Origin: Owenia fusiformis | Lineage: Eukaryota > Annelida > Polychaeta > Sabellida > Oweniidae | Assembly (NCBI GenBank): GCA_903813345.2 | Contig: CAIIXF020000009.1 | Location: 1,424,001 to 1,488,000 of the forward strand | DNA: 64,000 nt | Direction of reading: 5' to 3' | Shown: one piece after another, positions 1-64,000 of the stretch | How positions within the stretch are numbered: the first letter of the stretch is position 1 | Layout: each line of letters begins with the position of its first letter | Translations under genes and position numbers: made by a program | Notes under the pieces: model-generated | Databases searched by the model: none | Seen by the model: only the letters and a program-made list of their open reading frames with translations | Told to the model about the DNA's origin: nothing

Positions 1-615
1 GTAGTAATTGTAATACTCATTTACATAATTAAGCAATTAAAAAACTCAAAATGACAATATAAGTTAAACCTAAGTAAAATGAAGTAAAACTAAGTATTTA
101 ACTTTAAGTAATTTTTATACTTGGGAAATACTTTGGAAATACACAAGTATTTCATTTTTAAGAGTGTAATTTTAAAGGTTTGTTGGACTTGACTTACCTT
201 TGATTTGATGACCGAGTGTTTTCACATTCCGTAACATTTCGTAACTCAAGGCTACAAGAAACTCCAACCAGTGATAAGAATACTACAATTCCATTGAGCT
301 CATATACGGTCTTAGTCATTTTTAAACACGAATTTCATCAGACGTTATGACCTCTGCTTTCGTCGCCGAACGGAGGAATGTCTATTTAAACGAGGTATTA
401 AAGCAGTATTAAACAATATATGATGAAAACCGGATATTTCAACCTTGTATAAAGATCCATTTATGTCTAAAGTTATACTGAAGCAATATAATACTATTCA
501 AATTTGCAAAAAAGCATTCAGTAGAAAGTAAATATATTGTTTAAAATAGGGCAGTGGAATGATTGATAAAGTAACATTGTATCAGAACCAGCAGTTTAAA
601 TGTGTATTCTGATAA
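1..615. other. AT-rich stretch without recognised gene
   Basis: No ORF with protein-like composition, splice-framed exon, RNA gene or clear repeat end is visible here. It is ordinary AT-rich non-coding DNA leading up to the first inverted-repeat element at about position 620. Confidence 0.5.
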
Positions 616-619
616 ATAG

Positions 620-1490
620 CCAAAAGAGCACGTAGGTTATCGCAAACAATTTCAGACAATTAACTTGAGTATTGAATATGTTCTGATCATGAACATGGGT
701 GCATCTTTTATAGCCACCTGTCACCTTTAAGAAAACTGGATATAATTACGATTTAGTAAGACCTCGCAATGGACCAATCAACATACTTTTTCAAAAATGT
801 TGACCTAATTTTCACCAAAAATGCAACCTTTGATTACATTGCTGAATGCATAATTAGAATGTGTTTTAAGACATGTTATATTTCCTAAAAGGAAAGGTTG
901 ATTGCTCTAGGGACTTTGAAGATACTGAATTTGGATTACCAAAATGAACTGAAACCAATTGATAGCATGAGATTTTTCAATGAAGAAATAACATGGGGAA
1001 TACTAATCTTAGAGCAATTCAGTTTTTCTTTCAAGAACTATTTGATACATCAAAATAAAGAAGTAATGCATTGTAAAAAGTGATTGCATTTTTGGTGAAA
1101 ATTAGGTCAACATCTTTGAAAAAGTGTGTTGGTGGGTTAGTTGCAAGTAAATATTTTCAAGTCTGTTTGACTTTATTATCATTGTATATAATAATCTTAG
1201 AGCAATTCAGTTTTTCTTTCAAGAACTATTTGATACATCAAAATAAAGAAGTAATGCATTGTAAAAAGTGATTGCATTTTTGGTGAAAATTAGGTCAACA
1301 TCTTTGAAAAAGTGTGTTGGTGGGTTAGTTGCAAGTAAATATTTCCAAGTCTGTTTGACTTTATTATCATTGTATATAATTTTCTTTGAGATATTGAATT
1401 GATCTAAAAGATATACCTGTCTCCATGGTCAGAAAATAGCCTTCCAATATATAACTGTCTGAAATTGTTTGCGATAACCTCTTTGTTTGC
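620..1490. mobile_element. Inverted-repeat element (family M1, copy 1)
   Basis: About 30-bp inverted ends (633-662, starting TAGGTTATCGCAAACAA, and 1452-1482) enclose about 0.8 kb. The inner side also shows symmetry: the stretch at 785-830 is the reverse complement of the stretch at about 1085-1125. Diverged relatives occur at 13683-13915, which has both ends and is only about 235 bp, and at 56845-56965, which has one side. No transposase is present, so this is a MITE-like non-autonomous element, enlarged in this copy by the tandem duplication at 1005-1380. Confidence 0.6.
1005..1380. repeat. Tandem duplication, 2 x 188 bp
   Basis: Two adjacent copies of a 188-bp unit (1005-1192 and 1193-1380) differ by only one or two bases by eye. 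Both small ORFs read from this area end in the same peptide because of the duplication. It lies inside inverted-repeat element M1 and looks recent. Confidence 0.85.
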
Positions 1491-1817
1491 GTGAATCTTT
1501 CTGGAATAGTAAAATCATGAAACAAAAACACTCCCATTTCTTACATATATGCTGAAGTTGACACCTATTTCTTTGTAAATTGGATATTTTCTTCGTAAAC
1601 ATAAACATATTTTTAGAGCAAAGAATATGAAAACATTCAACTCTCCATTTGTTAAACAGTGACATTTAAAGTACTCAACAGCTCCTTTAAGCCATCTCAA
1701 TATAATACACGGACGAACGCAAGACCGACTGATATATACTCCTCAAAAAAAGTTAAGGACCTCATAGGTTTACATGTTAACCCCCATATTTGTTTAACGA
1801 CTGTTTTCTAAGCGGGG

Positions 1818-2525
1818 AACAAAAGAAATCTCAATAAAGAAAATAAATCTGTATCTTGATTCTACTCACTATAAAGTCCGCAACGTTTCAATGTTATATC
1901 TCAATTACATTGGGTCAAAATTGATGTCAAAATTTATGAATTTCATGAAATTTAACAAAAATGGCAGATCCCATGTTAAACAAATGGGGAATGGTTGGGT
2001 TGCCATAAGTCATATGAGGAAGGATCCATCCATCCGATTGCTCTCAAAATTGAGATAATTAAATTTGCTAAATTGTCTACTCGACAAAAATATGATTTAA
2101 TTGTCCAGGCTTTACAAAAGTTAATGGTTTCAAATTCAATAATTTTTTAATGAACCTCTTATTGAAATAACACAGGTAGTTCAGAGAGGTGGTCAAAATT
2201 ACTTTAACGCTCCGTATCACTAATTTTAACAACATAAGCAAGACATTTAGCTTGTAAAATGTAAAATCATTCAATTTTCTACTTAGAAAGTATTTCTAAT
2301 AAATGTTTTGCTGAATAGATATTCCAAAATCTGAGTTGTCCCTAAGCCACCATTCCCCATTTGTTTAACATGGGATCTGCCATTTTTGTAACATTTCATG
2401 GAGTTCATCAATTTTGACATCAAATTTTGACCCAATGTAATGGAGATATAACATTGAAACGTTGCGGACTTTATAGCGAATAGAATCAAGATACAGATTT
2501 ATTTACTTTATTGGGATTTCTTTCT
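1818..2525. mobile_element. Foldback element with about 190-bp arms
   Basis: The arms at 1818-2005 and 2336-2525 are reverse complements with scattered differences; both carry the block GTCCGCAACGTTTCAATG. The loop is about 330 bp. The ORFs on the minus strand here (2077-2274, 2283-2489) are products of the arms and resemble no protein I know. It is probably a MITE or foldback element. Confidence 0.65.
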
Positions 2526-2673
2526 ATTGTCTCCAGCAAAGGACAGTATGTGGATAAGTGAATCAACAATGTACAATGCTCTTACGGAATATCAGGAATG
2601 AAGTAGCAGCATTACATTAGTGATGTGAACAACAGGGAAACATATGAACATGAAATGTTTTTCAAAAATGTAT

Positions 2674-3936
2674 CACGGTGCCCATGTCAAGCTGCGCGCC
2701 TACTTAGGCGCGCAGTATGTTTCGATCACAAACTGCGTGCCTAACAACATTGCATCATTCAAGTCGGAGTCTGAATTTTGAAACGTAATTTTAAGACATT
2801 TATCCTGCATTGTTTTCTTGTTTAATGCGTTCATTCTGTGGCGAATATACGAATCTTGCAAATACTAGCAAAAACTATGTACAAATGGATCTAGGTTTTA
2901 AAACATAAGCAGATTAATGGCATTTTCGTCACTGATTTAACAGGAATTTATACGTAAATTGATCTAGCACTTTAAACATAAATGATAAATACTTCAGACT
3001 CGTTTTATATTTAATTCCTTACGTATTTATCATGTATAATTCAAAATATTTCGAGATAAAACAGATAATCGGGAGATTAAAAGGAAATAAAGCACAAACT
3101 GCGCGCCTATTTTTTGCCAGGAAATCACAAACTGCGCACATACTATCAAAACTACATATTATCATTGGACTTTCTACAGAGGCAGGTGTGTAGGTGTTTG
3201 TCATATAGCTTTGGACATTTTGCTATCGTCAGATTTTATGAGATTTTCATATTGAAAGTCAAAATGTATTACTTAGAAGTAACAATTAAGTTGGGAACGA
3301 AAAAACTTTTATTTCCAGATCATCATCTTGGTGGATGAACTCACATAGTATTTCAATTATTGGGTTCTACAATTAGATACGTATGTGCCTTACATATGGC
3401 GCTTACGTTTTCTAATAATACTAAACAAGCTTGGATAGGCAAGCAGTTTGGAAATATAAGGCACGTCGTTTGGGAAATACATGTGAATATAGGCGCGCAG
3501 TTTGACAAGAAATATGTTTAAATCACGTTTATGGCGTATTTTCGTTTGTAACAGAAACTATGCTGCTTTAATCAGATGAAGTGATCCTATATATTCTAGC
3601 ACACACAGACACAATGGCTGAATAAACGGCAATTCACGAGAAAAAGACATAGATATAACTTTACACTGTAAATTTTGAACACAGAAGTTACTTAAGACCC
3701 TCTATATATTGAGATAACTAGGTTTACATCGGGAACAACATTGAGTACTATGAGTAAATTAAGTTCATCTTCACAGAATGGTACTATCTTTAGAACGAGA
3801 TTAACCTTGTATTTGTCGTATTCTGGCTCTTTTGGGAGTCGTGTCCTCCCCGTCTTACATTTTGAAATATGCGCGCAGTTTGTCAGAGTTTCAAACTGCG
3901 TGCCTAGTAGGCGCGCAGCTTGACATGGGCATCGTG
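2674..3936. mobile_element. Element with GCGCGCC-rich inverted ends
   Basis: The ends at 2674-2720 and 3890-3936 are inverted copies (CACGGTGCCCATGTCAAGCT and onward). The end motif AAACTGCGCGCCTA or its complement recurs several more times inside (about 2731, 3095, 3127, 3490, 3867), in both orientations, in DNA that is otherwise AT-rich. Both sides are flanked by TGTAT, but weak symmetry continues outward (ATGTTTTTCA), so the exact boundary is uncertain. No transposase ORF is seen. Repeated subterminal motifs are typical of transposase-binding arrays in non-autonomous DNA elements. Confidence 0.65.
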
Positions 3937-3941
3937 TGTAT

Positions 3942-4925
3942 GAAAAACATACAGCTGCTCCGCAGAACGCGCGTACATGTTGCTATGGCAACTATACATT
4001 GAATATATTTGTGTAAAGTAAGAAATGTAATATAGTAAAATGAAGCTAACATCTTGATCTTTAATTTGTGTGAATTTCATATTGTTTCCATATCAAATAA
4101 AAAGAGAGCATAATAGAGCATATTTATCATTACTTCTCGAACACCCTGTAAATTGAAAACTGACAAATAAAATAGGTGTCCTATATTCTTGTAATAAATG
4201 AATTACAATGTCAAGTAACATTTGACGATGTTTTGAATGCATTGATATATTTCTATTGATACATTCTTATAACTTCATGCTGCAAAAATATAAAATTGAT
4301 GACACCCCCTATCTTATATTTTTTCCAGGTGTAGGGGAAATAGGACTCCACCTATTTTATATGTCACTTAGTACATGTTTCATAATTGCATCTAATGTAT
4401 ATATGCTAAATGTGTCAACTAGATGCCTTGAGGGGGTGAGGCAAACGATGTCCGATTTGGCTGAATTTTTTTGTGCGGTCCCTACTAACAATATATCATA
4501 ATGTATGAACAGCAACTTGATCAGAAAAAAAATTCCAAAAATGAAACACCCTAACTCGATGGTTAGTCGTAGAGAGAAATTCTTTGTTGCAAGGCATTGG
4601 AATTTAAAAACGGTTTAGTTTTAGAGTCTACGGAGCACAAAGGATATCTTGATGCCTTCATATTTCAGGATATATATTCAGTAAAAGATTCACCGAAAAC
4701 TATTTTAATATAGAAAATCAAATTGTCTAACTTTTTCGAATTCAATTGTATTTTGCGAAAACAAAATGCAGGTATCGGAAATGATGTCAATTAATTTTTT
4801 CCAGCCCTAAAAACAGTTTTTTCTTTACACTGTACATATCATTCAAATAAGAATTCAAACATAAGGAGGCTTAAACACTCTGGTTGCCAAACTTTTGGAG
4901 GGAATGTAAATTGTATGTACACGTA
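3942..4925. other. Non-coding stretch, nothing recognised
   Basis: An 81-codon ORF at 4256-4501 has no motif, no splice framing and no compositional sign of coding. Nothing else is supportable here. Confidence 0.4.
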
Positions 4926-5790
4926 CAGGGTGGTCAAATAAAACGACAACCCTATCGCTATACTCCCTGATATTTGGTACATGTGTACATCATTCAATCT
5001 CCCACCAGCATACAATATTTCATGTCCAGGTTGATAGTTTACAGCACTTTAAAAAATATTCTCCAAAGTTCAATATTGTGCTTTTGGTAAACCTGCATCC
5101 GACGTCCAAAATGTTCTCACCTGACTTCTACCTGTGGAATATGCCAAAGGTAAAGTGTACAAAAAGGACCTCAGGACAATTACAGACCTCAAAAAGGAGA
5201 TCATAATTTTCATTCAGGCCATACAATGTACCTACTGAGGATTGCAGCTGGGTCATAGACAACTTGTGCAGGTTTACCTAAGCGCGATGATGGCCGAACC
5301 TTGGGCATGTTGTTTAAAGTGCTGTAACATTGTAGAAGATATGCAAATGAGCTAATTTGCATAGATTTTACCATATCTGAAAGGGCATCCAACATGCTTT
5401 CATTTGGTATCAAGATTATTTAAAACGGATAAGAAATGGAATAGTTCCATAACAAAACATGTTATTGGTGATTCGAATACTGTTAATAGCAAGTATTTTA
5501 TCCAGCGTCTGTTTCCATGCTAACGGGACCATTTCCAGAACTTCTCATTTAGTGGAAGATGTAGTGGTGATGCACAGCTTTCCAAAATACCAAGAAAACC
5601 AACAGGGTCAGTCGATCCTTTTTTATATTATTATTTTGCAAATCCCTACTCGTCTATTGTGATCAATCATGAAATATGGTAGGCTGATAGGAAATTGTAT
5701 GATGTAAAAGTGTGTAAAGTATCAGGGTGTAATTCTTTAAAATAACCAAGATATGAGGAAAATACAGGGTTTCCTTTTTTGACAACCCTG
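4926..5790 (+). mobile_element. Tc1/mariner-type remnant
   Basis: The ends start CAGGGTGGTCAAATAAAACG (left) and, on the other strand, CAGGGTTGTCAAAAAAGG (right), each next to TA. Between about 5110 and 5245 the plus strand still reads the C-terminal part of a Tc1/mariner transposase: a shifted SPDFYLW segment, then GKVYKKDLRTITDLKKEI in the neighbouring frame. The upstream transposase is missing, so the copy is dead and internally deleted. The right flank resembles 33980-34115, a second relative. Confidence 0.65.
5459..5606 (+). CDS. Candidate first exon with signal peptide
   Basis: From the ATG at 5459 the reading is a textbook secretion signal: MLLVIRILLIASILSSVC, then a small-residue region, then about 25 polar residues up to a possible donor G|GTCAGT after 5606 (phase 1). 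A secreted astacin further downstream lacks its N-terminus in my model, and a phase-1 donor matches the phase needed at 16507. Against it: the exon lies inside the right half of a mariner remnant, the gap is 10.9 kb, and the expected exon with the start of the protease domain was not found between them. It could be a chance ORF. Confidence 0.35.
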
Positions 5791-6690
5791 TATGAAAAAT
5801 ACAGAAATGGTTTCATGTGAGGAACCCCAATAAAGGGGGAGATTTGTTGATAGCATAAAACACAGAACCCCTGGTCACCGAATCCTGACTATGCCACTGG
5901 AGATACTGATATTGTACGAGCCAATAACCAGATATTTTGTGGATGTTATGTGACAATTCTTCAATTTAAAAAGTGCTACAAGGCATCAATGATTCATCGA
6001 GTTGTTTTCAGCATTAGCCTATGGAGCTTGAGAAACGCCAAACTTCTACCATATCCAAACAATAGATCCTAGTTGCGATAGTCCGGTTGAATAGGTATGG
6101 GTAATCAATTCTAGGTTTAAAAGTCCACAAGAGACCGTGATTCCCATAGCAAAGACTGTCGTTACTAAGTTTTACAAGTCCGTGGGAATTCCGTTTCCAG
6201 ATTTTTAAGTCCGGGACTCTCAAACCCAGGATTTCACACCCTGGATTCATGTAGAGCACGGTCTTGGGCTTATTTAGAGCTTGAGTTCTCTGTCCTTGTG
6301 AATTGTTGTGTTTTATGGATTATGACGACGGCTTTGCGAACGGATGTTGACCCTTTGAAATTCGACTTCGAGACAGGATTTTATCTATCCCACATCATTT
6401 GAGACTGAATACTGCATCTTTTATGAGTACTAGAATCTACAACTATTTTTAATGTTATGAGTTTTGGCTATCAATTTTTCAATTTTTCTTCAACATGTAT
6501 TGTAATGACTTCAGTATGAATGAAATGCCCCTTGGTGTTCTGGTTCTGGATTGTGCTATTGGTTCTCGATTGGAAGGGGAAGGGGGATATAAGACATACA
6601 AAGACATACAAAGAAAGGTATATACTGGTTGTGTTGCAGTAATTGTGCCAACACAGCCCAGTCTATCTAGGTCAGCACAATACAGAAATA
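5791..6690. other. Non-coding; one dispersed-repeat copy
   Basis: The segment 6300-6410 belongs to a family seen again at 43940-44060 and 49560-49680; it shares the blocks GGATGTTGACCCTTTGAA and CTATCCMACA. The 128-codon ORF starting at 6495 runs into the minisatellite and has no protein-like features. Nothing else is recognised. Confidence 0.5.
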
Positions 6691-7326
6691 GTATACATAC
6701 GATATCCCTAATTGGTTATTCAATAGTCCTTACTGAACCCCTAAGAGGTGCTTTATATCCTCTTTTGGTTCTTTGTTCTTGGTGTTATCATAATATGCAC
6801 TTTTTGTGTCATAATACCCCAAATTTGTTTCATAATAGCCCCAAGCAGTTCCTTAGTATACCCAGAAAGAGCTTTAATTAGTTTCTAAATACCCATTAGT
6901 GATTCCTAATATGCCTTGTAGTGCTCTCTAGGGTCTAACAGAGCACCATAATGACCTACTTGAAACCATCATGAGCTTTCAGAGAAAGCCATGGAACAAT
7001 TTAGGGTATCTAGGAAACCATGATGGAATACTGGAGCACCGCAAGTCATACTAGGAATCTCCAAGAGCTATAAATTTAAACACTTCCTGGGTATACTAGG
7101 GAATCGCTAGAGGCTACAAGAAACAAATGTGGGTGACAAAGGCACAACAAGGGCATCTTTGGGAATCACTAATGGATATTTAAGTACCAATTGTGGCTAT
7201 CAAAGCACCACCAAGGCATACTAAGGAGTCACTAGGGCCGATTCAGAAACCAGTAGGGATTATTAAAACATCTCTAAGTAACTAAGGAATCAGTAAGTGC
7301 TATTTAGGAACCAATTTGTGGTAATA
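6690..7326. repeat. Degenerate minisatellite, about 65-bp unit, left part
   Basis: Repeated blocks such as ACTAGGAATCACTA, AGGAACCAATTTG and GCACAACCAAGGCATACT recur every 60-70 bp. Units before about 6945 read in the opposite orientation to those after about 6985. The array resumes in the same orientation at 15724-15985, so it was one array split by the 8.4 kb insertion. Confidence 0.65.
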
Positions 7327-7862
7327 GAGATTTTACATTTTGGCATGCCAACCTAAGGTCCTTACCATGGCATGGGTGCACTAAGGTCCTATCACTTTTG
7401 GAAGAGTTTATTTTCATTCAAAAGGTAGTATAGGAGTCGATACATTTCATAAGCACAACATTTGAATACACACAGCTCAGTGGAGTCAGTTACTTGAATT
7501 AAAACCTAGACATTGCAAATCTATATAGTAATGTATTAGCATAGTATATAATTTATCAATTGTGCAAAAGACCCCATGCAGAACAGTTCTAGTGATAAAG
7601 ACAATCTTCCCATTACAAACCAAAGGCTTTACCAAAATGCCCAAAAAATCACTATTGATTTTTCTATTATTGCAGACATTTATGGTTAGTCTATTGACTA
7701 AATTTCACAAACAGGCACACTTCTAAAAAATCTTACTTGGATATACAAATTAAGGTACTATGGAAGTTAACAGGAAATGACAAAACAAAAAATGTCAAAA
7801 CCATGCTGGATTTTGAAATTATTTTGAATCAAGATAACAGAGTTCTGGTTGGACCTCCAGTC

Positions 7863-9190
7863 ATGAAGTTTATTCCATTTGGAATAATGTTTTTAATGAA
7901 TCTGAATGCCATATATTTATCTCGTAATTGTTTGTCCATTTATCTTTTGGATAGTTTCCAGGTTTTCTAATCCTTTAGCGGGTAGTGTAATTGGCATCTT
8001 TTCAATTTATATGAATGCATGGTTGACCCCAGTTTCACCAGTGTACTTTATAAAGACATTCAGTTCAGTATGTAAGACAGTCCGCAACACGTGGAAATTT
8101 CAACATTTTACAACAGTTTTACAGCAGTTTTACTTCATTTTAATACAATGGCTGAGAGTAAATCGGACATTCTTGAAGCAGGCAGGAAGTGCAGTAAGTG
8201 TAGGGGCCTTATAAGACATCATATTGGCCCTCATGGAACTAAATGTGACTTTGAAATTCAAAAAGAATATCGAGATCAGGACGTTGAAGTCGATGTTACC
8301 AATGAGATTCTAGAATTAAAGAATCTCATGGAACGTATGATGATAAGTAATGAAACTTTCAAGCAGGATGTGAAGACTGAGATGGAATCCATGAAGCATG
8401 AGATATTGCAAATAAAATCTCGTTCCAATGATAACAATGATATACCATCAACATTTTCTGTACCGTCAATGTCACCCAAGAAAGTCGTACCATCAGCCCC
8501 TGCTAAATTTTTGGGCCGTGTTCATTTACGCTAAATGCTCATATTTAATGTTTTGATAGTAAATGAATAAATAAAAGCCTACTTTTAGCCCAAACATCAG
8601 TTTTCTCTGTGTTATATTATAATGAAGTGTGTACATTAATGAAGTTTATTCCATTTGGAATAATGTTTTTAATGAATCTGAATGCCATATATTTATCTCG
8701 TAATTGTTTGTCCATTTATCTTTTGGATAGTTTCCAGGTTTTCTAATCCTTTAGCGGGTAGTGTAATTGGCATCTTTTCAATTTATATGAATGCATGGTT
8801 GACCCCAGTTTCACCAGTGTACTTTATAAAGACATTCAGTTCAGTATGTAAGACAGTCCACAACACGTGGAAATTTCAACACCCTCTTTAAAATCCCTCC
8901 CACCCAATGTTTTCATTAATTAATATAATTAATTATACATTAAAATAAGTGAAAACAAGAGATATTGTTTTTTATGTGTGTCTTTGTATGTGTTTTTATT
9001 TCATTCGTTCTAATGTATGATATGTTATTTAAGTTCAGTATGTATTATATGTTATTTTATAATCAGGCCGTGTTCATTTACGCTAAATGCTCATATTTAA
9101 TGTTTTGATAGTAAATGAATAAATAAAAGCCTACTTTTAGCCCAAACATCAGTTTTCTCTGTGTTATATTATAATGAAGTGTGTACATTA
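7863..9190 (+). mobile_element. Split-direct-repeat retro-element, non-autonomous
   Basis: The structure is A1 (7863-8104), internal region with an ORF (8105-8513), B1 (8514-8638), A2 (8639-8880), spacer (8881-9065), B2 (9066-9190). A1 and A2 are 242 bp with one difference by eye; B1 and B2 are 125 bp and look identical. B1 abuts A2, so the element's right end is joined to its left end internally. The inverted partner arm of the host foldback element preserves the empty site and shows no target-site duplication. DIRS/Ngaro/PAT-type tyrosine-recombinase retrotransposons have split direct repeats and lack target duplications. Reverse transcriptase and recombinase are absent here, so it would be a deleted, non-autonomous derivative. 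A tandem dimer from a circular intermediate is the alternative. Confidence 0.65.
8148..8534 (+). CDS. Gag-like zinc-motif/coiled-coil ORF
   Basis: The 128-codon ORF starts MAESKSDILEAGRKCSKCRG. Residues 14-35 contain CxxC, then H, H, GPxG, C (CSKCRGLIRHHIGPHGTKC), a compact zinc-binding-like motif. About residues 50-105 are rich in E, K, L and M in a heptad-like pattern (NEILELKNLMERMM), suggesting a coiled coil. The tail is rich in S and P. The last six codons lie in repeat B1, so the natural C-terminus is probably lost by internal deletion. Similar short Cys/His motifs occur near the N-terminus of retrotransposon gag-like proteins; that link is inference. The start at 8148 was preferred to 8091 because the earlier codons lie partly in repeat A1 and look unlike protein. 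Confidence 0.5.
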   Translation: MAESKSDILEAGRKCSKCRGLIRHHIGPHGTKCDFEIQKEYRDQDVEVDVTNEILELKNLMERMMISNETFKQDVKTEMESMKHEILQIKSRSNDNNDIPSTFSVPSMSPKKVVPSAPAKFLGRVHLR

Positions 9191-9849
9191 AGTTTAATTA
9201 GTTCCACATATCATTTACATGACTGGGAACACAAGGAAATGGTCAGAATGACCATAAACATGATGAAATATCCTTTTCAGCCCTCTGAAAATGTGACTGA
9301 AAATAGCCAAGAGTAGGTGCTCAGGAAAGGTCACTGAAGAGAATCTTTTGACTTTTTCAGAAAATGTGCCCAATATATAACTCTAAATGATACAATTTTG
9401 AAAAAATTCATATCATTCTCAGAAAAAGAAAAAAAAGAAAAAAAAAATGAATTCAAAATCGATCTATTTTCCTTTTAACTACAGCAATTATTGTTTCAGA
9501 CAATTTTTTAAAATTTCAAAGATTGTATCATTTAGAGCAATATATTAGACACATTTTCTGAAAAAAATCAAGAGATTCTGTCCATTGACCTTTCCTGAGC
9601 CCTACTTTTAGCCATTTTTCAGTCACATTTTCAGAGGGCTGAAAAGGTTATTTCATCATGTTTATGGTCATTCTGACCATTTTCCTTGTGTTCCCGGTCA
9701 TGTAAATATGTTGAACTAGTTAAACTGACTGGAGGTCCAAACAGAACTCTGTTATCTTGGTTCAAAAAAATTTCAGAATCCAGCATGGTTTTGTCATTTT
9801 TTGTTTTGTCATTTCTGTTAACTTACATAGCACCTTAAATTACAAATTA

Positions 9850-10410
9850 AAATGTGTTGCATGAAACACGTTGATGAATTTGTTCATACAAACTGGAGAA
9901 AGTATATAATCTGGGTTCTCCACTTTCAATGAACACATTTTTGGTACTTTCTCCTGCATGTCTGAACAAATATTTTGTGTCCATTCTCCAACATGCATAA
10001 GCAAATGATTTGTACTTTCTCCACTGTGCATGAACCAAAACGTTGTTCATTCTCTTCCGTGATTTCAATATTTTGTTAATTAATCAATGTGTCAGAACGA
10101 ATAAAATGTACCTAAACCAGTGAGTATGAACGAATTTAATGTACTACAATATCTATAATGTGTATGAAGAGACATTAGGCTCTTTCTCCTGTATGGACAT
10201 GTATATGAACCAACACGCCTGTGTATATACTTTCTCCAGTATGTATGAACAAATATCATGTACTCCATTGTTTATAAAGACACATTTTGTATGAACAAAT
10301 ACAAGTACTATGTAGTTTCTCCAGTGTGTATGAACGTACAGAGTATTGGTTAAATAAATAAAGTGAAAGTACATAATATTTGCTCATACACACTGGAGAA
10401 AGTACATGAT
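9850..10410 (-). repeat. Degenerate short repeats with a TGGAGAAAGTA core
   Basis: The core TGGAGAAAGTA (or complement TACTTTCTCCA), followed by a GTATGAACAAAT-like block, recurs at about 9892, 9948, 9980, 10015, 10185, 10230, 10316 and 10390, in both orientations and with uneven spacing. On the minus strand some units read MHSGEST or similar, which resembles zinc-finger HTGE linkers. The spacing (often about 33 bp) is wrong for 84-bp C2H2 units and no CxxC...HxxxH is present. Confidence 0.5.
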
Positions 10411-10639
10411 ATTTGTCATTATCCCACCCTAAGTGCTTTATATGATTGTATAATAGCATTGTATAGCTGCAATATAAAACCAACACTCATCGTATATAAC
10501 TCTTGAGAACGATATACAACTCCTGGATAGCGTATACAACTCCTGGGCAGCGTATACAACTAGTGTACTCTTCGACTTGATATACAACTGCTGAATTTGG
10601 ATTAACCTTTTATTCATTACATATTATGGTGGGATAATA

Positions 10640-10790
10640 AGATCATATAATGGTTGATTCTGTATATCGTTATACTCTCGTGAGTATATGATATATTCAC
10701 TCGTTCCCTTCAGTCACTCGTGAATATATCATATACTCACTTGAGTATAAACACGATATACGGAATCAACCATTATATAACCTCATAATA
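10640..10790. repeat. Palindrome, about 60-bp arms
   Basis: The arms at 10644-10700 and 10725-10787 are inverted (ATAATGGTTGATTCTGTATA on the left). Just upstream, 10495-10590, the short block CGTATACAACTCCTGG is repeated with variation about five times. No gene is visible. Confidence 0.6.
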
Positions 10791-10939
10791 CACGACAGTT
10801 AAAATTTATTGTTTCATATACACTGGAAAAATATAAATAGTAGTCCATACACACATACACAGAAAGTAAATAAAACAATAAAATATTGGTTTAGGCACAT
10901 GGGAAATTAACCTAGTTTCGATTCATACATACTGGAGAA

Positions 10940-11265
10940 AGTATAAACAGAGGAGTGTGACTCTGAAAATGTGACTCAAAAACAGTTAAAAGTTGGACTT
11001 TTAGAAAGGTCACCAGACAGAATCTATTGCATTTTTGATAAAGTGTGCCAAATATATTATTTGAAATTATAGAAGCTTTTGAAAATTTGAATTCATTCCT
11101 AAAAATAGAAAAAATGATAAAACTGCTTTAGAAAGCAATCCATTCTCTTTTTATGATCACAATTTTTGTTTCAGACAACTTTTCAAAATTTCAAAGCTCC
11201 TATGACATGTATGATTTAGAGTAATATATTGGGCACATTTTCTGAGAAGTCTTTCACATGATCAG
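10940..11265. repeat. Diverged copy of the 9191-9726 foldback
   Basis: Blocks such as GAAAATGTGACT, AGGTCACCAGACAGAATCT and GTTTCAGACAACTTTTCAAAATTTC match the foldback arms at 9191-9425 and 9495-9726 with many changes. Same family, older copy. Confidence 0.5.
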
Positions 11266-11992
11266 ATGTTTAGGGTCATTCATTCATACAAACTAGAGAG
11301 AGTATTAGAATATTGATTAATCCAATCTGAGTAATATGATAGATAGTTGGTTCTTCAGAAAGAGAGGTTTACTTAGATTTTGAATATCAAATAGATTTGG
11401 ACCAAGTGTTATAAAGAATCTGATCTTCTTAACTTACTTAACTTCGAGCACGCAGATAAATATTCAATGGATTTACATAAAATGCAGAGTTCCTGTGACA
11501 ATGGCATTTATTTTTAATAATCAAGAAAGTACTTTACACCCTCCCGCCAAGTTAGGAAGAATCCAGAGCTTTCTTTCTGGTACACATCGCATCTAGAAAC
11601 ATGTCTGTGTCTATCATGTAAGAAGAGAGGGTCAAGGTATTCCATGATGGAGCATTTTGGAAACCCTTCTTAGAAATTGCTATGCTGAAAATGGGCTATT
11701 GGTATACATTGTGTACAAGTAATGCAGATTGCTCCGATTTTCACTACGGCGCCATGCCGATTGAGTATTTTGTTCAAAATTAAATACAATATTGAACAAA
11801 CGGAGCAAATGTGACCCAGGCATCAGTGTAGTATGAATTTATTTTGTTAGGATGCCAGTCAGAGCTCTTGGTGCAAGTACTAAGTTTGCAAACATGCATG
11901 TCAACCATGGCCAATAAGTTAAGTGCATCCCTTCTATATGATAATATAAACCCTTCCTACACCTTGGTTTAGCTTTGGATCACTATGCTATT
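11266..11992. other. Non-coding, nothing recognised
   Basis: This is part of the interior of the 8.4-kb insertion. I see no ORF of interest, no repeat ends and no splice-framed exon. Confidence 0.4.
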
Positions 11993-12832
11993 AGACAGGT
12001 TCCAATTCAAATAATTCAAGTTTTTGAGGCATTTTTTAGAAAAAGCAACAGACCTATTTTCACTAGATCAGTTTTTCATGCTGATAAAGATATTAAAAGA
12101 TGACAGCTCAACGGGGTGGTCACGACACTAAATTTTGGCATTTTTACCCCCCTAGGAAAATATTCTAGGGGGTACTATGAAACTAGTTCATAACTCAAAG
12201 GATATATGAGCTATTGTTCTGAGTTGTACACCATACATTGCTAGTACAAATATGAATACTATCCTAAAGTTATGGGTTGATACCCTTATTGGTCTCAGAA
12301 AAATACAAAAAACAAGAAAAAGATACGCAATTTTTGTCTTGCCAATTTATATTTGTAGCTTCAAGCACAATGTGACAGCTTTGACAGCTCATAGTAGTAT
12401 TCTAAAAACATTTCTAAGCTATGTGTGGTATTGTTATACATCTATTTTAGTTATGAAGTACTATTTTGTAATTTTAATATGACTTTATAATGCCCTACCC
12501 CTGGTAAATAGAAGAAAGTGGATGTGGTGAATTTTATCATTTTGCAGCATTAAGTTAGAAACATGTATTGATAGACACAAAATCAATAAATTCATACCAT
12601 CATCAAATGTTAGGTGACATTCTAATTCATTTATTACTAGAATATCGGACTTAAGATATTTTATATGTAAGTTTTCAATTAAGTACATGTATCATAATGA
12701 AATCTAGTGAAATCACATACTAGAGAGGTTGGCATACAGTCTGGATATTGACATAAAGTCTAAACATTATAATCATCAATTGATCTCATTTGAGCAACTA
12801 GACTATGGTGGTCATCATGCACAAGTAATGTA

Positions 12833-13664
12833 CAGTAGAACCTGCTAAGTGGAACACCTCTGTAAGTGGAACACCTCCCAAGTGGAACGCCTTTTCAAAG
12901 TCCCGTTTTAAAAACCCATTGACTTAATGTTAATTGAATCTCTGTAAGTGGAACACCTCCAAACTTGAACAGTGAACACCCCATATTGAAAAATTAACCT
13001 GCTAAGTGGAATAGTCAATTTCCATAGATTTCAATATTGATATATGTAAACAGAATTAATCTCCTTCAATGATATCTGGGTATGAAAACAGGTAATACTG
13101 TGATAATTGGCAAATTAGGATTTTAATGGATTTTAATGGATTAACCTCCTGTAGAGGTCAACATGTGATGCAACCAATAATTAATTTGATTATCAGCAAA
13201 TTAAGATTTCATAAGATTTTCATTCAGAAAATTGGATTAACCTCCTGTAGAACTGGACACGTGATGCTACCACTAATTAATATCCCTTGCTGTTTGTTTC
13301 AAACTTAATAAGTAAGATTAAAAATGTCATTTAAAAACAATTGAATTATTAACAGTAGGAACAAGTCTTTAAAACTTAATTGCCTAATCCTTGTACCTGA
13401 GACTGGCACAATTAGGAGGATTAAGAATATCAGAAAACATTTTTGGCAGAATGAGGAGGATTAAGAATGTCAGATACCTTTTTGAGTTAAATAAATGGAT
13501 TATTAATGGTATATACCTGCCCTGTAATGAAGGGAGAATCATATTTCCAATGATACATATAAATCCTATATTTGATTTTGTATGTTCCCTGTGAACCCAA
13601 AACCTCTGTAAGTGGAACATCTTCTAAGTGGAACGCAGAACGGAGAGTGTTCCACTTACACAGG
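12833..13664. mobile_element. pogo/Tigger-like MITE with AAGTGGAAC repeats
   Basis: It starts next to TA as CAGTAGAACCTGCTAAGTGG and ends in an imperfect inverted version (TGTTCCACTTACACAGGT). The core TAAGTGGAACACC recurs several times near each end. Known pogo/Tigger elements begin CAGT-GAACCTC with similar GTGGACC motifs, so this family is my assignment by resemblance. The centre has a duplicated block of about 115 bp (13126-13180 compared with 13240-13290, shared GATTAACCTCCTGTAGA). Confidence 0.55.
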
Positions 13665-13682
13665 TATTTACATAATAGTGTT

Positions 13683-13915
13683 ATAAAGGAGCATGTAGGT
13701 TATCGCAAACAACTTCAGACAATTCTAACTTGAATTATGAATATTTTCTGAACATGAACATGGGTATATCTTTTAGATCTATTCATCATCTTCAAGAAAA
13801 GTAAATATAAATTGATTAATCAGACTTAAGTGATATTAAAGGGAATGGCCCAATCAACATACTTTTTACTAAAAATGTTGACTAATAACTGTCTGAAATT
13901 GTTTGTGATAACTTA
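13683..13915. mobile_element. M1-family MITE, copy 2
   Basis: Both ends are present: GTAGGTTATCGCAAACAACT at the left and its inverted version at about 13885-13912. It is about 235 bp and aligns with the outer parts of the element at 620-1490. Confidence 0.6.
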
Positions 13916-15723
13916 CCTGAACCTTTCCAGGTCAAATCAGGAGTGACAAAATTATTTCAACCAAATTTTTGACATGTCTTCAAATACGATAATATTTTCT
14001 TCATAAGATAGAGTGTCACTTGTGAAATTTATTGATTGACCTGAGATCTTACCATATCTTTATGACAGAGAAGCGAAATAGCCATATTGAACTTTAATGA
14101 TGTTTGTTTAATTGTTGTTTGCCACTTTTCGACAATTGTCAAAATTTGGGGGTTTGGGGGAGGGGAACAATTAGGTTAAAAAATTCACCTGATTCAGACT
14201 ATCCTTAAATGAGCACTGATTCACCCGAGAGCATAACTTTTTCAAAACATGTAAGTGTTATTTTTGGATCACTCACATTAATGTTTCGTCTAATTTTCCC
14301 TTAGAGTTTCATCATCATTGTCCAAATCTTTGTTGAGATATTTGAGATATATGAATGTTCCTTCCTTTGCAGTTGGAAAAGATTCGGCATTAGGTGTTAT
14401 AAGTCCTAGAGCACGATAAATAAAAAAAATAACAACAAAATGACATAGAACTGATAGACGTTTTCTCCTGTGCGTGTCAGCCTTGGTCTACCAAATTGCT
14501 ATTCAGTAGGAAGAAACTCATTTTTCAGTTTCCATTTTAATTTCCTGACAAATAGAGCGTAGCAACTTCTGTTTTAGAGAACAATAGAACAATAGAAAAG
14601 ATTACTTTACCATAATTTTAATCATCCCACATTGTAGACATATTTAGAATTAAAAATATGAAGAGAATGACAAAACCTCTTAAAACACATTTCTTAGTAA
14701 ACAAATAGTGTCGTATTCTTGTTACTATGGCAACAGAGTTTTTTCTTTTTGTTATTTTTGTCATACAGATTACCTATCATACCAGGACCAAATCCTGAAA
14801 ATTTGAATTCAGTATCTTCATTACTAGTATCTTAGATATATAGGTTTCTTATAGTGTCCCCTGCAGATTTTATCGGATGATATAAGGAAAATGCTCTGAA
14901 GAGGGTTGCCCAAGGATGCCACTTAACAGTTCTGGTATTTTTGAGGTCCGAACCCTCTATTCATGGGAATAGTTAACCATTGTAAAGTTTCTCATGGTTA
15001 ACTGACAGAATTGATTGTATATTCAACTAAGAAGACAATAAAATGTTAAAACCAGAAGAAAACCACACCAACTTTCTTCTATTTACCAGGGGTAGGGCAC
15101 TATAAAGTCATATTAAAATTACAAAATAGTACTTCATCACTATAATAGATGTATTACAATATCACACATAGCTTGGGAATGTTGTTAGAATACTACTTTG
15201 AGCTGTTTAAGTTATCATAATTTGCTTGAAGCTACAAATATAAAATAAGCAAGAAAAAAATGACAAAAATTGCATATTTTTTTCTAATTAATTGTATTTT
15301 TCCGAAACCAACAAAGATATCAACCTATAACTTTAGGGTAGTATTCATCTTTGTACTAACAATGTATGCTGTAGAACTCAGAACAATAGTTTATATATCC
15401 TTTGAGTTATGAACTAATATTATAGTACCCCCTAAAATAATTCCCTAGGGGGGTAAAAACGCTAAAATTCAGTGTCGTGACCACCCCGTTGAGCTGTCAT
15501 CTTTTAATATCTTTATCAGCATGAAAAACTGATCCAGAAAAAATAGCTCTGTTGCTTTTTCTAAAAAATGCCTTAAAAACCCTTTCCCTTGAGATATTCT
15601 GAAATTGGAACCTGTCTATATCACTATGTGGCAGAAATGCATTCTGATTGGATATAAATGATCACATGACTTAGTTCACCAAGGTATCGGGAGATGGCAT
15701 GCCAAAATGTAAAATCTCTAATA

Positions 15724-15985
15724 AAGTTTAATCAGGGCATACTGGGTTATCACTATAAAAGGCTACTAGGGAACCAATTTGGGGTATAAAACCACAACCT
15801 GGACATACTGGGTTGTTGCTAAGGTTATTTAATGAATCAATGGGGGTTATTAAAGCACAACCAAGCAAACAGAGGAATCACAGAGGTTTATTAGGAACCA
15901 TATGTTTAAATCACAACCAGGGCACTCTAGGTTATCATTATAAGGCTACCAAGGAACCAATTTTGGGTATTTAACCACAACAAAT
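15724..15985. repeat. Degenerate minisatellite, right part
   Basis: This is a continuation, in the same orientation, of the array at 6985-7326. Units contain GGCATACTGGGTTATCACTA, AGGGAACCAATTTGGG and AAACCACAACC. Confidence 0.65.
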
Positions 15986-16506
15986 GCATACGAGGAAATT
16001 GCGTAGCGAGTGAGTGTCAATATAATATTTACCGAGGTCAATGTCATATTTCCCGTGGAATAAAATCCATATTGAAAAGCAACCATGAAATGACATTTTA
16101 TTCCATAATTTAATTTTTGTATGCCCCTGTTTACAAGTAAATACATGTAGGCTAAACTATTGCTGTTAAACATTAAAACCACTCGATGCACTATAACCAT
16201 TCTGTGATGAACAGCTACAAGTGTCCCGGGTAGATTCAGGATTATGATAAGTTTCAACGATTTTTTACACCAAATCAACTTTTGAGTTAATACGATTTTT
16301 TGAGTATTTACGATTTTCCCGGGAAAAAAAAGATTTTTCGAGTGTATATGATTTTAAGAGGGACAATACGATTTTATTTCCCAGCGAAAACAGTAGTATT
16401 ATGGAATAAAGATATAATATGCTCCACGAATATGACACATTGCACAATAAAAAGGCTCAAATACAAAATCTGAGATATCAGTCATTTAGTTCAATGTATT
16501 TTTTAG
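15986..16506. other. Non-coding upstream of first firm astacin exon
   Basis: Between 15995 and 16060 a GCGTAGCGAGTGAGTGTCAA stretch resembles the hairpin part of the repeat at 19268-19705. The stretch 16255-16385 has five or six ACGATTTT blocks. The exon expected to encode the start of the astacin domain is not found here. Confidence 0.4.
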
Positions 16507-16630
16507 TATCTGCAAGCAACAAACGATGGATAGAGGATGGCATCGCATATTGGGAGCAAAATACATGTTTACGATTCAACAAAGTGACGAACTTTAAACT
16601 TCCTCTAATGCTTTTCGTCTCTAACGGAGG
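16507..16630 (+). CDS. Exon: astacin domain, N-terminal part
   Basis: The acceptor is TTTTTTAG|TA (an AG at 16515-16516 is an alternative) and the donor GG|GTAAGT. It reads [20 protein letters not shown] and continues LRF. This fits the helix of astacins where Trp and the first conserved Cys (NTCxxF) occur. It enters in phase 1 and leaves in phase 2. The preceding part of the family fold (W...IPY) must be on an exon I could not find. Confidence 0.75.
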
Positions 16631-19600
16631 GTAAGTCATTGCAATTGCTGTCAATATTTATGTATGTGTAAATCGTATAGACCTACGTTAGGAATAACTG
16701 GTGCTCTTGCATACAACACGGTACAGTGTATATCAATGTATCTTCACAAAAAATGTTATCACGTTATCTACAGGATACGCTCTAAAATAAAACTGCCAGA
16801 TCGATTCTATGATTATTTAGCTAATGTACGTATTTTAGAAACAACCTTTACATGTAGTGAGGACTACAATCTGTGAATGATTATATAAAATTAAAAGTTG
16901 TTACCAGAGCGATCTAAACCTACTAATAAATTACGGGTTTTATTTTGAATTGACCGAGAGAGCTTGAAACGAGGATCTCATTAGATAAATATGTCATACG
17001 GGCCCAGCATACTAACGCACTTCCATATCACCATTGTGAATATATTAAAACGAGGTGATCTGAAAGTAATATTGATAATCTCTATAACAAACTACAGGCC
17101 ATTGTTTTACTGAACATGTTATATTTTATCTTATCCCATTAACTAACAATACTGAAGAGCATTGCACCCATCGTTTATTATTAACAAAAATATACATACT
17201 GTAAGTTATTGAATGATTTGAAGTGCAATACAGGGTGTATTCTGCTCAAGAAATTCTGTATTGGTACGAGAAAAAGTCGATTCAATATAGAATATCGAGA
17301 GCACAATATCCTGTATTCCACTTTAAATCATCCTATAACGTTTTTATCGTGTGATCTAAGTTCAATACATTTTAATTAGGTGATTATTCATTTGAAATAC
17401 TCTCTATTATCTATATTGATGCTGTTTCTCTGTACCAATATTATCTGTATTGCTACGGAGAGGACAATTTCAGTAGCAATACAAATTGGAACAGCACAAG
17501 AACTGACCAATCAAAGGGCTTCATTTTACAAAGCATACGATAAATACATGTCTTGGACTAGTACATTTCTTCATTGTATATTACTCCCGTAAAACCGTTT
17601 AGTTTATAAACCATAGCGTCCCCCAGGGCTCAATACTTGGGTCAATATCATTTCTGTTAAACATTAATAAGGCTTAATCTTTGAACGTAGGTCAGCTAGC
17701 ATGAATTTTTACAAGACACCATGAAGCCTGATAAGTTAAGTAGAACCGTCAATTATTATCTTTCTCTAATGCATATTGAAACGAAGGACTATAAATTTCG
17801 TAATGAGAGGCGAATGGGATCTTTTTACATACATTGTTTGAGATTTTAACTGGTAGTTAAGAGGGTATCTTCGTCCCTCGAAGTCTTCCACTACTTAGAT
17901 TTTTCTAGATTTTTGATATGCTTTTTTACTCACCAATGACTATTTATTATTCTAGGTTTATTTTGAATTGTAATTTTTTCATTTATTTTTTTAAGATTTT
18001 ACTGGAGTTAATTGCTTTGATCGTTGATATGCAAGGAACAGTCTGTGATGTTGGGCATTTTGTAAACGTGTTACATCAATGTCTTTATGACAGGTTATGC
18101 TACTATTGTTAATGCACAGTAGACACATGTGTTAATTATTTGTTATAAAATAGGTTTTCAGTTGTGAGTTAATCAAATTTTTAAATGGAATCATGAGATC
18201 AAAGTACTGCTATCCCTCAAATACCACATGCGTTATATTTTCAGGTGCAACTCACCCGTTGGGCTTAAACCAGAACAATATAACCAGATCAGTATTTCAC
18301 CAGGATGTGGTAAAGTACGAGCTTGCAATATCATATCATATGAAAACCAATAATAAACCATTTCCTCGTGTTACATCTAACTTACTAGGATACACAAATC
18401 GCCAAATTCAATATATAGCCCCCTCATATGCTTAAAAGTCACACTTAAAAGAGTTTGTTCGTGGCATCATTGGTTCATAAAACAGTGAACAGCTTTGTTG
18501 CCATGCGTATCCATGCACTTTTACAATTATATAAGCGGCCAAAATTTCGTTTCTGTCGGCAGAGAGAGGGGGTAGTGTCACATATTGCTTTTGAACCTCA
18601 CATATGCCAGTGGGGCCACATAAATCCATAACTCGAGATAAAAAGTCAGGTGTTTGCCCTTTTGCCCATTGACTAGTATGGTGACGAGAATAGTACAATT
18701 ATGTCATTTCTAAGGGCAATATAGTGAAATATGAAACAGCAAGAAAATCTTACGCATTGAACGATATCTAATTTCCCGGGGAAAATTGCCGGTCCAGAAT
18801 ATATTCTAGACCGGTCCATATGGACCAGCACTATGGCGTCACATATTTCTCAGGTCGATATAGTCAATTAAATGCCTTCTAAACTAGCACTAAAACCTCT
18901 AGTACTGGCCCGGCAAGGTGGTAATAATAATGGTTGTTTTGCCAGCCCACGCTTACCACCGACCACGTACAGTGACAAAATAAATGGGTGTACGCGTTAG
19001 ATGTAAGTTGTCATATATTAACGATTCGAACGAAACACTGTGATGATGGTTTTAAAATGTTTATTTGAGGAATATGATGAATTATTCCACAATATGTAAC
19101 ATGTCTTCCCGGGAAAATAACAAGGAATGAAATTGGTATTCAAAAAATCCCGTATCAGATCCCGTATCAGCCAAAATCCCGTATTGGATCCCGTATCAGC
19201 AAAAAGCCCGTATCAGATCCCGTATCCTTTCCCGGTATATCTAATTTCTGAAATTGTTATATGCTAAATATATAGAGGATATCGTATGATTTATGAGTGA
19301 TATGATTTTTATCCACGAATGAATATGATATCTACACGAGCGAGCGTAGCGAGAGAGTGCAGATACCAATATCCACGAGTGGATTAAAATCATATCACGA
19401 GTAAATCATAGGATGTTCTTTTTATTCCATAGTTAAAGTCATCATCAGCATCGTCGGAAATTAAGTGATTTAATTCGAATTTTCCAAATGATCCGGCGAT
19501 GTTGACACTTAGCCTTGTTTTGAGTCTCAAGTAGCAAAAATCCACAAACCATAGCATACGGCGCCGTATGTCATGGCTAAAAAACCGTATGTTATGGTTA

Positions 19601-22600
19601 AGTGTAAATTTGTCAAAAATATCATATTTTACCACTGATTACAAAAATACTTTTATTTTCACATGTTATCCTATGAATATCATGCTAACTATGGAATAAG
19701 ATAAGATATCACGTCATATGGATCGGATACGATTTTAGTGTCGTACACCAAAATTATCTTATGTTGTTATCCCCATATATATTTAGTATCCATGAGATAA
19801 AATTCAATATTTTCATATCTGACACTGTTTTCTTTATAGTGTACTTGTTGTGTTGTCGATGGCTGAATCATTTGTAGAAAATCTTAACATTTAGAATTTT
19901 TGTGTGAAATCATTTTGTTGTATTACTTTTGCATTTTCCCATTATGATCCAAATGTACCAATTAGCTTATAAACTTAGGATTTGTGATGAGATAACATTG
20001 TTTTCTTAGTTGGGACAGGTCGCCCATGAAATCGGTCATTCTCTCGGGCTGTGGCATGAGCATGCAAGAACTGACAGAGGAAGCTACATATCAATTCAAA
20101 GGGCAAATATAAAGAAAGGACCAACAACACTAACAAACTTTGACATTGTTTTGCAAGATAGAATGTCAGCATTAGGAGCAGCTTATGACTTTGGTTCGGC
20201 GATGCACTACGGACGTCAGGTAAATAAAAAGGGCCGAGATAATGTATCAGTGACCTTGTTAATATTTCAATGTCTAAATCTAAATTGTTTCATTATATTT
20301 CGATTTATTGTAAATAGGTATTTTTTCTATTAATGTACAATATTACATTTCAATTACAACAGTAACATGGAATGTAGATTTAAATCCCACCCGAGACATA
20401 ATTAATACCATTCCCGTTAAATTTACGAGTATAAGTATGTTAAGTGGGACCCTCTTCGCTACTCTGCTCTTTCTACAAAGGGTGACCTACTTTTCAAAAC
20501 AGAAGCAAATGTCTATGTCAAAAGCTGAATGGTGTGTTCTAGTATGCCATCTTTACATTAATACCACAATTTCATATACTAGAATAGTAGCAATTCGACA
20601 TTCACGATCCTTTAAAACGCGGGTTAATCATGAATTGATATTCTCAATATTCCTTTAAATCAGGTCAAACGTCAAATAACAAAATTGTGAAAATCGTTAG
20701 ATTTTACTTTCATAAGTCAAATACTTTGATATTATAGGCATTCTCAAATTATGGAGAGGACACAATTCTAACCAAAGATTCCGATTATGAGAGGTCATTA
20801 GGACAAAGGGTGGAGCTTTCCTTTCTTGATATGAAGATTATCAATACATTTTACTGTTCAGGTATGACTGTTTATTTCATGTCAACTCCAGGGCATTCGT
20901 TTTTGTTACATCGGTTTTGATAATGATCAATAGCAAATAATGTTAAAGATCGATAAATCACCCGCACCTGTCACACACCTGTTATACTTTGTTAAAATTA
21001 AACTGTTTTAAACGTCACTGTGAAAATGTCATTTAAACTTTGTTAAACGTTATTAATAAAATGGCACTTAAACTTTACCATGGCAATTAAACTTTAAAAT
21101 GGCAATTAAACTTTACCATAAAAATGGCACTTAAACTGTTTGAAACTTTACTGTCTAAATGGCGCTTAAAATGTGTTAAACTTTACTGCGAAAATGACAC
21201 TTAATTTTTTTAAATGTTGTTTTATTTTACTTTGAAAATTGCCAACGTTATCAGGTCTATCAAACATCTATCTGTAACAAATCCATGTTCCAACACACTT
21301 CAGCATTTCATTTTCATGCATTTGATTTTGATCAGACACATCTTGTTAATAAAAAGAAAAGCACATCAAACATTTGTTTCAAACAATACTATTTCATAGA
21401 TATCCAGTTTTATACTATTTTTGTAGCATTCTATCACCATGTCCCTAAACTTATCTGACAATGTATTTTTCTAATACGATGCCAATTCTGGTTCAACTTT
21501 TTAGTTGATATTTTTGGCATTGTGGCTTTCAATGACAAAGGCTGAAGTGAAAGTTGCTCAGCTATGAATATTGTTGAACAGTGTCCGTCTCAAGCAAAAC
21601 ACTACACTAGTATTTCAAGGCAGAATCAGATTTAGCAAGATCCAATTTTAGAATATTGTGGGCTCATATCATTCCAAGTTATGTTTTCTAAATACATTTT
21701 TAATTACTTTGGAGACTTTAAATATTTTTCTGGCGCTTTGAATTCTTAATGACATCACCAATTTAAAACATCATGGATCTTTTGGGAGATATAAGATTTG
21801 AAATGTTATAAAGGAATATGGCATACAGGGTGGTCCAAAAAAGTGAACCCCTGCAACGGGCCATATTTCCCTTATTACTCTCAGGAATCCTTTCATATTT
21901 TCACATGTTGTAGAGTAGGGTCTAAATTTTTTGTTGGTACGATACATTTTTCTTAGTCTTGAAATTTGCAGAAAGCATAAGCCCTAACCAAATATTACTG
22001 AAAATGGATAAATGTGATTTTCAGCATCCGCGATTATACAACCCATCAACACCCTTCCCCTGGCATTTTTTTTAGCTGTAGTCTTAAAGAGCCATTATTT
22101 TTTGACTTTGTTTGGTTTTGAATCATGCACATTATGGTGTAAAAACTAGCATCCTACCTCAGTTAGTTGCAAAGATATTGTGATCCAAAGAAATGTTCTA
22201 AGTTTCCATAGACGAAAACTCTTCCAAGCGAAATTGCAACATACCCCTATATGATCCTGAAATGTCAATATCTTCATTAACCATGGTCCAATTCTAGTGA
22301 ACGTACTATGGCTCAAAACATTGAATTTTAGATTTTCTTTTGATTTTCTAAAGATATTTGATAAAGAGCTTCTTAGACTCCTGGTCACAGGGGGCAACTT
22401 TGTCCCCTTCTATCCATTTGTGTAGGTAACATGTCCCTTAACTGTTGAACAATTAAAACGGCTTCAAAATGATCAATGAAAGTGTGAAATGTGTTTTCTG
22501 CTCAAATAGTATCCCATTTGTCATATGGTAGGGTTTTAAACTTGTATCTCTAACTGAAAGCTGTTTTAAGAATACCTAACATGTTTCAACAATTTCCATG

Positions 22601-25600
22601 AATTACATTGGTAAAATTTTGCACAATCGAATTTTTAGGCATGTTCGTTTAAGTCTTGTAATTTCTTGATTTGGTTAAAAAGTCACCGATAACTTCCATG
22701 ATTGTATTGTATGTTTATTTATGCATAATGCTGTTTCTATAATGACATAAAAGATAAGTATGCCGCCTACCTTAGGAGTGACGTCATACGTTCCCGGTTG
22801 CATTGTCGCAATATTAGATAAAACTGATGTTTGGTTTTTAAGTCGGAATAAACAATAAACTCGATAATATTCCTCACATACGTGTTCATCTCGGTCACAT
22901 ACGAGGGAAGATCCGAAAGTTTCCGGCCTAACATAGTTCTAGTTAATGGATTTTCAAAATGATAGTGTCATTTTTCAATGTAGTCTCCCTGTACTTCGAT
23001 GCACTTGGCCCATCTTCTTGGCAGCATCTCAAGTCCAGTTCTGAAGAAATCAGGAGCATGACCCTCCAACCACTGGTTAACAGCTATCTTGACCTCATAA
23101 TCATCATCATCATCATCAAAGCGTTGCCCTCGTAGAGATTTTTGAGTTTCCCAAATAGGTAATAGTCACTGGGTGCTTGATCTGGAGAATAGGGTGCGTG
23201 CGGTAATAATTCCAGATGGCATTCTTCCGCTGCATCACGAGCAACTTGGCTTGTGTGAACAGGTGCATTGTCCTGTTGATGCAAAACTCCAAGACGGACT
23301 TTGTGTGGCCTGGTTTCATCAGGTTTAACTTTTAAAGTACGCAACAAAGCAGCATAATATTCTCCATTCATTGTAGTACCTCTTGGAAGGTAGTCTACTA
23401 AGATAGGACCTTCACAGTCCCAGAAAATGGTGGCCATCATCTTTTTGTTGGATGGGGTGGTGCGAAACTTCTTTGGGGGTGGGTACCCCATATGTTTCCA
23501 TTGCATTGACTCATGTTTGGTTGAACTCAAAATGACGCACCCAAGTTTCATCAAAAGTGACTATTCTCTCCATAAAACCTTGTGGATCAGTGTTATACAT
23601 GTCCAAATGCTCTCTTGCAACAGCAACTCGTTTTGTTTTCATGTCCTCTGTATGCATACGGGGTACCCATCTTGAGCTTAAATTTTGCATGTGTAAATGT
23701 TCATGAATTATTCTACAAACGGTACCATATGATAATCCAGTTTCTTCTACAAGTTCACGTATAGATTTCCGCCTATCTTCCAATATTGTTCGATGTACAA
23801 GATCAACATTTCTATCTGACAGGTATTCTAGAACGTGGTGCACCATCAATTGATTCCCGTCCACGTTTAAATTCAGCCACCCAAAATTTTACAGTAGAAT
23901 AGGAGGGAGCACCTTCCCCATACACATCCTTAAGTCTATCGTAGATTTCCTGCCCTCCATTTTCTTCTTGATATAGAAACTTTATTACAGCTCTATATTC
24001 AGTTTTCTCCATTGTGATCACTGATGTGCAGCCACTGTGACCTGACCTCATTATGAATATTCTCAAATTAGGCTGTGACCCCTAGAGGTTAATCATATGC
24101 ATAAATTATGTTCATACATAAGCAACATTTGAACTGTGGTTGCTCTCAGACATCGGGAACTATGTTAGGCCGGAAACGTTTGGATCTTCCCTCGTATATA
24201 TTGGCCAGGACGCCCAACTAGTGTAGCCTGCAGGGGGTCCAAGTGATGACAATAAAAAGTCATAATGCTTTATTTAATGAAAATCTATACTTTTTAAAAG
24301 GTAAAATAAAGTTAATTGACAAATATTTGCAAATGCTACTGACTTTTCGAAATAGTGTTTTTTCTCCCCTATCCCCACTTTTTCAAATTTCACTAATTGG
24401 ATTTATATTTCATTGTTATGTGGTTGTAGCAAAATCATTGACCAAGATTATGTGGGAATAATACCAATACAAGCATTTCTTTGTTTTCTTACTAAATCAT
24501 TTATGTCCATCTGTTGTTCTTCGTGAAATATGAATGTTAAGGACAAAAACAGTTTGAAAGAGTAAACGACTGTGTGCTACAACATGTCCACTGAATAACT
24601 TATAAACAGTTAACACAGTATCAACTTTATATTGCAATAAGACTGCAATAGCAATCAAATAATAGTAATACCGACAGAGATAAATCAAATCAAATCATCT
24701 ATATCATTATAAATGGATAACATATTTTGAACATAGATTCCTGTAAAGAGTCCCAACAATATCAGACACTCGATTGGGTTGCCTGTAAAAACAACGGCTA
24801 TAGAGATCCGAACAGATGCGACTCGTGCAAATGCCTTGATGGTTGGAGTGGGCAGTTTTGTGACCAAGTGGCCCCATCTGTAGGAGGTAAGTGAGCGTTA
24901 TTATGGTATCATCATGATACCATTATTACAAGGTAATTTTAAAATCATAATTATTACCACCTTGCCGGGCCAGTTCTAGGGGTTTTATTGCTAGTTTAGA
25001 AGGCGTTCATTTTACTATATCGACCTGAGCAATATGTGACGTCATTGTGGTGGTCAAGTGACCAAATGTTGAATGTTGAAAAGAATTCAGACCTGTCGAG
25101 AATGCATTAACGACCGGCAATTTTCCCCGGGAAACTAGATATCGTTCAGTGCGTAAGATTTTCTTGCTGTTTCAGTCCTGGTCGTTAACGGTGGTAATAA
25201 TACTAATAACGTCATTTCTGCGGGCAAAATAGTGAAATATTGGACCTTGGACCTTCGGCCCTTGCTCCAATATTTCACTATATTGCCCTTTGAAATGACA
25301 TTATTGTACCATTTCACGATTATGCTTTAATGTTGAAAATATGATATCATGATTATAAGGTATTATTAAAGTCATGATATTATGATGATATAAGTGGTGT
25401 TCTTAGGATGCATGATAACGCATAATGCCAGGGTGGAGGATAATGTTACGTAGTATTATATAAACAGATATTTGTAAGTGAATGATACTTGGATGCAAGA
25501 GTATTTTAGGAAACATGATTCATGATATCATCTTTTTGAGGATATATTTGCATTGGTGGTTGTTCATTGGCTGATATAACTTAAAGTGATGCGTTTTTAA

Positions 25601-28600
25601 GTATTAGATAACATATCATATTCATACCACTATACAAAAACCTTTGCACCCTTTTCATCTCCTCTAAAAATCACTGTCTAAACTTACCGTGATTTTGATT
25701 TATCTTGTTAATTTCTCATATGATCATCAGCTTTTTTTTAATGAGTTATCAAACTACTCCACGTTCATCAAGCTTTTAAAAATAAGTAAACAATTTCCCG
25801 TTTTCAGGACAATGTGGAGGTTTAAGGGAAGCAATGACCACAATCAAAGATGACATTATGACTCCAGGACATCCACGATATTACAAAATTAATACGAAAT
25901 GCACATGGCTTATTACAGTTAGTTGATTTCTATAATATATTTTGCATTCTTTGACTATTGAATTAATATATTGAGTTTGAACATAAAACTCAAACTCAAA
26001 TAATTGAACTGAAACTGTATATTTATTTTTTCACAAAGCATGAATATAGTAACCATTTCCAAAGGAAGAATAATTGGTGATGAACAGGATATCTTACATT
26101 ATACTCTTTTCAGACACCAGATGGATATGAAGTAGTTGCAAGCTTTGTGACATTCAACCTAGGGTGCAGTTATTCAAATATGTTCATGGTTGAAATGCAA
26201 TGCAAGAATGAATGGGTTGAAGTCCGACACCATAGAGTTGATGAAATGGGACCCAGGTAAGTGCTCTTCAATGTTTATTGTCCTTGCTGTTGTTTGGTAT
26301 TTTCTCATTTTTGTTTATGACAAGTTATTTTATATGTCAAGTGCAAGTTATTATTTTTATTATATTCCTAAATGGTAATTTAAGTATGTATTCTTTTCAC
26401 TTTTATTTCGTATGTATAGAACACTTGTAGAAACTCAATTGCATGTTTTAGGTTTTGCTGTGCTGAATTACCAACAAAAACTTTTGTGTCAACGTATAAT
26501 GAACTGATGGTGCTGTTCAGAACTTTTCCACAGGCTTCTACCACATTTAGAGGAATGCAAATGCAGTATTATTCAAGAAGAAGTAAGCCTTCTTTTAGTA
26601 GGCTTTTGCAAGTACCATGAAGTACCAAATCCATGAAATCCATGAGTCGAGAGTTTGATATATTTCCAAAATATAAAGTCTTTGAAAGTAACACAATTTT
26701 ATATAATCAAATCTGACACACTGAAGCAATGCACTCGCATAAAAATACAGTACTTCTAGAAAATTACTAAAAAAAGTTAGTGACCAATCATTATAATCTG
26801 TTTTCGGATGATTTTTATATCTTTGAAAACAAGATATAAAACAGGCCGTCCACGTAAAAGTCAAAATGCCCATCATTGCAAAATTTACCTTGACTCGTGT
26901 TCAACATAAGGTCGTTTACATTAAGTCAATGGGATGTGGAACTTTAAAAATGAGCCAAATGTGCAGTATTCTCTCCTTTCCAGAGGTTCTTAGGGAACCA
27001 TGTAAAAAACTGTTAGTATCTGGCATAGAGGACCCAGAATTTTCCTACATGGAAGGAATCTACCACATGGATATTCTTCTTCACAAAGGTAGACCTACAT
27101 ATAGACATGACTATGAATTCCGGTACATCTTTTTTGATGAATATAATGATGGGAAGCAGTGCTGGTACATTGGCAACACCATTGGAAACACTGATATGGA
27201 TAAGGTTTTCTTACTACTCAAAAGTCAGGTGGACTTTCCGGAAGACTCTACACTCTTTAATAAGAGATACAAAAACAAATGGGCAAAAACATCAATGGTC
27301 GTTCAATGTTTGAATGGTGGGTACATTACGCTTTAGTTAATATTAAATAAAGGAATGCCCTAAATAACAAATACATGTTAATTCTCATCTTGGTTATATC
27401 ATGTTTAATAATTCCCAGCATGTTTTATGCATTTGACTTAAAATGAGTAATGTATACCTTTATAAATCATTCTTCAAATTCTAGATGTTTGATAGTATAT
27501 ATTTTAACAATGCGTCTGCAGTTATTTATCCATATTGGGGTATTTCATTTCTTTCCACCATTTTGAGTACCTCGATTTTTATTTTCTAGCTAAACCTCCA
27601 CGGGGAATCAGACTAAGTGATATGTCATTAAATGGCTCACCGAAAATCGAAGGATATTACAAGTTAACTTCAAAGACACAATACGACCGACCAATTTACA
27701 AACATAGTTCAAACGATTTATATATATATCATAAAAAGATAAGAGAACACACATGGATGGTGGGAAAAGATATAAACAGTGTGTTGACTGGCGTCGTGGC
27801 CAAGGCAACTGCAGATAGCTCCAGTGATCCTTCACAAATGCACGTGGCATGGTCAGTAAGAGTAGGAAGCATGTTTAAAGCGGATGTAAAGCTCCATGCC
27901 ACTGCCATCTACGGTATGCTTCCTGGATTGGGTTTCTACAAATCGTAATATTTTCCACTGATTCATATTTTTCAAAGTTATTTCATTTTTTCCTCAAGAT
28001 CCGGACGGTAAATTTTCAAAAATATTATTTTTAACATTTTTTGTATAATCACAAGTTTTTGAAAAAGTTCTGAATTGTGTAAATGTTTTGGAAAATAAAA
28101 AAAGGTTTTTCCATTGAGAGCAACGCTAAATTAAAACATTTTTTCAGAAATAAATAAACAGTTGATTTTTCTAATCTTCAGATATTGATTGTGTTACACA
28201 CATTGATTTTTCTCACGAAAATCTGAATTGTAGAAACAAGTTAGGCGACATTGAAGTTCTACCTTAAACGACACAGTCATTAAGACATCTAAAGTCTATG
28301 TCAATGCATTAGGAATGAGCACTTTTGCTTTAATTTGCAATTCAAAAGTTATCCACAAAACAGCAATGTGTTGCAAACATAATGTCCCTGCCCCCAATGA
28401 ATTTCTACTTCAATAATTTTTTTCTTCAGTTGATTTAATTTTTAAAGCCAGAAAACAAAAGTCTAATGAAAATGGTGTAAAGAAAAATCAAAAATATGCA
28501 AATCGGGGAGAACGTATGTTTATTGCAGTTGCACGTCATATGCATAGGTATGGAGGGTATGTGCTACAAGGGACCATCTCAAAGGTATAATCTAAGCTTT

Positions 28601-31600
28601 TTATAAGAACTCAACTAGATAGTCAGTAATCACTATCACGATCATTATTTGAATATGTTTCGAGATTGATGATTACAGGGTCCATTTCCTCAATAAGATT
28701 GATTTGAAATTATCCCTGAGTATGTGCAACAGCATTAGTTGATAGGATTGTATAATTGCATTGTTTATGAAAACCTCTTTGGTCAATCCATGCATAATTT
28801 GTTGATTTCCATCGGTTGTTCACTTAAAAAATCTAATAGATTGTGTCCTGATGAATTCACATTGGAATTTTTCTTTCTAGCTCTAAAAATTAAATCAACT
28901 GAAGAAAAATTATGGAATCACAAAATCACCTAGGACAGAGGCAATCCATTTGCAACATATTGCTGTTTTGTGGATACATTTTATTGAAGCAAAAATGGTA
29001 ATTTTACTGCATTGTCATACACTTTAGTAGTTCAATATCCGTATCAAGTTTGGTATTGACATATTTTGCAGGGGAATCTCATTGTTCATCAATAAAGGTG
29101 ACTAGCTCAAATGTGGCTGTAGAAGACACGTATTCGTTGTTGCCGATGTCCTTTGCTGACAGACCCGTCTACTTTGGACAAAGGGACCACTCTCCCAAGG
29201 TTTGAATATATTTCCCATATGTTTTTATTTTTCACAACTTTAGTAAATAATCACCATTATTTATGACGCGATTGCACGTTTGTTTATGAGTTATTATTTG
29301 ATTTAGTACATAGCTTCCAAGGCACTTCACAAATCACATAGACTTTGGCTCATCGGGGATGCAATCGGAGATATACGATTGGGAGTAGTCGGAATGGACA
29401 GTTTTATAATGGATCCGAGTAAGACATCTGGGGATTGGAAAAACATTAACAGGAGAACTCTCACATTGGATGACAGTGTATTTGTCAAAATGGAATGTTT
29501 AGATGGTGGGTGGAAAAGGGATAATATATTATTTTAATTAAAAGTATACGTAGGGATAGAGGGTACAAAGAAAACAACAAGATACCCATAGGTTTATTTT
29601 ATATTTAAACGCACTCGACGTCAAATTTAAGTTCACTTCAGTATTATTAATTTTTGTTCCAAGAAATTGAAAATGAATCGGTGAATGAGTGTACGTCATC
29701 GAAGCATGACTGTCATGCAAATGCTGTGTGTACTGATACCCCTAGCTCTTACACATGTACATGTAAACCAGGGTTCACAGGCGATGGGACATCTTGCATG
29801 GGTAAACTAGTCCTTTTTTAATGTAATAACATTATGATTAACTTCGAAATTCGCTAAAGTAATCGCCATATATTTTGTTGACTTGTACATCCTAAGTATA
29901 TTAAACATTGTCTGTCCAAAATATTCACACATTTACAGTATGTAACTAGAATTCTTATGGAATAAATCAAATACATGCAACACCCTTTTCAGATGTGAAT
30001 GAATGCATGGAAAATACCGATAATTGTCACGTCCATGCTACATGCACCAATACACAAGGTACCTTTACATGTAAGTGTAAAGACGGTTACAAAGGAACAG
30101 GAGTCCAATGTGTTGGTAAGATAATTCTATTTAGTTTTAAAAACCGACAGCAAACAAAAATGCCAATATGAATTGTGAATAACACAGTTTTAGCACACAA
30201 TAGCACCCAATTTGTGTGAAAAAAGGTCAAGGAATAAGTGTAGTTATCATAGAAAAATAGTTTATATTTTTAATCTCCTACCATCCTACTATATATTACG
30301 AGCATCGGGTTGATAGTCACTATGATACAACAAATTCAACAACAAACGCCAAGTGACCAACATCACACTGTCAGTAGAAGCCCATTTCCAATTTGATGCA
30401 CTTGTAAACTCAAAGAATATATTTTGGGGGAGGTTAGCGCCTGATAAAGTATTAGAGTGATTCCTTCACATAGACTATGATAGATTTAAGGAGAATAACC
30501 CCAGGACAAAAGTAGGCTTAACCTGAGTCACGCGTGTCATTTAGGTCATGCTTGCTGAGAAATACAGTAAGGTATTTCGGAACATTTTATAATATGTAGC
30601 TTTGTCTACAATGATACAAACATACATGATACTCATCCTCTATTATTATGGTACAATTGCACATTTTATTGTCTCTTACAATATTAGTACGGTGTCTTCC
30701 CGTTTCAATTTCAAAACAATAGTTTGAAATTTTAGACTTTGCTAGAGCTTTAATACATCTATATTCTAAATTACACAATAAATAAAACTCCAAAATAGCT
30801 TTTAATTGCGTGTGTTTACAGTTTAGGGTATTCCCTTAGTTTTCCCAAGTCTTCCCTTAGCTTTCATAAGTTTTTGTTTACATATAACAATAAAATATAA
30901 TTGGTTCCCTACACTTTGCTAAGCACCATACATGTTCAAATTCCAGTGAAAAAGTAAATATTTGATTTTGATGCCCAAGTTGTTTTCCCATATTGATCTA
31001 GTTGGTAATGCATAGTATAACATAATTTTGGATGTCTATGATAAGACATTTCTGTTAATTTTATCCAGTGTTTTATGGTTCTCAGCATATAAGGGGAAGT
31101 CTGTCCCATTCGCCCAATGCTGCTGCAATTTTGATCGGATACCTATATAATATTTATAAAATTGTACAAAATTTTGTATATTCAATTACACTACATCATC
31201 ATATCCCCACATCTCTGATCCATAGCGCAAGATAGTCGTTCGTAGTTCGTTAACCCACCATTCTGGTTGTTGGGGTTTGTTTTTGGCATGTTTACTCGGT
31301 AATTTTTGTTTCATGCTTGCATCTGCTGTCGTGTATATATTGGTCAGCATATTTATATTTTCATTGAATCAGAAGTGAAAGGTTTTGCATCATCACACAT
31401 GGTTCTTTGAAATGTTGGTTCCATATCATGTTTCCGTTTATAATATTTGTTTTTTATTAAAGCAGATATGAAATGGTATTTTTAACCTAAAGGAATCAAT
31501 ATAATGTTTTGATAAATGTATTTGGACATGTTTTCTCATCAGTAGTGTGAAAATTATTTCACTCTAACGATCATTATTACCACCTTGCCGGACCAGTTCT

Positions 31601-34600
31601 AGGGGTTTTAGTGCTAGTTTAGAAGGCATTCATTTTACTATATCGACCTGAGAAATGTGTGACGTCATAGTGGTGGTCCATATGGACCGGTCTAGAATAT
31701 ATTCTGGACCGGCAATTTTCCCCGCGAAATTAGATATCGTTCAATGCGTAAGATTTTCTTGCTGTTTCAGTCCTGGTCGTTAACGGTGGTAATAATACTA
31801 ATAACGTCATTTCTGCGAGCATCGGCCCTCGGTCCAATATTTCACTATATTGCCCTTAGAAATGACGTTATTGTACTATTATATCTGCTTAATAAGCAAT
31901 ATTCGAATTGGTTGTGACGTTATTGGCCCCCACTTGATCTCTGACTGCTCCCCACGTGGCCCGTTTTGGTCCATTAGATCATGACGTCATAATACCAAAA
32001 TGTTTTGTTATTTGTTTACACAACAATCCTATGGTTGCAGTGATGTTGTGATTACTAAGGAACCAATAAACCAAAGCTATATTTTGTATATGACGTTACT
32101 AATCACGTGGGGGCCAATTTGATTGATCAGTTAGTTTTCTTTCGTTATCTATGACCGTTAGCAGTTATCTAACGTTTATTTTATGATGACTATCGCAAGA
32201 ACTCTACGTTGGGCTTACAATGGAGAAAACCTCATTTTTGTACCTGCAAGTTGAGAAAATCTATTTCAGTTGTCCTTTAGAAGGAATCTGCTGTGTCTGA
32301 TGTTTTGCAGCTCTACATGAAATTCAATTTATATAATCACTTAATAATATGTCATATCCTGGCACTTTCTCCAACAGGTGCATGGTTTTTGATTCCAATG
32401 GAGATGTCTCCTGATTCTCATAGTTTAGCCTTGCCCAAGTCGATCTCTTTTACTTATCTTGATTTCTACTATGACCGCCTTGTACCAATGAGAAAATCCC
32501 GTGCTTAACCGACGTAATGTCGGTGAATTTGACGAATCAACGTGTCAATATCATGTTCTATTTCTAAGCTGTTCTTAATACTATCTTTCTCTTTTGATCC
32601 ACTTTCTTCCAAAGTTTCTTTCTCATTACCTTGGATTCCATATAATGTTAGGTTTTTCCTTTTTGAACGTTCATTCTGTCATCCTGGTCCTTTTGTTTTA
32701 ATGATATTTCATTAATTTCGTTTTTTGTGTAGTTTAAACCTGTTTCTAGGTTTCCGAGTTTACTTTCTATGTTATCGAGTCTTGATCCTATAGGTTTTGA
32801 AACCTGTCTTCTATTTTTGTCCAAAGGTCATCGTTTTTACGTGAATCTGACTGACTTGTTCCTCGGGTCTTAGGGGGAGTGCCTGGATTAAGGTCAACAT
32901 CGCCTGAACATCGAAGTATAATGGCCATATACAGGGTGTCTCAAAAAAATGTACCCAAAAGTATATCAAGAGCACAGATAAACCAATCAATATTTTCAGA
33001 CATTTTTTGCATGGTCATGTAGCCAAAACATGAAAATTTTCTCCCCAATACACCATTTTTATTTCAGTCTTGTCTTTTTGATGCTTGAACCATTTACCTT
33101 TTACACCACAAAATCGATGTAACCTCATATTTCAATGACAGCCTGTATCCTTACTGCTACATTGTTCATCACATTTTGATAATAATTCTGGTGAAATGTT
33201 TTTGATTTCTCTTTGGATGTTGTCCTTTAGTTGTTCTAGGTGTTTTTTCTTGGAATGAGCATTAAAACACTCCTTCAAATAGCCACAGAAAAAGATGTTT
33301 GAGGATGACGATGGCAGAACAAACACAGATAATCAGGTCAATTATCGGCAAATGATTCAGGAGTTACCTTCCAGAGTTAGGCAGGCTAGCCTGGATACCA
33401 AATGATATCCAAATGAAAACACAGTGCTCTCAAATTGATACACACAACAAAAGCTACACTAGAATCCCAACCAATGCAGTTTCTTGAACCTCTGACCTCT
33501 CTGTATAAGGGGGCTATTAGACATTGTGAGGGCCTCCCTATTCACCATATTTGACGGCCCATACTTTTTTCTCTGAGGCTATTTGAAGGACCATTTTTAT
33601 GCTAAACCCAAGCTAAGAGACCTAGAACAACTTAGGACCAGCATCCGAACAGAAATCAAAACATTCCACCAGAAATATCAAATGTGATGAACACTGTAGT
33701 AGTAAGGATGCAGACTGTCATCGAAATATGACGTTACATTGAATATGTGGTGTAAAAGGTAAAGGGTTAAAGTATCAAAAAGGCAAAACTGAATTAAAAA
33801 CTGTGTATAGGGGAAAAACTTTCATCTTTTATCTACAAGACCATGCAAAAAATGTCTGAAAATATTGATTGGTTTGTCTATGGTGTTGATATACTTTTGG
33901 GTACATTTTTTTGAGACACCCTATATATGGTTGGATTTATGCTGAATAATGTTCCTTTGTGAATATAATTGTAATGTAACAGTGTAACCATACTTTCAAA
34001 AAATCAAGCCTGTCTAAAATATGATAGGCTGGCAGGAAATTAAATGATCTTAACATGTAAAAAATATGACAAAGATATGAAGAAAATAAGACTTGACGTT
34101 TGACCATCCTGTAAATAAATTCCATTTCATTTACTGTATTGTTACTCTGCTACTACAGAAACATAAAAATGGTTATAGATGTTTTATTACCAGCAAGTTT
34201 TAGGTTTGTAAAAGTATTTGTCAAATGAGAACTCAAAATCTTGATATTTTTTATTGACAAAGAAAGTCATTTTAAATAGACAGTGTTTTTGAAATGTGAA
34301 CGAGTGTGTATTTTTCTGTTTAGTAAATCGTGTGAACGAGTGCCTAATGAGGACACATAACTGTGATCAGCACGCCACGTGTATAGATACCTCCATATCA
34401 TATATGTGTCGATGTAAACCTGGATATACAGGAAATGGAAAAACATGTACAGGTGATAAAATGTATGAATTATAACTTGACATAATCATGGGTTTAAATT
34501 ATTCCTGAATATTGAATATAGAAATACAAGGGAAAAAAGAATATTTAATCGTCTTCAATGTCAAGGTATATCAAGGTATCACAAAATTAAGTAAAAATCA

Positions 34601-37600
34601 TTGAACGTTTAAAAGAGGAAATGCAAAAACACTTTTTCTATGTCCATCAGTGCATGAAAGGGTCAAAATCCATCCACAAAGTCAACATAGTCAACGAAAC
34701 ACGATCGATTTAAGATTTGAACCTCATGGACCTTTTGAAGGTAAAAAAAGTGTTATCATTGGCGGGTGGCGTCTGTTACAAATTCTTACAACTTCCAATA
34801 ACATAACAAATACTGTTAACACTGACTGAAAAGTTAAAAATGTCAAAAATGTATTTTTTCAACTTGCTTCAAATTAGATTATATATGATAAATATGATAG
34901 ATATGAGATTCTCAAGGTAAAAAATGTCAAAAAGGTGTGTTTCAGCGTGTTTCAATTTGACCTTTTTTAAAAAAACATCTACAACTTCTCAGAAATTAAA
35001 TCTGACTTTAGATCCGACATTTGACCTTCAATAACTTTCTCAAATTAATAAAGGTCAGGAAGGTCTTTTCTTTAATACAGGTCAAAAGGTATTTTTAATC
35101 TTGCTTCAAAATCATCTATAAGTCCACCTACGTTCAAATATGACTATAATTTAAGATTTGACCTTCAATGACCTTCTTGAGGTCAAAAATGACAAAATGT
35201 ATTTTTCCAACTTGCTTGAAAATGGCTTAATTTTTTTTTTAAAAGGTCAAAAGGGTATTTTTCAACTTGCTTCAAATTGATTAAATGTTCTAAATGGTGG
35301 TGTTTTTTGTCATATTAATGCCTTGTTTATGTTAAACAAGTCGTGTGAATGAGTGCTCAATGAGATTGCATGACTGTAGTTCACATGCCACTTGCATAGA
35401 TACGTCCATATCATATACGTGTCTATGGAAATCTGGATGTACAGGACATGGAAAAATATTTATAGGTGAAACAATGTTTCCAGTATAATTGTGCTTGTGT
35501 AATTTGTGATGCACATATTTTTTAGTGGACGTTTAAAAATGTTGAATTAAGAATCCAATATGTTATAAATGGGATCATTTTCCTCGCATAGGTCGATAGT
35601 TGTTCTATATTTATTCCGAATGGAAAGGGTAAAGAACGATAGAAACGTCTACATTTGATTACAGATGTGAATGAGTGTGCAATAAGAAGAGATAATTGTC
35701 ATACGAATGCTGACTGTATAAATACCATTGGTTCATACATGTGCGACTGTAAATCAGGCTTCCAAGGAACAGGGAGATTCTGCTCGGGTACAGTAGCTAT
35801 GTACTTAAAAACAAACGTTAACTAGATTATTTATACAGCCTATTAGCTATTTAATATAATTCATGGACCACAACATAATAATTCTATCGGGATATTAATC
35901 TGGCATACAAAATCGAAACGCACGTACGTATGAAATCACCCTATACAACTGCAGAAGAAGTGAGTAGCTCCCATAATTCTTTCATATTCTATCGTATTCG
36001 GGGAGTCCCCATTACGTCATCCCCCGCATCATCTCCAATCAAATCGCAGGATGCGATCACGTGAACATATCGTGGAAGTGGCGTTAACATCAGTTAAATA
36101 TCATTATTTTAAACCTACGGTAATACTATTTGAGTCACTCGAGCCAAACTTGTGGAGAATACTCATAAAACTACAGCGAACATTGGTAGATTCAGTTCAA
36201 TGGCAACTGAGGCCTGTTTATAACGAACGTGCCAATATGAAAGGAACCCACTTCTTTGGAACCCCCCCCCCGATACAACTTCATGTAGTTTTCTCACTTG
36301 AATAATCGTTCGGTTAGATTGTTAACGTTAGTCCGTATACCCTACTATCACACCAAACTAGTTCTCACAACGTTCTCGAAAACGGGCTCTTCTACTAGGG
36401 TCGTTTTTACAACGAGTTGAACTGTCTGAGGGCGTATTGAGAACGAGGTAGAACTAATTGCAAACGGGTTTAAACTGACAAAGAACGTATCAAAGATTGC
36501 TTATGAACGAGTTAGCAAAAATATAGCTATCACATCAAACAAGTTGCCACTGCGTCCTTCAAACCTGGTTTTAAACTGTGTGCGAACGGAATGAACGTAG
36601 CTGCAACTTTCTACGGTCTATTTACGAACTTCATGAACTTTCTAAGACGGGAAGGTGATTTTAGAATTTTGAAATGATTCAAAATTCGATGGCGACCATA
36701 CCGTTCTGTAATCAGGTCATGATGACCTTCTAGACTAAGGGACGCGTTATACGACGTTGCACACCAACGTGGAGCGACCTGGACGAACTGCGAATGAGAT
36801 GGACGTATTGAAGACTGTTAATGAACGAAGACGCCAATATTTTAGACATATTTCCCGACTGTAGCCAGATTGAGCCCGTTTTTCGACGTTTTCGTAGGAC
36901 TGACAAGAACGGGTAAGAACTAGTTTGGTGTGATAGGGGGGTTACATAGACCACCCCGCAGCGTGTAATACACCATTGATAGTTGTATAGGTATTTTTCT
37001 ATGATACATATTTTAAACAAGCTCGTTTAGTAAGATATTTGGAGCTAAATTATGTATATAAATCATGTACAGTATGTTCCAAAGGTAGCAGGACTGGTGC
37101 TTGACTATGCACCAATCGTCTTCAAAATTTCACATAATGTACTTGCACAACTTTTTCATGAAAATGTGATATGTATCATTTTTGTATACTGAAGTATGAC
37201 TGTAGTATGACTGAAGGAAGTATCTAATTCAGCTATTACGATACAACATCTCTTGTTTGTTATAATATTTGATGTATAATGGTGTTGCTATACAACTCAG
37301 ATTCATGATATATGATGATTTCATTATCATGATAATATTTATTCTATTTCCTGGAATGTCACAATGTGTAATAGTCTGCACAAATCACGGTTGAGTTTTT
37401 GAAAAGACCCAATTTAAAGCCAGTCATCCGACTTGATAATGCGCCTGCCCGAAAGTCAGCATTAAAGACCACTGCAGCTATAAAGGAGCTAGGTCTTGAG
37501 GTCTTAGTCCATGAACCATACTCTTCTGAACATGCAATATCTAATTTATACATAAATGGAGAATGGAATGCTAATCAGCGCGGTAAGACCTTTAAAAGAT

Positions 37601-40600
37601 GAGAATGACCTTCTCCAAGTTGTTCAATTGACCCCGTGATATCCTCAAATGGGTTCACTCGTGTGTTTGAGTCATAGATACAGAGTGCTACTCTTGTACT
37701 GCAAAGAGGAGCCTGTTTTTCAAAGTAGATGATACATAAGAATATCAAATGATATAAAGCAAATGTAATTCCCACCAGTTGCTGCATTTCATCTGTGGTA
37801 TGGGACGTATAAAATGCTTAAAGTCTGTGTAGCTTTCTGCGTGGAATGTTGCCCCGGGTATTTTGATGTCATGTTACCATAGCAACCATAACTGTATCCG
37901 AGTTTCATAATTTGTATCGAAACTTTGCAGTTTTTTTTATTACAATACATGAAAGTACATTATGTTAAAGTTTGAAGACAATCACCAGTCCTGTTACTTT
38001 TGGAACGCCCTGTACATTTGCTTTACATCATTTGATATTCCTATGTATCCTCTACTTTGAAAAAAGTAGGCTCCTTTTTGGTTCGTACAAGAATAGTATT
38101 CTGTATCCATGACTCAAACACATGTGTGAACCTATTTGAGGACATGTCACGAATGGTCGATGGACAATTTGGAGAAGGTCATTCTCATATTTAAGGGTCT
38201 TACCCCCTGATTAGTATTCCATTCTCCATACAAGTATAATTAGATATTTCATGGTCAGAGGAGTATGGTGCATGGTCTAAGACCTCGAGACCTAACTCCT
38301 TTAAGCTGCAGTAGTCTTCAACGCTGACTTGCGGGCAGGTGCGTTATCAAGGTGGATGACTGGCCTCAAATTGGCTCTTTTCAAAAACTAAACCGTGAAT
38401 TGTGCAGACTGTTATACACAGAAATATTCAATGAAATTGAATAAAAATATTATTATGAAAATTATAAAATCATACTTGAATCTGAGTTGTATAGCAACAC
38501 CATTACAACAAAGCAACTAATTAAACAAACAATAAATGTTGTATTGCAATAGGTGAATTAGTTACTTTCCTCAGTGATATAAAAATGTTAGATATCACAT
38601 TTTCATAAAAGTTGCCCCGGGTATTGTGATGTCATGCTACTATAATAGTAACCATAACTCTTTTCACATTTAATCATTTTTTCTGAAACTTTACAATTTT
38701 ACTTACAGTACTTTAAAGTACAATTTGTGAAAATTTGAAGACACTTGTTGCAAAATTGACAAAATGTCAGCACCAGTCATGTTACCTTTGGAACACCCTG
38801 TATGATATACATCATTTATTTCAGAAATCACAATCGCCAGCATTGTATTCAGTGTATATGAGTATAATGATTCCCGTTGACACCAACGTGAAATTCAGTC
38901 TCCAGTTCTAAAAACATAACTGAAGCTGATCGGTTATCTGAAGTTGACGAATTAGCGCTTGTTTTGTATGCGCGTCTTTTTAGAAAATAGGCGTATATTG
39001 ATGACTTTTACTATTCCTTTTCAACTCACAGCACAGGATGGCCCAAAAAAACGTTCACATTTTTATTTCAATATAACTGTTTTTGAAAATGCATAAACTT
39101 CAATTCTGCAGGAAGTCAATTTTACAAATGTTCCCAAAGTGGGATTAATTAATCTCCAGAAGTTAAAGATAATTAAGGTAAACAGACACTGGGATTTGCA
39201 TAAAAAGTACAGGTTTCTGGATAAAATTCAAAGTGACAATTATACAATTATAATGATCATGCCTCAAATAACATTTTCAGATAAGATTGACATTTCATAC
39301 ATTTAGCCACTGAAGCATGTTAAGTATGGTGTAAACACTTGTGTAATTTATATTTATGATAGGATTTGAATCACTTTGGAGTGTATTGAGGCTGATATGG
39401 ACTATTCGATGTACTGATTCAAGATCGATTAAAACGGAACTGGTAGGCGAAAGTCTGGATGAAAATGATGTTCTCGTATTGGCTTCTAGCCTTGCCCAAG
39501 TCGGTATTTTTTTTACTTATCTGATCTTGAATTATTACCGCCTTGTACAATCCGATACATCTCCGCTGTTATTATGCTGAAATATTCAACGGTTTCGAGA
39601 TTTCCATAATACCTACGCCATCAGGGGTATCGCGAAACCTTAATGATTGACAGATACTCGCGTGGACACGACGTGTGACTTCAGGCTGAATGACCAATCA
39701 AAACGTTATTGGGTTGAGCTGCGTAAACAAAACAAACTTCCCATCTACGACTTGAAATTCAATGATCTGATCGAATGTTTCTTTAGAGTTACAATATATT
39801 ATGTAATTAAATGTACATTGGAAGGTAAGAGGCATTAATATAACTTAGTCATGCGATTCAATGTTGATTTAAAACTGATTTCGCGATGAAAATGCAAGAA
39901 GACCTAGTCCAATGTAGCGGGTCATGTTGTCGTCGATCGGTGATTGAATCTCAGCCTACATGTTCAGCGATCGTTTCAACGTTTATTGTTGAAATCTTCT
40001 CACCTTTGGTTATCTGATCGATGCCTCGGCATCCACTAAACTCTCATTGATATTTATCTGATAAAATATTTGTATTTTCATGATGAATTCGTGCTCAGAT
40101 TCGTGCAAGATTTGTTCGTGAAAAGTCCCGGTGAAAAGTGTACTTGTTTTTGACCTTGCATAATAATGAGCTAACGCTACAGGGCCGTCGTTGATTGGTT
40201 AAATTTTACCGACATCAACAAACTGTCGGAAAAGCACGTGGCTTTCTCTTCGGTACAAGGCGGTCATAATAGAAATCAAGATAAGTAAAAGAGACCGACT
40301 TGGGCAAGGCTAATTGGCTTCTAATCTATATTTAGTACTGATCTGATTTTTAAAGGACAATGGAGAAACGTATGAGTTTAATCAAGCACCAAACTGATCT
40401 TTTTGCCCAGATAAGTTTCACAGTTAAGGCAAAATTTCCCAAATCATTGTTTTCTCTTGCTGCTGAATAAGTTTTTCTTCATTTTACTTATATATCTTAA
40501 AATTCATTTTTTGTCTGGAGATTATTTTAGAATATACTGAACACTCTATCCCGTGTGTCTCTAAGGCAGATTGAATAATATGGCAATATTGTACTTTAAT

Positions 40601-43600
40601 TTCAGGCATGGGTAATATCAGTATAAACTTTATTACTCTGAATAATATAATTGATTCTTTTATTTTTCAAATAGATCGCTTGTGTCTGTAGTTACCTTTG
40701 TTCATGAACACATAGAGATTTATATGTCCAACTTCAGGGACGATTGTTAAACTGATTTTTGCATAATCTGTATGAATCTTATTGAAATGTATGCATTTTC
40801 AAAACTTTAAATCGAAATAAAAAATGTTGACGTTTTTGGCCCATCCTGTAAATTCGGGGGTGCCTCTGATTTTCCCCGCAATAGAACGTTTTAAAAGCTG
40901 CTTTCAGGAAAAACGTTCATAACATAAAACGTTTTCTAATATTTTCTACAGAATGAATTTCTACTTTAGATATTAACGAGTGTTCAACAAGAAAAGATAA
41001 CTGCCATAGAAATGCCCTTTGTACAAACACACAAGGATCGCATATCTGCAAATGCAAATCTGGCTACCAAGGGTCAGGCTGGATGTGTACAGACATAAAT
41101 GAATGTTCAACACGGAGAGATAACTGCCACACTAATGCTGACTGTATTAACAACCCCGGATCATACATTTGCAAATGTAAATCTGGCTACCAAGGGTCAG
41201 GCTTAATGTGTACAGACATAAATGAATGTTCAACACGGAGAGATAACTGCCACACTAATGCTGACTGTATTAACAACCCCGGATCATACATTTGCAAATG
41301 TAAATCTGGCTACCAAGGGTCAGGCTTAATGTGTACAGACATAAATGAATGTTCAACACGGAGAGATAACTGCCACACTAATGCTGACTGTATTAACAAC
41401 CCCGGGTCATACATTTGCAAATGTAAATCTGGCTACCAAGGGTCAGGCTTAATGTGTACAGACATAAATGAATGTTCAACACGGAGAGATAACTGCCACA
41501 CTAATGCTGACTGTATTAACAACCCTGGGTCCTATATTTGCAAATGTAAATCTGGCTACCAAGGGTCAGGGTGGACGTGTACAGACATAAATGAATGTTC
41601 AACACGGAGAGATAACTGCCACACTAATGCTGACTGTTTAAACAACCCTGGGTCATATATTTGCAAATGTAAATATGGCTACCAAGGAACGGGGAGAACC
41701 TGCAGAGATATAAACGAGTGTACAACCGGAAGATATAGCTGCCACACACATGCAGAATGTATCAACACTGTTGGTTCCTATTTATGTAGATGTAAACGTG
41801 GATACCAAGGCGATGGACAATCATGTTCACGTAGGTACTGAATAATAGTACCCTATATTTCGAAAACATCACAGCATAGTCGTCAAACACTCCAAACTGT
41901 TTTAAAATAGTACACATGCACCATCTAAATTAAATGATATAGATTTGTCTAACTTATCCTTCGAACGAAGTTGCTACGGATAAAGAGAAGCAATCCACCC
42001 GTCCGTTCGTTTGTCCAGACAATGAGTCAAATACCTGTAAATTGAATGTTATAGGCTTATGCCTTTTGAGTGGATGACTACTGAATGAATTTTTGATATG
42101 GCCAATGAATTTAAAATGGCCGCTATTTTTGAAATAAGTAACATTTGATAACTTGATAATTTGATTACCAGTAAGTGTGATTTGGTTCAAATAGTATGCA
42201 CTTGTGTCAGTTGACCAGATGGCTGATTTGGTTTCAAATAGTATGCACTTGTGTCAGTTGACCAGATGACTGATTTGGTTCAAATAGTATGCACTTGTGT
42301 CAGTTGACCAGATGACTGATTTGGTTCAAATAGTATGCACTTGTGTCAGTTGACCAGATGACTGATTATGTTTCAAATAGTATGCACTTGTGTCAGTTGA
42401 CCCAATGACTGATTTGGTTCAAATAGTATGCACTTGTGTCAGTTGACCAGATGGCTGATTTGGTTTCAAATAGTATGCACTTATGTCAGTTGACCCAATG
42501 ACTTATTTGGTTCAAATAGTATGCACTTGTGTCAGTTGACCAGATGACTGATTTGGTTTCAAATAGTATGCACTTGTGTCAGTTGACCCAATGACTTATT
42601 TGGTTCAAATAGTATGCACTTGTGTCAGTTGACCAGATGACTGATTTGGTTCAAATATTATGCACTTGTGTCAGTTGACCCAATGACTGATTTGGCTCAG
42701 ATTTTGCATGATAATGTCAATGAGCTGCTGGATAAATTTGGTTGTGACTCCCTGAATTGTAGTAACCGGATGTTTCCATAAACAAACGGGTAAAATATTT
42801 GGATACAAATCGACATCCTTCTTGGTGAAACTGATGAACATAGAATATTTCCTCCAACGGAAGTTCATACATATACATTTTGTTATAAAGACGTAACGTA
42901 TTTATAATCAGGTGGGACAAGTGCTAGTCATTCAATTTAGAACGGGCGCCTTTTAGTAAAAAATGAAGTGTAGAGTTTTGATGACTCGAATACCTGTTGA
43001 CTGATGATTTGGTTAAACTTTTATGCTGATGCCTTGTCTACTCATGTCGAAATATTTAAAAGTAACTTTTATTGTTAGTACCTCAGTAGAAATACTCGAT
43101 TTTGATTGGTCAACGAGCGGTGAATAATTTTAACTGTACACCGCGCAATGCATTGCCGGTGAATAATATTCCCAGCATTCCACTAAAATGACGTCATTAT
43201 CAGACGATAAAATGGCCGCCGCTAGCACTAGCCGTTTCAAAAATGTTGAAGATGATGATATTATTAGTCTCTTAGAGAGTAAAGACAGTCAAAATACGAA
43301 GAAAAATCTAAAACTTTGTACAAAGCTTTTAGTGGACTTCGCCCAGGAGAGTAATTTGACTCCATTGAGTGAACTTACTGCCGATATACTGAAATACAAC
43401 ATGAACGTCTCGAGGGTCTGGATCCAACTTCAAGTCAACTTCAAGGGTCAGAAAAATCTAAGATATTCTTCGGACTAACAAAACAATTATAGACCTCTCC
43501 ATTCGGTTTACTGTCAAAATTATATCCCTCGACTGTAAACCTCGGCCTACGGTCTCGGTTTACAGTCTCGGGATATAATTTTGACAGTAAACCTCTGGAG

Positions 43601-46600
43601 AGGTCAATAATTGTATATTGTAAAACGTCATATATGATAAATGGAACAGATTTGGTTCAAAGTTTACACTACTACTCGACTGTCTCTTTTAGTAAAACAT
43701 GAAGTGTAGTGATTTGATAACTCAAATACCAGTTGACTGATTTGGTTAAATTTTGATGCTGATGCCTACTCAAATCGAAATATTTAAAAGTTGCTGCCAT
43801 TTATTGTAAAACGTCATATATGATAGTGTACATATATGGTTCAAAGTGTACACACTGGTGATTAACATGGGTATCGATTTTGCCAAAAGCAGACAATACT
43901 ACTCGACTGTCCCCCGGCTATGGCATTTATGTGTGAGAAATCGGAATCGAAACCAGTCATATTGCGATGGCGTTGTGAATGGATGTTGACATTTTGAATT
44001 GCCTATGAACTTGGAAACTCGATTTTGTCTATCCAACACCATTCGAGGTTTTATTTTAAGTGTTCTGGTTCTTGACTTCACTTAAGGAGGGGGGAGTGTT
44101 AGAAATGGTATCCTTTCATTTTAGATCATGATTTTGTGATATATTGGGTCTAAGTTTCTTAAGACATTTCACACCTAAGGATTGGTCTTGTTTTCTCACT
44201 TAGTTTCTTGCTAGGCAACTTTACAGTTTTCGGTCCTTTCCCTCTGCCACTTTTGCTTAAATATGTAATGCACTAGTATTTGTATATGTCCTGATTAGTT
44301 CTATCATGTTCTGTTAAAAACGACAAGGCATTTTTTATCTATATTTTTTTTACAACATAAGCTACACGTTTTATGCTCACCAATTGTCATAATTTTACTC
44401 ACATTTTACAAAACTACCTTTACGTATTCTGAATAAAACGCCTCAAATCAGAAATCTAGTGCTAAAATGAGACTAGTTTATAATAAAAATATGATATAAA
44501 TATAATATAATTATATTAAAATTACATTGATTGGTATATGTTACCAATTTATCTTCATAATTATCTTAAGGATGACGCACCAGGTCTCCTCTTTTGACCT
44601 TCCTTGTATGTTTTGAAGTCACGATTGTGTTAAGTGTATTTCATAATTCCAGAGATCGCGGTTAACGAATGTGAATTGGGTGTGGATGACTGTGGCTTTA
44701 ATGCTGACTGCATAGATACTAAAAGTTCTTATATATGTCAATGCAAGCCAGGTTATTTTGGAAATGGGATAACATGTTCAGGTTTGTACTTTACTCAATT
44801 CATGCTTAAAATACACACACGTACAAAAACACGCAATTAAACACACATGGACTGAGGTACATGCATGCACATCCCGACTGAAGCTCCAATGTGTTTAATG
44901 CAGTTAACAGAATGCTATACTTTGTATAAATGTTTCATTCATTTTATTTATACGTTTCCACATTTATGCTCTATCATTCATAATCGGACAACACAAACTG
45001 CAACAGTAGACTAGAAACGAGTAGAAAAATCTTAATTTACATCATTAACATCCAAAGTGCAGTCAAAGTAATGTCATATTGGATAGGTAACATTTATTTT
45101 TAGTGGACATATTTTAATTTGGATACACAACGGTGATATAAAAATCAAAACCACCAAAACATATGAAAAACATGTACACATGTTATTGTATTATTGATTT
45201 ATTTGTGTTAAATTATTCAATACATTTTTATTGGAATAAAAGCAATATAATACTGTGATCGACAAAGTCAAGATCTAGCACAAAACACCCTTCCTATATA
45301 TTACCATCCAGGATTCATTACCACGATCCAAAACCACATTTTGTATCCATATGTTCGATGTATCGTGCAGATTTGGATGAATGTTCAGCTGGCAAAGACA
45401 ATTGTGACAGAGAACAGATTTGTAGGAACACCCCGGGCTCTTTTGATTGTATGTGTAAACCGGGCTTTAAAAATGATAATGGAATGAGATGTTTAGGTAG
45501 TATTATTATTCATTCATTTACCTTTGTCATATAAATCATACCGTTGTATGCTGTTCTTCGATGTTCCTTGTTCTTATTTGGATATTTATTTTTCTTAACA
45601 TATACGGTCGTAGATATAATAGCTAACAAATCGTGGGAAACGCGTTCCTGGCCTGTCTGGGTAGCCCAGTGGCGAATCAGGGGGGGGGGCATGAAGCCCC
45701 CCCCGTAAGGTTGGCCCAGAAAAAAAAGTTGGGTCCAAAAAAATTTAAGGCCTTAAGGCCCCAAAAAGTGGGCCTTTTGGTCATTATTGGGCCTTCTAAG
45801 GCCTTATTTTTTAATTTTAGGCCAAATTTTGAAGAAAATGGGCCTCAAATTTTCACAATTTTTTTCTCTGACCTCAAATTTGGGCCCCCCCTGTTGGTTC
45901 CTGGATCCGCCACTGTAGCCATACCAACCAAAGTCACACAACTTATCGATTTATTATTTTGCTCCAACATCAACATGGATGCTATTTGCTGTTTAAATGC
46001 TGAGCACATATATTTTTGTAGATATAAATGAGTGTGACACTAATACACATAGATGTCACAGTGACGCTTTATGTTATAACAATTATGGTTCATACTATTG
46101 CTCGTGCAAAAACGGCTACAGCGGGGATGGACTCACTTGTCTAGGTACATCTAAGAGAAATTAAACAAAGGAAATATTAGACGAATCGTACCGAAAAGTG
46201 ATATATACAGTACCTTTGACCAGGCATCATTACAAAATATAATATAGATCTAAGAACTCAACCAGTCATAAGAAAATAATTCTCATTATCTCAAATTTAG
46301 ATATATCGTAAAGGGACAGGATATCTTACCTGGACATTGTTTCTTTGTTTCTTTATTCCATATTGAATTGGTACTATTCTATAACAGATGACGACGAATG
46401 TATAATGGACAAGTATGACTGTAGTCCGAAGGCACGATGTATAAACACACAGGGGTCATATACATGTGCGTGTTTAACTGGTTATTGGGGAGATGGTAGA
46501 ACATGCACTGGTAACTATGCACGTTTATCGACTTATCATAATTTGTATGTATAATCCTCTTCTGGTAGAATATCAGTTCAAATCGCCTAATATTTATGGC

Positions 46601-49600
46601 GAAGATGAGCCGGGAAGGGGAGTGGTTTTACTGTTGGTTTGTATCTGTTAATCAAAATCGGAGAGTATGGTTGAGTATACGATCTTTCTTTATGGAATGA
46701 GCGGGTTTGATTTGTTGACTTCGACGGGTAAACATCCACAACAAACTCGTTTACGAAAGTGCACTATGTTGTTATTTATGAAATTAGGCATTTGGGCTAT
46801 TTACATTTTATGGGTAACCTCCCTCTGGTTTAATCAACGAATCTTATTTCTTATTTTAGATATAAATGAATGTTCAAATTCAAATATTAACAATAGGCAC
46901 GATTGCTCGTCTGATGCCACTTGTATTAATACCATTGGCTCATACAAATGTAAATGTAGACCGGGATTAAAAGGAGATGGAAAATTGTGCAGAGGTATGT
47001 AATCCAAATAAGGCTACACAGAATTTATTCCATGTTGCTCTTACTTCCCGGTGAATAACACTGGGGAGTCTTTTTGACAATGAAAAATCGTATTGTTCAT
47101 TCCATCCCCTTCCAAGAAAATCATAATCACCTCAAAATATATTTTGCGAAAATTGTGTTCACCTCCAGGAAATGTTTACCAAGCAACAGATTCTATTTCG
47201 TTCAGGTGGGTCGGTATAATGTTTTTCTAATTGATGTGTTAATTTGTGGAAAAGATTGTCCCAACGAAGGTGGAAAAAGAGTAAGTAGTGTGAAGTCATG
47301 TTAGCCTTTATAAAGTGACAGGCGAATTGCTGTTTGATCATCATGCTCTGATATAGATACTCATGGTTCTTAGAAGTCTGATCAATGAGTTTAATATGTT
47401 GATCCCTTTATTTAAAAAAATAAGATATTCATTCTGATCTAATATGAGAAAAGTCATGGATAGCATGGGATAAAAAGCTTATTTACTGATCGGGATGGAT
47501 ATGGGTTTATTCCTCGTGACAATATTATATTTCTCCCTGGCCCTTAAGAGATGTCAGTAAATAACATCTATGTATGTATTTATGTTTGTATCACAGGGAC
47601 TTAATAAAATATGTACTAGGGCATCATCCGATTGACTATGAAGGATATGAAGATGTTGGCAATTTAAAGGGTGACGCATATCGTTTAGCAAATCGAACGC
47701 TCGTTTCTGGTGTTGCTCACCGTTTAGTATAAAAGGCCCGATCCCGGAATAATACTCAAGGGTTCACAGCTTCGAGGTCGTTGTGTCAACACCTCTAACT
47801 GTTATATAGCATAAGTATATTATAGATCGTCACACATTTATAAAAGGGTGATTTTTATTTTGACAAATCAATTCTACATTTATGGGTGAAGTTTCAGGAT
47901 CTTCTATTTGTGTATAATAAGGAAAAATTGGCATCTAAATTTCCCCATAACGTAATAGCACACAGCTTGGCATATGAAATATCCTACAAATGAAACAAAG
48001 CAAGACAAACCGGTTTCTAATACAAGGATTTATATTGGCTGTTGTACATGTATTCTTTGAACGCAATCACTCTTTGGATAACGTTTTCAAAATCATTATA
48101 AACGGATTACTTTATCTCAAAGACAATTTCAATAAACTGGATTTTACAGAACTCCCCTTATTTCTTAAAAATGGACTGATCCAGTTGATTCGCCTGGAGC
48201 CGCCATATTGTTTTTATACGGGATGCTAATCGGAACCCTTTAAGGGATGAATTACACCAGGATGTCTCAAAAATGTAACATACAGTATATCAACAACATA
48301 GATAAACAAATCACTATTTGTTTTACGGCAATTGAGATTAACATGGAAAGTGCTCCTTTAAATAGTGCCGTTGAGAAAGAAGTCCAATGATGGCGACTGA
48401 AGAAAAATCACAGTAAACCAACCATCGTCAAATGACTGAGGAGTTCAAATTTACACAGTTGTTCCAACAATATGGGCCCCTCAACACACAGCAAGGGCCA
48501 CACGATACTTTTGTAATTTTATAAACGCGCAGTTAGTCCGATCTCTCTGTATGAAAGTCATTGAATGACCTATATATATTCAATTTTGCACAATTTGACC
48601 TTTGCTCTGAGGCTTATGTTTATGCTCATCCCAAGCCAAGATACCTTACATAACCTAAGGTCAACCTCCAAAGATAAATCCAGTACATTGCAGTATAGGT
48701 TGGTTGTCAAGTGATTGTATTATAGACAGTTTAAAAGGACTATTGTGATGTGATAGGTTATGTAAGGAGTTATACAGAAATATGGAGATGTTGTCAACCC
48801 AAAGGGTCTAAATATATGTAGATGTGAGTGAGTCAAGTGACTATATTGAAATGTTATAAATGGGTCTACATAATATATAAGATTTGAAATAAGGCTGACT
48901 AGAATATGTAGAAAGTAGAAAGGCTGTATTCTTTAGAACAATTGTGCATCATACATGTTATATGATAGAAACATAACAATGAAGTGATATAGAAGCTTTT
49001 AAATTTAGAATATGTCCAGTTTTTTCAAGGCTCTGGGCCTTTAACAAAAATGATTTAATTCGATTATTTGTTATACGATACACCAAAAAAATTATTTATC
49101 ATAGAGCGACATATTCGTATCATGAAATAGAGCATGTAGTCTAATGTCCTTCTACCAGCTTCATGAATGTTAAGGTGGCTGTCAGTTTATCGTTCATTTC
49201 ACAACATGCATGTATGTCTTTGTATTTTAGATATCGATGAGTGTTTTACATTAGTAAGTGATGAGAGGCATACTTGTCCTCCCGAAGCAACCTGTTCAAA
49301 TACTTGGGGTTCCTACACGTGTGAGTGCAGAGTGGGCTTCCAGGGGGATGGGGAAGTATGCAAAGGTAATTTGTTTTTGTAGATTATATAGTTTAGTAGG
49401 AAGGTAGGGTTCCCATGCACATTAGCTAAACACATTAGTTCTAAGCACATTTTTTCAAACCAACATGATGTCTACTTAAGGAATTAAACTCAAAGTGAAT
49501 CCGGCTATGTCATTAACTGTTGAGAAAATAGGGATAGAAACCAGCCATAGTTTTCTCCCGATGAACATTGTCAATTACTGTGTTTTATGTAATGCGACGG

Positions 49601-52600
49601 TTTAACGATTGGATGTCGACCCTTTGAATTGTCTATTGACTTGATTTCGTATATCCAACATTATTTAAAACTTGCACTATATGAAATAGAGAATATTGCT
49701 TTGTTATAAGCAGTGTCTATTTGTAAGAATCTCTTGTAATGTGCAGTAATCAGCAAAAATACTCAGCACATATAAACAGAGACAGTACAGAGACAATACT
49801 CGCTGCATATATGGAACACTCTGTATATTCAAGTATTGCTCCTCTTTATTTGTAGAACAGCACAAATAAGCACTGATTATACGTGGAGTTAAGAATACTC
49901 AAATATATGCAAACGCAATACTCTGTAAGTGTGCAATATAGTCACACGTTATAATTGCCTCTTTCTGACTATATTAAGCTATTTCTAAGTTGCTCTGCTC
50001 ATTTTATAACTGAGCATACAAATAAATAACGGACTATTTGTGCGTATTTTTCTATTAAGCATGATAAAACAACACAACTAAAGAATGTAAGTACCGTAGT
50101 TCTTTATGAATATGACTTTACCTGTGTATAATAAGCGACTACAGGATGGATTTCGAAATAATCTATTTTTACTATAATTGTGATTTTTCGACACCTTTTA
50201 AGTCACACCTGAAAAGAGAGATCTTCCTTCTAGTTATCAATAAGTTGCTAATAAAGAATACTTGTGCAAACCCATGTTTTTAATGGAGATCGCCCCCCCC
50301 CCCGACGGAAAGCTGGCTACACCGCTGAACTTGTTATCTCTACTTTTAGAGTCAATGCAACCTAATTCTTCCTGAGAAGGTATTATAATTTAACAACCTG
50401 TTACCACCGTTCGTATTAAATCATGGATTATGCATAGGAATTCAATTGTTTACTTTTTCAAATCGCTGCTTTGTTTTCCATTCCCCATTATCAAAGCAAA
50501 TGGTAGTCTAGACTCTTTTGGTCATGTTTTCGATTGCATTTAAAATCTGCAGATCAATTCAGAACCATAAAATATAAATCACTGGAGCGACGTCCAACAT
50601 CTTTTAATCCGCTTAATAAGTGATTCTTGCCTTTGAATTAAAGCCCATGTTAAATTCCTCCCGGTAAAGTCGGTATTTAGAAAAAAATATGACAGGTAAT
50701 GGAATCGAAAGAAGATTAAATCATTTTATAGTGTTTAAGTTTCAATCAGCGTTGATTTCATTGTCTTATATAACTCATTTACAGGAGTTTTGTATTACCG
50801 ATGCACTTGGTCATAGTTTGCCCGGAATAGTTTGTTTATAATAAATTGATTTAAGTTTAAATAGAAAAGAAAGAGAGTATTCTAATTTGAATTTTAGGAA
50901 CTGGGTTTCAAAAACAGGCTTTTTAACTTCTATCAGTTTGAAACTGGCTTTTAATAACCCTGCTTTTTGAGAACTATAGATTGCAAATGCGGTTGCCTTC
51001 GTGTACTTTTCAATGTTTCGGTGCAGTTTTGTGAATCAAAATATCATTTTTTGATAACTTGATTATATGAGAATGAAGAGACAAAACCTGATCAGAGATA
51101 CCTTGTTTCTATTTTGAATGGGACCTTGCTTTGTTTTCCATTCCCAAATACATTCACAAAACTTTAATCCCTAATTATTCAATTCTTGCAAATGAGTTAA
51201 GTTCTCACTGATATTAATCCGTTTGATATAGTTAAATGGATTAATTTCTATAGCCAGTTTTTCTAAATCCCCGTGCTACATTGTATAATTAAATCTCTTT
51301 TAAATTCAGAAATTAACCGATTATCTCTGAAGGAATGCAAAAGGTAGTTCAACATTTTAAGGATACAACTGAACAAGGTGGGCATGGATACCGGGAGGGG
51401 GGACTTTAGCTATATTATTATCAGATGTTTGGATTGTTCACTTCTAAGGATGTTATTTTAGCGAGTAATGCAATCAGACGGCTTGTGCACAATGGTGTTA
51501 CCTATAATTAGTTCTGGGATGATTTTTAAATCCATGGGAAAGTAATATCTGAGATCAAGGCATTTGTATCGCAAAATAATAAACAATTGTATCAAAATAT
51601 TGAAAACTCAGTATTACATGTCAAATGACAGCTCTTATTATGTGAAAATGTGAGTAAAATACACTACATCTGCAAATACATGTATGCAATCGCATTCAAA
51701 CTTGATTGATTTAAATTGATTGAATGTCTAAAAAATAGCTTTAATAATATGTTTTACTTAAATCATGGTGAATGGCTTTCGAAACATTTGATTGCAACCC
51801 ATATTTCAGTTTGGAACAAAATACTCAATCAGCGGCCGATGAATCGCGGCAAATGTGACCCAGACATAAGGGAGGAAAATACATTTGACCCAATAATCCC
51901 CTGCTGAATCCCCATATAGATAATATACACCAAGGCCTACACAAATATAAAATAAGGGTCCGAACAAATATTTTACAACTAGATAAGCCATTTATCTGAT
52001 TAAATTATGTCTATCAATCTCTTGATTGCAGATTATTAAAGAGATACATGTATTAAGTCGGGAGGGGGTCAAGGATCTTGACGCAAGATAATACAATTCT
52101 TAAATCATCAGAATGTCATTCAGATTTACTATGAATAAGCTTGTTATTTGAATTAAAACTGAATACATCAAAAAGTGAATTATTAGTTTGTATTTTGAAT
52201 GCTAAGAATGAAAAGGTAATTCTATACAAATCACAAATACTATTCAAAACAATTCCTGGTTTCAACTATCAAGGTGCTTCTCCAAACATCCGGCCCCTAT
52301 GTGCAATTGTGTCAGGTAATTAGTAATTGTTTATGTTTAGATTACTTATTAGAGATGTCAAATCATGGGTTAATCAAAACAGCATTATGACTGTTCAATA
52401 GCAGCAAAATGTCGCAAAATTTAGTATTTTATGTTTTAACAATATATTTTGTTATTGAATATTTAAAAATGAGGGGATGGATATTGAGCAAACTGCATGT
52501 CTCCGAGCTATGATGCGCAAGTAATAATCGTACGTGACACGCACACAGGTGGTTGACAGGGAAACATTAAGCTTGCCAAATGACCAATGTCTGTTGAGTA

Positions 52601-55600
52601 GTATATAATCATAAAGCCATACTGTGAGAATGTCTACACATTGGCGCAATCATGGGCTTTTGATTAGAAGCCCATGTCGCAATTTAGCCAGTCAGCCATT
52701 TGCTCCACGCCAGACCCAGGAACACGATGAAGCCTCTCGTAAGTGAAACTTTAGCTTGCTTTTTATTTCCCTTAATGGATAGATGATTGAGTTTGATAAT
52801 GAAAAAAAACACAATAAAGACACCTGGCAAATTGTTGTAAACATAAGATTTGGCATTGATCTTGATAATTTAATATATAAATTGATTGTCTTGGAAGGTC
52901 CATGATACTGTATGGCTGAACAGTATGCTATAAACTAATGTCTTTGTATCATTGAATAAAATACACAGCAGTGTCTTTGTATCTTCAGAGGAGTGTCTTC
53001 AGAGCAGTGTCTTTGTGTGCAGTGTCAAATTTCCCGCAAAATAGAATTCATGTGATAGCTGAATTTACATAGATATTGAGAAACGTGTAGAAGACACTAG
53101 GATGAAGAAGAAAGGAGTTTGAATGGAGAAAGCAGAATTCCAAGATTGAGCAATATGCGTACATTGATTTGGAGCATTAGTTCGCACCATTTTAAAGATA
53201 GAAATATAATGTTACATCATGTGCAATGCAATGTAAATATATTCGTTTAGCAATATACAGGTTTGGCCAAAACATAATGAGTAAATAATCCATTTAAAAG
53301 TAAAATCATTATTAGGCTTATCATTCGAGAGAGAATATAATTTTCAATGATTTGAAATAGGCATTCATATTTTTGCCTACAATAATTATGTATCATTTAA
53401 AGGAAGAAATATAATTACAATGCATTGTAAATATGTCTATATATGTATCAAGCGATATGAAAGGTGGATCAAAACATTCCCATCATCAAGCGATATTATT
53501 TCACGGGGCTAATAAGTTGTAACAATGATTTTCTCCCTATATCATGACATGTATACTATTTGAAGTTATTACTTATAGAGGTCGTCTCATTGGCCTACTC
53601 TGTAAATAGAAATCTAAAGAAATTTAAAATAAATTATAAAAACGTAAAAGCTGTTTATGTGCAATTTTTTCAAATCTCTTACCCCAAAAAACAAGTACAG
53701 TAAACCAAACCTATAGCTACAACACTCAAATGCTCATAAATAGGAATTTACATTAACAGATGTTTATGCCCAATTCACAAAACAGCGTCTACCAGTCCTC
53801 CTAAATAAGCAAGAATATGTCAAATATACCGATCTTGACTCTATATATGCTAATGTAGTTAGTTTATATTCTTGTGCATGTCTCAATATACTCACATGCT
53901 GCATATTACTTATATCAAAATATGCAGAAATACTCATGAAAAGTGGCATATATGCAGATCATATGCAAATATAATCAGTTTTAATTTTTATATATATCTA
54001 GTATACTCAACTGCTTATATTTGTCTATCCCAAATAAGCAGGTATATGCAGTTTCAGCGCTGCATATAATCACAAGTAAACAGCAAATATGCAAAGTATG
54101 TCTGAATATAAGCAAATATACTCAGTGACAGTACCCGTATATGCAGTCAGTATTCTCCGTGGATGTTTGTTATATGCAGCTGCATATATGTGTGTTCCAT
54201 ATATGCAGTTATTGTCTGCGTTCTGTCAGTGATGATTACTGGTTATAACATGCAATTTGAAGCAAATAACCACTAGAATTGCTCGTTATTTGCAAGCAAT
54301 ATTCGTTATTTTATGCAGTGTTGATGCTCCTATAATGATCTTAATGAGTACGTATATCCAAATCACTATTCGATTTTCTTGCTAGGTTTGTTTACAGTTT
54401 TTGCTTTTGTACATGGGCTAAGATATCTACGAATTTTGGGGTTAACATTCCTATCTCATATCCCACAGTGTCCCTTATGTAGGGTTATACTTCCACACCC
54501 TTAGATGTTAATTGGTCAATCATTTTTGTATACACGACAAAGAAAGAAATAACATAAATATACCAATTTGAGAAAAGTTTATACAAATAACTTAATTTTT
54601 TGAGGCGGAGGGGACGGGCAAAACCGTGAGCCATTTTAACATAAGTTTGGATTTTATTTTTAATTGAAAACAACAGTTATAATATTCATAAAAATAGCTT
54701 AAGACCTAGTAATCTTAGAAGAATTTGAGTCTTTGCTTTACTAATGTCTGAGAAAAAATTGATATTTCAAAGAGACGTTGAAAAATCGAAAAATCGAAAA
54801 AATATGAAGTGCAATATCTCAAATGGATGAAGTTTAGGTATACCAATAGAGGATGCGAACCATTTTGAAGTGATGGACATAATAACCCAAGACAAGGATT
54901 CAGAACGTAATGGTAACATGAAAGATATCCTTTCTCAGTCTTGTATTAAAAAGGTTTACAATTTTACCCCCTGGCGTACCCATTGTGGGAATCTCTTTTT
55001 AAGATTAATTTATTTATGAATGTTTATTTTATATTTGGCATATACAAATTACAATGTTATTGACATTGAAGAAATAAAACAAATTGCCCACAATAGGGGT
55101 GCGTTCGGGGGGGGGGTATAATCACGTAATTTCAGGTACATGAGATGACAATATTAGCTACAAATCTTTTTATATTTGTATAACAAATCTGTAATTAAAA
55201 AGGTGTTTAGCTTGGGTGCATGGGAATCCTTCCTTCCTACTGTACTTATAATATATTCCTAATTTTTATGCATTAAAATGACTTCTCTGACCTGAGTAGA
55301 ATAAGCAACAAGTCATACACGAGAATCTAACTCTAACGGCGATTTGAACAACAAAGCCAAGTCGGTAATACGTAATGCAATTTATAAAAAACTACGTCAT
55401 CATATTATATAGCCAACAACAAACCTACTTAGTTGTGTTACTCTTATTCAAGAGCGCAAATAGCCAGAACACTACAGCTTCATAAATAACAATACATAAT
55501 ATGATTTTGTAAGATTGCCTTTTTCAGATGTTAATGAATGTTCAAATTCTGATGTGAATTTAAGACATAGCTGTCATAAAAACGCATTATGCGAGAATAC

Positions 55601-58600
55601 AGTAGGCTCCTATACGTGTACATGTAAACCAGGATATAAAGGAGATGGCAGAGAATGCACTAGAGGTAAAACAATAAAAAAATCTAAAAATGCACATGGA
55701 AATCATCACTAAGTAATACTACCATAACTCCCACAATAATGAAAGCCAATGGTTGAAATTGCATGCTGGAAAAGAAAAACTCGGGATTTAGAGAACTGTT
55801 CAGTAAAATAGTATTGTTAGATTGAAGGGGAATCTCTACATGATGGTATTACACCGTAGCCCACGAAGCATGCAAACAATATGTTTAATATTGTAGTAAT
55901 CTGTTTTACTCCGTGTGTCAGTGTCAGTTGCTTTTGTACATCCCGTAACATATTCAAGTATTCAATGCATCGTTGGCTTGTATTGTGTCTGTATTGTATT
56001 ACATTTCTCTGACTCAAATATGTATGAGGATTTTTTAGTAATTTTATATGGCTTCTGTTCAGCAGTGTTGTTAAATAACATGAAATATTAACTTTCTTTA
56101 TCTAACAATGTTTTTGTTCAAATTCTTTATTAGTATAACAACAATTAATTCTAGAGAAAATTTCAGATGAAACATCTTTCACTTTCGCTTGCCCGACATT
56201 CAGTATTTTGAATGGCAAAGTGAAATTTCTTGAACGTGAAAACCGATCCGTAGCTAGGATAAGCTGCAAGAAGGATTACATTTTATCTGGGGAGAACAGA
56301 CTTGTTTGCAAGAAAGATGGAAAATGGCACAAAGAAAAACCAATCTGTGAAAGTATGATCAAGTTCTATTTTCCTTAGAATATTTTTCTTATAGATAATA
56401 ATAGTTTGAATCAAAGAGCAAGACATACTTTATTATATTGACAAGTATCTAGCGAGATCTATATATTTACTTATAAAAATTAAATGTTTATCTCATTTAT
56501 ATTTTTGATTTTATTCTTTTCGGAATGTTACACATTATTGTTGTCTGTTGAACGCATGTATGTTGTACATGGAACCTAAATTGTACTGGATTATATAATA
56601 TTGCTTTATATAATTTGACTTGTGATTGAGTATACGCGTACTGAACAATTTGAACACATGTTGTTGCCTAACGTTGTGTTGATTGTATTATTGTATCGTC
56701 GTATTTTGCTAACAGTACCTCATTGCAGGGTGTTTCAAAAAATGCAACTCACATAATTAACAATGCATATCTTTTTGACCGATAAATGTTGAACAATCTT
56801 TTTGACAGAGGTTAAGGTAGTTTAATGTTCTTTAACGTAATGTAGTAAAAGAGCGGGTGGTTATCTCAAACAATTTTAGATGATTCTAACTTGAATTATG
56901 AATATTGAGTTGATCATGAACATGGCTATATCTTTTAGACCAATTCATTATCTCTAAGAATAGTACAGGGTGTTTCATATGTTTGGACGCACCCCTCTAA
57001 ACTATTACATGTAGCATTTCAATCCTATTATGTTTTATGCCATCTTGTTCCTTATGAAAAGTTAAATATATTACAAACATTCAAAATCAAGGGGCTTTCC
57101 AGAAAAAGATACAACATATCAAAATATGCGGGTACAATCATTTTTGCAGCCAGTTCACTTTGTTGGTTACCCATCTCTAGTGATAAAGGTGGAACCAGCC
57201 ATTTTATAAATCCTGTATATATATCTTTGTGAATTATTGTCACACATATAATTTATTATTATTTATTTGATGTGTAATATATGTTTTTGATCACCTTTAT
57301 CACTGATGTTCTTCAGGGTTGCACTTATTGTCACGCCATTTTTGATACATGATCGTGTTATATTGTGATTCATGATCGTATCGGCAATACAATATGAATG
57401 TATGAGCGTGCATTAATGTACAGACCCGTTGAAATGGAGAATTGGGGTGTGTTGGTTGCGACTGCACTCCCTATGACACCCCTCACTTAAACTGAAAAGG
57501 GAACTTTTTATTATTTTTTTCTAATTGACTCTAACACTTTAGACGTGCATAGAAATCACTGAATAGCATTGTAACGCGTGCATACACCTACCAGAAAACA
57601 GTGAAATTAATTAGATTTTGATTTTTTTGTATCAAATACAAAACAATTCGAAAAAATCATAAAATAGTCTCCCTCCCAAAATAATTGAATAAATCCAATT
57701 CTGATTTTTTTCTTATATTTCTTACACTTAAAGTATTGGTAAAAGGATCTATCAAGAATCATCAGATGTCAAAAATCAACCTGGTATTGAACTATAGATG
57801 AACAGTGAAAATGATTTTTACCTTACCTATATTAAATTTAGAACTAAGGCGGGCTGTTTTATGTTACAGACTGAATGTGTTCATTATGTAATGATGAATG
57901 TAGGGATGACCTATGTCATAGATTGCTCAGATGTCATTTCTTTAGGGGTGAATTGAACGCCATGCCCTATTTAATAGTTTCGATTCAACCCTTCCATCTC
58001 TGTATTGAATGAATTTTTAATCTTACCAGAAGACATACAACTACATTGGCTACTAGGTAATAATATGTGTTTTTGAATTATTGGGATGACATTGGTTCTA
58101 AACTTGATTCTCTTTCCAGGAGATTTTTTAAGAAAGTATATATTACATTGAAAGATTGATTTTAATTTGTTTTATATTTGCATTGCACCCTTTGAGGTAT
58201 GGCAGCGTTATAAAGGTGAATAAAACAAATACAATTGAGTTTAACTCAGTATTTTTTTCAAAACATCACTTAAAGTGAAAAATTAGTAAATAAAGCTGAT
58301 CCTTGTATAACCCCTTTAATTATTCTCTTTGCCAAAATCTTATTCAATGGAATATTTAAAAAAAATTGAATATGTAAAGTAGGATTCATAATATCATTGA
58401 CATTTTAAGGTCAGAAATATCCAATTTTTACCATTTTACCATTACCATTTTGTTTTTAATAAAATTACCACACCCAAATGAAATATCATTACATATCAGG
58501 ATCAAAGTTACCTCTTATTTTTTATACTTACTGCTATTATTTGATTGTTTTTTTTTCAAACGCATATTTTTGACAGTAGCACCTTGGGGCAAGCCGTAGA

Positions 58601-61600
58601 GTCCTTTTATGCCACTATTTTGACTCCAGACGAGTAAAATGAACTGGCAATGAATCAATCTATAATGTCCATAAATCATTCATAATAATCTTGACCCAGC
58701 CATTGGTTTAGCCTACACAAGCCACTTAAAAAGCAATTTGGCGCATACTATACTATATGCTAAGTATTAAATTTAACCATCGTGAAGTTCGGCATATTAA
58801 AATCCAAACCTGTTGAATAGTTTGTGCCTAAATATACTACATTGTATAAAATGGAATTCAACCAAATGATTTTAAAATGCGTCTGAATTAGATATGCATA
58901 CAATGAAGTTCAAAAAAATAATTTCAAGGATTTTTACCAAATTAAATTGGTGTCTAAATGCACATATAAAATAAAAAAAAACATAAAGAACTACAACTAG
59001 ATTTTGAAATATCTTATTTACTGTTTTATCTCATACGTGTATATCTTATCCGTACTCTTTTAGGTATTCTTGAGATTCGGAACAATGACCCTAGTCCAGA
59101 CACGCACTGTAGTCATTTCAAGTATGGACGAGCGGAAGGAGACAAAAAAACTAAGAAATTCACTCCAGTCAAAACAATTCGACCCATCAAATATTTTGGA
59201 GTTACCCACCATGAGATATACGTGAGTTTATCTGATAAGAATTTAATATTCCCCATCAAGTATTTTAGAGGTTAACAACGTAAAATATACGCACGTTTAT
59301 CTGAGAATAATTTAATTCACCCGAAAACACGCATTTTGGAGTTGTCCACCGTGAGATATATGTTAGTTTATCTGATAATAATTCGCCAGTCAAAACCGTA
59401 AGTTGTTTTATTCCATAGTTAGCATGATATTCATAGGATAACATGTGAAAATAAAAACTGTATTTTTGTAATCAGTGGTAAAATATGATATTTTTGACAA
59501 ATTTTCACTTAACCATAGCATACGGTTTTTTAGCCATGACATACAGCGTCGTATGCGATGGTTTATGGATTTTTGCTACTTCAGACTCAAAACGAGGCTA
59601 AGTGTCAACATCGCCGGATCGTTTGGAAAATTCGAATTAAATGACTTAATTTCCGACGATTCTGATGACGACTTTAACTATGGAATAAAAAGAACATCCT
59701 ATGATTTACTCGTGATATGATTTTAATCCACTCATGGTTATTGATATCTGCACTCTCTCGCTACGCTCGCTCGTGCAGATATCATATCCATTCGTGGATA
59801 AAAATCATATCACTCATAAATCATAGGATATCCTCTATTTATACATTGGATAAATACGTTAGCACAGTTATCATTTAAGGATTAAAACGAATGACATATA
59901 TATTTATTTTATTTAGGAGATGAATGTACCTTAACGCATGGCAAAATCGTTTAAAATGAAAATCCATAATACATAATTTTGATTTCTGTTTAACTATTCT
60001 GAAAGTGTACTTTCTCCCTCAAAATCTAATTTTCAAATAATAAAATTGATAGGGATCTCAAAATAGCAATATGTCTGTTATAAAGTAAAAAATCATATTA
60101 TAGTATTTACTGTGATGTGTGTGTTGCTAGAGGTATCTTGTTTAGCTTCTAACATATACATTCACTATTTATTTAAAGAGACATAGAATACTGTACAGGA
60201 TGATCACTAAGTTCTGGGAATTTATCTGTAATTTAATTATTTTTCAACGAATTTCCTTGAAATTTTCAAGGTAAATGAGGAATGTAATTTTAGGCTGGAT
60301 GAAACAATCTTATTGTCATATGATATCACAATGGATAATTATTGTTACTATAGCAACATGACAAATGGCATAGCGGGTCAAGCAAAATTTGAATTCATTT
60401 TTATTTTACCCGATCCAAAAGTATGGTTAATTAATACCTATTTGCTTGACATATTTCTGTGACTTTTTATGTTTTCAAATATTTCTAACTTTGTTTTCTA
60501 AACTAACACCTGTATTGTGATATAGGAGCGTACTTTGCTCTATTTTATTATCATTCGTCAGACTCTCAAAGTCAAAATCACAACTCAAAATAGCCGGAGT
60601 TATCTTCCATTATGAATATGACCCCTCTCACTCCTCAAACTGCCCATACTACTTTAAAAGAATTGGGGTTCAAACAAGTTGGTTATGCCCCATATAAACC
60701 ATATAATATTCACCACATGAAGCATCATTAGGCTTCACAACATTTGGGTGTTGAAGGTACTTGAAGCATCATATGAGAAGTCATAAGTTTGATTCCGATA
60801 AGGGACTGATTCCAACAGCTTGAGCAAATCGTCAAGGGATACCAAATGGAAGACTAGAAAGCGTTTTTATGTACTAGGTTTGTCAACAGTGCATGTGCGT
60901 CCAGGCTAGTGGAAACAGTTATAAATGAAATGATCATCTCAGCAATGAAGAATACTTCTGAATAAATGACTTCAACAGTACTATTCTGCCTTTAGTACAA
61001 GTAGTTTGAACCATCCAGGCAAGATGAATATGTTTTGCAGGAAACGTTAAGATTAACATCAGTCACAAGTTGCTGACCCGCGGGCCTGTCAATTCAGAAT
61101 TGTACAATGTATATCTGCTTTCAACTCGAATGGTTGAGAAATCTTGCAATGGCAGACCAATTCCCAGAACGTAATGATCACCCTGTATATATATATTTAT
61201 AATTGTATCTAGATCAGTCAGTTGGGGCATGTGGCATTCGATAGATCAGCTAGAAAGGTAGCTCCGGACAATATGGCAAACTATTCAATGATAGCTGGGT
61301 TTATCCAAAGTGAACCAGAGAGGTTCCACGTGTATCATCAAATATACGTAACACAAGCAGACATCCTTGAATGTGCTAATGCAAAGGTCGTCGCCCAATC
61401 TGCAAATGAGGAGTTTAAGGCAGAACAACTTATTGTTATAACGTGGACTAACGAAGATACTCTCTGCCCCAATTGTACGGAGGTGAGGATGTCATATCAT
61501 TATCTAAACCGTTTACAAACTAATCCCAAACGTACAATAATGGCATATGTTAAGTAAGAAACGTGCAGTTGAAGACAAAAAATGCCAAACAAGACTGAAA

Positions 61601-62265
61601 TGTAAAGATCGGAAATTAAAAAAGGAAATTATATTCTCTAGTACTAGTTCATTGTTCCTTTCATATGATTTTACTTACTGATAATTACAATTTGACGCAA
61701 CGCATACACAGGGTGGTTCAAAACCATTGGACACTGATATTTCAAAAATAAACATTTATTTTTAATTAAAACATGTCAGATTATATTCCAGTTGATAGGA
61801 GAATCTCACTATACTTAATTTGGTAAATCATACCATTTCAAATATGGTTTTAAAAACCTTGCAAAATCAAATTAAATGATCACTAGCATCATTAAGACGC
61901 TGTTGAGACAATTAATTCTGGGAAGCAGTGATTAGGCGGATGAATCGAGGAACATTCTCCTTCAAATATTTGTATGGCTTCTGGGATCTATGGCTTGGAA
62001 CACCATCTCGTTGCAAATGTAATGAACTGAATATGAGACCAGGAATAACTGTGTAGGACGTATTGATTCATCCATCTTAATCAGTGGCCCCCTGATAACC
62101 CAATGCCAACATCTATTTTTTTAGTGAAAATTTAACTCTGCTACAACGATTTCTTTTGCTTTTAGATTGTCATTGTTCAGTTGGCCTTAGTAACAGGAAA
62201 TGGTGGATTAACATATGTCATAATGGACTACAGTATGTCCAAGTCAGCTGGTGCGAAGAATTTGG
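16507..62265 (+). CDS. Astacin-EGF-CUB-[X]3-EGF18-CCP-NIDO multidomain gene (28 exons, partial)
   Basis: A secreted zinc metalloprotease joined to a long adhesion-type tail. The exons are 16507-16630, 18245-18314, 20010-20219, 20738-20861, 24737-24886, 25808-25917, 26114-26256, 26452-26582, 26984-27316, 27590-27913, 29072-29199, 29307-29505, 29664-29801, 29993-30115, 34324-34452, 35665-35787, 40970-41830, 44653-44781, 45371-45496, 46022-46144, 46388-46510, 46860-46994, 49231-49365, 55528-55665, 56167-56352, 59064-59221, 61222-61482 and 62166-62265. All junctions are GT/AG and all phases match, giving about 1,680 residues without a stop. From 26984 on, nearly all module boundaries are phase 1-1, the classic pattern of exon shuffling. 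The signal peptide, propeptide and first strand of the protease are missing upstream; the gene continues past 62265 in phase 1. Family knowledge: NIDO is often followed by AMOP and VWD in mucin-4-like proteins. Two neighbouring genes, split somewhere after the CUB, cannot be excluded without transcripts. Confidence 0.75.
17213..17337. repeat. Small inverted-repeat element
   Basis: ATGATTTGAAGTGCAATACAGG at the left (first 20 bases ATGATTTGAAGTGCAATACA) and its inverse at 17308-17333 enclose about 75 bp. It lies in the intron after 16630; the rest of 16631-18244 has no recognised content. Confidence 0.55.
18245..18314 (+). CDS. Exon: astacin domain, GC-S-VG to GC segment
   Basis: Too short to show as an ORF, but it completes the codon from 16630 and reads [12 protein letters not shown]...ISISPGCGK, the family's GCxSxVG...IxIxxGC block before the zinc helix. 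The acceptor is TTTTCAG and the donor AAA|GTACGA, leaving in phase 0 as the next exon requires. The family spacing of two residues between Cys and the following hydrophobic-Gly pair is met. Confidence 0.75.
18694..18932. mobile_element. MITE family P, copy 1
   Basis: Inverted relative to copies 2 and 3: it starts with the TCATTTCTAAGGGCAATATAG hairpin side and ends CCGGCAAGGTGGTAATAATA. It contains the CCGGTCCAGAATATATTCTA palindrome. Confidence 0.65.
19148..19240. repeat. Short tandem repeats ATCCCGTATCAG
   Basis: Seven imperfect CCCGTATC(AG) blocks in about 90 bp, with alternating spacers (AAAATCCCGTAT, AAAAGCCCGTAT). They lie directly beside the repeat at 19268-19705. Confidence 0.7.
19268..19705 (-). 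mobile_element. Repeat family Q, copy 1
   Basis: About 440 bp, present again inverted at 59405-59840 with roughly 95% identity by eye. It has two parts: a hairpin (19268-19425) whose stem includes TATGATTTATGAGTGATATG and a GCGAGCGTAGCGAGAGAGTG centre, and a 285-bp part bounded by inverted TTCCATAGTTA. The latter encodes on the minus strand an 81-codon ORF ([20 protein letters not shown]...). The ORF is intact in both copies but shows no known motif. Confidence 0.75.
20010..20219 (+). CDS. Exon: astacin catalytic core
   Basis: It reads [20 protein letters not shown]: the complete HExxHxxGxxHExxR zinc-binding signature with the catalytic Glu. It is followed by TDRG and, 50 residues on, by the Met-turn SAMHYG with the Tyr ligand. 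All catalytic residues are present, so an active protease is expected. The acceptor is TTTTCTTAG, the donor CAG|GTAAAT, phase 0 in and out. Confidence 0.93.
20738..20861 (+). CDS. Exon: astacin domain, C-terminal part
   Basis: It reads [11 protein letters not shown]...[22 protein letters not shown]. This matches the family end (TIxPK..., iGQRxxLSxxDxxxINxxYxC), including the last Cys of the protease disulphide. The acceptor is TATTATAG and the donor TCAG|GTATGA, phase 1. Confidence 0.9.
20985..21220. repeat. Degenerate minisatellite around AAATGGCACTTAAACTTTA
   Basis: About eight imperfect copies of a 20-30-bp block (AATGGCACTTAAACTTTACC and variants) lie in the intron after 20861. Confidence 0.6.
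21825..22440. mobile_element. Single mariner-type end in intron
   Basis: TACAGGGTGGTCCAAAAAAG at about 21825 is a typical Tc1/mariner-type terminus next to TA. I cannot find a matching opposite end before the complete mariner at 22902, and no transposase is readable, so this is a one-sided fossil. The rest of 20862-22901 shows nothing else I can name. Confidence 0.4.
22902..24194 (-). mobile_element. Mariner element, both ends present, 1293 bp
   Basis: The ends are inverted copies of about 40 bp (CGAGGGAAGATCC...GTTTCCGGCCTAACATAG), each flanked by TA (22900-22901 and 24195-24196). The length is typical of complete mariner elements. The minus strand encodes the transposase across several frames. 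The terminal repeats differ from each other at a few positions, so the copy is not brand new. It is inserted in the intron between the protease core and the first EGF module. Confidence 0.9.
23000..24050 (-). pseudogene. Mariner transposase (DD34D), frameshifted
   Basis: The probable start is the Met at about 24012, beginning [13 protein letters not shown], the usual N-terminal helix-turn-helix region. The chain then continues in three more frames. One shift lies near 23815-23860, one just after FDETWV at about 23515, and one at about 23130 after the FGKLK block. The first Asp is in FDETWV, the second in [10 protein letters not shown] and the third in APSDYYLF, exactly 34 residues after the second: a DD34D catalytic set. 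With at least three frameshifts it cannot make a working enzyme. Confidence 0.85.
24737..24886 (+). CDS. Exon: EGF-like module after the protease
   Basis: It reads DSCKESQQ...[18 protein letters not shown] then [12 protein letters not shown]. The CxNxGYxDPxxCxxCxCxxGxxGxxC pattern is the EGF variant that follows the catalytic domain in many invertebrate astacins and precedes a CUB, as here. The acceptor ACATAG was chosen over the later CAG at 24765 because only it keeps the frame (phase 1). Donor G|GTAAGT, phase 1. Confidence 0.85.
24955..25312. mobile_element. MITE family P, copy 2
   Basis: It starts TTATTACCACCTTGCCGGGCC and contains TATCGACCTGAG and GACCGGCAATTTTCCCCGGG, with an inverted GGTGGTAATAA at about 25190. 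It then continues into a second hairpin (CGTCATTTCT...AGTGAAATATTGG and its inverse up to 25305). Other copies are at 18694-18932 and 31575-31885. Confidence 0.65.
25808..26582 (+). CDS. CUB domain (exons 25808-25917, 26114-26256, 26452-26582)
   Basis: Three exons, with phases 1-0, 0-2 and 2-1, encode one CUB domain of about 125 residues: an extracellular beta-sandwich that binds ligands or substrates. Hallmarks are QCGGLREA at the start, [10 protein letters not shown] (family SPxYPxxY), KCTWLIT (CxWxI), [12 protein letters not shown] (VxLxFxxFxL), then RFCCAELP and a [12 protein letters not shown] block (family CG...NxLxVxF). The spacing of the middle cysteines (LGCSY...EMQCKNEW) is unusual, so disulphide pairing may differ from the standard two. 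It follows directly on the EGF module, the common astacin order. Confidence 0.85.
26984..27316 (+). CDS. Exon: unknown domain X, copy 1
   Basis: A single phase 1-1 exon of 111 residues. From [14 protein letters not shown] it runs through [34 protein letters not shown], then VDFPED and a final [12 protein letters not shown]. The same order of landmarks (Y, RPxY, YI, WxIG, P, W, terminal hydrophobic-C) recurs in copies 2 and 3. I do not recognise the domain with certainty; short extracellular modules with a Y...GxPxY...W pattern are frequent in invertebrate secreted proteins. Mostly beta-strand by pattern. The donor GTGGGT is preferred because the following exon needs phase 1. Confidence 0.75.
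27590..27913 (+). CDS. Exon: unknown domain X, copy 2
   Basis: A single phase 1-1 exon of 108 residues: [46 protein letters not shown], a long [13 protein letters not shown] loop, WSVRVGSM, and an end with Ala in place of the Cys seen in copies 1 and 3. It lacks cysteines altogether, so any disulphide of copy 1 is absent here. The acceptor is TTTTCTAG and the donor G|GTATGC. Confidence 0.75.
27914..29071. other. Intron, nothing recognised
   Basis: An AT-rich intron of 1.16 kb between copies 2 and 3 of domain X. The 64-codon ORF at 28739-28933 shows no motif or splice framing. No clear element ends. Confidence 0.5.
29072..29505 (+). CDS. Unknown domain X, copy 3 (exons 29072-29199, 29307-29505)
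   Basis: This copy is split by a 107-bp phase-0 intron. It reads [31 protein letters not shown], then after the intron [37 protein letters not shown] and VKMECLDG. The landmarks match copies 1 and 2; the start and end cysteines match copy 1. An intron in only one of three copies implies intron gain or loss after duplication. The exit phase is 1, leading straight into the EGF array. Confidence 0.75.
29664..30115 (+). CDS. EGF modules 1 and 2 (exons 29664-29801, 29993-30115)
   Basis: Module 1: [17 protein letters not shown], then [12 protein letters not shown] and GFTGDGTSC. Module 2: [39 protein letters not shown]. Each has six cysteines and the CxDxxxxYxC or CxNxxxxFxC hydroxylation site of calcium-binding EGF. 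Module 2 also has the N-terminal DVNE calcium ligands; in module 1 the Asp is replaced by Ser. Each is a phase 1-1 exon with clean AG and GTAA junctions. Confidence 0.9.
30116..31574. other. Intron, nothing recognised
   Basis: First part of a 4.2-kb intron. There is no ORF or element end that I can support. Confidence 0.45.
31575..31885. mobile_element. MITE family P, copy 3
   Basis: TTATTACCACCTTGCCGG at the left and GGTGGTAATAA at about 31787 form the ends. Inside are TATCGACCTGAG and a perfect-looking palindrome GGACCGGTCTAGAATATATT...CCGG. It is followed by a second hairpin (AACGTCATTTCT... to ...AGAAATGACGTT) as in copies 1 and 2. Copy 1 (18694-18932) is in the opposite orientation. Confidence 0.7.
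31900..32520. repeat. Palindromic and dispersed-repeat segment
   Basis: GACGTTATTGGCCCCCAC near 31917 and its inverse near 32090-32115 (CACGTGGGGGCCAATTTG) make a palindrome. The stretch 32425-32520 (GCCTTGCCCAAGTCG and CTATGACCGCCTTGTAC) is a third copy of a sequence present twice, inverted, at 39490-39545 and 40250-40315. Confidence 0.55.
32932..33923. mobile_element. Palindromic mariner derivative
   Basis: The ends CAGGGTGTCTCAAAAAAATG and the inverted version at 33900-33923 sit next to TA. The two halves (32932-33340 and about 33560-33923) are inverted copies of the same transposon 3' region. The left half, minus strand, still reads a transposase C-terminus ([13 protein letters not shown]...LKDNIQREI); the right half carries a more decayed copy on the plus strand. 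There is thus no catalytic region, only two facing tails. Confidence 0.75.
33924..34323. other. Intron; one more mariner-like end
   Basis: The stretch 33990-34115 (ATATGATAGGCTGGCAGGAA ... GACCATCCTGTAA) resembles the right end of the remnant at 4926-5790. Just before the next exon a 12-base block TGTGAACGAGTG occurs twice, 31 bp apart, the second being the start of the exon. Confidence 0.5.
34324..34452 (+). CDS. Exon: EGF module 3
   Basis: [41 protein letters not shown]: six cysteines and the CxDxxxxYxC site, phase 1-1. The acceptor is CTGTTTAG and the donor AG|GTGATA. It is the parent or sister of the broken exon at 35336-35465. Confidence 0.88.
34640..35295. repeat. Degenerate GAGGTCAAAA...TTTTTCAACTTGCTTCAAA repeats
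   Basis: Five or six imperfect copies of a block about 100 bp long, each with GGTCAAAAAKGTCAAAA followed by TATTTTTCAACTTGCTTCAAA. They lie between EGF exon 3 and its decayed duplicate. Confidence 0.6.
35336..35465 (+). pseudogene. Decayed duplicate of EGF exon 3
   Basis: It reads [20 protein letters not shown], clearly paralogous to exon 34324-34452 along its length. Three of the module's key residues are changed: the CRC pair has become CLW, GYTG has become GCTG, and the final Cys is Phe. The acceptor region is also altered (the only AG gives a frame with an immediate TGA), while a GTGAAA donor remains. A spliced product would be out of frame, so I treat it as a dead exon. The surrounding repeats suggest how it was duplicated. 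Confidence 0.8.
35665..35787 (+). CDS. Exon: EGF module 4
   Basis: [39 protein letters not shown]: a complete calcium-binding EGF, phase 1-1. It closely resembles the units of the next exon ([13 protein letters not shown]), so it is likely the module from which that array grew. Confidence 0.9.
36341..36942. mobile_element. MITE with CCTACTATCACACCAAACTA ends
   Basis: The inverted ends at 36341-36370 and 36910-36942 share CTATCACACCAAACTAGTTC. The roughly 600-bp interior is richer in GC and in AACG blocks than the surroundings. No ORF of note. Upstream, 35788-36340 holds nothing I recognise apart from a C9 run at about 36265. Confidence 0.65.
37070..38800. mobile_element. Palindromic mariner derivative, large
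   Basis: The outer ends are CAGTATGTTCCAAAGGTAGC and the inverted GGTTCCAAAG-type end at 38780-38800. The arms 37270-37775 and 38015-38500 are inverted copies. The left arm, plus strand, reads a transposase fragment around [19 protein letters not shown] (second catalytic Asp); the right arm has the same on the minus strand, broken. A further element end (TTGGAACGCCCTG) lies at 37990-38012 in the centre. Confidence 0.7.
39034..40848. mobile_element. Palindromic mariner-type element with nested repeat
   Basis: The ends CAGGATGGCCCAAAAAAACG and the inverse (CGTTTTTGGCCCATCCTG) at 40830-40848. About 250 bp inside each end is also inverted (TTTTGAAAATGCATA blocks). The centre contains another inverted pair (39480-39545 and 40250-40320) shared with 32425-32520. 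ORFs at 39356 and 39647 are without motif. Non-coding, probably an element inside an element. Confidence 0.6.
40970..41830 (+). CDS. Exon: EGF modules 5-11, seven tandem units
   Basis: One 861-bp exon, phase 1-1, with seven 41-residue calcium-binding EGF units of 123 bp. The boundaries are 40970-41091, 41092-41214, 41215-41337, 41338-41460, 41461-41583, 41584-41706 and 41707-41830. Units 2-5 ([20 protein letters not shown]...) are almost identical even at silent sites; unit 6 has a few changes, and units 1 and 7 are the most diverged. Unit 1 has His in place of the conserved Tyr in [10 protein letters not shown]. No introns separate the units, unlike all other EGFs in this gene. The acceptor is CTACTTTAG and the donor CAC|GTAGGT. 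Confidence 0.93.
42176..42690. repeat. Minisatellite, 11 copies of 46-47 bp
   Basis: The unit contains TGATTTGGTTCAAATAGTATGCACTTGTGTCAGTTGACC (shown here as its parts: TGATTTGGTTCAAATAG and TATGCACTTGTGTCAGTTGA). From the fifth copy on, units ending CAGATG alternate with units ending CCAATG, giving a 93-bp dimer period. The copies are nearly identical, so the array is young. It starts about 350 bp after the tandem EGF exon. Confidence 0.92.
43188..43478 (+). pseudogene. Recombinase-like N-terminal fragment
   Basis: A 96-codon ORF beginning [20 protein letters not shown], with balanced amino-acid use and a helical pattern ([20 protein letters not shown] ... LSELTADIL). It recalls the N-terminal SAM-like part of tyrosine-recombinase-derived proteins (KIAA1958/Crypton type), where NTKK...W/F..dF and a leucine-rich segment precede the catalytic domain. 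No catalytic part follows; the ORF stops beside a hairpin. It lies in an intron of the main gene in the same orientation. The family link is by resemblance only. Confidence 0.4.
43488..43617. repeat. Hairpin, about 55-bp arms
   Basis: The left arm 43488-43545 (GACCTCTCCA...GTTTACTGTCAAAATTATAT) and right arm 43560-43617 are inverted copies with a loop around CGGCCTACGG. It starts about 10 bp after the recombinase-like ORF ends. It could be a terminator-like or end structure of a mobile element. Confidence 0.7.
43618..44652. other. Intron; repeat copy at 43940-44060
   Basis: 43620-43760 and 43790-43870 repeat pieces of 42950-43080 (GATTTGGTTAAA, ATTTAAAAGT, AAAACGTCATATATGATA). 43940-44060 belongs to the dispersed family also at 6300-6410 and 49560-49680. 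Nothing coding. Confidence 0.5.
44653..44781 (+). CDS. Exon: EGF module 12
   Basis: [40 protein letters not shown]: a complete EGF with the Y-containing hydroxylation site. The first calcium ligand Asp is replaced (AVNE instead of DVNE). Phase 1-1, acceptor TTCCAG, donor AG|GTTTGT. Confidence 0.88.
45371..45496 (+). CDS. Exon: EGF module 13
   Basis: [40 protein letters not shown]: a calcium-binding EGF, one residue longer in the last loop than its neighbours. Phase 1-1. Confidence 0.88.
45667..45915. mobile_element. MITE with CAGTGGCG ends, 249 bp
   Basis: It begins CAGTGGCGAATCAGG and ends CCTGGATCCGCCACTG (inverted), flanked by TAGCC on both sides (45662-45666, 45916-45920). The interior is rich in GGCC and poly-purine/pyrimidine runs and contains GGCCTTAAGGCC palindromes. 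Elements with CAGTGGCGGATCC ends are common non-autonomous DNA elements in animals; the superfamily is not assigned. The 132-codon ORF across it is not a gene. Confidence 0.75.
46022..46510 (+). CDS. EGF modules 14 and 15 (exons 46022-46144, 46388-46510)
   Basis: Module 14: [39 protein letters not shown]. Module 15: [39 protein letters not shown]. Both have all six cysteines and calcium-ligand positions (module 15 with DDDE) and are phase 1-1 exons with good junctions. Confidence 0.9.
46860..46994 (+). CDS. Exon: EGF module 16
   Basis: [20 protein letters not shown], then [21 protein letters not shown]. The first loop is four residues longer than in earlier modules, a variant shared with modules 17 and 18, so these three form a subfamily. 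Phase 1-1. Confidence 0.9.
46995..49230. other. Intron with transposon remnant
   Basis: 48240-48720 is a diverged relative of the palindromic element at 32932-33923: ATGTCTCAAAAATGTAACAT at the left, then a decayed plus-strand transposase tail around 48600-48690. TATAAAAGGC at 47729 looks like a TATA box but no gene start follows. ORFs at 47074 and 47990 show no motif. Confidence 0.5.
49231..49365 (+). CDS. Exon: EGF module 17
   Basis: [41 protein letters not shown]: a calcium-binding EGF with the longer first loop. Phase 1-1, acceptor TATTTTAG, donor AAAG|GTAATT. Confidence 0.9.
49735..54300. mobile_element. Long inverted-repeat segment, 4.6 kb
   Basis: 49735-50045 and 53870-54300 are degenerate inverted copies; for example ACTCGCTGCATATATGGAAC at 49810 faces GTTCCATATATGCAG at 54195, and AGAGACAATACT faces AGTTATTGTCT. 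The arms are full of ATATGCA and ACTCA blocks. The 3.8 kb between them (50046-53869) has no gene I can support; ORFs at 51716 and 52141 are motif-free. Possibly an old foldback or deleted transposon in the intron between EGF modules 17 and 18. Confidence 0.5.
54301..55527. other. Intron, nothing recognised
   Basis: AT-rich, with a G9 run at about 55113. 54360-54410 weakly matches 44190-44240 (TTCTTGCTAGG...TTTACAGTTTT). No exon or element end is visible. Confidence 0.4.
55528..55665 (+). CDS. Exon: EGF module 18
   Basis: [41 protein letters not shown]: the last calcium-binding EGF seen, with the longer first loop. Phase 1-1, acceptor TTTTTCAG, donor AGAG|GTAAAA. Confidence 0.9.
56167..56352 (+). 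CDS. Exon: sushi/CCP domain
   Basis: It reads [41 protein letters not shown]: four cysteines, the NGxV, SCxxxYxLxG and GxW...PxC marks of a complement-control module of 58-60 residues. A single phase 1-1 exon, as usual for this domain. It marks the change from the EGF rod to the NIDO part. Confidence 0.9.
56353..59063. other. Intron; mariner-like ends only
   Basis: CAGGGTGTTTCAAAAAATGC at 56732 and CAGGGTGTTTCATATGTTTG at 56968 are single transposon-type ends; 56845-56965 matches the M1 MITE family. From 57430 to 59063 I see nothing but AT-rich DNA. Confidence 0.45.
59064..62265 (+). CDS. NIDO domain (exons 59064-59221, 61222-61482, 62166-62265)
   Basis: Three exons (phases 1-0, 0-0, 0-1) give one domain of about 170 residues. 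It opens [12 protein letters not shown], then [20 protein letters not shown] (family: FFG...iYVnxnGxisF). It continues with [31 protein letters not shown] (family vvTWxxV), and [20 protein letters not shown] with MDYSMS (family NTFQxvLxTDGxxSFvifxY). It matches the NIDO domain of nidogen, alpha-tectorin and mucin-4-like proteins, found in matrix or apical surface proteins. The exon at 61222 starts at the second AG (GTCAG|TTG), since the first one gives a stop. The gene continues beyond 62265. Confidence 0.82.
59405..59840 (+). mobile_element. Repeat family Q, copy 2
   Basis: Inverted partner of 19268-19705. The 81-codon ORF (59475-59720, [20 protein letters not shown]...) is open here too, with about a dozen replacements. 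The hairpin half is 59695-59840. Located in the intron inside the NIDO domain. Confidence 0.75.
60196..61185. mobile_element. Mariner-type element, 990 bp, no readable transposase
   Basis: The ends CAGGATGATCACTAAGTTCT and the inverse (AGAACGTAATGATCACCCTG) each lie next to TA. The interior contains no transposase motif that I can read. It ends only 36 bp before the NIDO exon at 61222, so its right end supplies the sequence just before that exon's acceptor. Confidence 0.65.
61700..62165. mobile_element. One-sided transposon remnant
   Basis: CAGGGTGGTTCAAAACCATT at 61711 is a mariner-type end; no partner end was found. It occupies most of the intron between the last two NIDO exons. Confidence 0.4.
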
Positions 62266-63036
62266 GTAAGTTATGTGTTAGGGGTTGGTGAAGACGAATA
62301 ATACCTGAGTAGGCCTTTGGAACTGGAATTTCCTAATTTTAATAATTGCATCATTTATCAAAATAATTAAAGATTTCAACCAAAATAATTGTATATCAAT
62401 CACAATTTGTTCCATATCTGCTCTTTCAAGTAGTATATTACACATAATTCTCTAATTTTCTTGGCTCATCTTGTATCATATGCCATATCCACAGATGAAT
62501 ACTCATATAGTTTTTGTAAATACATTTTCTAAATAACACCAACATTGGTAAAAAACATTGGTAAAAATGGCTTGTCCGAAGGAACATCTGGCTTGCAGTT
62601 GAAAGTTTTTGCATTGTGCCGATCCGTACATGTCTTAACTCATCCTTTATTCTGTTCAAAACAGCAAAATCAAGGTTTGCCTCATAATAGCTTCGTCACC
62701 ATCCAACATCTGAATCTGATTCAACGTCCATTTATTCAAAAATCTATCTGCAGCTTTGATTCGTAAGGCTTTTCTGGAATTTCAGTCATATTTTAACATC
62801 TCAATTGCCACCTTGTTTGATGATGTCATGGTCAATCATATGTGATACAAAGTTCACTAAAGCAGTGATTGTGATGTCATTTAACTGTTCTACATTAACC
62901 ATTTAAGAACATTTACTCAATTAGCAAGCATTGCTAGATTCTTGTAATGGCAAATTGCATTGACATAAAGTGAACCGCCTTTCAAAAGTTAAGTAACCAT
63001 ATTATCAATTATTTTTGACCAATCGAATACTATATG
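62266..63036. other. Intron or 3' region, nothing recognised
   Basis: ORFs at 62438 and 62545 overlap on opposite strands and lack motifs. No further exon of the main gene is found after 62265. Confidence 0.4.
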
Positions 63037-63725
63037 TACAGGGCGTTCAATAGGTATTGCTAATTTTGCTCTAACTTTTGTCCTGTTTGTTTTTTCTTCA
63101 TGCAACTTTCACAACATAAGGTACATACATCTGACTTTATTCTATGAAAGTTTCAAGACAATCGAATCATTATTAAGAAAGTTATGGTTACTAAGGTAAC
63201 CAGTATCATGGATATGCGGGGCAAATTTCTGACCTCACTTTGGACGACATTTTGAGTGATGAAAGCAGTATCATTTAATGTTGTTTAACTCTTGGAATAT
63301 GCAGTGCAGTTATAAATAATACATTCCAGAGTCACTTCATGATCCATATTAACTTCATGAGGTGCTCAAAATAGGCAGGCACCCTTAGCGTAAATGCACA
63401 GTTGCTGTCTGGCGACCCACTCGTGGTACACATTTTTGAAGCCACCCTTGAAGTGTGTGGCTAGGGAGGTGTTCACCGCAGACATCAGCTAATTTAGATT
63501 CTGGTGCGATATTCCTCTCAGATCCATTTTCACTGGGGCGAATACAACAAAATCAAGCGGGGCCTTATCTGGGAAATATGCTGCATGGGGCAATGCTTCC
63601 ATGCCAAGCTCTGTTATTGTATTTTGGACAATAGAGGATCTGTAAGCAGGGGCGTTATCCTGGTGGACCGTATAGGTCGGTATTGCTCTTTGAGGACGTT
63701 GAAGTGTAACGACCCTTGATAGCAA
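63037..63725 (-). pseudogene. Mariner-type element with transposase 3' half
   Basis: CAGGGCGTTCAATAGGTATT at 63040 is the terminus. On the minus strand 63489-63725 reads VHQDNAPAYRSSIVQNTITE and then FPDKAPLDFVVFAPVK; the Asp pair is 34 residues apart, as in DD34D enzymes. After a frame change at about 63490 a C-terminal stretch with HEWVARQQLCIYAKG follows (family WxxRxxxCIxxxG). The N-terminal half is missing in this window and the second catalytic-loop residues are altered, so it is inactive. Confidence 0.75.
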
Positions 63726-63757
63726 GTTGCGACTACAGTCCAGCTGTAGTGGCTTAA

Positions 63758-63830
63758 GCCTTTATAGCTCAGTGGGTAGAGCATCAGTCTTTGGATTCAA
63801 GGGTCCTAGGTTCGATTCCCACACAGGGCA
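63758..63830 (+). ncRNA. tRNA-derived (SINE-like) unit
   Basis: 73 bases of tRNA layout. The D arm pairs perfectly (GCTC...GAGC), box A is TAGCTCAGTGGG and box B is GGTTCGATTCC, both consensus for RNA polymerase III. The acceptor stem has two mismatches, the T stem two, and the anticodon stem is broken, so a working tRNA is unlikely. Overall it resembles tRNA-Lys (GAGCATCAG...GGGTCC). About 100 bp of non-tRNA sequence follows up to 63930. A SINE head is the best reading. Confidence 0.6.
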
Positions 63831-63930
63831 TTGAATTTAGCACACTTTCTTTCAATTTCTTTATCTGGCTTGTTACACTATGCTCGTTAGTTAGTCATTC
63901 CCCTGGGGTGCCCTCGGGTCATAACAGAAG

Positions 63931-64000
63931 TGTGTGGCTAGGGATGTGCAGTGTTCACTGCAGACATCCACTGATTGAGATTCTAGTGCGATATTCCTTT
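63931..64000 (-). mobile_element. Second mariner 3' fragment
   Basis: TGTGTGGCTAGGGATGTG...CAGACATCCACTGATTGAGA repeats 63459-63522 in the same orientation with about 15% differences, and runs off the window. It belongs to the same transposase family as the neighbour at 63037-63725. Confidence 0.6.

Follow-up and report, generated by a model that had tools for sequence, protein, structure and literature searches.

Multidomain astacins (family M12A), among them BMP1/tolloid, meprin and the nematode NAS proteins, share an astacin domain followed by EGF and CUB domains, a zinc-binding motif of the form HEXXHXXGXXH and a Met-turn, and astacins are proteases whose targets, activated or cleaved, include growth factors as well as proteins of matrix and mucus. 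The BMP1/tolloid order is astacin followed by CUB-CUB-EGF-CUB. NIDO occurs with EGF or sushi domains in nidogen, SNED1 and mesh/SUSD2, none of which is known to contain a protease, and it is followed by AMOP in MUC4 and the MUC4-like mucins. A 2023 survey of astacins includes sushi and VWF but neither NIDO nor AMOP in the domain list of its Fig. 1, gives EGF domains 'in up to six copies' and FXGDI as the common prodomain motif, describes MAM- and EGF-containing astacins of other phyla as apparently not membrane bound, and contains 0 occurrences of either 'mucin' or 'nidogen' in its main text (PMC9848320). Sea-anemone MUC4-like proteins are described with N-terminal CUB, ZP or FN3 domains, and 'astacin' has 0 occurrences there (PMC9080433).

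We analysed a stretch of 64,000 nucleotides from Owenia fusiformis (the window; assembly GCA_903813345.2, contig CAIIXF020000009.1, here C9, positions 1,424,001-1,488,000 of the forward strand), and searched for paralogues in the same genome (498,259,871 bases in 525 contigs). An exon chain was rebuilt by reading frames around each domain and then checked as a whole by script. The chain at 16507-62265 on the plus strand has 28 exons, all with an AG acceptor and a GT donor, with consistent phases and no internal stops, the same count and the same uninterrupted passage from the catalytic to the adhesion half that a prior sequence-only reading had proposed. These comprise four astacin exons, one EGF exon, three for CUB, four for a repeated domain that we call X, twelve for an EGF array, one sushi exon and three for NIDO (Table 1). 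The domain order is astacin, EGF, CUB, three copies of X, 18 EGFs, sushi and NIDO, with AMOP outside the window and then a stop; with two exons past the window the gene reads as 30 exons and 1836 residues with a single terminal stop.

This order matches none of the systems above. The astacin-EGF-CUB-X order is not that of BMP1/tolloid, and the domain orders of nidogen, SNED1 and mesh/SUSD2 differ from it as well. MUC4-like mucins are not known to carry an astacin head with X, and the window gene, as far as it was read, has no VWD, mucin stretch or helix. Relative to the astacins in the 2023 survey, as represented in its domain list, it has 19 EGFs, X domains, NIDO and AMOP after the protease (PMC9848320). 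Among the open-access papers listed by our searches, none was found to describe an astacin joined to NIDO or AMOP, in line with the proposal that no described protein unites the two halves. These searches covered papers, and the same order may already be present, unremarked, in the annotations of other animals.

Table 1. Exons and domains of the window gene (window numbering; AMOP positions continue that numbering past 64000)
Feature	Position	Strand	Phase	Remarks
Astacin exon A	16507..16630	+	1-2	First exon identified; does not mark the gene start
Astacin exon B	18245..18314	+	2-0	Same-phase candidate sites in C11
Astacin exon C	20010..20219	+	0-0	Zinc motif; Met-turn SAMHY
Astacin exon D	20738..20861	+	0-1	End of catalytic domain
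EGF exon after catalytic domain	24737..24886	+	1-1	47-60% identity to paralogues
CUB exon 1	25808..25917	+	1-0	Pfam CUB 44.6 bits (spliced piece)
CUB exon 2	26114..26256	+	0-2	
CUB exon 3	26452..26582	+	2-1	
Domain X copy 1	26984..27316	+	1-1	No Pfam match
Domain X copy 2	27590..27913	+	1-1	
Domain X copy 3, exon 1	29072..29199	+	1-0	
Domain X copy 3, exon 2	29307..29505	+	0-1	
EGF 1 of array	29664..29801	+	1-1	158 bp after X copy 3
EGF 2	29993..30115	+		
EGF 3	34324..34452	+		
EGF 4	35665..35787	+		
EGF 5-11	40970..41830	+		Seven EGFs in a single 861-bp exon; 123-bp units
EGF 12	44653..44781	+		
EGF 13	45371..45496	+		
EGF 14	46022..46144	+		
EGF 15	46388..46510	+		
EGF 16	46860..46994	+		
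EGF 17	49231..49365	+		
EGF 18	55528..55665	+		
Sushi domain	56167..56352	+	1-1	Pfam Sushi 38.7 bits
NIDO exon a	59064..59221	+	1-0	Weak C11 match (E 0.64); phases close the sushi-NIDO gap
NIDO exon b	61213..61482	+	0-0	Pfam NIDO 29.5 bits for a+b+c
NIDO exon c	62166..62265	+	0-1	Lacks 35-40 residues relative to C11 and C9a
AMOP exons	65269-65498 and 79571-79810			Stop codon included

The spliced astacin piece matches the Pfam Astacin profile from position 18 to 189 with 172.2 bits (E 1.3e-50, cut-off 22.5), and the zinc motif and a SIMHY-type Met-turn with its tyrosine lie in the same exon. The family motif EXXRXDRD reads EHARTDRG, the last D being replaced by G, where the three paralogous loci described below keep DRD. 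With a high profile score and with the zinc and catalytic residues retained, the change is read as variation at a single position, and it lowers our confidence in a predicted active astacin while leaving that assignment in place. Position 16507 is not the start of the gene: the signal, the prodomain and the catalytic part before profile position 18 are missing from the chain. Neither a signal-like start nor a prodomain nor a furin-like site was seen in the window gene, and no signal and prodomain exon was found in the 36.5 kb upstream of exon A using the prodomains of two paralogues (C11 and C9a) and motif patterns. The best prodomain match, at 8313-8444 (E 0.084), sits in an ORF without a Pfam family and was rejected. 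Near-identical peptides are encoded around 7906 and 8682 (within 7906-9105), near an ORF without a Pfam family.

At the other end, NIDO scores 29.5 bits with its first exon added (Pfam cut-off 25) and is shortened in its C-terminal part. An open stretch at 60240-60419 was a candidate for the first NIDO exon but was discarded, as its phases do not fit, whereas those of exon a do. It had been suggested that AMOP and VWD exons might lie beyond position 64000; an AMOP domain is indeed there (28.6 bits, cut-off 25), and the stop follows 9 residues past its last cysteine, but a VWD was not found for the window gene, either as a C9 match in the genome-wide list or with a convincing E-value using VWD pieces from C11, although the C11 gene has one. 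By eye, no Ser/Thr-rich stretch or membrane helix is seen in the 1836 residues. Because the gene stops after AMOP with no VWD found, we do not class it as a MUC4-like mucin. Within the EGF array, the first four EGFs were scored and are supported by Pfam EGF_3/EGF_CA. A further EGF-like stretch at 35336-35485 was rejected as an exon, being a decayed copy of the EGF 3 exon that has lost cysteines and has no fitting acceptor.

Matching phases had been offered as an argument that the two halves belong together, but this argument does not discriminate: 16 of the 28 exons are 1-1 and every domain boundary falls in phase 1, which lets any two modules agree, so that phase agreement is only weak evidence of adjacency. 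A chance control for phase 1-1 EGF exons using splice-site scores gave nine bins, all of them on the plus strand, and no bin in any of five block shuffles. Intron lengths are more informative at the protease end. The two junctions singled out for checking, CUB to X1 and X3 to EGF 1, have exact introns at 26583-26983 (401 bp) and 29506-29663 (158 bp), and EGF 1 and EGF 2 are separated by 191 bp; these short introns link X and the initial EGFs of the array to the protease. Further along, the EGF array contains introns of 4.2, 5.2 and 6.2 kb, and one of 14 kb lies ahead of the last AMOP exon; in principle a gene boundary could hide in these.

AMOP and astacin matches alternate along C9. The upstream tandem neighbour (C9a) keeps the domain order of the window gene. 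It starts with a prodomain containing FQGDV and a furin-like site, followed by astacin, EGF, CUB and two X domains, and after a 32-kb gap continues with a third X and an EGF array that is interrupted by a further X; two stretches that look sushi-like by eye, NIDO exons and AMOP complete the order; the matches are those on the plus strand, and for the EGF array those below E 1e-4. Its AMOP, at 24.0 bits, falls just under the Pfam cut-off of 25, and the frame of the last AMOP exon ends 11 residues past the last AMOP cysteine, compared with 9 in the window gene. Four partial active-site exon starts (LGTIAHEIGH) precede the real exon in C9a (L012 1531-1991), the last three 104 bp apart. The downstream neighbour (C9c) was read at both of its ends: astacin, EGF (matches to two queries), a weak CUB (E 0.008) and two X matches near 1.556-1.575 Mb, and part of a NIDO and part of an AMOP 0.1 Mb away, near 1.682 Mb.

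A fourth locus, on C11, was pointed to by minus-strand astacin, NIDO and VWD matches, and is compact, with the order pro-astacin, EGF, CUB, X, EGF, NIDO, AMOP, VWD and membrane helix. Its N-terminus has a signal-like start (by eye), an FQGDI prodomain, an RVKR site and four astacin pieces; the prodomain motif FXGD(I/V) is thus shared by C11 and C9a with the multidomain astacins. Its zinc motif reads HEIGHSMGFFHEQSRPDRD; at the Met-turn, SVMQY stands in place of SIMHY. Three X copies lie in one open frame, another frame contains three EGFs and an X, and a further X follows. A single open frame of 5393 codons (16.2 kb) then contains, by pattern count, 33 EGFs, together with a repeat part rich in Ser and Gly; the next EGF exon begins about 0.2 kb after it, and NIDO follows that exon. 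As this frame extends from the EGF array to within about 0.2 kb of the EGF that precedes NIDO, no room is seen for a gene boundary. From the prodomain to NIDO, recognised coding pieces are nowhere more than about 2.3 kb apart. C11 matches counted as EGFs were those at E below 1e-6, and the search with C11 pieces around the window gene used plus-strand matches.

The far end of the C11 gene shares with MUC4-like mucins not only NIDO and AMOP but also VWD, EGFs, Ser/Thr-rich stretches and a hydrophobic helix. NIDO scores 67 bits and VWD 46.9, and an AMOP-like domain scores 20.4, below the cut-off of 25; further EGFs come after VWD, along with a Thr-rich stretch and a hydrophobic helix that has basic residues behind it. 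One stretch that looked SEA-like gave no Pfam match. Among candidate splice sites, phases identical to those of the window gene are available on both sides of astacin B, the EGF, CUB2, CUB3, NIDOc and AMOPa, and at the donors of astacin C, astacin D, NIDOa and NIDOb, the C11 sites having been chosen among several listed candidates.

The closest NIDO-AMOP relative of the C11 gene is a locus on C1, where NIDO, AMOP, VWD and EGFs stand behind two open frames rich in Thr, one of 4603 and one of 7982 codons. The Thr-rich frames of this giant mucin-like gene lie at G000:C1:24913710-24963543 (L019, L020, L008-L011), upstream of NIDO-AMOP-VWD. The 54 kb before the first NIDO exon contain no match to astacin, CUB, X or the prodomain at E 0.1, the sole match to the astacin half being one weak EGF (E 0.009), and no astacin is among the matches listed for C1 12.85-36.52 Mb (the best 150 of 211 candidates scored). 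The locus looks like a MUC4-like mucin that may lack a protease; the 4603-codon frame, the first of the Thr-rich frames, begins 3.7 kb from the edge of this stretch, so that only 3.7 kb of the 54 kb precedes it. The NIDO-AMOP-VWD scaffold may thus also exist alone. Elsewhere on C1 (G000:C1:55420711-55486822) there are open frames of 8849, 7135, 1952 and 1088 codons and many VWD matches.

The repeated domain had been described as triplicated and of unknown kind, and the window gene does carry three copies of X, none of which matches a Pfam family at E 0.1. An eight-sequence profile gave no convincing match to PDB sequences (best E 0.052). An AlphaFold model of two single-exon window copies is mediocre (pLDDT 67.5, pTM 0.66), and a PDB fold search with it gave no convincing match (best E 0.98). 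Two single-sequence searches of the genome returned 69 and 67 matches at E 0.01. The position of X relative to astacins was compared from 142 listed astacin starts, the X starts of both searches (near-duplicates merged) and one further start, with X falling into 37 same-strand clusters; the lists are lower bounds, and the clusters include tandem copies and are not all independent. A listed same-strand astacin exon lies within 30 kb upstream of 17 of the 37 clusters and within 30 kb downstream of two, where about 0.004 per cluster is expected, and 20 of the 37 have none listed upstream; X therefore often, but not always, accompanies astacins. For six X clusters at G000:C8:31371499-31530684, the astacin list has no entry in the 30 kb upstream.

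The fusion is very likely to be real, and we consider it highly probable that one gene encodes a chimeric extracellular protein composed of astacin, EGF, CUB, three X domains, an 18-EGF rod, sushi, NIDO and AMOP before its stop, within a family on C9 and C11. The sequence itself shows the domain order, the open frames, the splice sites, an intact zinc motif and the recurrence in paralogues. The core of the sequence-only reading, that an astacin and an EGF-sushi-NIDO part with a repeated unknown domain belong to one protein, is borne out by C9a and C11, where the order recurs, and by C9c at both ends; in C11 unspliced frames connect EGFs with X, and likewise the EGF array with the far end. An improbable alternative is that two adjoining genes, an astacin-EGF-CUB-X(-EGF) protease and an EGF-sushi-NIDO-AMOP protein, were duplicated together along C9. 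Such a pair could be accommodated by the large introns inside the window gene's EGF array and by the 32 kb that separate the second X of C9a from the third, and the C1 locus, with its NIDO-AMOP-VWD and no astacin-half match in 54 kb (3.7 kb ahead of the first Thr-rich frame) or listed astacin match across 12.85-36.52 Mb, suggests that the scaffold may stand by itself. Two genes are difficult to reconcile with C11, where the gaps from prodomain to NIDO are small and the 16.2-kb frame bridges the halves, and with C9a, in which X, a frequent companion of astacins, sits inside the NIDO-side EGF array. It is exceedingly unlikely that an assembly or duplication artefact set unrelated exons side by side, for although tandem repeats occur in and around the window gene, the order recurs on two large contigs (C9c at both ends) with about 20-60% amino-acid identity by domain.

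A less remote alternative, though still an unlikely one, is that the fusion family is real but the window copy is decaying and no longer makes an active protein. The prodomain exon missing from the 36.5 kb upstream, the short NIDO exon c, the change from DRD to DRG and the degenerate EGF exon at 35336-35485 would all fit with decay. Against this, 30 open exons with canonical splice sites run up to one stop, the position of which is close to that in C9a, and the zinc and Met-turn motifs are kept. The codon changes among the units of the seven-EGF exon are mixed: units 2-5 differ from unit 1 by 9-11 synonymous and 8 non-synonymous changes, the latter below what neutral drift predicts, for which the ratio of non-synonymous to synonymous changes is about 3:1, but unit 7 differs from the other units by 11-13 synonymous and 15-18 non-synonymous codons. 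The window copy may be a fast-changing or partly eroded family member, and the case for a fused architecture is carried by C11 and C9a more than by the window copy itself. With the single-gene reading, the family in this genome would be small, with one gene on C11 and, on C9, two tandem genes and probably a third.

A plausible mode of action can be drawn from what these domain families do elsewhere. The signal-like start and furin-like site of C11 and the prodomain and furin-like site of C9a suggest that the protein would be secreted as a zymogen and activated by a furin-like enzyme; calcium would stiffen the EGF rod, the NIDO-AMOP end would bind matrix or mucus, and the protease would thereby be held in one place, cutting matrix or mucus proteins there. 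This would fit the role put forward in the sequence-only reading, that of a protease tethered by its own scaffold. In C11 the same head would stand at the tip of a giant membrane-anchored mucin, and the site would be the cell surface. We lean slightly towards a hitherto undescribed animal protein family that ranges from secreted matrix forms, the tandem C9 genes, to a giant membrane-anchored mucin with an activatable protease tip, the C11 gene, of about 8000 residues by a rough estimate. We infer that the C11 form arose by the joining of an X-type astacin to a C1-like gene. If a protease is built into its own matrix or surface scaffold, the place where it cuts would be fixed in the gene itself, and the NIDO-AMOP module would be one that can be captured by an enzyme. 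With X-type astacins, a C1 scaffold that may lack a protease and joined forms all in one genome, the family offers a case for the origin of giant chimeric proteins. The C11 gene would also be a membrane-bound astacin by a different route, set against the apparently unbound MAM- and EGF-containing astacins of the survey (PMC9848320).

Several repeats and one transposon remnant were noted within the window gene. Units 2, 3 and 4 of the seven intronless EGFs at 40970-41830 are 99-100% identical, reflecting recent tandem expansion, and the intron that follows this exon contains 11 copies of a 46-bp tandem repeat (42178-42699). A 69-bp repeat of 2.7 copies at 59193-59383 takes in the end of NIDO exon a and its donor. 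The intron after the astacin exons harbours, on the minus strand at 23087-23888, the remnant of a mariner-like transposase (Transposase_1, 77.4 bits).
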